Source: Bacteroidales bacterium
GTDB lineage: Bacteria; Bacteroidota; Bacteroidia; Bacteroidales; P3
Assembly (NCBI GenBank): GCA_017551765.1
Contig: JAFZKV010000028.1
Location: 1 to 40,042 of the forward strand
Direction of reading: 5' to 3'
DNA: 40,042 bases
Part shown: positions 1 through 40,042 of the stretch, one piece after another
Position numbering within the stretch: position 1 is the stretch's first letter
Layout of the letters: each line of letters starts with the position of its first letter
Program-made: the position numbers and the translations under genes
Notes under the pieces: model-generated
What the model was told of the DNA's origin: nothing
The model's input: only the letters and a program-made list of their open reading frames with translations
The model's database searches: none

Positions 1-72
1 AACACCAAGGAGGAAACCGCAAATGTGGAAGGCGACAGCAATAATATTGCCGAGACCGATACTAAAGAATAA
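1..72 (+). CDS. C-terminal end of an unidentified protein (possibly GyrA)
   Basis: An open frame enters from the left edge and ends at TAA 70-72. It encodes 23 residues rich in Glu, Asp, Asn and Thr (ending AETDTKE), a hydrophilic acidic tail with no domain. Such tails end DNA gyrase subunit A in many Bacteroidales, where I recall gyrA lying just upstream of a TPR gene like the next one here. That identification rests on synteny alone and is an inference. The downstream gene begins 32 bp later with no visible promoter, so the two may be co-transcribed. Confidence 0.5.
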   Translation, partial: NTKEETANVEGDSNNIAETDTKE

Positions 73-104
73 AAGGAAACAAAAATAGAAACATTTAAAT
101 CAAC

Positions 105-1352
105 ATGGATATGAAAATGAAAAAGATTGTAACGTTGGCTGCTTTTGTGGCCTTGGCCATCAGCCTCAACGCCCAGTCGCTCGACGTGTCGAGTGCCTAT
201 CAGTACATGAACAAGAAGCCCCCGCTGCTGAAAAAAGCCAAGGAGTGCATCGACCGTGCTACCCTTGATGAGAAGGCTCGCGAGGACTCGCGCACATGGT
301 GCTACCGTGCCGTCATCTATACGATGATTGGCGCCGAGTCCACCAACCCCAAGTCGAAGTACAAAGACCTGGACCCCAATTGGGCCGACAAAGCTTATGA
401 GGCCGCTATGGAGTGCAAACGTTTAGACACCAAGCATGAGTGGGATGTGCAGTTGAAGGACGCTTTTGGCAACATCGGTGCTGAGTATTTCAACCGCTCG
501 GGTCACCTGTACAACGAAAAGAAGTATGACGAAGCCATGCAGTTTGCCGTCAAAGCCATTGATATGTTCAACAACGGCGGCCCTGAAAATGCCAAGAACG
601 CCAACCTGGCCACCTATCGCGCCGGCATCATTGCAATGGCTACCCGCGACACCGCCAGCATCAAGAAGTACTTCAACTCGCTGATGCGCAAGAAGAGCGA
701 CAATGAACAGGTCTACACTGTCCTTTTCAATGTCTACAAAGCAGAGAAGAACGACAAGCAGGCCATGAATGTGGCTACTACATTCCAGAAGAATTGCCCC
801 AACGACTACCATGCCTACCTGATACTCGCTGAAGGCTACCTGATGAATAATAATGTTGAACTCGGTAAGGAGCAGATTAACAAAGCCCTCGAGCTGACCA
901 AGGACTCGGCCAATATCTATCCCGTACTGCTGGCACAGTCGGCCGCCCTGCTTGAGATTACCGGCGACTTTGCAGGCGCCGAGGCCAAGTACATGGAGTC
1001 GCTCACGCTTAATCCTGTACAGTTCGAGGCCAACTTCAACATGGGCAAGATGTTCTACAACCGTGCTGTCGACAAGGTGAACAACGCTCCCGAGCCCGAC
1101 CCCTTCGATGAGAACTCGCTTGCCCTCTACGACAAGTTGGTTGAAGAATCGAAAGACCTCTTCCGTCAGTCTATTACCTACCTGGTGAAGGCTGTGGAGT
1201 ATCTCGACGCTTTGCCCGAGGCCGAGAAGCCCTACCACCGCGGTAACCTGGGCAGTGCCCTCGACGCTCTCTCCACCGCCTATGCCCGCGTGGAGATGTA
1301 CCAAGAGTCTACCGCTGCCAAGAATCGTGTGAAAGAACTGCAAGCAGAATAA
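105..1352 (+). CDS. Secreted tetratricopeptide-repeat protein
   Basis: The 415-residue product starts with a Sec-type signal peptide (MKKIVTLAAFVALAISLNAQ from the third Met), so it is exported to the periplasm or cell surface. The rest is helical with TPR-like spacing, for example the segments around YDEAMQFAVKAID and GAEAKYMESLTLNPVQFEANFNMG, and a final YARVEMYQEST unit. No enzymatic motif is visible; TPR proteins act as protein-binding scaffolds. Three possible ATG starts lie at 105, 111 and 117, and 117 gives the most compact signal peptide. It follows the partial gene closely and is closed by a strong hairpin terminator at 1380. Confidence 0.8.
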   Translation: MDMKMKKIVTLAAFVALAISLNAQSLDVSSAYQYMNKKPPLLKKAKECIDRATLDEKAREDSRTWCYRAVIYTMIGAESTNPKSKYKDLDPNWADKAYEAAMECKRLDTKHEWDVQLKDAFGNIGAEYFNRSGHLYNEKKYDEAMQFAVKAIDMFNNGGPENAKNANLATYRAGIIAMATRDTASIKKYFNSLMRKKSDNEQVYTVLFNVYKAEKNDKQAMNVATTFQKNCPNDYHAYLILAEGYLMNNNVELGKEQINKALELTKDSANIYPVLLAQSAALLEITGDFAGAEAKYMESLTLNPVQFEANFNMGKMFYNRAVDKVNNAPEPDPFDENSLALYDKLVEESKDLFRQSITYLVKAVEYLDALPEAEKPYHRGNLGSALDALSTAYARVEMYQESTAAKNRVKELQAE

Positions 1353-1379
1353 AACCTACAGTAATAGATGTTTTTTTCG

Positions 1380-1413
1380 CCTGATGGGGAGTCTTCTCCA
1401 TCAGGTTTTTTTT
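1380..1413 (+). terminator. Rho-independent terminator after the TPR gene
   Basis: CCTGATGG (1380-1387) pairs with CCATCAGG (1398-1405), with GGAG/CTCC able to pair inside, and a run of eight T follows. It lies 28 bp after the TPR stop codon and separates that gene from the TonB-dependent receptor. Confidence 0.9.
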
Positions 1414-1454
1414 ATTATTGAACAATAAATGAAGGGCAAGGGAGTTATTAAAGG

Positions 1455-3887
1455 GTGATTAAACGGAAAGCCATAGTTCTGCTGTCGATGCTGCTGCCAT
1501 TGCTGGCAGTGGGGCAGGGGATAGTGACGGGAACGGTAACCGACTCGCTGACCGGTGAGGCGCTGCAGTACACTTCCGTAGGTATAGCGGGCTCGACAGT
1601 AGGCACCATTACCGACGCGCAAGGGCGTTACCGACTACAAATTAATACTTCCGACAGCATTACTTTGCAATACTCTTTCGTTGGCTATCGCACTGCAGAG
1701 CGGCGCGTGGCGGTCAATGGTGACCTGCACATCAATGTGGCTTTGCATCCTGCGGCGCAGCAACTCGAAGGGGTGGAGATTGTGACCGACAAGGTGCGTA
1801 ACACAAGTTTTACTAAGATTGAGGTGGAAAGGCTCGACGATGCTGTTGGGCCTGGCGGCGGTGTGGAAGGAGTGATCAAGATGCTGCCCGACGTACAGTC
1901 CAATAATGAGTTGTCGTCGCAGTATTCGGTGCGAGGCGGCTCGTTTGATGAAAATTTGGTCTACATCAACGGTGTGGAAGTCTTCCGCCCCATGCTGATA
2001 CGCAGTGCACAACAGGAAGGCATGAGCATCATCAACCCAGACCTGGTCAGTTATATTCTCTTTTCTCCAGGCGGTTTTGATGCCACCTATGGCGACAAAC
2101 TTTCATCGGTGCTGGACATCACCTATAGCCGCCCGACGGAGTTTAAGGGCAAGGTGAGTGCCAGCCTGCTGGGAGGTGCTGCTTCGGTGCAGGGATTGGC
2201 TGGTAAAAAACTCAGTTACGCCCTCGGTCTGCGACAGCACAGCAACAGCTATATCTTTGGCAGCCTGGATACCAAAGGCAGTTATACTACCAGCTACACC
2301 GACCTACAGATGTTGTTTGGCTATCATGTCAACGATCGTCTCGACTTAAACTTGCTTGCCCTTTGGACACGCAACGTCTATGGTCTCGTACCTGAGAGTC
2401 AAACCACCACCTTCGGAGGCTTCTATATGCCGATGGAGTTGCATATCTACTTCGACGGCCAAGAGCAGGACAAGTACAATACCTTGCTGGGGGCTGTGTC
2501 GGCCGACTACCATCCCAATGACGATTGGCGATTTAAAACCAGCCTTGCCGCGCAGCATATCTCTGAGCGAGAGCGCTACGATGTGCAAAGTCAATATTTC
2601 CTCTACGAATTGGCGATGGGTGAGACTGTGGGCGACACCACACAATTTGACCGCGGAGTGGGCACTTTCCTTGAGCATGCAGCCAACCGCCTTGCCACCG
2701 ATATACTCTCACTCGACGCCTATGCTGTACGTCAAGCCCCGTTAGGCAGTTGGACAATGGGGATTAAATTGCAGGCCGAGCAGATAGCCGACCACCTGCG
2801 CGAGTGGAAGTGGGTTGACTCGGCCGGCTACGCCATGCCGACGGAGATACTGCCATACGGCGATACCACCAATACTCCTGTCAGCCCCATATTGCAACAA
2901 TATGCCAACGCGGAGAACTTCATCCAGACAGTGCATGCGGCAGCCTATGTGCAGCGCGATGTGGGTTTTGCAACGCGCCGTGGCGACGAATACAAGTTCG
3001 TGATGGGTGTGCGTGGCCAACTCTACCAAGGCTCACTTACCGATGGCCTAAAGTCCATGCTCAGTCCACGCTTGAGTGGCAGTTACAAACCTGCTGGCAA
3101 GCACGACCTGCTGTTCCGGTTGGCGGCAGGCATTTATCAGCAGGCTCCGTTCTATCGTGAATATCGCCGCATTGACGGCAGTTTAGCCAACGGTCTTAAT
3201 CCTCAGACATCCTATCAGATTACCGGCACAGGCGATTGGCGCCTTCGTATCTGGGACAAGCCTTTCACCATCACCGCCGACCTATACTACAAATATATCA
3301 CCGGTTTGATTCCTTATACCGTTGACAATTTACGATTGCGCTATATGCCCGACGAGACAGCTGTGGGTTATGTGGCTGGCCTCAGCTTGCGCATCAATGG
3401 CGAACTTGTTGAAGGTCTCGAGTCGTGGGCCAGCCTGTCACTCATGCAGACCCAGGAGGACATAGAGGATGATGGCCTCGGCTGGCTGGCACGTCCCACC
3501 GACCAACGTTTCAGCTTCAAACTATTCTTGCAAGACCATGTGCCATCCATCCCTTGGTGGCGTATGAGCCTCAATCTAATCTTCGGTACAGGCACGCCCG
3601 TCACCATTCCTATGGGACGGCGCACAGAGGAAGCCTTCCGGCTGCCTTCCTATTACCGTGTCGATTGGGGCAATACCGTGCAGTTGTGTGAGTTTGAATT
3701 CTTCAAACGCAGTAAATTGGGTCGTATGCTTGACGATGTGCAGGTGGGCATCGAAGTGTTCAACCTCTTCAACTTCCGCAATGTGGTCTCCTATCTGTGG
3801 GTCTCTGACTACGACAACCGTTATTACCCTGTGCCCAACTACCTCACTGCACGCCAACTCAACGTCAAACTTACCGTTCTCTTTTGA
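1455..3887 (+). CDS. TonB-dependent outer-membrane receptor with N-terminal carboxypeptidase-regulatory domain
   Basis: The 810-residue protein has a signal peptide (MIKRKAIVLLSMLLPLLAVGQ), then a CarboxypepD_reg-like domain at about residues 23-100 (GTVTDSLTGEALQYTSVGI, DAQGRYRL, YSFVGYRT). A plug domain follows at about 105-230 (YSVRGGSFDENLVYINGVE, GGFDATYGDKLSSVLDI), and the remainder alternates like a porin barrel, ending in LNVKLTVLF with a terminal Phe. It should take up an unknown ligand across the outer membrane using TonB energy. No SusD partner is adjacent, so it is not a typical Sus pair. The start is GTG, chosen because it alone gives a full signal peptide. A 9-codon ORF at 1429 ends on this start (GTGA). 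Confidence 0.9.
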   Translation: MIKRKAIVLLSMLLPLLAVGQGIVTGTVTDSLTGEALQYTSVGIAGSTVGTITDAQGRYRLQINTSDSITLQYSFVGYRTAERRVAVNGDLHINVALHPAAQQLEGVEIVTDKVRNTSFTKIEVERLDDAVGPGGGVEGVIKMLPDVQSNNELSSQYSVRGGSFDENLVYINGVEVFRPMLIRSAQQEGMSIINPDLVSYILFSPGGFDATYGDKLSSVLDITYSRPTEFKGKVSASLLGGAASVQGLAGKKLSYALGLRQHSNSYIFGSLDTKGSYTTSYTDLQMLFGYHVNDRLDLNLLALWTRNVYGLVPESQTTTFGGFYMPMELHIYFDGQEQDKYNTLLGAVSADYHPNDDWRFKTSLAAQHISERERYDVQSQYFLYELAMGETVGDTTQFDRGVGTFLEHAANRLATDILSLDAYAVRQAPLGSWTMGIKLQAEQIADHLREWKWVDSAGYAMPTEILPYGDTTNTPVSPILQQYANAENFIQTVHAAAYVQRDVGFATRRGDEYKFVMGVRGQLYQGSLTDGLKSMLSPRLSGSYKPAGKHDLLFRLAAGIYQQAPFYREYRRIDGSLANGLNPQTSYQITGTGDWRLRIWDKPFTITADLYYKYITGLIPYTVDNLRLRYMPDETAVGYVAGLSLRINGELVEGLESWASLSLMQTQEDIEDDGLGWLARPTDQRFSFKLFLQDHVPSIPWWRMSLNLIFGTGTPVTIPMGRRTEEAFRLPSYYRVDWGNTVQLCEFEFFKRSKLGRMLDDVQVGIEVFNLFNFRNVVSYLWVSDYDNRYYPVPNYLTARQLNVKLTVLF

Positions 3888-5101
3888 TGATTTCCTTCCC
3901 CGATGTAAAAAGTTTGCTGCAGCCCGAACGTCGCACATTTGCCGACGGTAGCGAAGTGTTGCTTTTCCCCACCGAAAGCACAGAACTCGTGAAGCTCGAC
4001 CTTGTTTTCGATGCGGGATATTCCTTGCAAACACAGAAACTCTGTGCCCGTGCGGTGTCGAAGTTGATGCCTGTGGCCACACGACACATGAATTCGCGTA
4101 AGTTGGCCGAATACCTCGATTATCGTGGTGTGCTAATGGATAGTTCTCTTGGCCTCTGTAAGAATATACTTTCTGTCTATACCCACCGGCGCTACCTTGA
4201 AGAGGTGCTGTCTGTAGTGGACGACATGATACGTCAGCCGGCTTTTGACGAGGCCGACTTTGAAGTGTGGCGTGCAGCTAAACGACAGGAAATGCTGGCC
4301 GCCCTGAAACGTTCACCTGCTCAGGCGCGGCGTATATGGTACCATGCTCTTTTCGGCTCTGATCATCCTTTGGGACAATATGCCACGGTGGAAGACCTTG
4401 AAAGACTTGAGTTGAAAGATGTGGCTGATTTCCATAGTGAGCACTACAAACACTGCCAAGTAATCATGTCTGGCAATGTGGGCGAGCGGGGGGTGACAGA
4501 GTGTCTGAGTGACAAAGTGACTGAGCAACCTAGCCACTCAGCTACTCAGTCACCCAGCCACTCAGTCACTCTCCCCATCGAGGGTGCGCAGCAAACCTCC
4601 CTACGTATTGGCCGCATATTGCCCGAGAATGACGGGCGTCTGCTTATCCACACTTCGTTGTTGGGCGGTTACTTTGGCTCGCGCTTAATGAGCAATCTGC
4701 GCGAGGACAAGGGTTTTACCTATGGCATCTCTGCCCACATGCAGGAATATGGTGACGGCACGACAGTTTTCTACATTCTTTCCGACGTGGCCGCTGGCAC
4801 TGCACAAGCAGCCGTCGAAGAGGTGATGCAAGAACTGCGGCGGTTAGGCGAGGCACCTGTGTCACAGGAAGAGTTGGATGTGGTTCGCAACGTTCTTGCG
4901 GGCGACGCCATGCGGGCCCTCGACGGAGTATTTGAGCGCGCCGAGCGATGGTGCGACATTGTCGAGAATGGCCACTCTTGGCTCATGGACCCCGACTTCG
5001 GAAATATACTTCGTGATGTAACTCCCGAACAACTTTGTGACCTGGCCCATCGCTACCTCAATCCCGACGATATGACTGTTGCCCTCGCCGGAGTTGTTTG
5101 A
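3887..5101 (+). CDS. M16-family (insulinase-like) protein lacking the zinc motif
   Basis: The 404-residue protein has the two-domain layout of an M16B peptidase. The C-terminal half carries the family signature GGYFGSRLMSNLREDKG followed by FTYGISA. The N-terminal half should hold the zinc motif HXXEH, but the aligned region reads LCARAVSKLMPVA with no His or Glu, so it cannot bind zinc in the usual way. Known M16 pairs combine one active and one inactive subunit; no active partner is in this window. The ATG at 3887 shares one base with the TonB receptor stop (TGATG), which implies translational coupling; an in-frame TTG at 3884 is less likely. Residues 203-229 are encoded by an 8-bp repeat array. 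Confidence 0.82.
   Translation: MISFPDVKSLLQPERRTFADGSEVLLFPTESTELVKLDLVFDAGYSLQTQKLCARAVSKLMPVATRHMNSRKLAEYLDYRGVLMDSSLGLCKNILSVYTHRRYLEEVLSVVDDMIRQPAFDEADFEVWRAAKRQEMLAALKRSPAQARRIWYHALFGSDHPLGQYATVEDLERLELKDVADFHSEHYKHCQVIMSGNVGERGVTECLSDKVTEQPSHSATQSPSHSVTLPIEGAQQTSLRIGRILPENDGRLLIHTSLLGGYFGSRLMSNLREDKGFTYGISAHMQEYGDGTTVFYILSDVAAGTAQAAVEEVMQELRRLGEAPVSQEELDVVRNVLAGDAMRALDGVFERAERWCDIVENGHSWLMDPDFGNILRDVTPEQLCDLAHRYLNPDDMTVALAGVV
4492..4571 (+). repeat. 8-bp-period inverted array inside the M16 gene
   Basis: Ten units of exactly 8 bp, in register. The left units (agtgtctg, agtgacaa, agtgactg) give way after agcaacct to units of the opposite strand sense (agccactc, agctactc, agtcaccc, agccactc, agtcactc). 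GTGACTGAG and CTCAGTCAC are reverse complements. The nine units from 4500 make 72 bp (24 codons) with no stop, giving a Ser/Thr/Gln-rich insert between the two M16 domains. Same unit family as the truB array at 26014. Confidence 0.85.
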
Positions 5102-5140
5102 AACGCCAACCAGATACCGATTGTTCATTTGCACTTTTTT

Positions 5141-5173
5141 GGCATTTCTTTTACAAAAAACAAAAGAAATACC
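5141..5173. terminator. Possible bidirectional terminator hairpin
   Basis: GGCATTTCTTTT (5141-5152) pairs with AAAAGAAATACC (5162-5173) with one mismatch around a 9-nt A-rich loop. The arms are T-rich and A-rich rather than GC-rich, so termination is plausible but weak. Its position between convergent genes fits. Confidence 0.4.
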
Positions 5174-5223
5174 AATACAAACGCATCAAATTATATGATT
5201 CTGCCCATGCCCAATCCCTGCCA

Positions 5224-5278
5224 TGAACCTACCCAGAACTTACCAAGAACTTACCAAGGACTTCCCATCGACTACCAC
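5224..5278. repeat. 11-bp-period array in intergenic DNA
   Basis: Five units of exactly 11 bp: tgaacctaccc, then agaacttacca twice, then aggacttccca, then tcgactaccac. The period holds while the sequence drifts. The last unit forms one arm of a 7-bp palindrome that continues to 5286. Confidence 0.75.
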
Positions 5279-5418
5279 GGTGGTAGAACATAAGACGTTA
5301 ATACGAGCAGATGAAGATTGTCTGATGTTCTGTATATTAATTTGTTATCGTTTCGCCAGGGCTTTGTTTGTTATTTTGATGCGTTAGCCCATAAATAAGG
5401 GCAAGAAAAATGAAAGAG

Positions 5419-5805
5419 TCAGCGGCGCCTGTTGCGCTCGTTGTTGACAAACTGCACTAAGGCAACGGTCTCGAAAACGAGGCTGACGACGTAGCCCACC
5501 AGGAAAGCCACAGTGAAGAGGTGTGCGTGGGTGAGGTGGGTGAGTAGGTAGGCGGCCAATATGACGATGTGGAGGAATAGCATGCCGACCACGGTGGCAA
5601 GGAATATCTGCACAAAGGTCTTGGGCGAGCGGTACATGGCCCGAGTGACAAGGAAATGCTGCACGCCGGCGACAACGCCAAAATAGAGTGCCAGCAAGGG
5701 CATGGCCACAAGAAAGCTTGCCGGACTAACCCACAGCACCACAAAGGAGGCCAGCACCAACGCCAGCGTCATCGCCAGCAGTGAAATCAGATAGCGGCGG
5801 CTCAT
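5419..5805 (-). CDS. Small four-helix integral membrane protein, unknown function
   Basis: 128 residues with four hydrophobic segments, at roughly residues 5-27, 30-50, 60-85 and 92-117, and a basic tail NNERNRRR. The start ATG at 5805 overlaps the pyrI stop (ATGA), which is why the longer upstream open frame was rejected. I do not recognise the family with confidence. The layout is vaguely like the AtpI-type proteins of Bacteroidetes, but there is no diagnostic motif and no F0 gene nearby. It is the last gene of the leftward block and is probably translated by coupling with pyrI. Confidence 0.7.
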   Translation of the reverse strand: MSRRYLISLLAMTLALVLASFVVLWVSPASFLVAMPLLALYFGVVAGVQHFLVTRAMYRSPKTFVQIFLATVVGMLFLHIVILAAYLLTHLTHAHLFTVAFLVGYVVSLVFETVALVQFVNNERNRRR

Positions 5806-6263
5806 TCGGTGAACTTCATGGTTTCCTTGGTGGTGAACTTCTCGCAGTAGTGGCAGCGGAGCTTCAGGTTCTCTTTGTCGACGATGTCGAACTTGGTGGG
5901 AACCACCTCGGCGTTGGTGATGCACTTGGGGTTGGCGCAGCGGATGAAGTGCTCGATATGGTCGGGTATTTCGGCCTTGAACTTCTTCACCACCTTGTAA
6001 TCTTCAATGTCAATAATGGAGGCAAAAGGAGCCACCAGGGCTATCTTGCTGACTTCCTCGACGGAGAAGTGTTTGTTTTTAATCTTGACGATACCCTTCT
6101 TGCCGAGCTTGCTGCTGGAAAGGTAGTTGCCGATGAGTACTTCGTCCTTGTATTTCTCGAGGCCCAAAATACGGATGACCTGATAGACGCTTTCGGTAGG
6201 TATATGGTCTATGACTGTGCCGTTCTCGATGGCCGACACCACCATTTCTTTCTTGGTTTCCAT
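5802..6263 (-). CDS. pyrI: Aspartate carbamoyltransferase regulatory chain
   Basis: 153 residues, the usual length for PyrI. The N-terminal allosteric domain binds nucleotides (CTP/ATP) and the C-terminal domain binds zinc and contacts PyrB. The four zinc ligands are visible at Cys109 and Cys114 (RCANPKCIT) and Cys137 and Cys140 (RCHYCEK). It lies directly downstream of pyrB, the catalytic chain, so the complete allosteric ATCase is made from one mRNA. The gap to pyrB is filled by a 7-bp repeat array. Its stop codon overlaps the start of the following membrane protein. Confidence 0.97.
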   Translation of the reverse strand: METKKEMVVSAIENGTVIDHIPTESVYQVIRILGLEKYKDEVLIGNYLSSSKLGKKGIVKIKNKHFSVEEVSKIALVAPFASIIDIEDYKVVKKFKAEIPDHIEHFIRCANPKCITNAEVVPTKFDIVDKENLKLRCHYCEKFTTKETMKFTE

Positions 6264-6266
6264 TTT

Positions 6267-6300
6267 CTTTAAACTTTAAACCTTAAACTTTAAACTTTAC
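6267..6300. repeat. 7-bp-period array filling the pyrB-pyrI gap
   Basis: Units ctttaaa, ctttaaa, ccttaaa, ctttaaa and a partial fifth, each 7 bp. It fills the gap between the pyrI start (6263) and pyrB, and the pyrB stop codon (6297-6299) lies inside the last unit. Same family as 28194-28234. Confidence 0.85.
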
Positions 6301-7214
6301 TTCACTCCCAGAATGGCGGCCATGAGTGCCTGACGTACATAGACGCCGTTCTGCGCCTGCTGGAAGTAGTAGGCGTAAGGCGTAGTGTCCACGTCGGTGG
6401 TAATCTCGTTGACGCGGGGCAGCGGGTGTAGTACACGCATGTTGGGTTTGCAGCCGGTCAGCATATCGGCACTGAGAATACAACTGTCCTTCACACGCTC
6501 ATACTCCATCGGGTCGGGGAAACGCTCGCGCTGCACGCGGGTCATGTAGATGATGTCGGCTGTGGGAATAATGTCTTTGAGGTCGGTATATTGGTAGTAC
6601 TTCAATCCGGCGTCTTTGATGCTCATCTTCACACTGCTGGGGAGTTTGAGCTCTACAGGGCTGACCAGGTGGAAGGTGGCGTTGAAGTTGCACATGGCCT
6701 GTACCAGCGAGTGGACGGTGCGGCCGTACTTCAGGTCACCCACGCAGGCAATCTGCAGGTTCTCTAACGTGCCCTGGGTCTTGCGGATGCTGTAGAGGTC
6801 GAGCATACACTGTGTGGGATGCTGGTTGGCACCGTCGCCGGCATTGATGACGGGTACAGATGCCACCTCGGAGGCGTAGCGCGAAGAGCCTTCCTTGGGG
6901 TTGCGCATCACGATGAGGTCGCTATAGGAACTGACCATCACGATTGTGTCGTGCAGCGACTCGCCTTTCTGGACACTTGTTCCACCGGGGTCGCTGAAGC
7001 CGATGATGCGGGCGCCCAGCTGGTTGGCGGCGCTTTCAAAGCTGAGTCGTGTGCGGGTCGACGGCTCAAAGAAGAGCGTGGCCACCACTTTGTCGCTCAG
7101 GATTTTCTGTTTGGGATTTTTCTCAAATCCTTCCGCAATGTCCAGCACCTCAATGTACTCCTCCTTCGAGAAGTCGGTGATGGAGATGAGGTTCCGTCCT
7201 TTTAAAGTACTCAT
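6297..7214 (-). CDS. pyrB: Aspartate carbamoyltransferase catalytic chain
   Basis: 305 residues, the normal length. It condenses carbamoyl phosphate with aspartate in the first committed step of pyrimidine synthesis, in the cytoplasm. The carbamoyl-phosphate loop FFEPSTRTRLSFE is at residues 48-60, QKGESLHDT supplies the 80s-loop Ser and Lys, NQHPTQCMLDL is at about 130-140, and the aspartate-side motif HPLPRV is near 263. It is followed by pyrI. Upstream on the same strand is a TPR lipoprotein across a 41-bp gap holding an 8-bp repeat array. No attenuator or leader peptide was found. Confidence 0.98.
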   Translation of the reverse strand: MSTLKGRNLISITDFSKEEYIEVLDIAEGFEKNPKQKILSDKVVATLFFEPSTRTRLSFESAANQLGARIIGFSDPGGTSVQKGESLHDTIVMVSSYSDLIVMRNPKEGSSRYASEVASVPVINAGDGANQHPTQCMLDLYSIRKTQGTLENLQIACVGDLKYGRTVHSLVQAMCNFNATFHLVSPVELKLPSSVKMSIKDAGLKYYQYTDLKDIIPTADIIYMTRVQRERFPDPMEYERVKDSCILSADMLTGCKPNMRVLHPLPRVNEITTDVDTTPYAYYFQQAQNGVYVRQALMAAILGVK

Positions 7215-7221
7215 GTTGTAT

Positions 7222-7253
7222 ATTGTTTTGATTGTTTGATTGCCTGATTGTTG
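7222..7253. repeat. 8-bp-period array upstream of pyrB
   Basis: Four units of 8 bp (attgtttt, gattgttt, gattgcct, gattgttg) that occupy most of the gap between the TPR lipoprotein stop and the pyrB start. The same gattgttt-type unit recurs inside priA at 37271. Confidence 0.75.
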
Positions 7254-7255
7254 TT

Positions 7256-8167
7256 TTATTTCATTGCTTCAATGGCGAGTTGGCGGTTTACACGGGCCGC
7301 CTCCATGTCGGGGTCGGCTTCGAGGGCGCGGTCGAAATACTCGACGGCACGGGCTGGATCGCCGTAGTGGAAGAGTTCGATGTAGCCCAGATTATGCCAT
7401 GCATCGGCGCTCTTTTCGTTGATGTCAAGCATGTTGCGGTAGAGGGTTTCAGCCTCCTCCATCTCGCCGCGTTCCTGGTGGTACATGGCGAGGGCATACA
7501 TGGTGTTGGTGTTTGTGGGTTCGAGGCGTAGTGCGGTGCCGAGGTATTCTTCGGCCAAGGGGTTGAGGCGTGAGGCGTAGAGTACGCCAAGCTCCTCGAA
7601 CGAAGGTGCATAGTCGGGATATAGGTCGCACACTTTACCCAGCAACCCCACTGCGTTCGCGGTGTCGCCCTTCTCCTTGTAGATAAATCCTTTCATGAAG
7701 AGGGCCGTGCGGTTGTTGGGTTCCTGCTCTGTGACACGGCTGAGGCATTTGAGCGAACGGTCATAGTCGCGGCTGTAGAAGGTTACCTCTCCCATCTTTA
7801 GTTGTACTTCGATGCTTTCAGGGTCAAGTTTCTCGGCCTCACTGAGGGCTTTGTAACTATCCTCAACATTACCGTTGGCAAAACATACATCAGCTTGACG
7901 CAGGCGGTAGGCCACATTGTTGGGCTCCAAGTCGACGGCCTTGTTGGCATCGTACATGGCCTCTTTTGCGCGTCCCAGGTTCATCAGCACGGCAGCACGT
8001 TCAGCATATGCCTCAGCATCCTTTGGGTGTTTTTCAATGCGAAAGTCGAGCACTTCAAGGCGTTCGCCATCCGTCAGGTCCTCGTCGTCAAGGCTTTTGT
8101 GGTGACGGCAGGCGGCCACTGAAATCGTCAGCAGAGGCAATAGCAGGTATAGACAGGCCTTTTTCAT
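7256..8167 (-). CDS. TPR-repeat lipoprotein
   Basis: 303 residues with a lipoprotein signal peptide whose lipobox is SVAAC (Cys20). The mature part is a run of about seven TPR units: EAYAERAAVLMNLGRAKEA, VAYRLRQADVCFANGN, AWHNLGYIELFHYGDPARA and so on. It probably acts as a periplasm-facing scaffold; its partner is unknown. It lies 28 bp after dus and 41 bp before pyrB on the same strand with no clear -7 box in either gap, so it is likely part of the cvpA-dus transcript. Confidence 0.88.
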   Translation of the reverse strand: MKKACLYLLLPLLTISVAACRHHKSLDDEDLTDGERLEVLDFRIEKHPKDAEAYAERAAVLMNLGRAKEAMYDANKAVDLEPNNVAYRLRQADVCFANGNVEDSYKALSEAEKLDPESIEVQLKMGEVTFYSRDYDRSLKCLSRVTEQEPNNRTALFMKGFIYKEKGDTANAVGLLGKVCDLYPDYAPSFEELGVLYASRLNPLAEEYLGTALRLEPTNTNTMYALAMYHQERGEMEEAETLYRNMLDINEKSADAWHNLGYIELFHYGDPARAVEYFDRALEADPDMEAARVNRQLAIEAMK

Positions 8168-8195
8168 TTTCTTAAATTACGTAAAAAGTGCTTTT

Positions 8196-9107
8196 TTATT
8201 GTATGAATTTTTCTATCAAGTTATCAACAGTTGTCAATTCCTGCGCCCGCAACACCTTGCGGGCTTCCATTTCGCTGATGGGTAGTGCTTTCCATAACAA
8301 GCTCCAATACTCTTTGGTTTTCCTCATGACCGACTCTTCGGTGGGCAGGGTGGTGCGGATGGCTTCCATCAGGCGGCGTATGAAGCGCTTGTTTAGGTCC
8401 ACATCAATGGTGCCTAAAGGCAGGGTGGGGTTGTAGAGGATACCGCGGCCTACCATCAGGTCTGTCACTTGCGGGAAACGCTCGAGGATACGCCGTACAT
8501 CTTCCGTGGTGCGTATGTCGCCGTTGTAGATGACGGGGGCTTTCAACATGGGCAGCAGCAGGCCGAAAGTCTCCAGGTCGGGCACTCCGGTATACTGCTG
8601 TCGGCCGAGGCGCGGATGGACGGTGACTGATGCCAATGGGTAGTCATTCAACACAGGCACCATTCGAAACACCTCGTCACTCTCTTTCAGCCCCAGTCGG
8701 ATTTTCACGCTCAGCCGAGTACGCAAGCGTGGCAGCACGGCATCGAGAATGGCACGCACCTCGTCGGGGTGGGGAATCAGACCACAACCACGGTGTTCGG
8801 CGGTGACGGTACGCATCGGGCATCCCATGTTCCAATTTACCTCCTGGTAGCCCAAATCGCACAGGCAGTTGGCCAGCAGTACGAATTCCTCCGGCTCTTT
8901 GCCCAGAATTTGCGGAATGACAGGGATGCTGCCGTGGTTGTTTTCTGGTAGCACGTCGCGTATCTGGGCGTTGTCGGTCGAGAAGCGCAGGTTGCGCGTC
9001 AATGCAATGAACGGCGCTACCGCCAGCGGCAACGCCCCAGGAAAACACTCTTCGTAGACGCGGCGAAAGAGTACCTCTGTCAGCCCCTGCATCGGCGCAA
9101 GTATCAT
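8196..9107 (-). CDS. dus: tRNA-dihydrouridine synthase family protein
   Basis: 303 residues with the FMN-dependent TIM barrel of Dus enzymes, which reduce uridine in tRNA. The N-terminus MILAPMQGLTE matches the family FMN loop. NWNMGCPMRTV carries the catalytic Cys (Cys96). Also visible are VKIRLG, VTVHPRLGRQQYTGVPD, VIYNGDI and LMVGRGIL. The usual H-G-R of the phosphate site reads HPRLGRQ here, a slight variant. The start at 9107 was chosen because it overlaps the cvpA stop as ATGA and has an AAGGAGG ribosome-binding site at about 9114-9120, rare in Bacteroidetes. The Dus subclass (A, B or C) is not assigned. Confidence 0.92.
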   Translation of the reverse strand: MILAPMQGLTEVLFRRVYEECFPGALPLAVAPFIALTRNLRFSTDNAQIRDVLPENNHGSIPVIPQILGKEPEEFVLLANCLCDLGYQEVNWNMGCPMRTVTAEHRGCGLIPHPDEVRAILDAVLPRLRTRLSVKIRLGLKESDEVFRMVPVLNDYPLASVTVHPRLGRQQYTGVPDLETFGLLLPMLKAPVIYNGDIRTTEDVRRILERFPQVTDLMVGRGILYNPTLPLGTIDVDLNKRFIRRLMEAIRTTLPTEESVMRKTKEYWSLLWKALPISEMEARKVLRAQELTTVDNLIEKFIQ

Positions 9108-9613
9108 TTCACCGCCTCCTTCCACTCCTCCTTGTGGTCATCGATGAATTGTTTGAGCGAGGCCGTCAACTGGTTGCCTACGTTGTATACGGGTTTGTAC
9201 AGCAGGCTGTTCTCCTTCGCCTCGGGCTTAATCACTACCTCCTGCTTGTCGAACATCACTACATAGTTCAACAGCACTGCCAGAATACAGAGCGCCTTCA
9301 CAGCACCGAGCAAGGCACCTGCCAGCCGGTTGAGGAGGCTCAGCTTAGCGGCTTTCAAGAGTCCTTCCACGCAGCGTCCCAGCAGGTAGGTGAGCACCAG
9401 CACCGCAACAAAGGTAACGATGAAGGCAATAAGTATAGCGTTCTCGCTGTCAAGGTTGAGCCACATGGCCACCTGTTGCGACAGGTGCACGCAAGCCCAG
9501 ATGCCGGCCAGCAGTCCTACCAGTGTGGCCACTTCGCGCACAAGGCCTTTCTTCCATCCTTTGTAGATGAAGAAGAGTAAGGGGATGGCCAGCAGTATGT
9601 CAATCAGCTGCAT
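9104..9613 (-). CDS. CvpA family membrane protein
   Basis: 169 residues with four hydrophobic segments and the CvpA-type N-terminus (IDILLAIPLLFFIYKGWKKG, LVREVATLVGLLAGIWA). The family is linked to colicin V production and envelope processes in proteobacteria; its role in Bacteroidales is not established. The C-terminal 40 residues are hydrophilic. Translation couples to dus by a 4-base overlap. A terminator-like hairpin ends only about 11 bp before the start codon, so this mRNA either starts inside the hairpin region or reads through it. Confidence 0.88.
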   Translation of the reverse strand: MQLIDILLAIPLLFFIYKGWKKGLVREVATLVGLLAGIWACVHLSQQVAMWLNLDSENAILIAFIVTFVAVLVLTYLLGRCVEGLLKAAKLSLLNRLAGALLGAVKALCILAVLLNYVVMFDKQEVVIKPEAKENSLLYKPVYNVGNQLTASLKQFIDDHKEEWKEAVK

Positions 9614-9623
9614 GTGCTACAGG

Positions 9624-9661
9624 ATAAAAAAATAAGCGTCCTGCCCTAGGGGTGGGACGCT
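9624..9661 (-). terminator. Intrinsic terminator hairpin between PAP2 and cvpA
   Basis: On the minus strand AGCGTCC pairs with GGACGCT (plus positions 9655-9661 and 9635-9641), with further pairing of CCACCCC with GGGCAGG, followed by TTATTTTTTT. It should end the PAP2 transcript. Because it sits within 11 bp of the cvpA start, it could also act as a leader attenuator. A weak -7-like box (CATGTTTG, 9689-9696) lies upstream. Confidence 0.8.
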
Positions 9662-9736
9662 CGAATAACACATTTTTCTTCTCTCTATCAAACATGATAG
9701 AAATAAGCAAGCACGTCCTATATAACGCATCTTTTC

Positions 9737-10309
9737 TCATTTTGTTTCATGTTTGATGAATTTTTTTTCAATCCAAAGGGCAATCAAACTTACAATCAGT
9801 CCAATAACTACGCCAAAGAGGGCACCGCAGATGAGGTCTCCCGGATAGTGTTTGCCTAAATAGGCACGGCTGTAGCAGGTGGCAAGTGCCCAGAGAGTCA
9901 GCAAAACGGTAGCCCAAGGAAAACGTCTGTAGCGCAACACTAAGAAGGTGACGATGGCAAAGGCATTGGCGGCATGGGATGAGACAAAACCATATTGTCC
10001 GCCACAGCGTGTGTGGAACATGCGCACACTGTCGAGCGCATGGCATGGGCGCAGACGGCATACAGTCTCCTTGAAGAGGTGCACCGATCCTTGGTCGGCC
10101 AACAGGAAGCAGAATATAACACCGGCAAGCACCAACCACCAGCGCTTCGGTTCTTTGCGCAGGGTAAGCAGGACAAAAGCCAACAGCAACACCACTGCCC
10201 AACTCCAACGTTGGCTCAGTGTCCACATCGCCCAATCGAGTGGGGTGTTATAGTGGCTGTTGATCCACAAGAACCACTGTGTGTCAATGTTCTTCAGTGT
10301 CTCAAGCAT
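9737..10309 (-). CDS. PAP2-family membrane phosphatase
   Basis: 190 residues with about five membrane segments. The three PAP2 phosphatase motifs are present: KETVCRLRP at residues 80-88, SSHA at 110-113 in place of the usual PSGH, and [12 protein letters not shown] at 147-158 with catalytic His154 and Asp158. Substrates in this family are lipid phosphates such as phosphatidate or undecaprenyl diphosphate; an unrelated UppP is also encoded in this window. The start overlaps the end of obgE by 8 bp, so it is translated from the adk-obgE mRNA. A terminator follows. Confidence 0.92.
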
Positions 10310-11297
10310 CGGCGTTCAACTTGGCGAAAATGAGGTCTTTCAGTTCGTCAATCCCTTGTCCGCTGACAGCGCTGATGAAAACGCTTTCCACCCCTTTGGG
10401 CAGGCGGCGTTTAAGCTGTTTCTGCATCTCTTCGTCGATAATGTCGCACTTGGTCACGGCCAGGATGCGCTGTTTGTCGAGCAACTCGGGGTTGTATTTC
10501 TTCAGTTCGTCAAGCAGCACATGATACTCTTTGGCAATCTCCAGCTGCTCGCAACTGACCATAAAGAGGAGGATGGAATTTCGCTCAATGTGGCGCAGGA
10601 AACGCAACCCAAGCCCTTTCCCTTCGGCGGCCCCCTCGATGATACCGGGAATGTCGGCAATGCAGAACGATTGGTCTTCGCGGTATTTCACAATGCCCAG
10701 ATTGGGCACCAGGGTAGTGAAGGGATAGTCGGCAATCTCGGGCCGTGCGGCACTGACGGTGCTGAGCAGTGTGCTTTTGCCTGCGTTGGGGAAGCCCACG
10801 AGGCCCACATCGGCCAGCACTTTCAGTTCGATGACGACCCATCGTTCCTCGGCAGGTTCGCCTGGCTGCGCATAGCGTGGCGTCTGGTTGGTGGGGCTCT
10901 TAAAGTGGTCGTTGCCCAGGCCGCCGCGGCCGCCTTTGGCAATGATGAGTTCCTGGCCTTCTTCGGTCACCTCGCCCAGATATTCGCCTGTTTCCGCATC
11001 GCGGCAGACACAGCCCAATGGCACTTCAAGAATCTGGTCCTTGCCTGTGCGTCCGGTGCATAGGTTTTCGCCGCCATGCTGGCCGTCCTCGGCAAAGACA
11101 TGCTTGGTGTACTTCAAATGCAGCAGTGTCCAGCGCTGGGTGGTGCCACGCAGGATGACATGGCCGCCACGGCCGCCGTCGCCACCGTCGGGTCCCGCCT
11201 TGGCGTTGTACTTCACGCGTAGCAGGTGCGCCGAGCCGGCACCACCTTTGCCGCTTCGGACAAGTATCTTGACGTAGTCTACGAAATTGCTGGTCAC
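10302..11297 (-). CDS. obgE: Obg/CgtA GTPase
   Basis: 331 residues. The glycine-rich Obg fold ([24 protein letters not shown]) occupies about 1-158. The GTPase domain has G1 GFPNAGKST (168-176), DIPG (215-218) and TKCD (282-285), which stands in for the usual NKxD. There is no C-terminal OCT domain, as in many Bacteroidetes. The protein acts in ribosome assembly and stress signalling. Its start overlaps the adk stop as ATGA; adk-obg adjacency is common in Bacteroidales. Confidence 0.97.
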
Positions 11298-11851
11298 CCT
11301 ATGGCTTCTTTAATGCGGGCAGCAATGGCCTCAATGGCACCGAGACCGTCGACAACGCGCTGCTTGCCTTGCTTGGCGTAGTAGTCGGCCACGGGCTTGG
11401 TCTTGTTGTTGTACTCCTGCAGGCGGTTGTTGATGGTGGCCTCGTTGTCGTCGGCGCGGCCCTGTATCTTGGCGCGCTCCAGCAGGCGGCGCATCAGCTC
11501 GTCCTTCGGCACTTCAAGCTGTATCATGCAAGTCAGCTCGCGGCCGTATTTGGCCAGCAGGCGGTCCAGCGTCTCGGCCTGCGCCACGGTGCGGGGAAAG
11601 CCGTCGAAGAGCATGCCCTTGGTGTCGTTGGCAATGGCCTTGTCCATCATCTCCACCACAATGTCGTCGCTCACCAGCTGACCGGCGTCCATGATGCTCT
11701 TGATACGCTTGCCGAGGTCGGTCTGGTCGGCAATCTCCTTGCGCAGCAGGTCGCCTGTCGAGACATGTGTCAGGCCGAAGTGCTCCACGATAAAGTCACT
11801 CTGGGTGCCTTTGCCGGCGCCCGGGGCTCCGAAAATGACAATGTTCTTCAT
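11294..11851 (-). CDS. adk: Adenylate kinase (short form)
   Basis: 185 residues. The P-loop GAPGAGKGT spans 8-16, the AMP-binding segment STGDLLR is near 32-38, FDGFPRT is near 80-86, and a short LID ([15 protein letters not shown]) replaces the long zinc-binding LID. It interconverts ATP, AMP and ADP. It overlaps both neighbours by ATGA, placing it in a coupled run FKBP-adk-obgE-PAP2. Confidence 0.98.
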
Positions 11852-12723
11852 TTTACGCTCACAATATCAAGGTCAAACACAAGGGTAGAGTAGGGCGGAA
11901 TCATCTGGCCAGCTCCCTGCGAGCCGTAGCCCAGAGCTGAGGGGATGATGAGCTGCAGCTGGCTGCCTTCGGGCTGACCCATGACGCCCTCTTCCCAGCC
12001 ACGGATGAGGCCCATCTGGCCCACCACATAGCTCAGGGGCTCGTTGCCTACGCTGCTGTCGAATACGGTGCCGTCAAGCAGGCGACCGGTATAGTGGATG
12101 GCAACCTGACGGCCCACAGCCACCTTGGTGCCCTTGCCCTGCTTCTTGACGATAACATAGAGACCGTCGGCGTTGGGCTGGGCTTTGATGTTGTTTTCCT
12201 TCACATAGTTGGCAATCAACTCGGGCTCGGCACTACGAGCCTTCTCCATCTCGGCCTCGTAATTGGCCTGTTCGGCGGCGAACTCGTCCTTGGTGACAAT
12301 GTCCTGAAGGTTGATTTCATAGTAGAACTTCATGCCCTTGCCCTTCTCATACATCGGGGGCATCTGGTTGGGCTGCATGAACTTGGCCATACTGTCGGCC
12401 TCGATGGCGAAGGTGGCCTTTTCGCCCACATGCATCATCATGATGCCTTCGTGCAGCACGCCGTCGTACATCGGTATGGCGGGCATCAGTCGTTCGGTGC
12501 GCCCCACATTGGTGCGCAGTACGGTGGTGTCGAGGCGGATGGTCATCTCGCCCACCAGCACGTCGCCTTCTTCCACCTGCTGTGCGTTCTTGTCCTGTTG
12601 CTCGAAGCGGTAGTACAGGCCGTTCTCGGTCTGCTTGTAGCCCTTCATGTCGCCGCTGCCGCAGGCGGCCAGCATTGCTGTTCCGGCCACTAACAACGTG
12701 GCCAATCTGATCTGTTTTTTCAT
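11848..12723 (-). CDS. FKBP-type peptidyl-prolyl isomerase lipoprotein
   Basis: 291 residues with a lipoprotein signal (LLVAGTAMLAAC, Cys21). Two FKBP-like regions are present. The N-terminal one at about 55-130 (VEEGDVLVGEMTI, GVLHEGIMMMHVGEKATFAI) is degenerate. The C-terminal one at about 200-290 is canonical (VAIHYTGRLLDGTVFDSS, GWEEGVMGQPEGSQLQLIIP, LGYGSQGAGQMIPPYSTLVF). The two are joined by a charged helix rich in Glu and Ala. It probably folds exported proteins in the periplasm. It overlaps adk by 4 bp and follows another FKBP lipoprotein by 30 bp. Confidence 0.93.
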   Translation of the reverse strand: MKKQIRLATLLVAGTAMLAACGSGDMKGYKQTENGLYYRFEQQDKNAQQVEEGDVLVGEMTIRLDTTVLRTNVGRTERLMPAIPMYDGVLHEGIMMMHVGEKATFAIEADSMAKFMQPNQMPPMYEKGKGMKFYYEINLQDIVTKDEFAAEQANYEAEMEKARSAEPELIANYVKENNIKAQPNADGLYVIVKKQGKGTKVAVGRQVAIHYTGRLLDGTVFDSSVGNEPLSYVVGQMGLIRGWEEGVMGQPEGSQLQLIIPSALGYGSQGAGQMIPPYSTLVFDLDIVSVK

Positions 12724-12753
12724 TTGTATGTGATTGTTGTTTATTTGTTTTAT

Positions 12754-13290
12754 TTAATTGTTGCTTTTTCTTACTTCTTTTACCTCGACAAGGTAGACCA
12801 GCACCATGCGTGTGCGTATGCGGTCGCCGTCGCCGACGACACCATAGGCCTGTTCCGAGGGCACGATGACACGCGCCGTAGCACCTTCGTGCAGTGTGCG
12901 TAGCGCTGCATCGAGGCCACGTGTAGGCTTCAGGTGGCCGCAGACCACCGTATCGGTACGCCAATCGTAGATGTCGGCGCCGCCAAGTGTCGCCACCTGG
13001 TAGCGGAGGGTTACGGTGTCTTCATAGCCAATAGTTTGGCCAAGCGACACCTCGCTATTTCTATACTCCGCCACCCACACTCCGTTGGACAGTTTCTCAG
13101 AGGGCCATCCGCGACGTTCCAGATAGGCGTCAATTTGCTGGTCTTCGCTTTGTGCAATGATACGGTTGGCGTTGATGAGGCTTTCCTTCAGCGTGTCGCC
13201 TTTCTGTGTGGCTACTTCCACCACAGGCACGTCGCGGCAGGCGACAGCCAGCAGGCAAATCAAGGGTAGTATGAGCTTAACGGTCTTCAA
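12754..13290 (-). CDS. GldI-like FKBP lipoprotein
   Basis: 178 residues with lipobox LLAVAC (Cys18). The C-terminal half is an FKBP domain (TLRYQVATLGGADIYD, TRGLDAALRTLHEGATARVI, PSEQAYGVVGDGDRI). The N-terminal half is helical (IIAQSEDQQIDAYLERRGW). In flavobacteria the gliding lipoprotein GldI is an FKBP of this shape and lies beside a DHH phosphoesterase gene, as here, so a GldI-type role in the exported or T9SS proteome is plausible but inferred. It overlaps the 3' end of the DHH gene by 14 bp. Confidence 0.88.
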   Translation of the reverse strand: MKTVKLILPLICLLAVACRDVPVVEVATQKGDTLKESLINANRIIAQSEDQQIDAYLERRGWPSEKLSNGVWVAEYRNSEVSLGQTIGYEDTVTLRYQVATLGGADIYDWRTDTVVCGHLKPTRGLDAALRTLHEGATARVIVPSEQAYGVVGDGDRIRTRMVLVYLVEVKEVRKSNN

Positions 13291-14326
13291 GGTTGAGTTT
13301 TTGTTTTACAATGGCTACGGTCTCGTCCAACGGCAGCAGGCTGGTGGCGCCGGCAGCGCGTTCATGGCCGCCGCCGCCGAACATCTCGTTGGCCAGCCGG
13401 TTGACATCATAGTGCACCTTTGAGCGCAGCGACAGCCTCACCTTGCCTTTCTCCTCGCGCACCAGCACGCCACAGTCGACGTCGCGCAGTTTCATCACTT
13501 CGTTGATGAGGCCTGTGAGGTCGGCGCTGACCACTCCGTAGGAGGCAATTTCCTTGGCGGTGAGCACCATCAAGGCCACCTTCTGCCCGTAATACACCGT
13601 CAGGCGTTCGGACATGGCATGGCCGAAGAACTTCAGGCGCGCCTCGGTGAAGACGTTCTTGATGTCACGGTTAATCCTCATCGGATCGATGCCGCAGCCA
13701 ACAAGTTCGGCGGCAGCCAAGTATAGGCTGGGGTAGGTGTTGCTATAGGCGAAGTTTCCGGTGTCGGTACAGAGGCCCGTGTAGAGGCTTTCGGCTGCTT
13801 CCGGTGTGAAGATGTCGAGCCCGTAGGCTTGGCGCATCAGCCAGAAGACAAGCTCGCAAGTGCTTGATATTTCGGGTTCGGAGACTACAAGGCCGAAGTG
13901 GTCGCGGTCGGGCCCGATGTGGTGGTCGACAAGGATGCGCTGTGCCGTGGAGGCACGCAGGGCATCGGCCAGGTGGCCGGTGCGGTCCAGACCGCTGATG
14001 TCAAGCCCTATAATCATGTCGGCCGCGTCAATGGCTTTGTGGCAGGCCTCGAGTTGCGTCGCGCCGCTGAGAATACGGTCGGTGCAGGGCAGCCAGGCCA
14101 GGTCGTCGGGACATCCGTCGGGCAGCATGGGGGTGACGGTGGCGCGCGTGGCGCGGCACAGCAGACTGTACATACCCGTGAGCGAACCCACGGCGTCACC
14201 GTCAGCGTTGGTGTGGGCCACCAAGACGATGCGCCGGGCACCGTCGAGGGCACCGCGCACCGCCGCAGCGTCCCAGCCGCCGTCGAATATAAGGGTATGT
14301 CTACATTCAATCTGCATGTTGCACAA
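13277..14326 (-). CDS. nrnA: DHH-family phosphoesterase (NrnA-like nanoRNase/pAp phosphatase)
   Basis: 349 residues. The DHH domain shows VAHTNADGDAVGS (DxD motif), GLDISG and the signature VDHHIGPDRD. The DHHA1 domain ends with GGGGHERAAGA. NrnA-type enzymes degrade 2-5 nt RNAs and dephosphorylate 3'-phosphoadenosine 5'-phosphate. ATG codons at 14326 and 14317 are both possible starts; 14317 gives MQIECRHTLIF and shortens the protein by three residues. It is the first gene of the leftward block, with a -7 box at 14363-14370. Confidence 0.93.
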   Translation of the reverse strand: MCNMQIECRHTLIFDGGWDAAAVRGALDGARRIVLVAHTNADGDAVGSLTGMYSLLCRATRATVTPMLPDGCPDDLAWLPCTDRILSGATQLEACHKAIDAADMIIGLDISGLDRTGHLADALRASTAQRILVDHHIGPDRDHFGLVVSEPEISSTCELVFWLMRQAYGLDIFTPEAAESLYTGLCTDTGNFAYSNTYPSLYLAAAELVGCGIDPMRINRDIKNVFTEARLKFFGHAMSERLTVYYGQKVALMVLTAKEIASYGVVSADLTGLINEVMKLRDVDCGVLVREEKGKVRLSLRSKVHYDVNRLANEMFGGGGHERAAGATSLLPLDETVAIVKQKLNLEDR

Positions 14327-14362
14327 TAAGTTACAGCCTCACGGGCTGTCGCGTTCCAACTG

Positions 14363-14370
14363 CAAATATA
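14363..14370 (-). promoter_or_regulatory. -7 box for nrnA
   Basis: The minus strand reads TATATTTG, a full match to the Bacteroidetes -7 consensus TAnnTTTG, 36-46 bp before the start codon. No good -33 TTTG was seen. Confidence 0.6.
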
Positions 14371-14426
14371 CAACAATTTAACGACATACATAATAATTAG
14401 TTATTATCTATTTATTAACACCGACA

Positions 14427-14525
14427 TGACTACGACTATTGTCCGACTGTTCTTTGGTCGTTCTTTGGTCGTTCTTTGGAAAAAAGCAAAGAACGACCGT
14501 TGAAATACCGTTGAAATACCGTTGA
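14427..14525. repeat. 11-bp-period inverted array in the divergent region
   Basis: Nine units in an unbroken 11-bp register: tgactacgact, attgtccgact, gttctttggtc twice, gttctttggaa, aaaagcaaaga, acgaccgttga and aataccgttga twice. The middle inverts, since AAAGAACGACC is the reverse complement of GGTCGTTCTTT, which spans the left units. Confidence 0.85.
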
Positions 14526-14667
14526 ACTTCAGGAGATGGTACGGAAGCATAGTAGTGCGAAATGTGAAATTAACAAAAAAAAATTAACAATTCATACAAT
14601 AAATTACAATAATCATAGTTATAGCAGTACAAAAGTATACGAACATTCATCATAACAATACGATATT

Positions 14668-15363
14668 ATGAACCTCGGAATTAAACTGTTGGTAGCAGAG
14701 GATGACCCCAATCTGGGTACCATTCTGAAAGCGTATTTGACCCAAAAGGGCTACACCGTCGTGTGGGCCAAAGACGGCGAGGAGGCATTGAACTGCTTCG
14801 AGGACGAGGATGTGGATGCCTGTATCCTGGACGTGATGATGCCTGCCAAGGACGGCTTCACCGTGGCAAAGGAAATCCGTAAAGTGGACAAGAAGATCCC
14901 TATCATCTTCCTTACGGCCAAGAACCTGGAGGCCGACAAGCTGAAGGGGTTCGAGGTGGGGGCCGACGACTATATCACCAAGCCCTTCAGCATGGAGGAG
15001 CTGCTGGCCCGCCTCAACGCCACCATGCGCCGCTCGTTCAACGAGGACCGGCCCGACAAGAACCTTTTCCGTATTGGCAATTTCACCTTTGATTATGCAC
15101 ACCAGACGCTGAGCATCGACGACAATGTGCAGCGCTTGACGGCCAAGGAGTGCGACCTGCTGCGCATGTTCGCCATCAATTTCAACCAGTTGGTGGACCG
15201 CAACACCACGTTGCAGAAGATTTGGAAAGACGACAGCTATTTTGCTGCCCGTTCGATGGATGTGTATATCACCAAGTTGCGCAAATACCTGAAAGCCGAC
15301 CCGTCGGTGGAGATTGCCAACGTGCATGGCGTGGGCTTTAAACTGACGCACAAGGAAAGTTGA
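14668..15363 (+). CDS. rprY: OmpR/RprY-type response regulator, orphan
   Basis: 231 residues. The receiver domain has acidic residues EDDPN near 9-13, phospho-acceptor Asp55 in CILDVMMP, Thr83 in LTAK and Lys105 in TKPF. The C-terminal winged helix (LTAKECDLLRMFAINF, SMDVYITKLRKYL) binds DNA. The sequence is close to my recollection of Bacteroides RprY, hence the symbol. RprY is normally beside its kinase RprX, but no histidine kinase is in this window, so it is an orphan here or pairs with a distant kinase. It leads a rightward run with an MBL hydrolase 7 bp after its stop. Confidence 0.92.
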   Translation: MNLGIKLLVAEDDPNLGTILKAYLTQKGYTVVWAKDGEEALNCFEDEDVDACILDVMMPAKDGFTVAKEIRKVDKKIPIIFLTAKNLEADKLKGFEVGADDYITKPFSMEELLARLNATMRRSFNEDRPDKNLFRIGNFTFDYAHQTLSIDDNVQRLTAKECDLLRMFAINFNQLVDRNTTLQKIWKDDSYFAARSMDVYITKLRKYLKADPSVEIANVHGVGFKLTHKES

Positions 15364-15370
15364 CGATGCC

Positions 15371-16135
15371 ATGAGGCTCACTTTCCTGGGTACCGGAACA
15401 TCGCAGGGCGTGCCTGTGATCGCATGCCATTGCGGAGTGTGCAGCTCGACGGACATACGTGACCGCAGGCTGCGCACTTCGGCTTTGTTGTGTACCGACG
15501 AAGGGAAGCATCTGCAGTTCGACATCGGCCCCGACTTTCGCCAGCAGATGTTGCGTCATGGGGTGGAGTGGCTCGATGCCATTCTGGTCACCCACGCACA
15601 CCGTGACCACGTTGCAGGGTTGGATGAAATAAGGTCATTCAACTATGTGCAGAACAAAAAGATGGACGTGTTCATGAACGCCGAGGCTGAGTATGCTGTG
15701 CGGCGCGATTACCACTATATTTTCGAGCCGCACCAATACCCTGGCTTGCCCGAAGCCACGCTGCATGTGGCCGACGGTCCGTTTGAGGCGGCAGGCGAAA
15801 CGGTTGTGCCCATCAAGGTGATGCACAAGGACCTGCCCGTGTTGGGCTACCGAGTTGGGGCGATGGCTTATATCACCGATGCCAACCATATCGACGAGAG
15901 CGAGCTGGAGAAGTTGAAGGGCGTGCAGGTGTTGGTCATCAATGCCTTGCGGCAGACCAAGCACTTTTCGCACTACTGCCTGCCGGAGGCCCTGGAGGTG
16001 ATTGCGCAGGTGAAGCCCGAGCGGGCCTACCTGACGCACATCAGCCATGAAATGGGTCTGCACGCCGAAGTGCAGGCCTCGCTTCCCGAGGGAGTCTTTC
16101 TGGCTTACGACAATCTGGAAGTAGAAATAGGATAA
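15371..16135 (+). CDS. MBL-fold metallohydrolase (PhnP-like)
   Basis: 254 residues. The N-terminus MRLTFLGTGTSQGVPVIAC is followed by paired cysteines (CHCGVCSS) as in PhnP-type phosphodiesterases. The metal motif THAHRDHVAG supplies His, His, Asp and His, DANHI a bridging Asp, and THISHEMG the final His. Homologues cleave cyclic phosphodiesters; the substrate here is unknown. The gene is separated by 7 bp from the response regulator and is likely co-transcribed. Confidence 0.9.
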   Translation: MRLTFLGTGTSQGVPVIACHCGVCSSTDIRDRRLRTSALLCTDEGKHLQFDIGPDFRQQMLRHGVEWLDAILVTHAHRDHVAGLDEIRSFNYVQNKKMDVFMNAEAEYAVRRDYHYIFEPHQYPGLPEATLHVADGPFEAAGETVVPIKVMHKDLPVLGYRVGAMAYITDANHIDESELEKLKGVQVLVINALRQTKHFSHYCLPEALEVIAQVKPERAYLTHISHEMGLHAEVQASLPEGVFLAYDNLEVEIG

Positions 16136-16159
16136 TTAACTTAAAAAACAATATCTATT

Positions 16160-16789
16160 ATGAAGAAAACGATTAAACTTGCTATGATGTTAGCCCTCGG
16201 GCTGATGGTGGCGGGCACCGCCTGCGCCCAGGTGATGGAGACCACCACGTATGACGACGGCCGCGTCTATACCGGCCAGCGCAACGCCAAGGGCAAGATT
16301 GAGGGACAAGGCATGATGACCTGGCCCAACGGTGACCGCTACGAGGGTCAGTGGAAGAAAGGCATGCCTCATGGCGAGGGTAAGTTCACCTATGCCAACG
16401 GCATCACCTACCAGGGCCAATGGGAGAAGAATGTGGCAAAGGGACGCGGCACCATCACGATGCCCAACGGCGCTATTATCGAGGGTGAATGGACCTCGAT
16501 GGGCGACGGCAAAGGCATTATGACCTGGCCTGACGGCACACGCTATGAGGGCGGCTTCATCAGTGGCGCCCCGCAGGGACAAGGGGTTAAAATATGGGCC
16601 AACGGCAATCGCTATGAGGGCAACTTCGACCGTGGCCACATGAGCGGCAAAGGCAAGTTGGTGTGTGCTGACGGCTCTTCCTATGACGGCAATTGGCTCA
16701 ACGACCAATATAACGGCATGGGCAAGTACATCAGTGCCCAGGGTGAAGTGCTCGAAGGCCTCTGGCGTGCAGGTAAATTACAGGAATAA
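16160..16789 (+). CDS. Secreted MORN-repeat protein
   Basis: 209 residues. A signal peptide ends at about CAQ24. The rest is about seven MORN repeats of roughly 23 residues with the core Y-x-G-x-W/F and G-x-G (DRYEGQWKKGMPHGEGKFTY, TYQGQWEKNVAKGRGTI, TRYEGGFISGAPQGQGV, NRYEGNFDRGHMSGKGKLV, SYDGNWLNDQYNGMGKY). MORN proteins form extended beta structures that bind lipids or proteins. Its stop overlaps the next start (TAATG). Confidence 0.9.
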   Translation: MKKTIKLAMMLALGLMVAGTACAQVMETTTYDDGRVYTGQRNAKGKIEGQGMMTWPNGDRYEGQWKKGMPHGEGKFTYANGITYQGQWEKNVAKGRGTITMPNGAIIEGEWTSMGDGKGIMTWPDGTRYEGGFISGAPQGQGVKIWANGNRYEGNFDRGHMSGKGKLVCADGSSYDGNWLNDQYNGMGKYISAQGEVLEGLWRAGKLQE

Positions 16790-17646
16790 TGAACAGAAAC
16801 GTCATTCTCACGCTTGCCGCGCTGCTGCTGGCAGGATGCTGGGGCAGTCGCTTTGTTTCGGCCGACACCGACCTGGAGAATATCTATGTCGGTAAAACCT
16901 ACTATGAGGTGGTGGATGAATTCGGACGCCCCGATGCCACCATTGACGACGGCCGGGATGGCACCAAGATAGCCTACAATGCTGTGAGTCTCAATGGCAC
17001 CCGTGCGGCCTCGCTTTATCAGTTGTACACCGTGCGCAACAAGGCGACTCGCGTCACAGGCGCTCCCGTGGGCGGCATCACTTTCTCGTTCGATGCCGAC
17101 ATGAAGTGCTATGCTGTGGACAGCGACTTCCAGCGCGAACGGGTGAAAGAGGAGAAACGGGTGGAAAAGGGCAAGCCGCAGGACCTGCGCCGTCCCAATA
17201 AGGTAAAACCCAAGATACCGCGCACCATTGAGTTCCCCTACATTGAGGACCGTTCACCCAATGCCGATGTGGTGAGCATCGAAAAGGTAGAGGTGGACAA
17301 GTTTAAGTTGAAAGTCTACCTGCAGTACCGTGACCGTACACCTGCCCGTCGTCCGGTGAACGACTACGGCATCAGTGTCATGCCCGAGGTCTATGTCGAG
17401 GACGTGGCCACCGGCAATCGCTATCAGCTGCAGAAAGCCGAAGGTATCACCCTCTATCCTGAGCACACCCACTTTGCCCACAACGCGGGCGGCTACGATG
17501 TGCTGCTCTACTCGCTCACCTTCGACCCTGTGCCGGAGGACACCGAGTTCATTAACATCATCGAGCCTGGTCACTCGGGCTACAATTTCTATAGGGTCGA
17601 CATCCGCACACCTATGAGCAGCAAGGAAGAATTGAAGAATCAATAA
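16789..17646 (+). CDS. Lipoprotein of unknown function
   Basis: 285 residues with lipobox LLAGC (Cys16). The first mature segment, IYVGKTYYEVVDEFGRPD, resembles the start of SmpA/BamE-like modules (short helix then a G-x-P turn). A basic linker follows at about 118-145 (RERVKEEKRVEKGK), then a beta-rich domain (RPVNDYGISVMPEVYVEDV, HSGYNFYRVDI). I do not recognise the whole protein. One-base overlap with the MORN gene and an 8-bp gap to the peptidase gene point to a shared operon and probably a shared envelope role. Confidence 0.75.
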   Translation: MNRNVILTLAALLLAGCWGSRFVSADTDLENIYVGKTYYEVVDEFGRPDATIDDGRDGTKIAYNAVSLNGTRAASLYQLYTVRNKATRVTGAPVGGITFSFDADMKCYAVDSDFQRERVKEEKRVEKGKPQDLRRPNKVKPKIPRTIEFPYIEDRSPNADVVSIEKVEVDKFKLKVYLQYRDRTPARRPVNDYGISVMPEVYVEDVATGNRYQLQKAEGITLYPEHTHFAHNAGGYDVLLYSLTFDPVPEDTEFINIIEPGHSGYNFYRVDIRTPMSSKEELKNQ

Positions 17647-17654
17647 ACAACAAT

Positions 17655-19763
17655 ATGAAGAAAACACTACTTATGCTGGCGGCCGGTGCCCTGTGCCTCG
17701 TGGCCTGCCAACCCAAACAGCCTGCGGAGAAGCCAATTGACAAGCCGCAGGTGACCGTAGAGGACGGCCGCTTCACCCCTGAGGTGATGTGGAGTCTCGG
17801 CGTGATGAGCGAGTATGCCGTCAGCCCCGACGGCAGCGAAGTGCTCTACACCGTGCGCTACACCGACATGGAGCAGAACAAAAACAATGCCGAGCTGTAC
17901 CGTATGCCTTACGCCGGTGGCGAGGCTCAACGTCTGACCACCACCGTCCAGAGCGAATTCAACCCCGCATGGGTCGACGGCAACACCATTATGTTCTGCC
18001 GTGGCAACCAGATTCTCTCGATGAACCTCACTACCAATCGCGAGACTGTTGTGGCCGAGTGTGAGCGTGGCTTTGAAGGCTTCAGACTTGCTCCCGACGG
18101 CAACTCGATGGTCTACATTAGCACCATCCCCGTTGTGCGCCCCAATCACATCGAGAAACTCTTTGTCGGTCTTGACAAGACCACAGGCCGCATCAACGAA
18201 GACTTGATGTACCGCCACTGGGACAACTGGGTGGACGAGATACCACAGATATTCTATGTCCCCATGCAGAACGGCAAAGCCTTGATGGACCAAGTTGTCG
18301 GCATTGTTGACAGCACCTTTGAGAGTCCCATGCGTCCTTGGGGCGGCATTGAACAATACTGCTACAGCCCTGACAGCAAGCTCATCGCCTACACCTGCCG
18401 CAAAAAGACCGGCTACGATTATGCACACTCCACCAACAGCGACATCTTTATCTATAATGTCGAGACAGGTGAGACCCGCAACATCAGCGAAGGTATCATG
18501 GGCTACGACCAGAACCCCGTCTTCAGCCACGACGGCACAATGCTTGCCTGGGAGAGCATGGAGCGCGACGGTTACGAGAGCGACAAGTTGCGCCTGATGG
18601 TGGCCGACATCGCCACCGGTGCCCGCACCGACCTCACCGAGAACTTCGACTACGGCGTCAGCAACATCTGCTGGAGCAGCGACGACAAGGAACTCGCTGC
18701 CGTGGTGATGTATCGCGGCACGCTGGAAATTTTCGCCTTCAACCGCGAAACCAAGGAAATCCGTCAGGTCAGCCAGGGTATGCACGACGTGAATGGGTTC
18801 CAGATGGTGAACGACGCCATTGTGGCCTCGCAAGTCAGCATGCAGTATCCCGCCACCCTCTATGCCTACAACTTGAGCGACGACAAGTCGGAAGGCCGTA
18901 AGATCAGTACCTTCAACGACGATGTCCTCTCGCAGGTACGCATGGGTAAGACGGAGCCCTATTGGATTAAGACCGTGGACGGCAAGGAGATGCTCACGTG
19001 GCTTATCTACCCCTACGATTACGACAGCACCAAGACCTATCCCGCGCTGCTCTTCTGCGAGGGTGGTCCGCAGAATATCGTCAGCCAATTCTGGAGCACT
19101 CGCTGGAATTTCGAGGTGATGAGCGGCGCCGGCTACTTCGTCATCGCCCCCAACCGTCGCGGATGCCCTGGCTTTGGCATGGAGTGGCTCGAGGAAATCA
19201 GCGGCGACTACGGCGGACTCTGCATGCAGGACTATATGAGCGCCACCGATTACTTTGCCGACAACTTTAAGCAGATTGACCGTGAGCGTATCGGTGCCTG
19301 CGGTGCCTCGTTTGGCGGCTACAGCATCTATTGGCTCGCTGGCCACAACCACGATGTGAAGGGTTACGACGAGGGACGCCGCTTCAAGGCCTTCCTTGCC
19401 CACAACGGCATGTTCAACTTCGAGCAGCAGTACCTCGAGACCGAAGAAATGTGGTTCGATAATTGGGACCTCGGTGGCCCCTATTGGGATTGGAACAATC
19501 CGCAAATCAAGAAAAGCTATGCCAACTCGCCGCACCTGTTTGTCGACAAGTGGAACACGCCCATCTGCGTCATCCACTCGGAGTTTGACTTCCGCATCGT
19601 GGCCAGCGAGGGTATGGCAGCCTACAATGCCGCCCAGATGCGTCACCTCCCCAGCCGCTACCTCTACTTCCCCGACGAGACCCATTGGGTGCTCCGTCCG
19701 CAGAACAGTCTGTTGTGGCACCGCAATTTCATTGATTGGTTTGATACCTACCTAAAAAAGTAA
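17655..19763 (+). CDS. S9-family prolyl oligopeptidase-like peptidase, lipoprotein
   Basis: 702 residues with lipobox LCLVAC (Cys15). Residues about 40-430 form a beta-propeller with WD40/TolB-like repeats (YAVSPDGSEVLYTVRY, YCYSPDSKLIAYTCR, NPVFSHDGTMLAWESM). The C-terminal alpha/beta hydrolase has Ser552 in GASFGGY, Asp645 in SEFDFRI and His677 in DETHWV. This layout is that of DPP-type or acylaminoacyl peptidases of Bacteroidales, which release dipeptides or trim peptides in the periplasm. It ends at a strong terminator at 19783. Confidence 0.94.
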   Translation: MKKTLLMLAAGALCLVACQPKQPAEKPIDKPQVTVEDGRFTPEVMWSLGVMSEYAVSPDGSEVLYTVRYTDMEQNKNNAELYRMPYAGGEAQRLTTTVQSEFNPAWVDGNTIMFCRGNQILSMNLTTNRETVVAECERGFEGFRLAPDGNSMVYISTIPVVRPNHIEKLFVGLDKTTGRINEDLMYRHWDNWVDEIPQIFYVPMQNGKALMDQVVGIVDSTFESPMRPWGGIEQYCYSPDSKLIAYTCRKKTGYDYAHSTNSDIFIYNVETGETRNISEGIMGYDQNPVFSHDGTMLAWESMERDGYESDKLRLMVADIATGARTDLTENFDYGVSNICWSSDDKELAAVVMYRGTLEIFAFNRETKEIRQVSQGMHDVNGFQMVNDAIVASQVSMQYPATLYAYNLSDDKSEGRKISTFNDDVLSQVRMGKTEPYWIKTVDGKEMLTWLIYPYDYDSTKTYPALLFCEGGPQNIVSQFWSTRWNFEVMSGAGYFVIAPNRRGCPGFGMEWLEEISGDYGGLCMQDYMSATDYFADNFKQIDRERIGACGASFGGYSIYWLAGHNHDVKGYDEGRRFKAFLAHNGMFNFEQQYLETEEMWFDNWDLGGPYWDWNNPQIKKSYANSPHLFVDKWNTPICVIHSEFDFRIVASEGMAAYNAAQMRHLPSRYLYFPDETHWVLRPQNSLLWHRNFIDWFDTYLKK

Positions 19764-19782
19764 ATGCCCCCGTCATTAGGCC

Positions 19783-19808
19783 AGCCCGCCATTTTTGGCG
19801 GGCTTTTT
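19783..19808 (+). terminator. Bidirectional intrinsic terminator between convergent genes
   Basis: AGCCCGCCA (19783-19791) pairs with TGGCGGGCT (19796-19804) around TTTT, followed by a T run. On the other strand only a short A-derived tract follows, so it works best for the S9 peptidase. It touches the stop codon of the leftward binding-protein gene. Confidence 0.93.
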
Positions 19809-21441
19809 ATTTGTCTATGCTTACCCTGCGGAGGTCCAAGGTGTTCATGGCGTCGCTGCGCAGACCGTGAACGTTCTTGTGGGTGAAGTGCAGCACCTGG
19901 TCGTAGTAGAGCACCACGACGGGCGCCTGCTGCATGACGAGGCTGTCCATTGTGTGGTACAATGCGATACGGCGCTCGGGGTCGGTGCATTTGCGGGCCT
20001 TGAGGTAGAGACGGTCATACTCCTTGTCGGCAAAACGGGTATAGTTGGGGCCCGCCGGTGCTCGGTTGGCGCTATAGAAGAGCGACAGGTAGTTCTCGGC
20101 GTCGGGATAGTCGGCAATCCATGATCCGCGGAACCAGGTGCTCTTGCCTTGTGCTATCTGCTCACGCAGGGCCGCCGGAGGATTTACGTCCACCTGCACG
20201 TCGATGCCTATCAAGCCCAGCTGTTGCTGGATATATTTGCAGAGGTCAAGGTAGTTGCTGGTGGTGGAGAGTTTCAGCTTAGGCAGCCCCTGTCCGTTCG
20301 GATAGCCGGCCTCGGCCAGCAACTGCTTGGCGCGCTCGGGGTTGTATTCATAGCCGTATGAGGGCAGGCTGTCGTAGCCCGGCAAACCCATAGGCACAAA
20401 GCCGCCCACTCCGGGCGTGCCGATGTTGTTGCGCAGGTATTGCATCATCTTGCGACGGTCGAAGCCGTAGTTCAACGCCTGCCGTATACGCCGGTCGCGC
20501 AGAGGGCTGTCGGTTTCTTCCATATTGAAGCCCAGGTACTCGGTGTTGAGGTAGGGGGTGGTCTCCAGGTCGATACGGTCGGCATACTTGGGGTTCAGCG
20601 CTCCCTCCGAGGTCAGTATCTCGTCTTTGTAGGCGGCGTCGATAGAGTTCATGAAGTCAAGGTTGCCTTTCAGAAACTCCAGGAAGACCGTCTGCCGGTC
20701 GACAATAAAGGTAACCGCTACCGCATCCAGATAGGGCAGGGGGCGCCCCTCCTCGTCGCGCTCAAAGTAGTTGGGGTTCTTGCGCAACACAAGTTTCACG
20801 CCCTCCTTCCAATATTGGAACTTGAAGGGGCCCGTGCCGCAGGGATGTGAACGGAATTCCTTCCCGTAATGCTCCACTACCTCGTGCGGCACCACCGAGC
20901 AATAGACCATGCCCAGCATGGAAAGGAATGGGGAGAAGGGTTCGGCAATGTGGATGATGAGGGTTGTGTCGTCGGGGGTCTCCAAACCTGCCACGTCTTT
21001 GAATATCCAGGCGCCAGGCGAGGCCACGTCGGGGTCGACTATACGGTTGAAACTGTAGCGGAAGTCTCTGGCCACCACACGTCGAGTGCTGTCGGGGGTA
21101 CCGAAGAGGGGGCTCTTGTGGAAATAGACGTCGTCGCGCAGCGTGAACGTATAGGTAAGGCCATCAGGACTAATCTCCCAACGCTTGGCGATGCAGGGCT
21201 GCACGTTCAGCTCCTCGTCGAGTTGTATAAGGCCGTTGTATAGCTGACGGCAGGGCCAGATGATGCTCTGGTCTTTGGCAAAAGCGGGGTCGAGGGTGGC
21301 GATGCCGGCACTCTCGTTGTAGTGGAATATCTGCTTGTCGAGGTGACGGTGGCGGCTGCAGGCAGGTAGACTGAGCAGGGCAAGGGCAAGGATGACGGTG
21401 CGAATGTTGCTCAGCGTTGCGTAGTGCGGCAGTCGGGTCAT
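19807..21441 (-). CDS. Peptide ABC-transporter substrate-binding lipoprotein (SBP family 5)
   Basis: 544 residues with a lipobox at LSLPAC (Cys28). It has the family-5 hallmarks: LYNGLIQLDEELNVQPCIAK, WEISPDGLTYTFTLRDDVYFH, a GTGPFKF loop and NPNYFER. Such proteins bind oligo- or dipeptides for an OppBCDF-type transporter, but no permease or ATPase gene is in this window. Its ATG overlaps the atpC stop (ATGA), so it is translated with the ATP synthase beta and epsilon subunits, an unusual partner. Confidence 0.93.
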   Translation of the reverse strand: MTRLPHYATLSNIRTVILALALLSLPACSRHRHLDKQIFHYNESAGIATLDPAFAKDQSIIWPCRQLYNGLIQLDEELNVQPCIAKRWEISPDGLTYTFTLRDDVYFHKSPLFGTPDSTRRVVARDFRYSFNRIVDPDVASPGAWIFKDVAGLETPDDTTLIIHIAEPFSPFLSMLGMVYCSVVPHEVVEHYGKEFRSHPCGTGPFKFQYWKEGVKLVLRKNPNYFERDEEGRPLPYLDAVAVTFIVDRQTVFLEFLKGNLDFMNSIDAAYKDEILTSEGALNPKYADRIDLETTPYLNTEYLGFNMEETDSPLRDRRIRQALNYGFDRRKMMQYLRNNIGTPGVGGFVPMGLPGYDSLPSYGYEYNPERAKQLLAEAGYPNGQGLPKLKLSTTSNYLDLCKYIQQQLGLIGIDVQVDVNPPAALREQIAQGKSTWFRGSWIADYPDAENYLSLFYSANRAPAGPNYTRFADKEYDRLYLKARKCTDPERRIALYHTMDSLVMQQAPVVVLYYDQVLHFTHKNVHGLRSDAMNTLDLRRVSIDK

Positions 21442-21674
21442 TGTACTAAGATGAGCAGGTTGTTTTGCTGGCCTTTGACCACACCGCCGCGAATGTCGAA
21501 GGTCTGCTCCTCGTCGTTATCCTTGACCAGACGCAGGGTGCCTTTGGCAAGCGCCGAGATGATGGGGGCGTGGTCGTTGAGTATCTCAAACAATCCGTTT
21601 GTGCCAGGCAACTGCACCAGCTTGGCCTCCCCGTCATAGAGAGTGCTGTCGGGCTTGGTAATCTTTATCTTCAT
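21438..21674 (-). CDS. atpC: ATP synthase epsilon subunit (N-terminal domain only)
   Basis: 78 residues (IKITKPDSTLYDGEAKLVQLP, GLFEILNDHAPIISALAKGTL). It covers only the beta-sandwich domain; the C-terminal helical hairpin that brakes the motor in E. coli is absent, as in many Bacteroidetes. It sits 84 bp after atpD, a gap filled exactly by a 7-bp array. Its stop is fused to the start of a peptide-binding protein, and the F0, alpha and gamma genes do not follow. Confidence 0.95.
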   Translation of the reverse strand: MKIKITKPDSTLYDGEAKLVQLPGTNGLFEILNDHAPIISALAKGTLRLVKDNDEEQTFDIRGGVVKGQQNNLLILVQ

Positions 21675-21758
21675 AGCTTTAAGTTTTAAGTTTTAAGTTT
21701 TAAGTAGCTTGTTGTGGGTTGCGTGGCCACTTAAAACTTAAAACTCACAGCTTAACAC
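21675..21758. repeat. 7-bp-period inverted array filling the atpD-atpC gap
   Basis: Exactly twelve 7-bp units (84 bp), from the base after the atpC start codon to the base before the atpD stop codon. Left units: agcttta, then agtttta three times. Three unrelated units follow, then tggccac, ttaaaac twice, tcacagc and ttaacac. The two sides are reverse complements (TTTTAAG with CTTAAAA). It shares the core GTGGCCACTTAAAA with 27004-27080. Confidence 0.9.
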
Positions 21759-23279
<1,521 letters not shown>

Positions 23280-23324
23280 TTAATGTGCTATTACTTATAT
23301 ATTCACACAATCCTTTTTGCGGTG

Positions 23325-23332
23325 CAAAATTA
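23325..23332 (-). promoter_or_regulatory. -7 box for atpD
   Basis: The minus strand reads TAATTTTG, a perfect TAnnTTTG, followed by CA. It lies 61 bp before the start codon, predicting a leader of about 50 nt. The flanking DNA is very AT-rich. Confidence 0.65.
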
Positions 23333-23404
23333 CGATTTTTTTTTGATATAATAAATAAAAAATACATTCTTGTTATTACACTTGCCTTTTCCTCCACATA
23401 AGCA

Positions 23405-23434
23405 ACCTCAAAAGGCCACGGTTTGCGTGGCCTT
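23405..23434 (-). terminator. Terminator for the T9SS cargo gene
   Basis: AAGGCCACG (23412-23420) pairs with CGTGGCCTT (23426-23434) around GTTTG. On the minus strand it is followed by a short TTTT. It lies 31 bp after the stop of the T9SS protein and before the atpD promoter. Confidence 0.75.
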
Positions 23435-23465
23435 CTACTGTTGTTTTGTAGGATTAAAGGTGGCG

Positions 23466-24851
23466 TTACCTCAACACTACTACCTTGCGTGTCAGCAGGT
23501 TGCCCACGCGCACCATATAGATGCCCGCCGGCAGTGCATGGTCGCCCACAGGACGCCCCAGCATGTCGTACACCCTCACCTCGCGGCCCTCAGCCCCCTC
23601 CACCACGATGCTGCCGCGCTGGCTGGTGATGCGCACCCCGTCGGCCTCCACCTCGTCGATATCTACAAACATAAATACTATCTCGTTGCTCCAATCGCTC
23701 CACACAATGGTGTCATAGGCCGAGGTGGTATATCGGCAAGCCTTGCGCACCCACACCGAGTAGCGCGTGTCGGGCTGCAGGTCGGTGAAGGTAAAGGATG
23801 TGTCGGTAGTGTAGAACATGGCACCCGAGTCAGGGTCGGTGCCCGTAATATCCCAGGGCGTGATAGAGAGTTGGTACTGCTCCGGCGTATCGTTCTGCCG
23901 CCAAGCCACAGTCGCCGTTCTGTTGACTTTGGTTACAAACCTGAGCTTTGGTTCCACGCATCGTAGTTTTATGATAGGGAAAACAACTCCCCATGCAGTT
24001 TTCGAACTTCCATACGCATTATAATATAACGGAGAAAGAGTAGAAAAAGATGCGTTCCATCCATAATCATTACACATTTCAAATGTTGTATCCATCATTA
24101 TCAGCCAAGGTTGTTGACGTGCGGAGTCAAAACCATTCATAATCAAACGACCGTCAAAAAATGTATCTATTGAGCAATATTGTCCACCAATAAAGAATGT
24201 GTCCAAAATACCGGAACCTACAGTTGCCCCAACATCACCAGACTTAAGGGATATAGGATTGTCAAAGAAAAATTCATAGCAGTTGCTGGTGAAAACACTG
24301 TCGTTCTTTAATGATGTTTGCGTGGGGAAATCATAGCCGAAGTGATAGTCAAAGTAGCATTGTTTCATCAAAGCTTGCCATATATTGAGGGTGTCTATTT
24401 GTCCTATGGAATCAATATGAATATAAGAAGGATCGAAAGCTCCAGTGTCGGGAGAAAATAGGAAGGGGGTGTAGACGGAATGATAATAAAAGCCGTGTAT
24501 AAGAAGTAGTTCGGGCACCATTACCGAGTCCGGGAGCCCTTGTGTCGTTAAAGCTATCCCATAGATGGTATAGTTATTGTTGGCATATGCTTGGTATTCT
24601 TGGATAAAAAAACCAGCATCAAGACTTAAATGTCTATCTGCAAAAACACCGCAATGATTTCCAAATAAAATTGGCGCTGAAGATCCCAAAAAATACCCAC
24701 TACCCAAACCCCAACTATCGTAAATATCTGGGGGATAAATATGACTCATCGGATTAAAGGCATACCACGGGTCGCCGTAGCGCACGGTGTCCTGTGCGTG
24801 CAACGCGAAAACTGATATCAATAGGCTTGCCAATAATACAATTCTTTTCAT
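23466..24851 (-). CDS. Secreted T9SS cargo protein with Fn3-like domain
   Basis: 461 residues from the ATG at 24851; the longer frame upstream was rejected because the -7 box at 24878 lies inside it. A signal peptide (MKRIVLLASLLISVFALHAQ) is followed by about 300 residues rich in Tyr, Phe, Asp and Asn that I do not recognise. A fibronectin type III-like domain follows (ATVAWRQNDTPEQYQLSI, FTDLQPDTRYSVWVRKAC). The end is a type IX sorting domain (VRVYDMLGRPVGDHALPAG, IYMVRVGN, KVVVLR). It should cross the outer membrane by T9SS and be anchored or released. The central coding part (about 23940-24770) is clearly richer in A and T than the flanking genes. Confidence 0.88.
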   Translation of the reverse strand: MKRIVLLASLLISVFALHAQDTVRYGDPWYAFNPMSHIYPPDIYDSWGLGSGYFLGSSAPILFGNHCGVFADRHLSLDAGFFIQEYQAYANNNYTIYGIALTTQGLPDSVMVPELLLIHGFYYHSVYTPFLFSPDTGAFDPSYIHIDSIGQIDTLNIWQALMKQCYFDYHFGYDFPTQTSLKNDSVFTSNCYEFFFDNPISLKSGDVGATVGSGILDTFFIGGQYCSIDTFFDGRLIMNGFDSARQQPWLIMMDTTFEMCNDYGWNASFSTLSPLYYNAYGSSKTAWGVVFPIIKLRCVEPKLRFVTKVNRTATVAWRQNDTPEQYQLSITPWDITGTDPDSGAMFYTTDTSFTFTDLQPDTRYSVWVRKACRYTTSAYDTIVWSDWSNEIVFMFVDIDEVEADGVRITSQRGSIVVEGAEGREVRVYDMLGRPVGDHALPAGIYMVRVGNLLTRKVVVLR

Positions 24852-24877
24852 GGTTAGGGCGGGTTGAATTTCGACTG

Positions 24878-24885
24878 CAAAGATA
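24878..24885 (-). promoter_or_regulatory. -7 box for the T9SS cargo gene
   Basis: The minus strand reads TATCTTTG, a perfect TAnnTTTG, followed by CA. It is 27 bp upstream of the ATG at 24851, implying a leader of about 20 nt. No strong -33 box is visible. Confidence 0.65.
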
Positions 24886-25033
24886 CGCACTTTTTCCGAT
24901 ATGGCAAAATTTATTCTCATGCTGCGCGTAATCCATAAATCCAGATGAAAAATTTATAAGATTTACAGGATTTCCGCCAACGGCGGGGAGGTAAAAAAGC
25001 GGTAATAAAAATAGGTCGTGCGCGATGTAAATG

Positions 25034-25068
25034 GGTGGTCGGTGGCCGGTAGTCGGTAGTCGGTTCGA
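25034..25068. repeat. 7-bp-period array (ggtsgtc type)
   Basis: Five units of 7 bp: ggtggtc, ggtggcc, ggtagtc twice, ggttcga. Same unit family as the array inside argS at 39730. Confidence 0.8.
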
Positions 25069-25196
25069 CCTTCAACCCACCCCCAGAAAGCTCCTTTGTC
25101 GGATAAAAACAAGAAAAGACGGCAATTGTTAATGCTAATAATCATATTATAAGCTAATTAAATGCCGTTTTGCCATCCGCATCACTACGGACCCCC

Positions 25197-25257
25197 TCCG
25201 ACTGTGGTCCGACTCAAGTCCGAGTCAACTCCGACTCATGTCCGACTGCAGTCGGAG
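25197..25257. repeat. 11-bp-period array ending in a palindrome
   Basis: Five 11-bp units starting tccgact or tccgagt (tccgactgtgg, tccgactcaag, tccgagtcaac, tccgactcatg, tccgactgcag), then the inverted tcggag. TCCGACTGCAGTCGGA (25241-25256) is a perfect 16-bp palindrome. Confidence 0.85.
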
Positions 25258-25310
25258 AAAAGACGGTATTGATACGGTGCAGATACGAATATGTCGTGCA
25301 CGATATAAAC

Positions 25311-26192
25311 TTAACGGGAGAGGTAATCGGCCACCTGGTCGAGGGTGAGGGCGTGGTCGACGGTATAGTCGCCCACCTGCTCGCGGCGCAGGGCGCTGAG
25401 GAAGGCACCGCTGCCAAGGGCCAGGCCCAGGTCGCGCGCTAAGGAACGAATGTATGTGCCCTTGCCGCAATGGATGCGGAAGTCGGCCTGCGGCAGGTGA
25501 GGGGGGACGGTGCCCTGGGGATGGTCGTAGAGGTGGGGAGTGAGTGGGGAGTGAGTGGGGAGTGAAGGGGGAGTGAAGGGGACAATAGTGCTGGAGGAGT
25601 CACCTTTTCGGAAGTCTGTGATTTCGAAGTTGTAGATGGTTATCGGTTTTGCCCGTGGCCCATCATTTTTATTTTTTAATTCTTCATTCTTAATTCTCGC
25701 TATCTCGTAGGCGCGTTGGCCGTCAACCTTCACGGCGCTGAACATGGGCGGCACCTGCATGAGGGTGCCGGTGAACTGCCGCACGGTCTGCTCCAGCAAC
25801 TCGCGGGTGATGTGCTCGTAGGGGTAGTAGTGGTCCACCGCCTGCTCGAGGTCGTAGCAGGGGGTGGTGGCGCCGAGCACGAGGGTGCCGGTGTAGACCT
25901 TGTCGCCGTCTTGCAGCTGCGGGATGCTTTTGGTGGCCTTGCCGAGGCAGACGAGCAGCAGGCCCGTGGCCAACGGGTCGAGGGTGCCGGCATGGCCTAT
26001 CTTTATTTTGGGTGGCCGAGTAACAGAGTGGCTGAGTGGCTGAGAAACAGAGTCTACTTTGTCACTTTGTAACTCAGCCACTCGTTTTCTCAAGATGGCC
26101 TTAATTTTGTTTACCGCCTGGAAAGAGGTCCACTGTCGGGGTTTGTCGATGGGCAGGACGATGCCGGCCTGAAGCTGTTCGATGGTAATCAC
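25311..26192 (-). CDS. truB: tRNA pseudouridine-55 synthase with repeat-encoded inserts
   Basis: 293 residues. It makes pseudouridine 55 in the T-loop of tRNAs. The core is intact: [26 protein letters not shown] with catalytic Asp72, [20 protein letters not shown] and [15 protein letters not shown]. Three low-complexity stretches break it: residues about 37-60 (array at 26014), a Lys/Asn-rich stretch after AYEIAR (25667) and a Pro/Ser/Thr-rich stretch before the [10 protein letters not shown] core (25535). E. coli TruB has its catalytic Asp at 48; the 24-residue shift equals the 72-bp array. The start is GTG, overlapping the uppP stop as GTGA; a longer frame running back through uppP was rejected. 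Confidence 0.93.
25535..25578. repeat. 11-bp-period array inside truB
   Basis: Four units of 11 bp: ggggagtgagt twice, ggggagtgaag twice. In truB it reads as a Ser/Pro/Thr-rich insert ([15 protein letters not shown]). Confidence 0.88.
25667..25701. repeat. 7-bp-period array inside truB
   Basis: Five units of 7 bp: ttttatt, ttttaat, tcttcat, tcttaat, tctcgct. In truB it encodes the Lys/Asn/Glu-rich stretch IKNEELKNK after the conserved AYEIAR. Confidence 0.7.
26014..26085. repeat. 8-bp-period inverted array inside truB
   Basis: Nine 8-bp units (72 bp): ggccgagt, aacagagt, ggctgagt, ggctgaga, aacagagt, ctactttg, tcactttg, taactcag, ccactcgt. Left and right units are reverse complements (GAGTGGCTGAG with CTCAGCCACTC) and stay in register. 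Same family as the array in the M16 gene. Confidence 0.9.
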
Positions 26193-26995
26193 AGTACGTA
26201 GGGGAGTACGATGGTCGCCAGGCCCACGACGGCGCAGTAGAGGGCAAACCAGATGAGCTTGCCACGCTTGACGATGTTGATCATCCACTTGCAGGCCAGG
26301 CAGCCGCACACGAAGGCGGCCAGGAAACCGACGGCCAAGGCCAGCGGCGAGATGCCTGCCATCGCTTGGCTGACACCCATCTCGGCCATGTCCTTCACGT
26401 CGAGCAGAGCTTCGCCGAGGATGGGCGGGATGACCATGAGGAACGAGAACTGTGCCAGGCGCTCTTTCTTGTTGCCCAGCAGCAGGCCTGTGGCGATGGT
26501 GCTGCCCGAGCGCGAGAGGCCCGGCAGGACGGCAAGGGCCTGGGCGATGCCGATAACGAAGGCGTGCCAGGGAGAGATGTGTTCGCGTTGGCGCGGCTTG
26601 GCCCAATAGCTGAAGGCCAGCAACGTGGCAGTAATCATGAGGCAGATGCCCACCACCAGCAGGCCGCTGCCGAAGACCTCCTCCACCTTGTCCTTGAAGA
26701 AGAAGCCCACGATGGCGACGGGTATCATCGAGATGAGGATGTTGACGATGTACTTGGTGCCTTCGTTCCACTTGAACTTGAAGAGGTCGGTGAAGAGCCA
26801 GACGATTTCCTTCCACAGGATGACGCAGGTGCTCAGCACGGTGGCTACATGCACAGCGACGGTGAAGGTGAGGTTCTCCTCGCCGCTGAGGCCGAAGAGG
26901 TTGGCGCCGATGGCCAGGTGGCCGCTGCTGCTGACGGGCAGGTACTCCGTCAAGCCCTGTATGACGCCGAGGATGAGTGCTTCAAACCATTCCAT
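26189..26995 (-). CDS. uppP: Undecaprenyl-diphosphatase
   Basis: 268 residues with about eight membrane segments, the usual BacA/UppP length. Both catalytic motifs are present: [16 protein letters not shown] near residues 14-29 and [13 protein letters not shown] near 159-171. It dephosphorylates undecaprenyl diphosphate so that the lipid carrier can be reused for peptidoglycan and other envelope polymers. It is coupled to truB by GTGA. The order ftsX-DUF3098-uppP-truB is conserved in Bacteroidetes. Confidence 0.97.
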
Positions 26996-27003
26996 AATGT
27001 GAG

Positions 27004-27080
27004 GTTTTAGTTTTAAGCTTTAAGTTTTAAGTATTCAACTGTGGCCACTTAAAACTCACAGCTCACAGCTTTAAGCTTTA
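27004..27080. repeat. 7-bp-period inverted array in the DUF3098-uppP gap
   Basis: Eleven 7-bp units: gttttag, ttttaag, ctttaag, ttttaag, tattcaa, ctgtggc, cacttaa, aactcac, agctcac, agcttta twice. It runs over the stop codon of the DUF3098 gene (27071-27073). It shares GTGGCCACTTAAAA and AACTCACAGCT with the atpD-atpC array. Confidence 0.88.
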
Positions 27081-27334
27081 TTTCTTTTATACATGATGGC
27101 CACAATCTCGACCACGAAGCCCAGCACGATGAGGATGGGGGCCCAGACGAGACGGCGAGCGTCGAACATGGCGGGGTTGAACACATTGGGGTCGTCCGAG
27201 CCGCCGCCGCTGAGGAGAATATATCCCACGGCCAGCAGCACGATGCCTACGGCCATCAGGATGTAGTTAATCTTATTGAACGACAACTCGAAGAGGTCGC
27301 CATTGTTTTCTTTGTTGACGGGTTTGTTATCCAT
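27071..27334 (-). CDS. DUF3098 small membrane protein
   Basis: 87 residues with two membrane helices (about 26-42 and 65-82) joined by a polar loop (SGGGSDDPNVFNPAMFDARR), then YKRNKA. This is the DUF3098 family, restricted to Bacteroidetes and nearly always next to ftsX and uppP, so a role in division or wall synthesis is likely but untested. It lies 5 bp after ftsX. Confidence 0.9.
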   Translation of the reverse strand: MDNKPVNKENNGDLFELSFNKINYILMAVGIVLLAVGYILLSGGGSDDPNVFNPAMFDARRLVWAPILIVLGFVVEIVAIMYKRNKA

Positions 27335-27339
27335 AATGT

Positions 27340-28194
27340 TTAATTTTTAGCGATATAACGGCGCACGGTGACGGCGGTGGAGAGGTAGGCGATGACGATG
27401 CCCACCAGGATGAGCGCCAGGGCGATGATGCCGTACCACATCCAATGCTCGGCGGCCACCAGGTTGAGGTCGAACTCATTGCTGAAGACCCACAGCGTCA
27501 CGGCTGTCAGCGCCGAGGCAATGAGGCCTCCGATGGCACCGTAGAGCACGCTGCGCCACAGGAAAGGCCGTGTGATGAAGCCCGCCGTGGCACCCACCAT
27601 GCGCATGGTGCCGATGGCCTCGCGACGCGCATAGATGGCTATGCGGATGAGGCTGGCGATGAGCACAATGGTGATGACCAGCAGCAGCACCACGAAGACG
27701 ATAAGGAACCAGGAGAGCTTGTAGAAGATGTCGCGCAGTTCGCTGACCACATTCTCCTGATATACTACGCCGGTGACGCCCTCCAGCCGGCCTGCTTCGG
27801 CGCAGAAGCGGTCGAGCACCTCGGTCGAGTTGTCGGGCAGCAGGCTGACGTTGAAGTTGACCATCAGCGACGGGTAAAGGGGGTTGTAGCCGATGAAGCC
27901 CACGAAGTCCTCGCCCAGGTCCTCGCTGAATATCTCGGCGGCCTTCTGCTTGGAGATGTAATCCACGTGCTTCACGTAGCTCATCTGTTCCACGGCGGCC
28001 TTGTTGGCCAGGGCCAGCGAGTCGGTGACGTCGGGCGAGAGGTCCACCTTGTAGGTGATGCGCTCTTGCGCGTCGTGTGTCAGGCGGTAGGAGTGGTATT
28101 CTATTACCAGCAGCAGGCCCAGCATGAAGAGCACCAGCGTGATGCCCAGCACCGTGGCTCCGTGCGATCCCCAGAGATTAACCTTGTTCTTCAC
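27340..28194 (-). CDS. ftsX: Cell-division ABC-transporter permease-like protein
   Basis: 284 residues. An N-terminal cytoplasmic start and first helix (GITLVLFMLGLLLVIEY) are followed by an extracellular domain (about 45-160). Three more helices enclose the FtsX signature YARREAIGTMRMVGAT. With FtsE it controls septal wall hydrolases. No ftsE is adjacent. The start is GTG (28192-28194), and a 7-bp repeat array abuts it directly, sharing one base; no ATG is available in frame before a stop. Confidence 0.96.
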   Translation of the reverse strand: MKNKVNLWGSHGATVLGITLVLFMLGLLLVIEYHSYRLTHDAQERITYKVDLSPDVTDSLALANKAAVEQMSYVKHVDYISKQKAAEIFSEDLGEDFVGFIGYNPLYPSLMVNFNVSLLPDNSTEVLDRFCAEAGRLEGVTGVVYQENVVSELRDIFYKLSWFLIVFVVLLLVITIVLIASLIRIAIYARREAIGTMRMVGATAGFITRPFLWRSVLYGAIGGLIASALTAVTLWVFSNEFDLNLVAAEHWMWYGIIALALILVGIVIAYLSTAVTVRRYIAKN

Positions 28195-28234
28195 CTTAAA
28201 CTTTAAACCTTAAACTTTAAACCTTAAACCTTAG
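28194..28234. repeat. 7-bp-period array filling the dnaN-ftsX gap
   Basis: Units ccttaaa, ctttaaa, ccttaaa, ctttaaa, ccttaaa and a partial sixth. It reaches from the ftsX GTG start to the dnaN stop codon, which lies within the last unit. Same family as the pyrB-pyrI array. Confidence 0.88.
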
Positions 28235-29376
28235 TTGGCCAGCATCACGGGCATGACAAGCATCAATATGTCGTCGGCCTTGTCGGCGTTCTCTTCGGCA
28301 TAGTAGGGGAAGATGATGCCAGCGCGCGACGGATGCGAGAGCTCGATGAGCACCTGCTCGCTGTCGAGGTTGCCAATCATCTCGGTGAGGAACTTGGCAT
28401 TGAAACCGATGTCCATCGGGTCGCCCTCATATTGGCAGGGGATGGTCTCGTTGGCCTTGTTGGAGAACTCGATGTCCTCGGCCGAAATTTCCATCTTGTC
28501 GGCACCGATGGAGAGGCGCACCTGACGGGTGGCTTCGCTGGCAAAGATGCTGACGCGCTTCAGGGTGTTGAGGAACGACTGACGGTCGATGATGAGCTTG
28601 TTGGGGTTGTCCTTTGGAATGGCGGCCTCATAGTTGGGATAGCGGCCGTCGACCAGGCGGCAGACGATATAGAAGTTGTCAAAGGTGATGAAGAGGTTGG
28701 TGTTGTTGTACTCCACGCTCACCTCGGCGTCGTCCTTGCGGGCCGACAGGATGTTCTTGACGATGATGATGGGTTTCTTGGGCAGGATGAAGCTGGTGGC
28801 TTGGTCGCTGTGCACATCCTTGCGACGGTAGCGCACCAACTTGTGGGCGTCGGTGGCCACGAAGGTGATGCCGTCGGGTGTCATCTCGCAGAAGATGCCG
28901 CTCATCTGCTGGTGCATCTCGTCGTTGCTGGTGGCAAAGACGGTCTTGTTGATGGCCTCCACCAGCGCGCTGGCACCCATCACCACGCTGTTGGTGCCCT
29001 CGGCGGTGGGCATGGAGGGGTAGGTGGCAGCGTCCATGCCGGCCAAGCTGTATTGGCCTTGACCCGACACAATGTCGATGGAGAAGTTGCTCTGGTTCAC
29101 ATCGAAGGTCAGGGGCACATCGTCGAAGGTCTTCAGTATGTCAAGCAGCATCTTCGAGGGGATGGCCACCTCTTCGGGCTGCTCCATGCGCGAGGTCTCC
29201 ACGTCGATACGGGCCACCAGCGTGGTACTGAGGTCGGTGGTCTTGATGGTGAGCTTGCCTTCCTCCAGATGGAAGTGGAAGCAGTTGATGATGGGCATGG
29301 TGTTGTTGCTCGTGAGCACTCCGCTGAGCGACTGCAACTGTCTGAGAAGCTGCTGGCTGTTTACTATGAATTTCAT
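28231..29376 (-). CDS. dnaN: DNA polymerase III sliding clamp (beta subunit)
   Basis: 381 residues, the usual length, with three clamp domains: MKFIVNSQQLLRQLQSLSG at the start, YEAAIPKDNPNKLIIDR in the middle and the end IFPYYAEENADKADDILML. The last residues (MLVMPVMLAN) follow the family, whose C-terminal MPMRL-type segment is part of the partner-binding pocket. The start at 29376 was chosen over an earlier in-frame ATG because the -7 box lies between them. It is the first gene of the ftsX-uppP-truB transcript. Confidence 0.97.
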   Translation of the reverse strand: MKFIVNSQQLLRQLQSLSGVLTSNNTMPIINCFHFHLEEGKLTIKTTDLSTTLVARIDVETSRMEQPEEVAIPSKMLLDILKTFDDVPLTFDVNQSNFSIDIVSGQGQYSLAGMDAATYPSMPTAEGTNSVVMGASALVEAINKTVFATSNDEMHQQMSGIFCEMTPDGITFVATDAHKLVRYRRKDVHSDQATSFILPKKPIIIVKNILSARKDDAEVSVEYNNTNLFITFDNFYIVCRLVDGRYPNYEAAIPKDNPNKLIIDRQSFLNTLKRVSIFASEATRQVRLSIGADKMEISAEDIEFSNKANETIPCQYEGDPMDIGFNAKFLTEMIGNLDSEQVLIELSHPSRAGIIFPYYAEENADKADDILMLVMPVMLAN

Positions 29377-29412
29377 GTTATTGCTGTTTTTATTGTTTAC
29401 CGTTTGGAATTG

Positions 29413-29420
29413 CAAAATTA
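29413..29420 (-). promoter_or_regulatory. -7 box for dnaN
   Basis: The minus strand reads TAATTTTG (TAnnTTTG), followed by CA, 37 bp before the chosen dnaN start. Leader length would be about 30 nt. Confidence 0.65.
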
Positions 29421-29469
29421 CTAACTAATTATTAATTGGCGGTCCTCGCGGAGTAAAACTTATTCACTT

Positions 29470-29877
29470 TTAATCAACAACCATTTCGGTGAAGACTCCT
29501 TGCGGCAGGTTGTTCAGTTCTTCGTTGTCCCACTGCACGCAACCTGTGACGCGGGCATACTTGTCGTCCAGATAGAATTTGCCGTGGATGTGCTGAGGTG
29601 CCTGGATGACGCGCGGCGCCTCGTAGAGGACAACAATGTTCTGCAGCACCTCGCCCGACGAGGTGGTGAGTTGCTTGCCCACACCCTCGGGTGACTCCAG
29701 CTGCACCAGATAGCCGGCGTTCATGTCGGTGTAGGTCAGGTCACAGTTGCGCACGCCAATCATCGTGCCCGAGAAGCTCATTTCTTCGTGCTTTACACAG
29801 GCCGACAGCAGCGCAACCAGAAGGGTGCACACAAGAATGTGTGACCAGGTTTTCGTTTTTCGTTTTTCACTTTTCAT
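29470..29877 (-). CDS. Small lipoprotein, unknown function
   Basis: 135 residues from the ATG at 29877. The lipobox is LLSAC (Cys26). The mature part is beta-rich (SFSGTMIGVRNCDLTYTD, GYLVQLESPEGVG, KFYLDDKYARVTGCVQWD) with two further cysteines. I do not recognise it. The start lies one base after the dapD stop. The first codons are themselves a 7-bp repeat array (atgaaaa, gtgaaaa, acgaaaa, acgaaaa), so the start codon is a repeat unit and the cytoplasmic n-region is KSEKRKTKT. Confidence 0.78.
   Translation of the reverse strand: MKSEKRKTKTWSHILVCTLLVALLSACVKHEEMSFSGTMIGVRNCDLTYTDMNAGYLVQLESPEGVGKQLTTSSGEVLQNIVVLYEAPRVIQAPQHIHGKFYLDDKYARVTGCVQWDNEELNNLPQGVFTEMVVD
29850..29877. repeat. 7-bp-period array supplying a start codon
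   Basis: Four units of 7 bp (ttttcgt, ttttcgt, ttttcac, ttttcat on the plus strand). On the coding strand the last is ATGAAAA, the start of the lipoprotein gene. The same ttttcac/ttttcgt units occur inside priA at 36704-36738. Confidence 0.8.
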
Positions 29878-29878
29878 T

Positions 29879-30676
29879 TCAAAACAATCTGAGCGCTTCA
29901 TTGAGTGAGGTTTTTTTGTCGGTTGATTCTTTGCGTTGTCCAATGATGAGGGCACAGGGCACCTGATAGTCGCCGGCGGCGAAGTGCTTGGTGTAGCTGC
30001 CCGGAATGACGACGCTGTAGGGCGGCACAACACCCTTGTATTCTTTCGGTTCCGCACCCGTAACGTCGATAATCTTGGTGCTGGCGGTAATCACAGTGCC
30101 GGCTCCCAACACAGCGTCATGTCCCACGATGGCGCCTTCGACAACGATGCAGCGGCTGCCGATGAAGCAGTGGTCCTCGACGATGACGGGGTTGGCCTGC
30201 AGGGGTTCCAGCACGCCGCCGATGCCCACGCCGCCGCTCAGGTGCACGTTCTTGCCTATCTGCGCACAGCTGCCCACGGTGGCCCAAGTGTCCACCATCG
30301 TGCCGCTGTCCACATAGGCACCGATGTTGACATAGGAGGGCATCATGATGGTGCCGGGCGCCAGGTAGGAACCATAACGCGCCACAGCGGGCGGCACCAC
30401 GCGGACACCGCGCTCGGCAAGGCCCCGCTTCAGCGGTATCTTGTCGCGATACTCCATCGGGCCCACCTCCAGGATTTCCATCTCTTGTATGCGGAAGTAA
30501 AGCAGGATGGCCTTCTTGACCCATTCGTTGACCTGCCAGCCGTTGTTACCGTCGGGTTCGGCCACGCGCAACTCGCCACTGTCCAACAGGCCGATGGCCT
30601 CAAGCACAGCTTTTCGCACGTCGCTGCTGTCGGCCAGCTCGGGGCTATCCCACGCTTTTTCTATCAGTTCTCTCAT
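29879..30676 (-). CDS. dapD: Tetrahydrodipicolinate N-succinyltransferase
   Basis: 265 residues from the ATG at 30676. The N-terminal helices start MRELIEKAWDSPELAD. The left-handed beta-helix has hexapeptide repeats (IMMPSYVNIGAYVDSGTMVD, VGSCAQIGKNVHLSGGVGIG, VIVEDHCFIGSRCIVVEGAI, VGHDAVLGAGTVI). It adds succinyl to tetrahydrodipicolinate in the lysine and diaminopimelate pathway. Bacteroidetes commonly use the aminotransferase (DapL) route, so a succinylase route here would need dapC and dapE elsewhere; none is in this window. A -7 box at 30699 supports the shorter start. Confidence 0.96.
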   Translation of the reverse strand: MRELIEKAWDSPELADSSDVRKAVLEAIGLLDSGELRVAEPDGNNGWQVNEWVKKAILLYFRIQEMEILEVGPMEYRDKIPLKRGLAERGVRVVPPAVARYGSYLAPGTIMMPSYVNIGAYVDSGTMVDTWATVGSCAQIGKNVHLSGGVGIGGVLEPLQANPVIVEDHCFIGSRCIVVEGAIVGHDAVLGAGTVITASTKIIDVTGAEPKEYKGVVPPYSVVIPGSYTKHFAAGDYQVPCALIIGQRKESTDKKTSLNEALRLF

Positions 30677-30698
30677 CTTTGTACAGGATTTGAAAATG

Positions 30699-30706
30699 CA
30701 AATATA
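30699..30706 (-). promoter_or_regulatory. -7 box for dapD
   Basis: The minus strand reads TATATTTG, a perfect TAnnTTTG, followed by CA. It is 23 bp before the dapD start, giving a leader of roughly 16 nt. Confidence 0.65.
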
Positions 30707-30774
30707 CGGAGTTTTTTTCAACTGCACAAATATTTTTTCCTGTCGGCACCGATATGGGGCCGTCTGTTCGCCAA

Positions 30775-30851
30775 TTGTTCTTCAGTAGTTCTTCAACATT
30801 TCTTCAATTTTTTTTTGAAGAACTGTTGAAGAACTGTCGCTGAATGTTTGT
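30775..30851. repeat. 11-bp-period inverted array in the dapD-ftcD divergent region
   Basis: Seven 11-bp units in register: ttgttcttcag, tagttcttcaa, catttcttcaa, a T-rich unit, agaactgttga, agaactgtcgc, tgaatgtttgt. GTTCTTCA on the left is the reverse complement of TGAAGAAC on the right, so a hairpin can form. It lies between the dapD and ftcD promoters. Confidence 0.85.
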
Positions 30852-30925
30852 TGAAAAGTGGGAGCGGGTAGGGGAGCAAAGGGGTGCTGTTGAGAATTTA
30901 TTTCGCGCGATATTAATTTATTTTG

Positions 30926-30933
30926 TATATTTG
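30926..30933 (+). promoter_or_regulatory. -7 box for ftcD
   Basis: TATATTTG, a perfect TAnnTTTG, followed by CA, 25 bp before the ATG at 30958. A weak -33-like TTTC lies 21 bp upstream (30901-30904). Confidence 0.65.
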
Positions 30934-30957
30934 CACAATCAACAAATACTATACAAT

Positions 30958-32655
30958 ATGAAGCAACTTATTGAATGTGTGCCTAATATCAGTGAAGGCC
31001 GCAACATGGATATCATCAATCAGGTGACCGCCGAGATTGAAAAGGTGGAAGGTGTGAAGCTGCTGGACGTCGACCCCGGCCAAACCACCAACCGCACCGT
31101 TATCACCTTCGTGGGTGAACCCGAGCCGGTGCTCGAAGCCGCCTACCAGGTGGTGAAGAAAGCCGCCGAGCTTATCGACATGACCCAGCACCACGGTGCC
31201 CACCCCCGTCAGGGTGCCACCGATGTCTGTCCCCTCATCCCCGTGAGCAACATCACGATGGAAGAGGTGGTCGAGTATGCCCACAAGTTGGGTAAACGTC
31301 TCGGTGACGATTTGCAGATACCCATCTACTGCTACGAGAACGCCGCCTTCATCCCCGAGCGCCGTAACCTGGCTTACTGCCGCACCGGCGAGTATGAGAG
31401 CCTCAGCAGCCGCCTCGGTACTGAGCAGTGGAAGCCCGACTTCGGCCCCAACGCCTGGAACGACCACACCGCCCACACCGGCGCCACCCAGGTGGGTGCC
31501 CGCGACTTCCTCGTGGCCATCAACTACAACCTCAACACCACCAGCACCCGTCGCGCCAACGCCATCGCTTTCGACGTGCGCGAGAAAGGCCGTCCGATGC
31601 GTGAGGGTGGCAAGCCCAGCGGCAAGCCCATCAAGGATGAGAACGGCAAGACCATCATGATTCCCGGCACGCTGAAGGGCACCAAGGCCATCGGCTGGTA
31701 CATCGAGGATTACGGCATCGCCCAGGTCTCCATGAACATCACCTCCATCAAGGTGGCTCCCGTGCACCTCTGCTTCGACGAGGTGTGCCGCTGTGCCGCC
31801 AACCGTGGCTTGCGTGTCACCGGCTGCGAGATTGTGGGTCTCATCCCCAAGAGCGTGCTGATCGACGCCGGCAAGTACTACCTGGCCAAACAGCAGCGCA
31901 GCCTCGGTGTCAGCGAGGAGGAAATCATGAAGGTGGCCATCAAGAGCATGGGCCTCGACGACCTGAAGCCCTTCGACCCCAAGGAAAAAGTGATTGAATA
32001 CCTGATAGAAGATCACTCGAAGAAGAAACTCGTCGACCTCACCTGCCGCGGTTTCTGCGACGAGACAGCCAGCGAAAGCCCTGCCCCCGGTGGCGGCAGC
32101 GTCAGTGCCTACATGGGTGCCCTCGCCGCCTCGCTCGGCACGATGGTGGCTAACCTCACCGGTGGCAAAGCCGCCTACGACGACGAGTGGGAGAAATTCA
32201 GCGATGTGGCCGTCAAGGGTCAGATGCTGAAGGACGAACTGCTGCACCTCGTCGACGAGGACACCGCCGCCTTCAACAAGATTATGGATGCCTTCGGCCT
32301 GCCCAAGAAGACCGACGAGGAGAAGGCCGCCCGCAGCGCCGCCATCCAGGAGGCCACCCGCTTCGCCACAGAGGTGCCTTTCCGCACCATGCAGCGCTCC
32401 CTCGAGGCCTTCGAGGTCTGCCGCGCGATGGTGGAGTGGGGCAACCCCAACAGCGTCACCGACGGCGGTGTGGGTTCGCTCGCTGCACGCTCGGCCGTCA
32501 TAGGTGCCCACCTGAACGTCAAAATCAACGCTTCCTCGCTGAAGGATGAGGCCTTCAAGGCCGACATTCTGGCAAAGGCCCAAGCCATCGAGGACGAGGC
32601 CATCAAGCAGGAAGCCGAAATACTGAAGATTGTCAACGAAAAGATAGGATTATGA
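30958..32655 (+). CDS. ftcD: Bifunctional glutamate formimidoyltransferase/formimidoyl-THF cyclodeaminase
   Basis: 565 residues. Residues 1 to about 340 are the formimidoyltransferase (IECVPNISEGR; HHGAHPRQGATDVCP with catalytic His82, as in the mammalian enzyme). A short linker leads to the cyclodeaminase from about residue 360 (CDETASESPAPGGGSVSAYM). The first half moves the formimino group from formiminoglutamate to tetrahydrofolate; the second releases ammonia to give methenyl-THF in histidine breakdown. No hut gene is adjacent. The ATG at 30958 was chosen over a longer frame because the promoter lies between them. Its stop overlaps a small lipoprotein gene (ATGA). Confidence 0.96.
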   Translation: MKQLIECVPNISEGRNMDIINQVTAEIEKVEGVKLLDVDPGQTTNRTVITFVGEPEPVLEAAYQVVKKAAELIDMTQHHGAHPRQGATDVCPLIPVSNITMEEVVEYAHKLGKRLGDDLQIPIYCYENAAFIPERRNLAYCRTGEYESLSSRLGTEQWKPDFGPNAWNDHTAHTGATQVGARDFLVAINYNLNTTSTRRANAIAFDVREKGRPMREGGKPSGKPIKDENGKTIMIPGTLKGTKAIGWYIEDYGIAQVSMNITSIKVAPVHLCFDEVCRCAANRGLRVTGCEIVGLIPKSVLIDAGKYYLAKQQRSLGVSEEEIMKVAIKSMGLDDLKPFDPKEKVIEYLIEDHSKKKLVDLTCRGFCDETASESPAPGGGSVSAYMGALAASLGTMVANLTGGKAAYDDEWEKFSDVAVKGQMLKDELLHLVDEDTAAFNKIMDAFGLPKKTDEEKAARSAAIQEATRFATEVPFRTMQRSLEAFEVCRAMVEWGNPNSVTDGGVGSLAARSAVIGAHLNVKINASSLKDEAFKADILAKAQAIEDEAIKQEAEILKIVNEKIGL

Positions 32656-32777
32656 AAAAGAAAGTTTTAGCCATCATGGCGCTGATGCTGTTTGTGGCCG
32701 GTGTGGCTGCCAGCTGCACCCACCACACCTGCCCCGCCTACCGCGGTAGCACGGCTATGGCCGAGGTGGTCGAGTAA
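32652..32777 (+). CDS. 41-residue lipoprotein with CPAYRG motif
   Basis: A very short gene whose ATG overlaps the ftcD stop (ATGA). The protein has a basic start MKKK, a hydrophobic stretch (VLAIMALMLFVAGV) and a lipobox VAASC (Cys22), leaving only about 20 mature residues (THHTCPAYRGSTAMAEVVE). The CPAY segment after the lipidated Cys is one I recall from other tiny Bacteroidetes lipoproteins; the function is unknown. Coupling to ftcD and the hairpin terminator 11 bp after the stop support a real gene. Confidence 0.75.
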   Translation: MKKKVLAIMALMLFVAGVAASCTHHTCPAYRGSTAMAEVVE

Positions 32778-32788
32778 CAACTCAGGGC

Positions 32789-32848
32789 ACAAAAGAAAAC
32801 CCTGCTTGGAGAGGTACGCGATGTCTCCATGCAGGGTTTTTCTTTTGT
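32789..32848 (+). terminator. Long-stem intrinsic terminator after ftcD and the small lipoprotein gene
   Basis: ACAAAAGAAAACCCTGC (32789-32805) pairs with GCAGGGTTTTTCTTTTGT (32831-32848), with TTGGAGA and TCTCCA pairing inside. The 3' arm supplies the T-rich tract. Confidence 0.85.
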
Positions 32849-32986
32849 CATATACTATTTCTCTCGTATTTCAGAGCGTGGCGAGAGCCTCTCCGATGGT
32901 CTCCACGCCGAGTTCACATTAATAATTCGCGAGCAATAAAATCGGGCGGCGGGCGTTATTATGGGTGATTTTAATTCTTGAACAAT

Positions 32987-34231
32987 ATGAAGAAACTCTT
33001 TTTGCTCGGCGCGATGGTGTGCAGCCTCTTTCTTGGCACAGTAGCACATGGCCAAGACGTGAACACCTGCAAACCGATAGCTGAGCGCATACTGACTGCC
33101 GCACAAAATCATACCCCTGATGGCATTGATGAACTGTTGGCTCCCGACTTTCACTATAACAACATCAAAAAGCCGACGGCTGCTAAAGTGCTGAAGCAAA
33201 TTATTGCCCAAATGCCTGCCATGACTGGTTGGGAACTGACGGGCACTGAACAGGACAGCACGAGGCTGACGTTGCGCTACATGATAACGAAGCCCGACAG
33301 CACCACCTCGGAGGCTACAATCCTTTTCTCGGCCGACAACCTGGTGCTCGAGGCCGATTTGCTGCAAGCAGATGTTTCTATCCGAAGTGCCACCCCCACG
33401 GCCAAGGCACAGCCCGAAGTGAGGTTGGTGCGCGTCCCCGTGCATCGCTATGGCGGGCTGCCCATCGTGACCGTCACCATCGACGGCCAGCCGTGCAATA
33501 TGTTCTTCGATGCAGGTGCCCCGGGTGTCATTCTCAACAGCAAGTATTTCGACCACAACATCGACGGGCAGGTGATGGGAAGTGGCGGTCGGGGTGCCGT
33601 CGGCTCAGGTTCGGTCAGCGGTGTACACCATGTGAAATTGATGGACATGGGCGGCGTCACGCTCCACGAGACGGACATCATGACATCGGACTTGAGCAAT
33701 CTGGAGACCGTCGGTGTGTCGGTACACGGCATCTTGGGGCAGAGCTTCTACAAGGATTTTGACGTGCTGTTCGACTTCAAGGCTGGCGAGATAGTACTGC
33801 TAAGCCCGGATACCACCTACCAATGGCTGCTGAACGAGGGCTACCGCTGCCAGACGGTGAGCGGCGTGAAGAAAGGCCATCTGCTGGCCTTCGACTGTCA
33901 AGTGGGCGGTGTGCCTGCCCGGCTTGCTTTCGACAGCGGGGCAGAATGCAACCTGCTCGCCAGCAATTGGCCCCAACTGCATCCCTCCACGGTCAAGGGC
34001 CTCAAGAAAGACCATCTCACAGGCTACGGTGACGGGCGGGCTTCGATTACAAAGGCCAAGACCACCCTCACGCTCGGCGGACGCAAGTTCAAGAAACAAC
34101 AGACTGCATTCTCTGACGTGTCACACCTAAAAGAGAGCAAAGGCATAGACGGTCTCTTCGGCTGCGAGGTGCTTGCCAAGCAGAAGCTGCTCATCTCCTA
34201 CAAACGCCAGGAACTGATACTAATTGATTAA
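32987..34231 (+). CDS. Secreted retropepsin-like aspartyl protease domain protein
   Basis: 414 residues. A signal peptide ends at about HGQ23. Residues about 28-130 resemble an NTF2/SnoaL-like fold. Two aspartyl-protease halves follow: MFFDAGAPGVIL (Asp175, DAG in place of DTG) and LAFDSGAECNLL (Asp316, DSG), each with downstream hydrophobic-Gly segments (VHGILGQSF and IDGLFGCEVLA). Each chain carries both half-sites, like pepsin. The substrate is unknown. The ATG at 32987 is preferred to an in-frame TTG at 32978. It converges on prfB with a 19-bp gap and no clear terminator. Confidence 0.85.
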   Translation: MKKLFLLGAMVCSLFLGTVAHGQDVNTCKPIAERILTAAQNHTPDGIDELLAPDFHYNNIKKPTAAKVLKQIIAQMPAMTGWELTGTEQDSTRLTLRYMITKPDSTTSEATILFSADNLVLEADLLQADVSIRSATPTAKAQPEVRLVRVPVHRYGGLPIVTVTIDGQPCNMFFDAGAPGVILNSKYFDHNIDGQVMGSGGRGAVGSGSVSGVHHVKLMDMGGVTLHETDIMTSDLSNLETVGVSVHGILGQSFYKDFDVLFDFKAGEIVLLSPDTTYQWLLNEGYRCQTVSGVKKGHLLAFDCQVGGVPARLAFDSGAECNLLASNWPQLHPSTVKGLKKDHLTGYGDGRASITKAKTTLTLGGRKFKKQQTAFSDVSHLKESKGIDGLFGCEVLAKQKLLISYKRQELILID

Positions 34232-34250
34232 ATGCCGCCAAAGATGCCGC

Positions 34251-35363
34251 CTAGGCTTCGGCGCCGAACTGCATCAGGTAGGCCTTGATGAAGTCGTCGA
34301 GCTTGCCGTCGAGCACGCCGGCCACGTCGCTGGTTTGGTAGTTGGTGCGGTGGTCCTTCACGCGGCGGTCATCCATCACATAGGAGCGTATCTGCGAGCC
34401 CCATTCAATCTTCTTCTGGCTGGCTTTGATTTTGTCCTTCTCCTCCATGCGGTGCTTCAGTTCGCGGTCATAGAGCTGACTACGCAGCAGGCGCATGGCG
34501 TTCTCTTTGTTCTTGGGTTGGTCGCGTGTCTCGGTGTTCTCGATGAGTATCTCCTCCTCCGCACCGGTATAAGGGTCTTTGTATTGGTAGCGCAGACGCA
34601 CGCCGCTCTCCACCTTGTTGACGTTCTGTCCGCCGGCACCGCCGCTGCGGAAGGTGTCCCAACTGAGGCGGCTCATATCGACCACCACTTCAATTGAATC
34701 ATCGATAAGAGGTGTAACACTGACACTTGTAAAACTTGTCATACGCTTGCCCTGTGCGTTGAAAGGGGAGACGCGAACCAGACGGTGCACACCGGTTTCG
34801 CTCTTGAGGTAGCCGTAGGCGAAGTCGCCCTCTATCTGCAGGGTACAGCTCTTGATGCCGGCACCGTCGCCGTCGAGCGAGTTGCTGACCACCACCTTGT
34901 AGCCGTGTGTCTCGGCGTAGCGTATATACATGCGCATCAGCATCTCGGCCCAATCCTGCGCCTCCACGCCGCCTGCACCTGCATTGATGCTCAGCACCGC
35001 GTCGAGCCGGTCGCTCTCGCCACGCAGCATGTTCTTGAATTCCAGCTCCTCCACCTTCTTCTGCGTGAGGGCAATCTGGGTTAATAACTCCTCCTCGGAG
35101 GCGTCGCCGCTCTCGAAGAACTCACCCATCACCTCCAGGTCGCCGCAGGCGGTGTCCACCTCATTGTAGGCGGTCACCCACGTCTTGCGGGCATTGATGC
35201 CCTTCACCACCTTCTGCGCCTCCTTTGGGTCGTTCCAGAAGTCGGCCGCCTCGGTTTTCTTCTCCTCTTCGGCAATCCAAGCCGCCGTGTTCTCGATGTC
35301 GAGAAACCTCTTCAGCGCCTCTTTTCTTGCCACAAGGTCTTTTATCTGTTCCTGATTGGTCAT
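34251..35363 (-). CDS. prfB: Peptide chain release factor 2
   Basis: 370 residues, full length for RF2. The stop-codon reading motif SPF (VSPFNAQGKR) and the catalytic GGQ at 244-246 (SGGAGGQNVNK) are both present. It releases proteins at UGA and UAA. Many bacteria need a +1 frameshift at CTT-TGA-C near codon 25; here the corresponding LKRFLDIEN is encoded by CTC GAC with no stop, so the autoregulatory frameshift is absent. Between prfB and the upstream SRP RNA gene lies an 8-bp array. Confidence 0.97.
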   Translation of the reverse strand: MTNQEQIKDLVARKEALKRFLDIENTAAWIAEEEKKTEAADFWNDPKEAQKVVKGINARKTWVTAYNEVDTACGDLEVMGEFFESGDASEEELLTQIALTQKKVEELEFKNMLRGESDRLDAVLSINAGAGGVEAQDWAEMLMRMYIRYAETHGYKVVVSNSLDGDGAGIKSCTLQIEGDFAYGYLKSETGVHRLVRVSPFNAQGKRMTSFTSVSVTPLIDDSIEVVVDMSRLSWDTFRSGGAGGQNVNKVESGVRLRYQYKDPYTGAEEEILIENTETRDQPKNKENAMRLLRSQLYDRELKHRMEEKDKIKASQKKIEWGSQIRSYVMDDRRVKDHRTNYQTSDVAGVLDGKLDDFIKAYLMQFGAEA

Positions 35364-35376
35364 GTTTTATTCTTTA

Positions 35377-35480
35377 AGGTCTAAGAGTCAAAAGGTCTAA
35401 AAGTCTAAGAGATATAGTAGATCATTCTTTTTTTGTTTTTTGACTTTTCGTCTCTTCGACTATTTGACTTTTAGACTTTC
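35377..35480. repeat. 8-bp-period inverted array between prfB and ffs
   Basis: Thirteen 8-bp units in one register (104 bp): aggtctaa, gagtcaaa, aggtctaa, aagtctaa, gagatata, three T-rich or unrelated units, tgactttt, cgtctctt, cgactatt, tgactttt, agactttc. Left and right are reverse complements (AAAGTCTAA against TTTTAGACTTT). It fills nearly all the space between the prfB start and the ffs terminator, a stretch with no gene. Confidence 0.88.
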
Positions 35481-35489
35481 TACTCAAAC

Positions 35490-35592
35490 AAAAAAGGGCA
35501 AGCTGTTTATATCGCACCGCTACAACCAAACACCCTTGCTGTATTCCTACCCTGGGGGATTCAATGGGAGCTGGTCGTATAAGACTTGCCCA
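35490..35592 (-). ncRNA. ffs: 4.5S RNA (signal recognition particle RNA, small bacterial form)
   Basis: On the minus strand the outer stem is GGGCAAG (from 35591) with CTTGCCC (ending at 35496), followed by TTTTTT, which serves as the terminator. The apical part reads CAGG-GTA-GGAA-TAC-AGCA. This is the SRP domain IV hairpin: a GGAA tetraloop on a GTA/TAC stem above the CAGG/AGCA internal loop, the same layout as E. coli CAGG-TCC-GGAA-GGA-AGCA. It binds Ffh to target membrane proteins. A full promoter sits just upstream (35624-35655). The exact 5' end may lie up to about 25 nt further upstream. Confidence 0.93.
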
Positions 35593-35623
35593 AATCGCTG
35601 ATTTCTTCTGTCAAATCGGGTTG

Positions 35624-35655
35624 CAAAATTACTACAATTTTACAAACCCACCAAA
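35624..35655 (-). promoter_or_regulatory. Promoter of the SRP RNA gene
   Basis: On the minus strand TTTG (35652-35655), a 20-bp spacer and TAATTTTG (35624-35631) match both Bacteroidetes promoter boxes. Transcription would start near 35617, about 25 nt before the mature stem. Confidence 0.75.
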
Positions 35656-35682
35656 TTTATTTTATAATGTATTGATTATCTA

Positions 35683-38175
35683 TCAACAGGGGTCGACGTC
35701 GAAGTGGATGCTCACGTTCGACCAACCCTCCTGTTTCACCAGGTCGTCGGCCATCTGCATCATCAGCTGCTTGGCGTCGGCCACCGCTTCGCCCTGTGCG
35801 AAACGAAGGGTGATTTGCTTGATGTAGAGGGCGCGCACACGGCTCACCAACGGATATTCGGGCCCCATGACGCGGTTGCCGAAAGTGGCGCGCAGCTGCA
35901 CCGCCAGCCACTCGGCCGCACGGTTGAGCAGGTTGTCGTCGCGGTGCCGCAGGGTGATCTGTATCAATCGCGCAAACGGCGGGTAGCGGAAGATGCGCCG
36001 CTCCTGTATCTGCTCGTCGAAGAAACCCTGGTAGTTATAGCTCATCACGTCGGCAAGCACCTGGTGCTCAGGGTTGAATGTCTGTATGATGACCCGACCG
36101 CCTTCCCCGTGACGTCCGGCACGACCGCTGACCTGTGTCAGTTGCTGAAAGGCACGCTCGAAGGAGCGGAAATTGGGGTAGCTCCACAGGTTGTCGGCAT
36201 TGACCACACCCACCAGCGCTACATTCCTGAAGTCGAGCCCCTTGGTGACCATCTGGGTGCCCACCAGGATATCGATGCGGTGCTGCTGGAAGTCGTTGAG
36301 CAGCTCCATGTGGCGGTTCTTCTCCATCGTGCTGTCGAGGTCCATACGCGCCACGCTGGCTTCAGGAAACACTATCTGGAGGTCCTCCTCGATGCGCTCG
36401 GTGCCTATGCCGAACATGCGCAGGTGCTGCGAGTGGCAGGCGGGACATTCCGAGGGCACAGGGATGCTGTAGCCGCAGTAGTGGCAACGTAGCGAGTTGG
36501 TGGCCTTGTGATACACCAGCGACACGTCGCAATGCACACACTGCGGAATATGGTGGCAGTCGTCGCACTCGAGGTGCAGCGAAAATCCGCGTCGGTTCTG
36601 GAAGAGGATAACCTGCTTGTGCGCCCTCAGGGCCTCGTTGATGGCCTCCCGCAGGGTGGGCGAGAGGTGAGAGGTGAGAGGTGAGACGTGAGAGGCATCT
36701 GTTGTTTCACTTTTCGTTTTTAACTTTTCACTTTTCAGGTCGACTACCGTCACCTCGGGCAGGCTGAAACCACCGTAGCGTTGGGTGAGGGTGGCCAATC
36801 CGTATTTGCCGCTCAGCGCGTTGTGGTAGCTCTCGATGCTGGGGGTGGCGCTGCCGAGCACCGTGCGCGCTTTCCACAGTGAAGCCAGATAGACGGCGGC
36901 GTCGCGTGCGTGGTAGCGCGGAGCGGGGTCTTGCTGCTTGTAGCTGGCGTCGTGCTCCTCGTCGACGATGACCAGCGCCAGGTCGCGATAGGGCAGCAGC
37001 AATGCGCTGCGGGCACCCAGAAGCACCTGGTAGCGGTCGGCTCCGGTGGACAGCGTGCGTTGCCACACCTCCACCCGCTGGCTGGTCGAGAAACGCGAAT
37101 GGTAGACGCCCACCTTGTCGCCAAAGTAACGCTTCAAGCGGTTGATTACCTGTGCGGTGAGGGCTATCTCGGGCAGCAGCAACAAGGCTTGCCGACCCTC
37201 ACGCACCACCTCGTCTATGAGCTTGATGTAAATCTCCGTCTTGCCGCTCGAGGTGACACCGTGCAGAAGAATTGTTTGATTGTGTGATTGTGTGATTGTT
37301 TCAAAGGCGGCTTGTTGCTCCTCGTTGAGCACAATGGCGGCGGGGTCGAGCATCTCGCTCTCGTCGTAGTGCTCTATGCGGCTCTCCAACCGTTCCTCGC
37401 ATACAAGAATGTTGTTCTTTATCAGCGTGTTGAGCGAGCTACCCTGTGGCAGCTGCCGTTTGGCGACCGCCTCCTGGCCGAAGTGCGTCAACTGCGCCAC
37501 CTGCAAAAGCAACTCCACCTGCTTGGTGCGTTTTTTCTTCTCCAACTCGTCGAACAGCCGATGCAACTCTGCCTCCTCGCAGTAGGGTTTCGCCAGGTTG
37601 ACATAGGTGGAAGTCTTGGGTACAAACCGCTGACGCAGCTCTTCATCCATCACTATAATATTCCGCTCTATCATGGTGCGTATCAGCGGCATAATCTTCT
37701 GTAAGCCGATAGCTCTCCCAATGTCCAGCACCCGCATCACGGGGTGGTCGGTCAGCAGCTGCACCACCTGCATCTCCTGCTTGCCGAGTTGCGACAACTC
37801 GCCGTCGAAGTCGGGGTGTATAGTGACGGCGCTCTCGCTGGCCAGCTTCATGCCCGCCGGCAACGCCATCGCCATTACATCGCCCACATAGCACATATAG
37901 TACTTCGCCAGCCACTCCCAGAACTCCATCTGGCGCTCGGTGACGACCGGCTCGAGGTCCAGAATGGCCATGATATACTTCGCCCGCCACTGCGGCGCCT
38001 GACGGTGCACACGCCTCACAAGCGCCGAGTAGAGCCTCTGCTTGCCGAATTGCACCACCACCCGCTGGCCGGCAACGAGTTTGCCGTTGTATTCCTGCGG
38101 CACCCTATAGGTATAGTAACCAGGCACATGCAGCGGCAGCAGCACATCTACGTAGTATATCTGCGTCTCCTCCAT
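35683..38175 (-). CDS. priA: Primosomal replication-restart helicase with repeat-encoded segments
   Basis: 830 residues from the ATG at 38175. Order: N-terminal DNA-binding domain (YYVDVLLPLHVPGYYTYRVP); Walker A GVTSSGKTEIY with Lys312; DEEH box VDEEHDASYKQ; zinc cysteines CDDC, CVHC, CHYC and CPAC; then QMVTKGLDF and QVSGRAGR. It restarts stalled forks. Two repeat arrays lie in the coding sequence: one encodes a Lys/Ser/Thr-rich insert between the VVDLKSEK strand and the LREAINEALR helix, the other encodes TITQSHNQTI just before Walker A. An earlier in-frame ATG at 38211 is unlikely because the -7 box lies downstream of it. Confidence 0.95.
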   Translation of the reverse strand: MEETQIYYVDVLLPLHVPGYYTYRVPQEYNGKLVAGQRVVVQFGKQRLYSALVRRVHRQAPQWRAKYIMAILDLEPVVTERQMEFWEWLAKYYMCYVGDVMAMALPAGMKLASESAVTIHPDFDGELSQLGKQEMQVVQLLTDHPVMRVLDIGRAIGLQKIMPLIRTMIERNIIVMDEELRQRFVPKTSTYVNLAKPYCEEAELHRLFDELEKKKRTKQVELLLQVAQLTHFGQEAVAKRQLPQGSSLNTLIKNNILVCEERLESRIEHYDESEMLDPAAIVLNEEQQAAFETITQSHNQTILLHGVTSSGKTEIYIKLIDEVVREGRQALLLLPEIALTAQVINRLKRYFGDKVGVYHSRFSTSQRVEVWQRTLSTGADRYQVLLGARSALLLPYRDLALVIVDEEHDASYKQQDPAPRYHARDAAVYLASLWKARTVLGSATPSIESYHNALSGKYGLATLTQRYGGFSLPEVTVVDLKSEKLKTKSETTDASHVSPLTSHLSPTLREAINEALRAHKQVILFQNRRGFSLHLECDDCHHIPQCVHCDVSLVYHKATNSLRCHYCGYSIPVPSECPACHSQHLRMFGIGTERIEEDLQIVFPEASVARMDLDSTMEKNRHMELLNDFQQHRIDILVGTQMVTKGLDFRNVALVGVVNADNLWSYPNFRSFERAFQQLTQVSGRAGRHGEGGRVIIQTFNPEHQVLADVMSYNYQGFFDEQIQERRIFRYPPFARLIQITLRHRDDNLLNRAAEWLAVQLRATFGNRVMGPEYPLVSRVRALYIKQITLRFAQGEAVADAKQLMMQMADDLVKQEGWSNVSIHFDVDPC
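36662..36738. repeat. 7-bp-period inverted array inside priA
   Basis: Eleven 7-bp units in register: gagaggt three times, gagacgt, gagaggc, atctgtt, gtttcac, ttttcgt, ttttaac, ttttcac, ttttcag. GTGAGAG on the left roughly complements TTTTCAC on the right. In priA it encodes the SEKLKTKSETTDASHVSPL region. Confidence 0.85.
37271..37302. repeat. 8-bp-period array inside priA
   Basis: Four 8-bp units: attgtttg, attgtgtg twice, attgtttc. In priA it encodes ETITQSHNQT immediately before the Walker A strand, with the length of the protein apparently unchanged. Same family as the array upstream of pyrB. Confidence 0.8.
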
Positions 38176-38184
38176 TTGAGGCTG

Positions 38185-38192
38185 CAAAGATA
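38185..38192 (-). promoter_or_regulatory. -7 box for priA
   Basis: The minus strand reads TATCTTTG (TAnnTTTG), followed by CA, only 9 bp before the chosen priA ATG. The mRNA would have a leader of only a few nucleotides. Confidence 0.6.
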
Positions 38193-38222
38193 CGAATATT
38201 TTGCCATTCAAACTTTTTTATG

Positions 38223-38230
38223 TATTTTTG
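38223..38230 (+). promoter_or_regulatory. -7 box for argS
   Basis: TATTTTTG (TAnnTTTG), followed by CAG, 20 bp before the argS ATG. It is back to back with the priA box, 30 bp apart. Confidence 0.65.
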
Positions 38231-38250
38231 CAGCATAAAAATCGCATACT

Positions 38251-40032
38251 ATGAACATAGCAACCTCTCTGTCACAGGTCATTAGCCAGGCGTTGAACGC
38301 ACTCTATTCCATCGAACAAGCCCCCTCGGACATCGTCCTCCAGGAGACACGCCGCGATTTCAGCGGCGACTACACACTCGTCGTCTTCCCCTACGTCAAG
38401 CAGGCCCGCAAGAGCCCCGAGGCAGTGGGGCAGGAGATAGGCGCCTACGTCAAAGAACACCTCGCCGACGTGGCCGGCTTCAACGTCATCAAAGGCTTCC
38501 TGAACTTCGAGATAGCCGACAGCTATTGGCTGCAGTTCGTGGCCGAGAATGGCGCAAACTCCCAATTCGGCATCCGCAAATCCAACCCCGACGACGCTCC
38601 TGTAGTGGTTGAATACAGCAGCCCTAATACAAACAAGCCCTTACACTTAGGACACATCAGAAACAACCTACTCGGCTGGTCGGTCAGCCAGCTGTTGGCC
38701 GCCGCCGGCGCCAACGTGAAGAAGGTGAACCTCGTCAACGACCGCGGCATCCACATCTGCAAGAGCATGCTCGCCTGGATGCGATACGGCAACGGCGAAA
38801 CCCCCGAAAGCAGCGGCATGAAAGGCGACCACCTGGTGGGCAAATACTACGTCGAGTTCGACAAGCACTATAAAGAGGAGATTAAACAACTGATGGAGAG
38901 TGGGGTAGAGGGGGAGCAAGCCAAGAAAGAAGCCCCGCTGATGGTCGAAGCGCAGCAGATGCTCAAACGCTGGGAAGAGGGCGACCCCGAAGTGCGCGCC
39001 CTGTGGGAGAAGATGAACGGCTGGGTCTATGCCGGCTTCGACGAGACCTACCGTCGCCTCGGAGTGGGCTTCGACAAGGTCTACTACGAATCCAACACCT
39101 ACCTCCTCGGCAAAGAGCTCGTGCAGAAAGGCCTGGACCTCGGGGTGCTCTTCCGCAAGGACGACGGCTCGGTGTGGTGCGACCTCACCGGCGACGGCCT
39201 CGACCAGAAGCTGCTCCTGCGCCGCGACGGCACCAGCGTCTACATGACCCAGGACCTCGGCACCGCCCTCCTGCGCCACAACGACTTCGGCGCCGAACAG
39301 CTCATCTATGTGGTCGGCAACGAGCAGGATTACCACTTCAAAGTGCTCAAACTCATCCTCGGCAAACTCGGCTTCCCGTGGGCCGACAAAGTCTACCACC
39401 TCAGCTACGGTATGGTCGAGCTGCCCAACGGCAAGATGAAATCGAGAGAAGGCACCGTGGTGGACGCCGACGACCTCATCGACGAAATGGAGCAGACGGC
39501 CGCCGACATGAGCCGCGAACACGGCAAGAACGACGACCTCAGCGACGACGAGCGCCAGCACCTCTACCACATCCTCGCCCTCGGCGCTCTCAAATACTTC
39601 ATCCTCAAGGTCGACCCCACCAAGAACATGCTCTTCAATCCCGCCGAAAGCATCGACTTCAACGGCAACACAGGCCCCTTCATCCAATACACCCACGCCC
39701 GCATCCGCAGCATCGTGCGCAAGGCCGAAGGTAGTTGCCGGTGGTCGGTCGCCGGTGGTCGGTTGAACGACAAGGAGCGTGCCGTCATCAAAGCGCTCCA
39801 CGCGCTGCCCGACACCATCCTCGCCGCCGCTGCCGCCTACAGCCCCGCCATGGTGGCCAACTACGCCTACGACCTCGCCAAAGCCTTCAACAGCTTCTAT
39901 CAGGACACCCCCATCCTGCGCGAGAGCGACGACAACCTGCGCGCCTTCCGTCTGAGCCTCTGCGCCTTCGTGGCCAACGCCCTCAAGAACACCATGAACA
40001 TCCTCGGCATCGAAGTACCCGAAAGAATGTAG
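38251..40032 (+). CDS. argS: Arginyl-tRNA synthetase
   Basis: 593 residues, a normal class I ArgRS length for this phylum. The N-terminal tRNA-D-loop-binding domain leads to the catalytic motif SSPNTNKPLHLGHIRNN (HIGH form HLGH). The second motif is GKMKSREGTVV (KMSKS form), and the C-terminal anticodon-binding helices end GIEVPERM. It charges tRNA-Arg. Residues 494-507 (GSCRWSVAGGRLND), at the start of the anticodon domain, are encoded by a 7-bp array of exactly 42 bp. The start fits the promoter at 38223; 10 bp remain after the stop. Confidence 0.97.
   Translation: MNIATSLSQVISQALNALYSIEQAPSDIVLQETRRDFSGDYTLVVFPYVKQARKSPEAVGQEIGAYVKEHLADVAGFNVIKGFLNFEIADSYWLQFVAENGANSQFGIRKSNPDDAPVVVEYSSPNTNKPLHLGHIRNNLLGWSVSQLLAAAGANVKKVNLVNDRGIHICKSMLAWMRYGNGETPESSGMKGDHLVGKYYVEFDKHYKEEIKQLMESGVEGEQAKKEAPLMVEAQQMLKRWEEGDPEVRALWEKMNGWVYAGFDETYRRLGVGFDKVYYESNTYLLGKELVQKGLDLGVLFRKDDGSVWCDLTGDGLDQKLLLRRDGTSVYMTQDLGTALLRHNDFGAEQLIYVVGNEQDYHFKVLKLILGKLGFPWADKVYHLSYGMVELPNGKMKSREGTVVDADDLIDEMEQTAADMSREHGKNDDLSDDERQHLYHILALGALKYFILKVDPTKNMLFNPAESIDFNGNTGPFIQYTHARIRSIVRKAEGSCRWSVAGGRLNDKERAVIKALHALPDTILAAAAAYSPAMVANYAYDLAKAFNSFYQDTPILRESDDNLRAFRLSLCAFVANALKNTMNILGIEVPERM
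39730..39771. repeat. 7-bp-period array inside argS
   Basis: Six 7-bp units (42 bp, 14 codons): ggtagtt, gccggtg, gtcggtc, gccggtg, gtcggtt, gaacgac. Same family as the intergenic array at 25034. Confidence 0.85.
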
Positions 40033-40042
40033 GAAAGTGAAA

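Follow-up and report, generated by a model that had tools for sequence, protein, structure and literature searches.

Repeat arrays of the locus

The window, the whole 40,042-nucleotide stretch of contig JAFZKV010000028.1 from a Bacteroidales bacterium (assembly GCA_017551765.1), contains short tandem arrays with periods of 7, 8 or 11 bp, many of which face an inverted copy of their own unit. The original prediction listed about 19 such arrays by eye, and at all 19 places the best local period is indeed 7, 8, 11 or 14 (twice 7) bp and Tandem Repeats Finder lists an array. A lag-identity score of at least 12, which 40 shuffled windows reach at a rate of 0.025 segments per window (periods 5-15), is found at 15 of these places. 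The remaining four (4492, 7222, 26014 and 35377) score 10-11, and all of them except 7222 also form inverted pairs; the array at 7222 is the weakest of the 19 and could have arisen by chance.

The first genes of the window carry arrays inside, behind and between them. Within an M16 peptidase open reading frame (3884-5101), an 8-bp array with an inverted arm (AGTGACTG / CAGTCACT) spans 4493-4572 (fold z -4.3), and its counterpart in the sister species is non-periodic and of near-equal length (102 vs 96 bp). An 11-bp array, CCAAGAACTTA, follows at 5225-5267, 3' of this gene, where the sister was classed as having no array; a 7-bp array (CTTTAAA, 6267-6299; sister non-periodic) lies at the 3' end of a gene of the ornithine/aspartate carbamoyltransferase family, and the weak 8-bp array ATTGTTTG (7222-7252, score 10) sits between two codirectional genes. 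Divergent genes flank two 11-bp arrays (GTTCTTTGGTC; ACCGTTGAAAT) at 14449-14526; the paired arms of this locus, first placed at 14427, are those of the hairpin at 14456-14509, around which the arrays lie, and the second array has a different unit. A profile of the GTTCTTTGGTC family has 22 matches in the organism's own genome and 12 in the sister, with none in other relatives or controls.

A 7-bp hairpin element (TTTAAGT...ACTTAAA) at 21675-21761 adds 91 bp relative to the sister, where the gap is 9 bp; its family has 24 profile matches in the own-genome sample, both strands counted, and a further member (27004-27077, +57 bp relative to the sister) is flanked by the uppP/bacA and DUF3098 genes. 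A 7-bp array retained in a sister copy (25034-25064) and an 11-bp quasi-palindromic array, GTCCGACTCAA (25197-25247), both belong to a separate dispersed element of ~306 bp. Three arrays then fall within truB (25311-26816): the 11-bp GTGGGGAGTGA at 25533-25581, matched in the sister by a related array in an interval of equal length; a 7-bp array (ATTCTTA) at 25666-25697; and an 8-bp array with an inverted arm at 26014-26091 (fold z -4.2), which is 60 bp longer than the sister interval and keeps the reading frame.

Further along, a 7-bp array at 28193-28233 fills the ftsX-dnaN gap (41 bp here, 29 bp in the sister), another (TTTTCAT, 29850-29879; sister non-periodic) marks the 3' end of dapD, and an 11-bp hairpin with a T-rich loop, GTTCTTCAACA, lies between the divergent dapD and FTCD genes (30764-30858; z -6.0) and is nearly identical in the sister. 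An 8-bp paired array (35380-35479) separates prfA from the SRP RNA gene (35492-35598), which is the sole match to a known RNA family in the window at gathering scores; on this result, the reading of the arrays as such a family was rejected. The priA gene contains two 7-bp arrays (GAGAGGT; TTTCACT) at 36662-36737 and an 8-bp array, ATTGTGTG, at 37271-37299, directly before the Walker A motif as judged by eye; the latter, like a 7/14-bp array within argS (39737-39763), corresponds to a non-periodic sister interval of equal length. Open genes (M16 peptidase, TruB, PriA, ArgS) thus harbour the arrays at 4492, 25535, 25667, 26014, 36662, 37271 and 39737, a point on which the prediction was silent.

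Periods and distribution

The proposed excess of these periods extends across the genome and is common to most sampled relatives. A partly masked 271-kb sample of the own genome contains 52, 17 and 41 arrays at periods 7, 8 and 11 and none at 5, 10 or 13, and shuffles of the same sequence yield none at 7, 8 or 11. An unmasked 478-kb sample holds 211 arrays (106, 34 and 71 at 7, 8 and 11, multiples folded in) and again none at 5, 10 or 13; codon repeats may account for the 13 arrays whose period is 21 or 24. Because the own assembly is partly redundant, with one 14.3-kb redundancy in this sample (the overlap of L023 and L195), a few duplicates enter the array, gene-context, loop-length and own-sister counts. 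With tandem units of 5-11 nt far above chance, the arrays qualify as long simple sequence repeats of the heptamer type, and unit families recur at unrelated loci within one genome.

Arrays were found in 19 of the 24 congeners sampled (4-46 kb each, the own and sister species excepted). Sixteen loci from other families of the order have none at 7, 8 or 11 (two at 14, two at 21, one at 22 and two at 24), and 46 distant control loci have one at 7, none at 8 or 11, one at 21, two at 24 and one at 28; eight repeat-family profiles have no match among these 62 control loci. As far as sampled, the short dispersed repeats are confined to the genus and close named relatives, a group of uncultured gut Bacteroidales; periods of 9 and 10 bp likewise occur among the relatives (for example, the 10-bp GGGAGTGAGA in G002).

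Inverted pairs and two hairpin classes

Inverted arms are present at all seven places where the unit was said to turn into its reverse complement. The further claim, that register is kept across the switch, is not supported by the 7- and 8-bp pairs: loop length modulo 7 takes every residue among 23 7-bp pairs, and modulo 8 it takes four values among five 8-bp pairs. Any two arrays that have the same period will seem aligned if they are displayed at that period. Of 21 11-bp hairpins, 18 have a loop of 2, 3, 7 or 8 nt, and we read these recurring lengths as a sign of shared families. Single-strand folding exceeds that of shuffles in four of the five cases tested (z -2.8, -4.3, -4.2 and -6.0), the array at 35377 being the one that does not (z -1.3).

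The hairpins fall into two classes. In class A (7/8 bp), the G-rich arm comes first, the hairpins occupy gaps between codirectional genes and tolerant protein segments, and some loops hold a GCTNCGC-like core; in class B (11 bp), the pyrimidine-rich arm comes first, the loop is usually short and the location is nearly always intergenic. The G-richer arm leads in 50 of 50 class A pairs (52 of 52 before identical copies were removed) and in seven of eight informative held-out pairs, a total of 57 of 58, hairpins of the same unit family not being independent; counted by distinct informative units, the figure is 40 of 41. The held-out set comprises nine 7/8-bp hairpins, four of them from G002 alone, and is not species-independent, G020 and G001 being the genomes of L084 and L086 (with matching SbcD places); its exceptions are L047, which breaks the polarity, and L277, a tie. 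A pyrimidine-rich start is seen in 58 of 65 11-bp hairpins, and inverted repeats away from arrays have no polarity.

Single arrays between codirectional genes are G-rich on the sense strand in 18 cases and C-rich in 23. Since they run both ways, polarity seems to belong to the joining of the arms and not to transcription, and avoidance of Rho sites was rejected as its cause. Arrays occur in all gene contexts, including inside genes, where counts are low because the home-made hexamer gene caller misses signal peptides. The 11-bp arrays number 19, 18 and 6 in tandem, divergent and convergent gaps (24, 22 and 7 kb), an about equal density. Gaps between divergent genes make up 18 of the 43 that hold 11-bp arrays and nine of the 50 that hold 7-bp arrays, unlike the placement at gene 3' ends that intrinsic terminators would have.

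Turnover between sister species

At 60 orthologous sister sites, 16 have the same array, 17 a different array and 22 no array; given the latter two counts, templated copying, one of the routes named in the original prediction, may be involved. Differences of 57-114 bp in a single step separate the two species at 21675, 26014, 27004 and 35377; in the comparison of interval lengths, rows L026 13167 and 13288 are one interval. The last of these, the SRP RNA-prfA gap, measures 128 bp here, 14 bp in the sister and 3-17 bp in nine of the 16 relatives scored, and a like array is present in that gap in L062; the array at 35377 is a gain polarised by further relatives, and the only site so polarised. 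Of the 20 length differences between the two species that fall within genes, 18 are divisible by 3.

Small changes were also compared. In own-sister alignments covering 154 kb, indels resembling duplications are absent at 7 and 8 bp and occur twice at 11 bp, so that growth by target-site or single-unit duplication was rejected, although plain intergenic indels of 7, 8 and 11 bp are slightly common (5, 7 and 5, vs 2 and 1 at lengths 9 and 10) and stepwise change by whole units may contribute.

Possible origins

The account that we lean towards, with confidence a little short of even, is that these are dispersed hairpin repeats of fast turnover, made by slippage and fold-back copying and fixed where tolerated. 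It starts from the observed period excess, dispersal of families, polarity, rapid turnover and maintenance of frame within genes. Slippage would multiply and homogenise the units of an array; class A would then arise when a nascent strand whose end is a G-rich array folds back and copies itself, which would create the second, complementary arm and fix the polarity. Hairpins formed in this way could spread to further loci via template switching or recombination, and copies would survive only where harm is small, as repeats without a proven cell function.

Several observations sit uneasily with this account. The comparisons show no instance of fold-back under way, and none of the differences could be traced to a donor locus; nor does fold-back account for the prevalence of 7, 8 and 11 bp or for the opposite composition of the 11-bp hairpins. 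Periods vary among relatives (9, 10) and L047 breaks the polarity. Neutral turnover does not predict arrays that are fully conserved in the sister.

A loop core fits a defined mobile element better than fold-back, and it is a possible, if less probable, alternative that the hairpins are non-autonomous mobile elements moved by an enzyme recognising this core, with arms that are incidental repeats. Of the 52 class A hairpins, 20 carry the core, GCTN(1-2)CGC or its complement, where 3.5 would be expected, the motif having been chosen by eye from three of four sets; in the held-out set, the only clean test, it occurs in four of six vs 0.6 expected. Near-empty sister sites and the AAAACTT copies, which agree in variant order and in parts of the loop, also argue for movement. 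However, 32 of the 52 loops lack the core, including both window hairpins scored. When the flanks of arrays were screened blind for 8-mers, only family-specific words emerged and the core did not, so that one flanking motif for all arrays was rejected. The junctions at 21675 and 35377 have no target duplication by eye, though inverted arms are present (both being MITE features).

The own genome, which is ~90% complete, has no match to the Y1 transposase (PF01797; present in 30 of the 41 genomes searched), IS110 or DDE_Tnp_1 models, nor to the reverse transcriptase model RVT_1 (PF00078), which distant enzymes could escape; on these zero counts, REPIN/RAYT, IS110, DDE_Tnp_1 and reverse transcriptase were rejected as drivers. 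In IMG/VR, exact matching of two 11-bp double units came up empty, which counts against mobility and led carriage by phage to be rejected.

Other cellular factors were also considered. Ku is found in none of the 41 genomes, and end joining by Ku was discarded. Loss of the hairpin nuclease SbcCD was set aside as a cause, since SbcD presence (four of 41 genomes by Pfam SbcD_C; eight of 24 congeners above cut-off by TIGR00619) does not clearly track array density: density is lower with SbcD (one-sided p 0.068, with the own genome counted as without, samples of 4-478 kb and relatedness ignored), yet L062/G044 has SbcD and 15 arrays in 15 kb.

It is improbable that the hairpins are functional DNA or RNA structures under selection, such as protein-binding, mRNA-processing or insulating sites. 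Some arrays outdo their flanks in conservation (L023 8805, 78/78 identical vs 92-94%) and most of those tested fold stably, but the same array is kept at few orthologous sites, arrays occur in every gene context as well as within genes, and 11-bp density is about equal in all gap types. We would give still less weight to plain slippage of long simple sequence repeats with a period set by the polymerase. In many prokaryotes, heptamers are described as the most frequent type of long simple repeat, and a 7-nt polymerase contact has been proposed (Mrazek 2007, cited in PMC4679880 and PMC4692102), and the small surplus of 7-, 8- and 11-bp indels is in keeping with this. As the original prediction argued, however, slippage alone does not suffice; we find that it leaves unexplained the paired arms, the fixed polarity, the large-step sister differences and the unit families common to unrelated loci.

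There is little reason to favour a process in which G-rich units of 7-8 nt are added to the two 3' ends left by breakage at a palindromic core, after which the ends are joined; its genome-wide scars would resemble telomeres fused so that their G-strand repeats meet head to head, in a species-specific unit 'dialect'. Writing of units by a reverse transcriptase or a fixed-step protein is very unlikely: the strict periods of the own species would suit it, but RVT_1 is unmatched, and the protein or RNA of fixed spacing that the original prediction envisaged is hard to maintain because relatives also have 9- and 10-bp arrays. An assembly artefact can practically be dismissed, for although a sister contig (G041 C37) terminates within a fold-back hairpin and the own assembly is partly redundant, the same kinds of array appear in assemblies of several studies, two species share identical arrays and frame is kept in genes.

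Relation to known repeats and significance

The closest published case is that of the GGGAATC heptamers of Xanthomonas, described as G-rich, dispersed, mostly intergenic and up to 26 units long, with 70 and 75 convergent pairs in which one repeat is on each strand (plus, minus); their length and sequence differ between close species, and most occupy the same intergenic position in the two species (PMC4692102). We read these convergent pairs as the same G-first layout as that of the G-rich units here. As described, the Xanthomonas repeats have one unit and one period, whereas the present genome has dozens of units at periods of 7, 8 and 11 bp, many arrays within genes, some loop cores and an 11-bp class of opposite composition. 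The unit GGGNATC is absent from all 7-bp arrays of the 271-kb sample and from the 25 listed of 37 unit classes in the 478-kb sample.

The STRR of filamentous cyanobacteria are tandem heptamer families in non-coding DNA and resemble the present arrays in this respect; we know of no 8- or 11-bp classes in descriptions of them. REP and REPIN sequences are moved by a Y1 (RAYT) transposase, unlike the hairpins of this genome, which has no match to one, and to our knowledge their arms lack tandem units. The likeness to them lies in short dispersed hairpins (PMC3116915). For the GGGGA(C/T)T repeats of Nostoc, the account cited mentions only a few paired repeats (PMC4692102). TAACTGA heptamers, reported in Beggiatoaceae, some cyanobacteria and five Bacteroidetes, are likewise dispersed arrays that are patchy across lineages, but they are described as a single unit, mostly directly 5' of start codons, with one inverted case in 170 sets (PMC4679880). 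Fusarium mitochondria have palindromic (A)n/(T)n microsatellites, proposed to be mobile, that are similarly present or absent between close species; they are mononucleotide runs of a fungal organelle, unlike the 7-, 8- and 11-bp arrays here (PMC7218506).

Given the G-first polarity of 57 of 58 pairs here and the convergent pairs in another phylum, the origin of heptamer repeats becomes directly testable, and any mechanism for such repeats in bacteria must account for polarity. Tolerant DNA throughout the genus, loops of PriA, TruB and ArgS included, seems to be rewritten with short repeats that follow simple rules of period and direction.

Periodic arrays in the host genome

The metagenome-assembled genome containing the window (contig C20) spans 1.92 Mb in 148 contigs, is 90% complete, has a GC content of 55% and is partly redundant, since contigs C90 and C13 (sampled loci L023 and L195) share 14.3 kb of overlapping sequence (99.9% identity). 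Most Pfam-named genes in the window have housekeeping roles (M16 peptidase, OTCase family, Obg, TruB, UppP/BacA, FtsX, DnaN, DapD, FTCD, release factor, PriA and ArgS). The nearest named relative in the scan was Bacteroidales isolate RGIG9971 from yak reticulum (L059; PriA 95% identical), referred to here as the sister; bacterium P3 and Candidatus Colimorpha are among the other relatives, whose sources are rumen, horse and the like.

The original prediction described strictly periodic arrays at 19 places in the window, and the best local period was indeed 7, 8, 11 or 14 bp at all 19, with 15 reaching a score almost never seen in shuffled windows and the remaining four (4492, 7222, 26014 and 35377) scoring 10-11. 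Complementary arms were found at all seven places where the unit was said to turn into its reverse complement. The proposed dominance of three periods also held beyond the window: in 271 kb of the genome, 52 arrays had period 7, 17 had period 8 and 41 had period 11, periods 5, 10 and 13 were absent, and shuffled sequence yielded none at 7, 8 or 11. A 478-kb sample, which includes the 14.3-kb redundancy, held 106, 34 and 71 arrays, respectively (44 per 100 kb), with multiples folded in (13 of the 211 had period 21 or 24).

Distribution and unit families

Arrays of period 7, 8 or 11 were present in 19 of 24 congeners (4-46 kb sampled from each) and in 26 of 32 named relatives. Across the 607 kb of the named relatives, counting multiples for the first two periods, there were 57 arrays of period 7, 23 of period 8, 44 of period 11 or 22, and 14 of period 9. 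Single stretches from each of 16 further families in the order, 246 kb in all, had none at 7, 8 or 11, with two at 14, two at 21, one at 22 and two at 24; in 886 kb from 46 distant loci, largely of Firmicutes, there were none at 8 or 11, one each at 7, 21 and 28, and two at 24. The suggestion that a protein or RNA stepping at fixed spacing selects the arrays fares poorly, because other periods occur in some relatives and the period is thus not one fixed ruler: the sister has some 9-bp arrays, part of them in genes, and one congener (G002) has 10-bp GGGAGTGAGA arrays. The latter (GGGAGTGAGA/CCTCTCACTC; loci L264 and L265) are one base shorter than the like-flavoured 11-bp units of this genome and the sister.

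The same 7-bp consensus units recur at unrelated loci, for example ACTCATC (12 of 106 arrays), AAAACTT (11), AAAAGTG (9) and ACCACCG (8), with ACTCATC in 1 of 50 in the sister sample. Profiles from eight seeds, with palindromes matched on both strands, found matches in this genome and in the sister or relatives, and no match at the 62 control loci. Within the AAAACTT family, copies have variant-unit order and parts of the loop in common, which speaks for en bloc copying.

A separate dispersed element of ~306 bp (window 25003-25309) has palindromes of the TCGTGCACGA type close to its two ends, holds one 11-bp and one 7-bp array and often lies upstream of genes. Exact copies of the palindrome number 31 in 478 kb of this genome and 51 in 820 kb of the sister, with none in 606 kb of named relatives or 1.13 Mb of controls.

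Gene context and turnover

A simple gene caller, at a coding fraction of 0.89, placed 31 of 106 7-bp, 23 of 34 8-bp and 3 of 71 11-bp arrays within genes, with the C-rich side on the coding strand in 21 of 23 8-bp and 21 of 31 7-bp cases. Since 7- or 8-bp units pass through all three frames, a strand carrying a stop triplet would be excluded. By-eye reading of DNA at L205 (2518-2624) suggests that 7-bp TTTTCAC arrays encode a signal-peptide hydrophobic core. Between genes, 7-bp arrays favour codirectional gaps (40, versus 9 divergent and 1 convergent); placement of 11-bp arrays tracks intergenic length.

The sister sample covers ~43% of its genome, aligned DNA is 88% identical, and 60 of 172 merged arrays had both flanks in that sample. 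Conservation at matching sites, a comparison raised in the original prediction, held only in part: the same array was present at 16, and the others had the same unit rearranged (5), a different periodic array (17), no array (19) or an almost empty site (3). For example, 91 bp at 21675 are absent from the sister, and the gap at 35377 between prfA and the Bacteroidales small SRP RNA (35492-35598, minus strand) is 128 bp here and 14 bp there. Among 16 relatives scored, including the sister, this gap is 3-17 bp in nine, 95 bp in L062, with an array of the 35377 unit type, and 47 bp in L075; another gene intervenes in four, and in one the two are not adjacent. Within genes, a paired 8-bp array makes truB 60 bp longer than in the sister, in frame, ahead of the KIGHA motif, and a loop in PriA (37271) and one in ArgS (39737) differ at equal length; 18 of 20 in-gene differences are multiples of three, nine of them zero. 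Across 154 kb of alignment, two 11-bp indels resembled duplications, and none of 7 or 8 bp did. An aspartyl-protease-like gene (32978-34231) is absent at this position in the sister, where matching flanks lie ~20 bp apart.

Arm polarity and possible origins

In hairpins of 7- or 8-bp units (class A), the 5' arm had more G than C in all 50 distinct hairpins from this genome, the sister and named relatives, in 7 of 8 informative held-out pairs (plus one tie), and in 40 of 41 informative cases counted per distinct unit. The layout of these pairs is self-complementary, so on either side the G-rich strand points inward. No such bias was seen in inverted repeats lying outside arrays (G-first to C-first 8:13 here, 24:15 in the sister, 10:9 in named relatives, 8:4 in other families and 10:7 in the first 20 distant loci). 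The 11-bp hairpins form a second class with the pyrimidine-rich arm first in 58 of 65 (6 against, 1 tie). Some 8-bp pairs in this genome, the sister and relatives have unusually long loops of ~86-115 nt (L047, 1244-1406; L277, 114-284; L009, 7465-7613; L026, 8431-8572; L250, 7124-7263); the sole polarity exception (L047) and sole tie (L277) are of this type, and the other three are G-first.

Between codirectional genes, single arrays run in both directions (18 versus 23), so the polarity rule seems to concern pairing of arms, not transcription. Slippage may homogenise units within an array, and the second arm could be copied, by fold-back, from a nascent strand with the G-rich array at its end, which would yield G-first pairs regardless of gene or fork direction. 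In yeast, mutations extending identity between quasi-palindrome arms are documented and usually ascribed to template switching (PMC3820800). SbcD does not explain how copies reach new loci.

The hairpins may alternatively be mobile elements, in view of a loop core shared by some of class A: GCTN(1-2)CGC or its complement occurs in 20 of the 52 class A loops no longer than 80 nt (3.5 expected) and in 4 of 6 held-out loops (0.6 expected). The core was absent from all 65 11-bp hairpins and from both window hairpins scored (4498 and 21679), nor did it emerge when array flanks were screened blindly for 8-mers. The genome (90% complete) had no matches to Y1, IS110 or DDE_Tnp_1 transposases, RVT_1 reverse transcriptase or Ku.

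Relation to known repeats

The nearest known system is the dispersed, G-rich GGGAATC heptamers of Xanthomonas, among which 70 and 75 convergent pairs are reported (PMC4692102); one inverted case is reported among the TAACTGA repeats of Beggiatoaceae (PMC4679880). Among the matches listed from the open literature, none described arrays of this kind in this group; one survey (PMC4060949) may bear on them. Since the nearest likeness is to known heptamer repeats and no prior description was found in the group, we file these arrays with the known long simple sequence repeats, of which they represent a new variant with an unexplained polarity.
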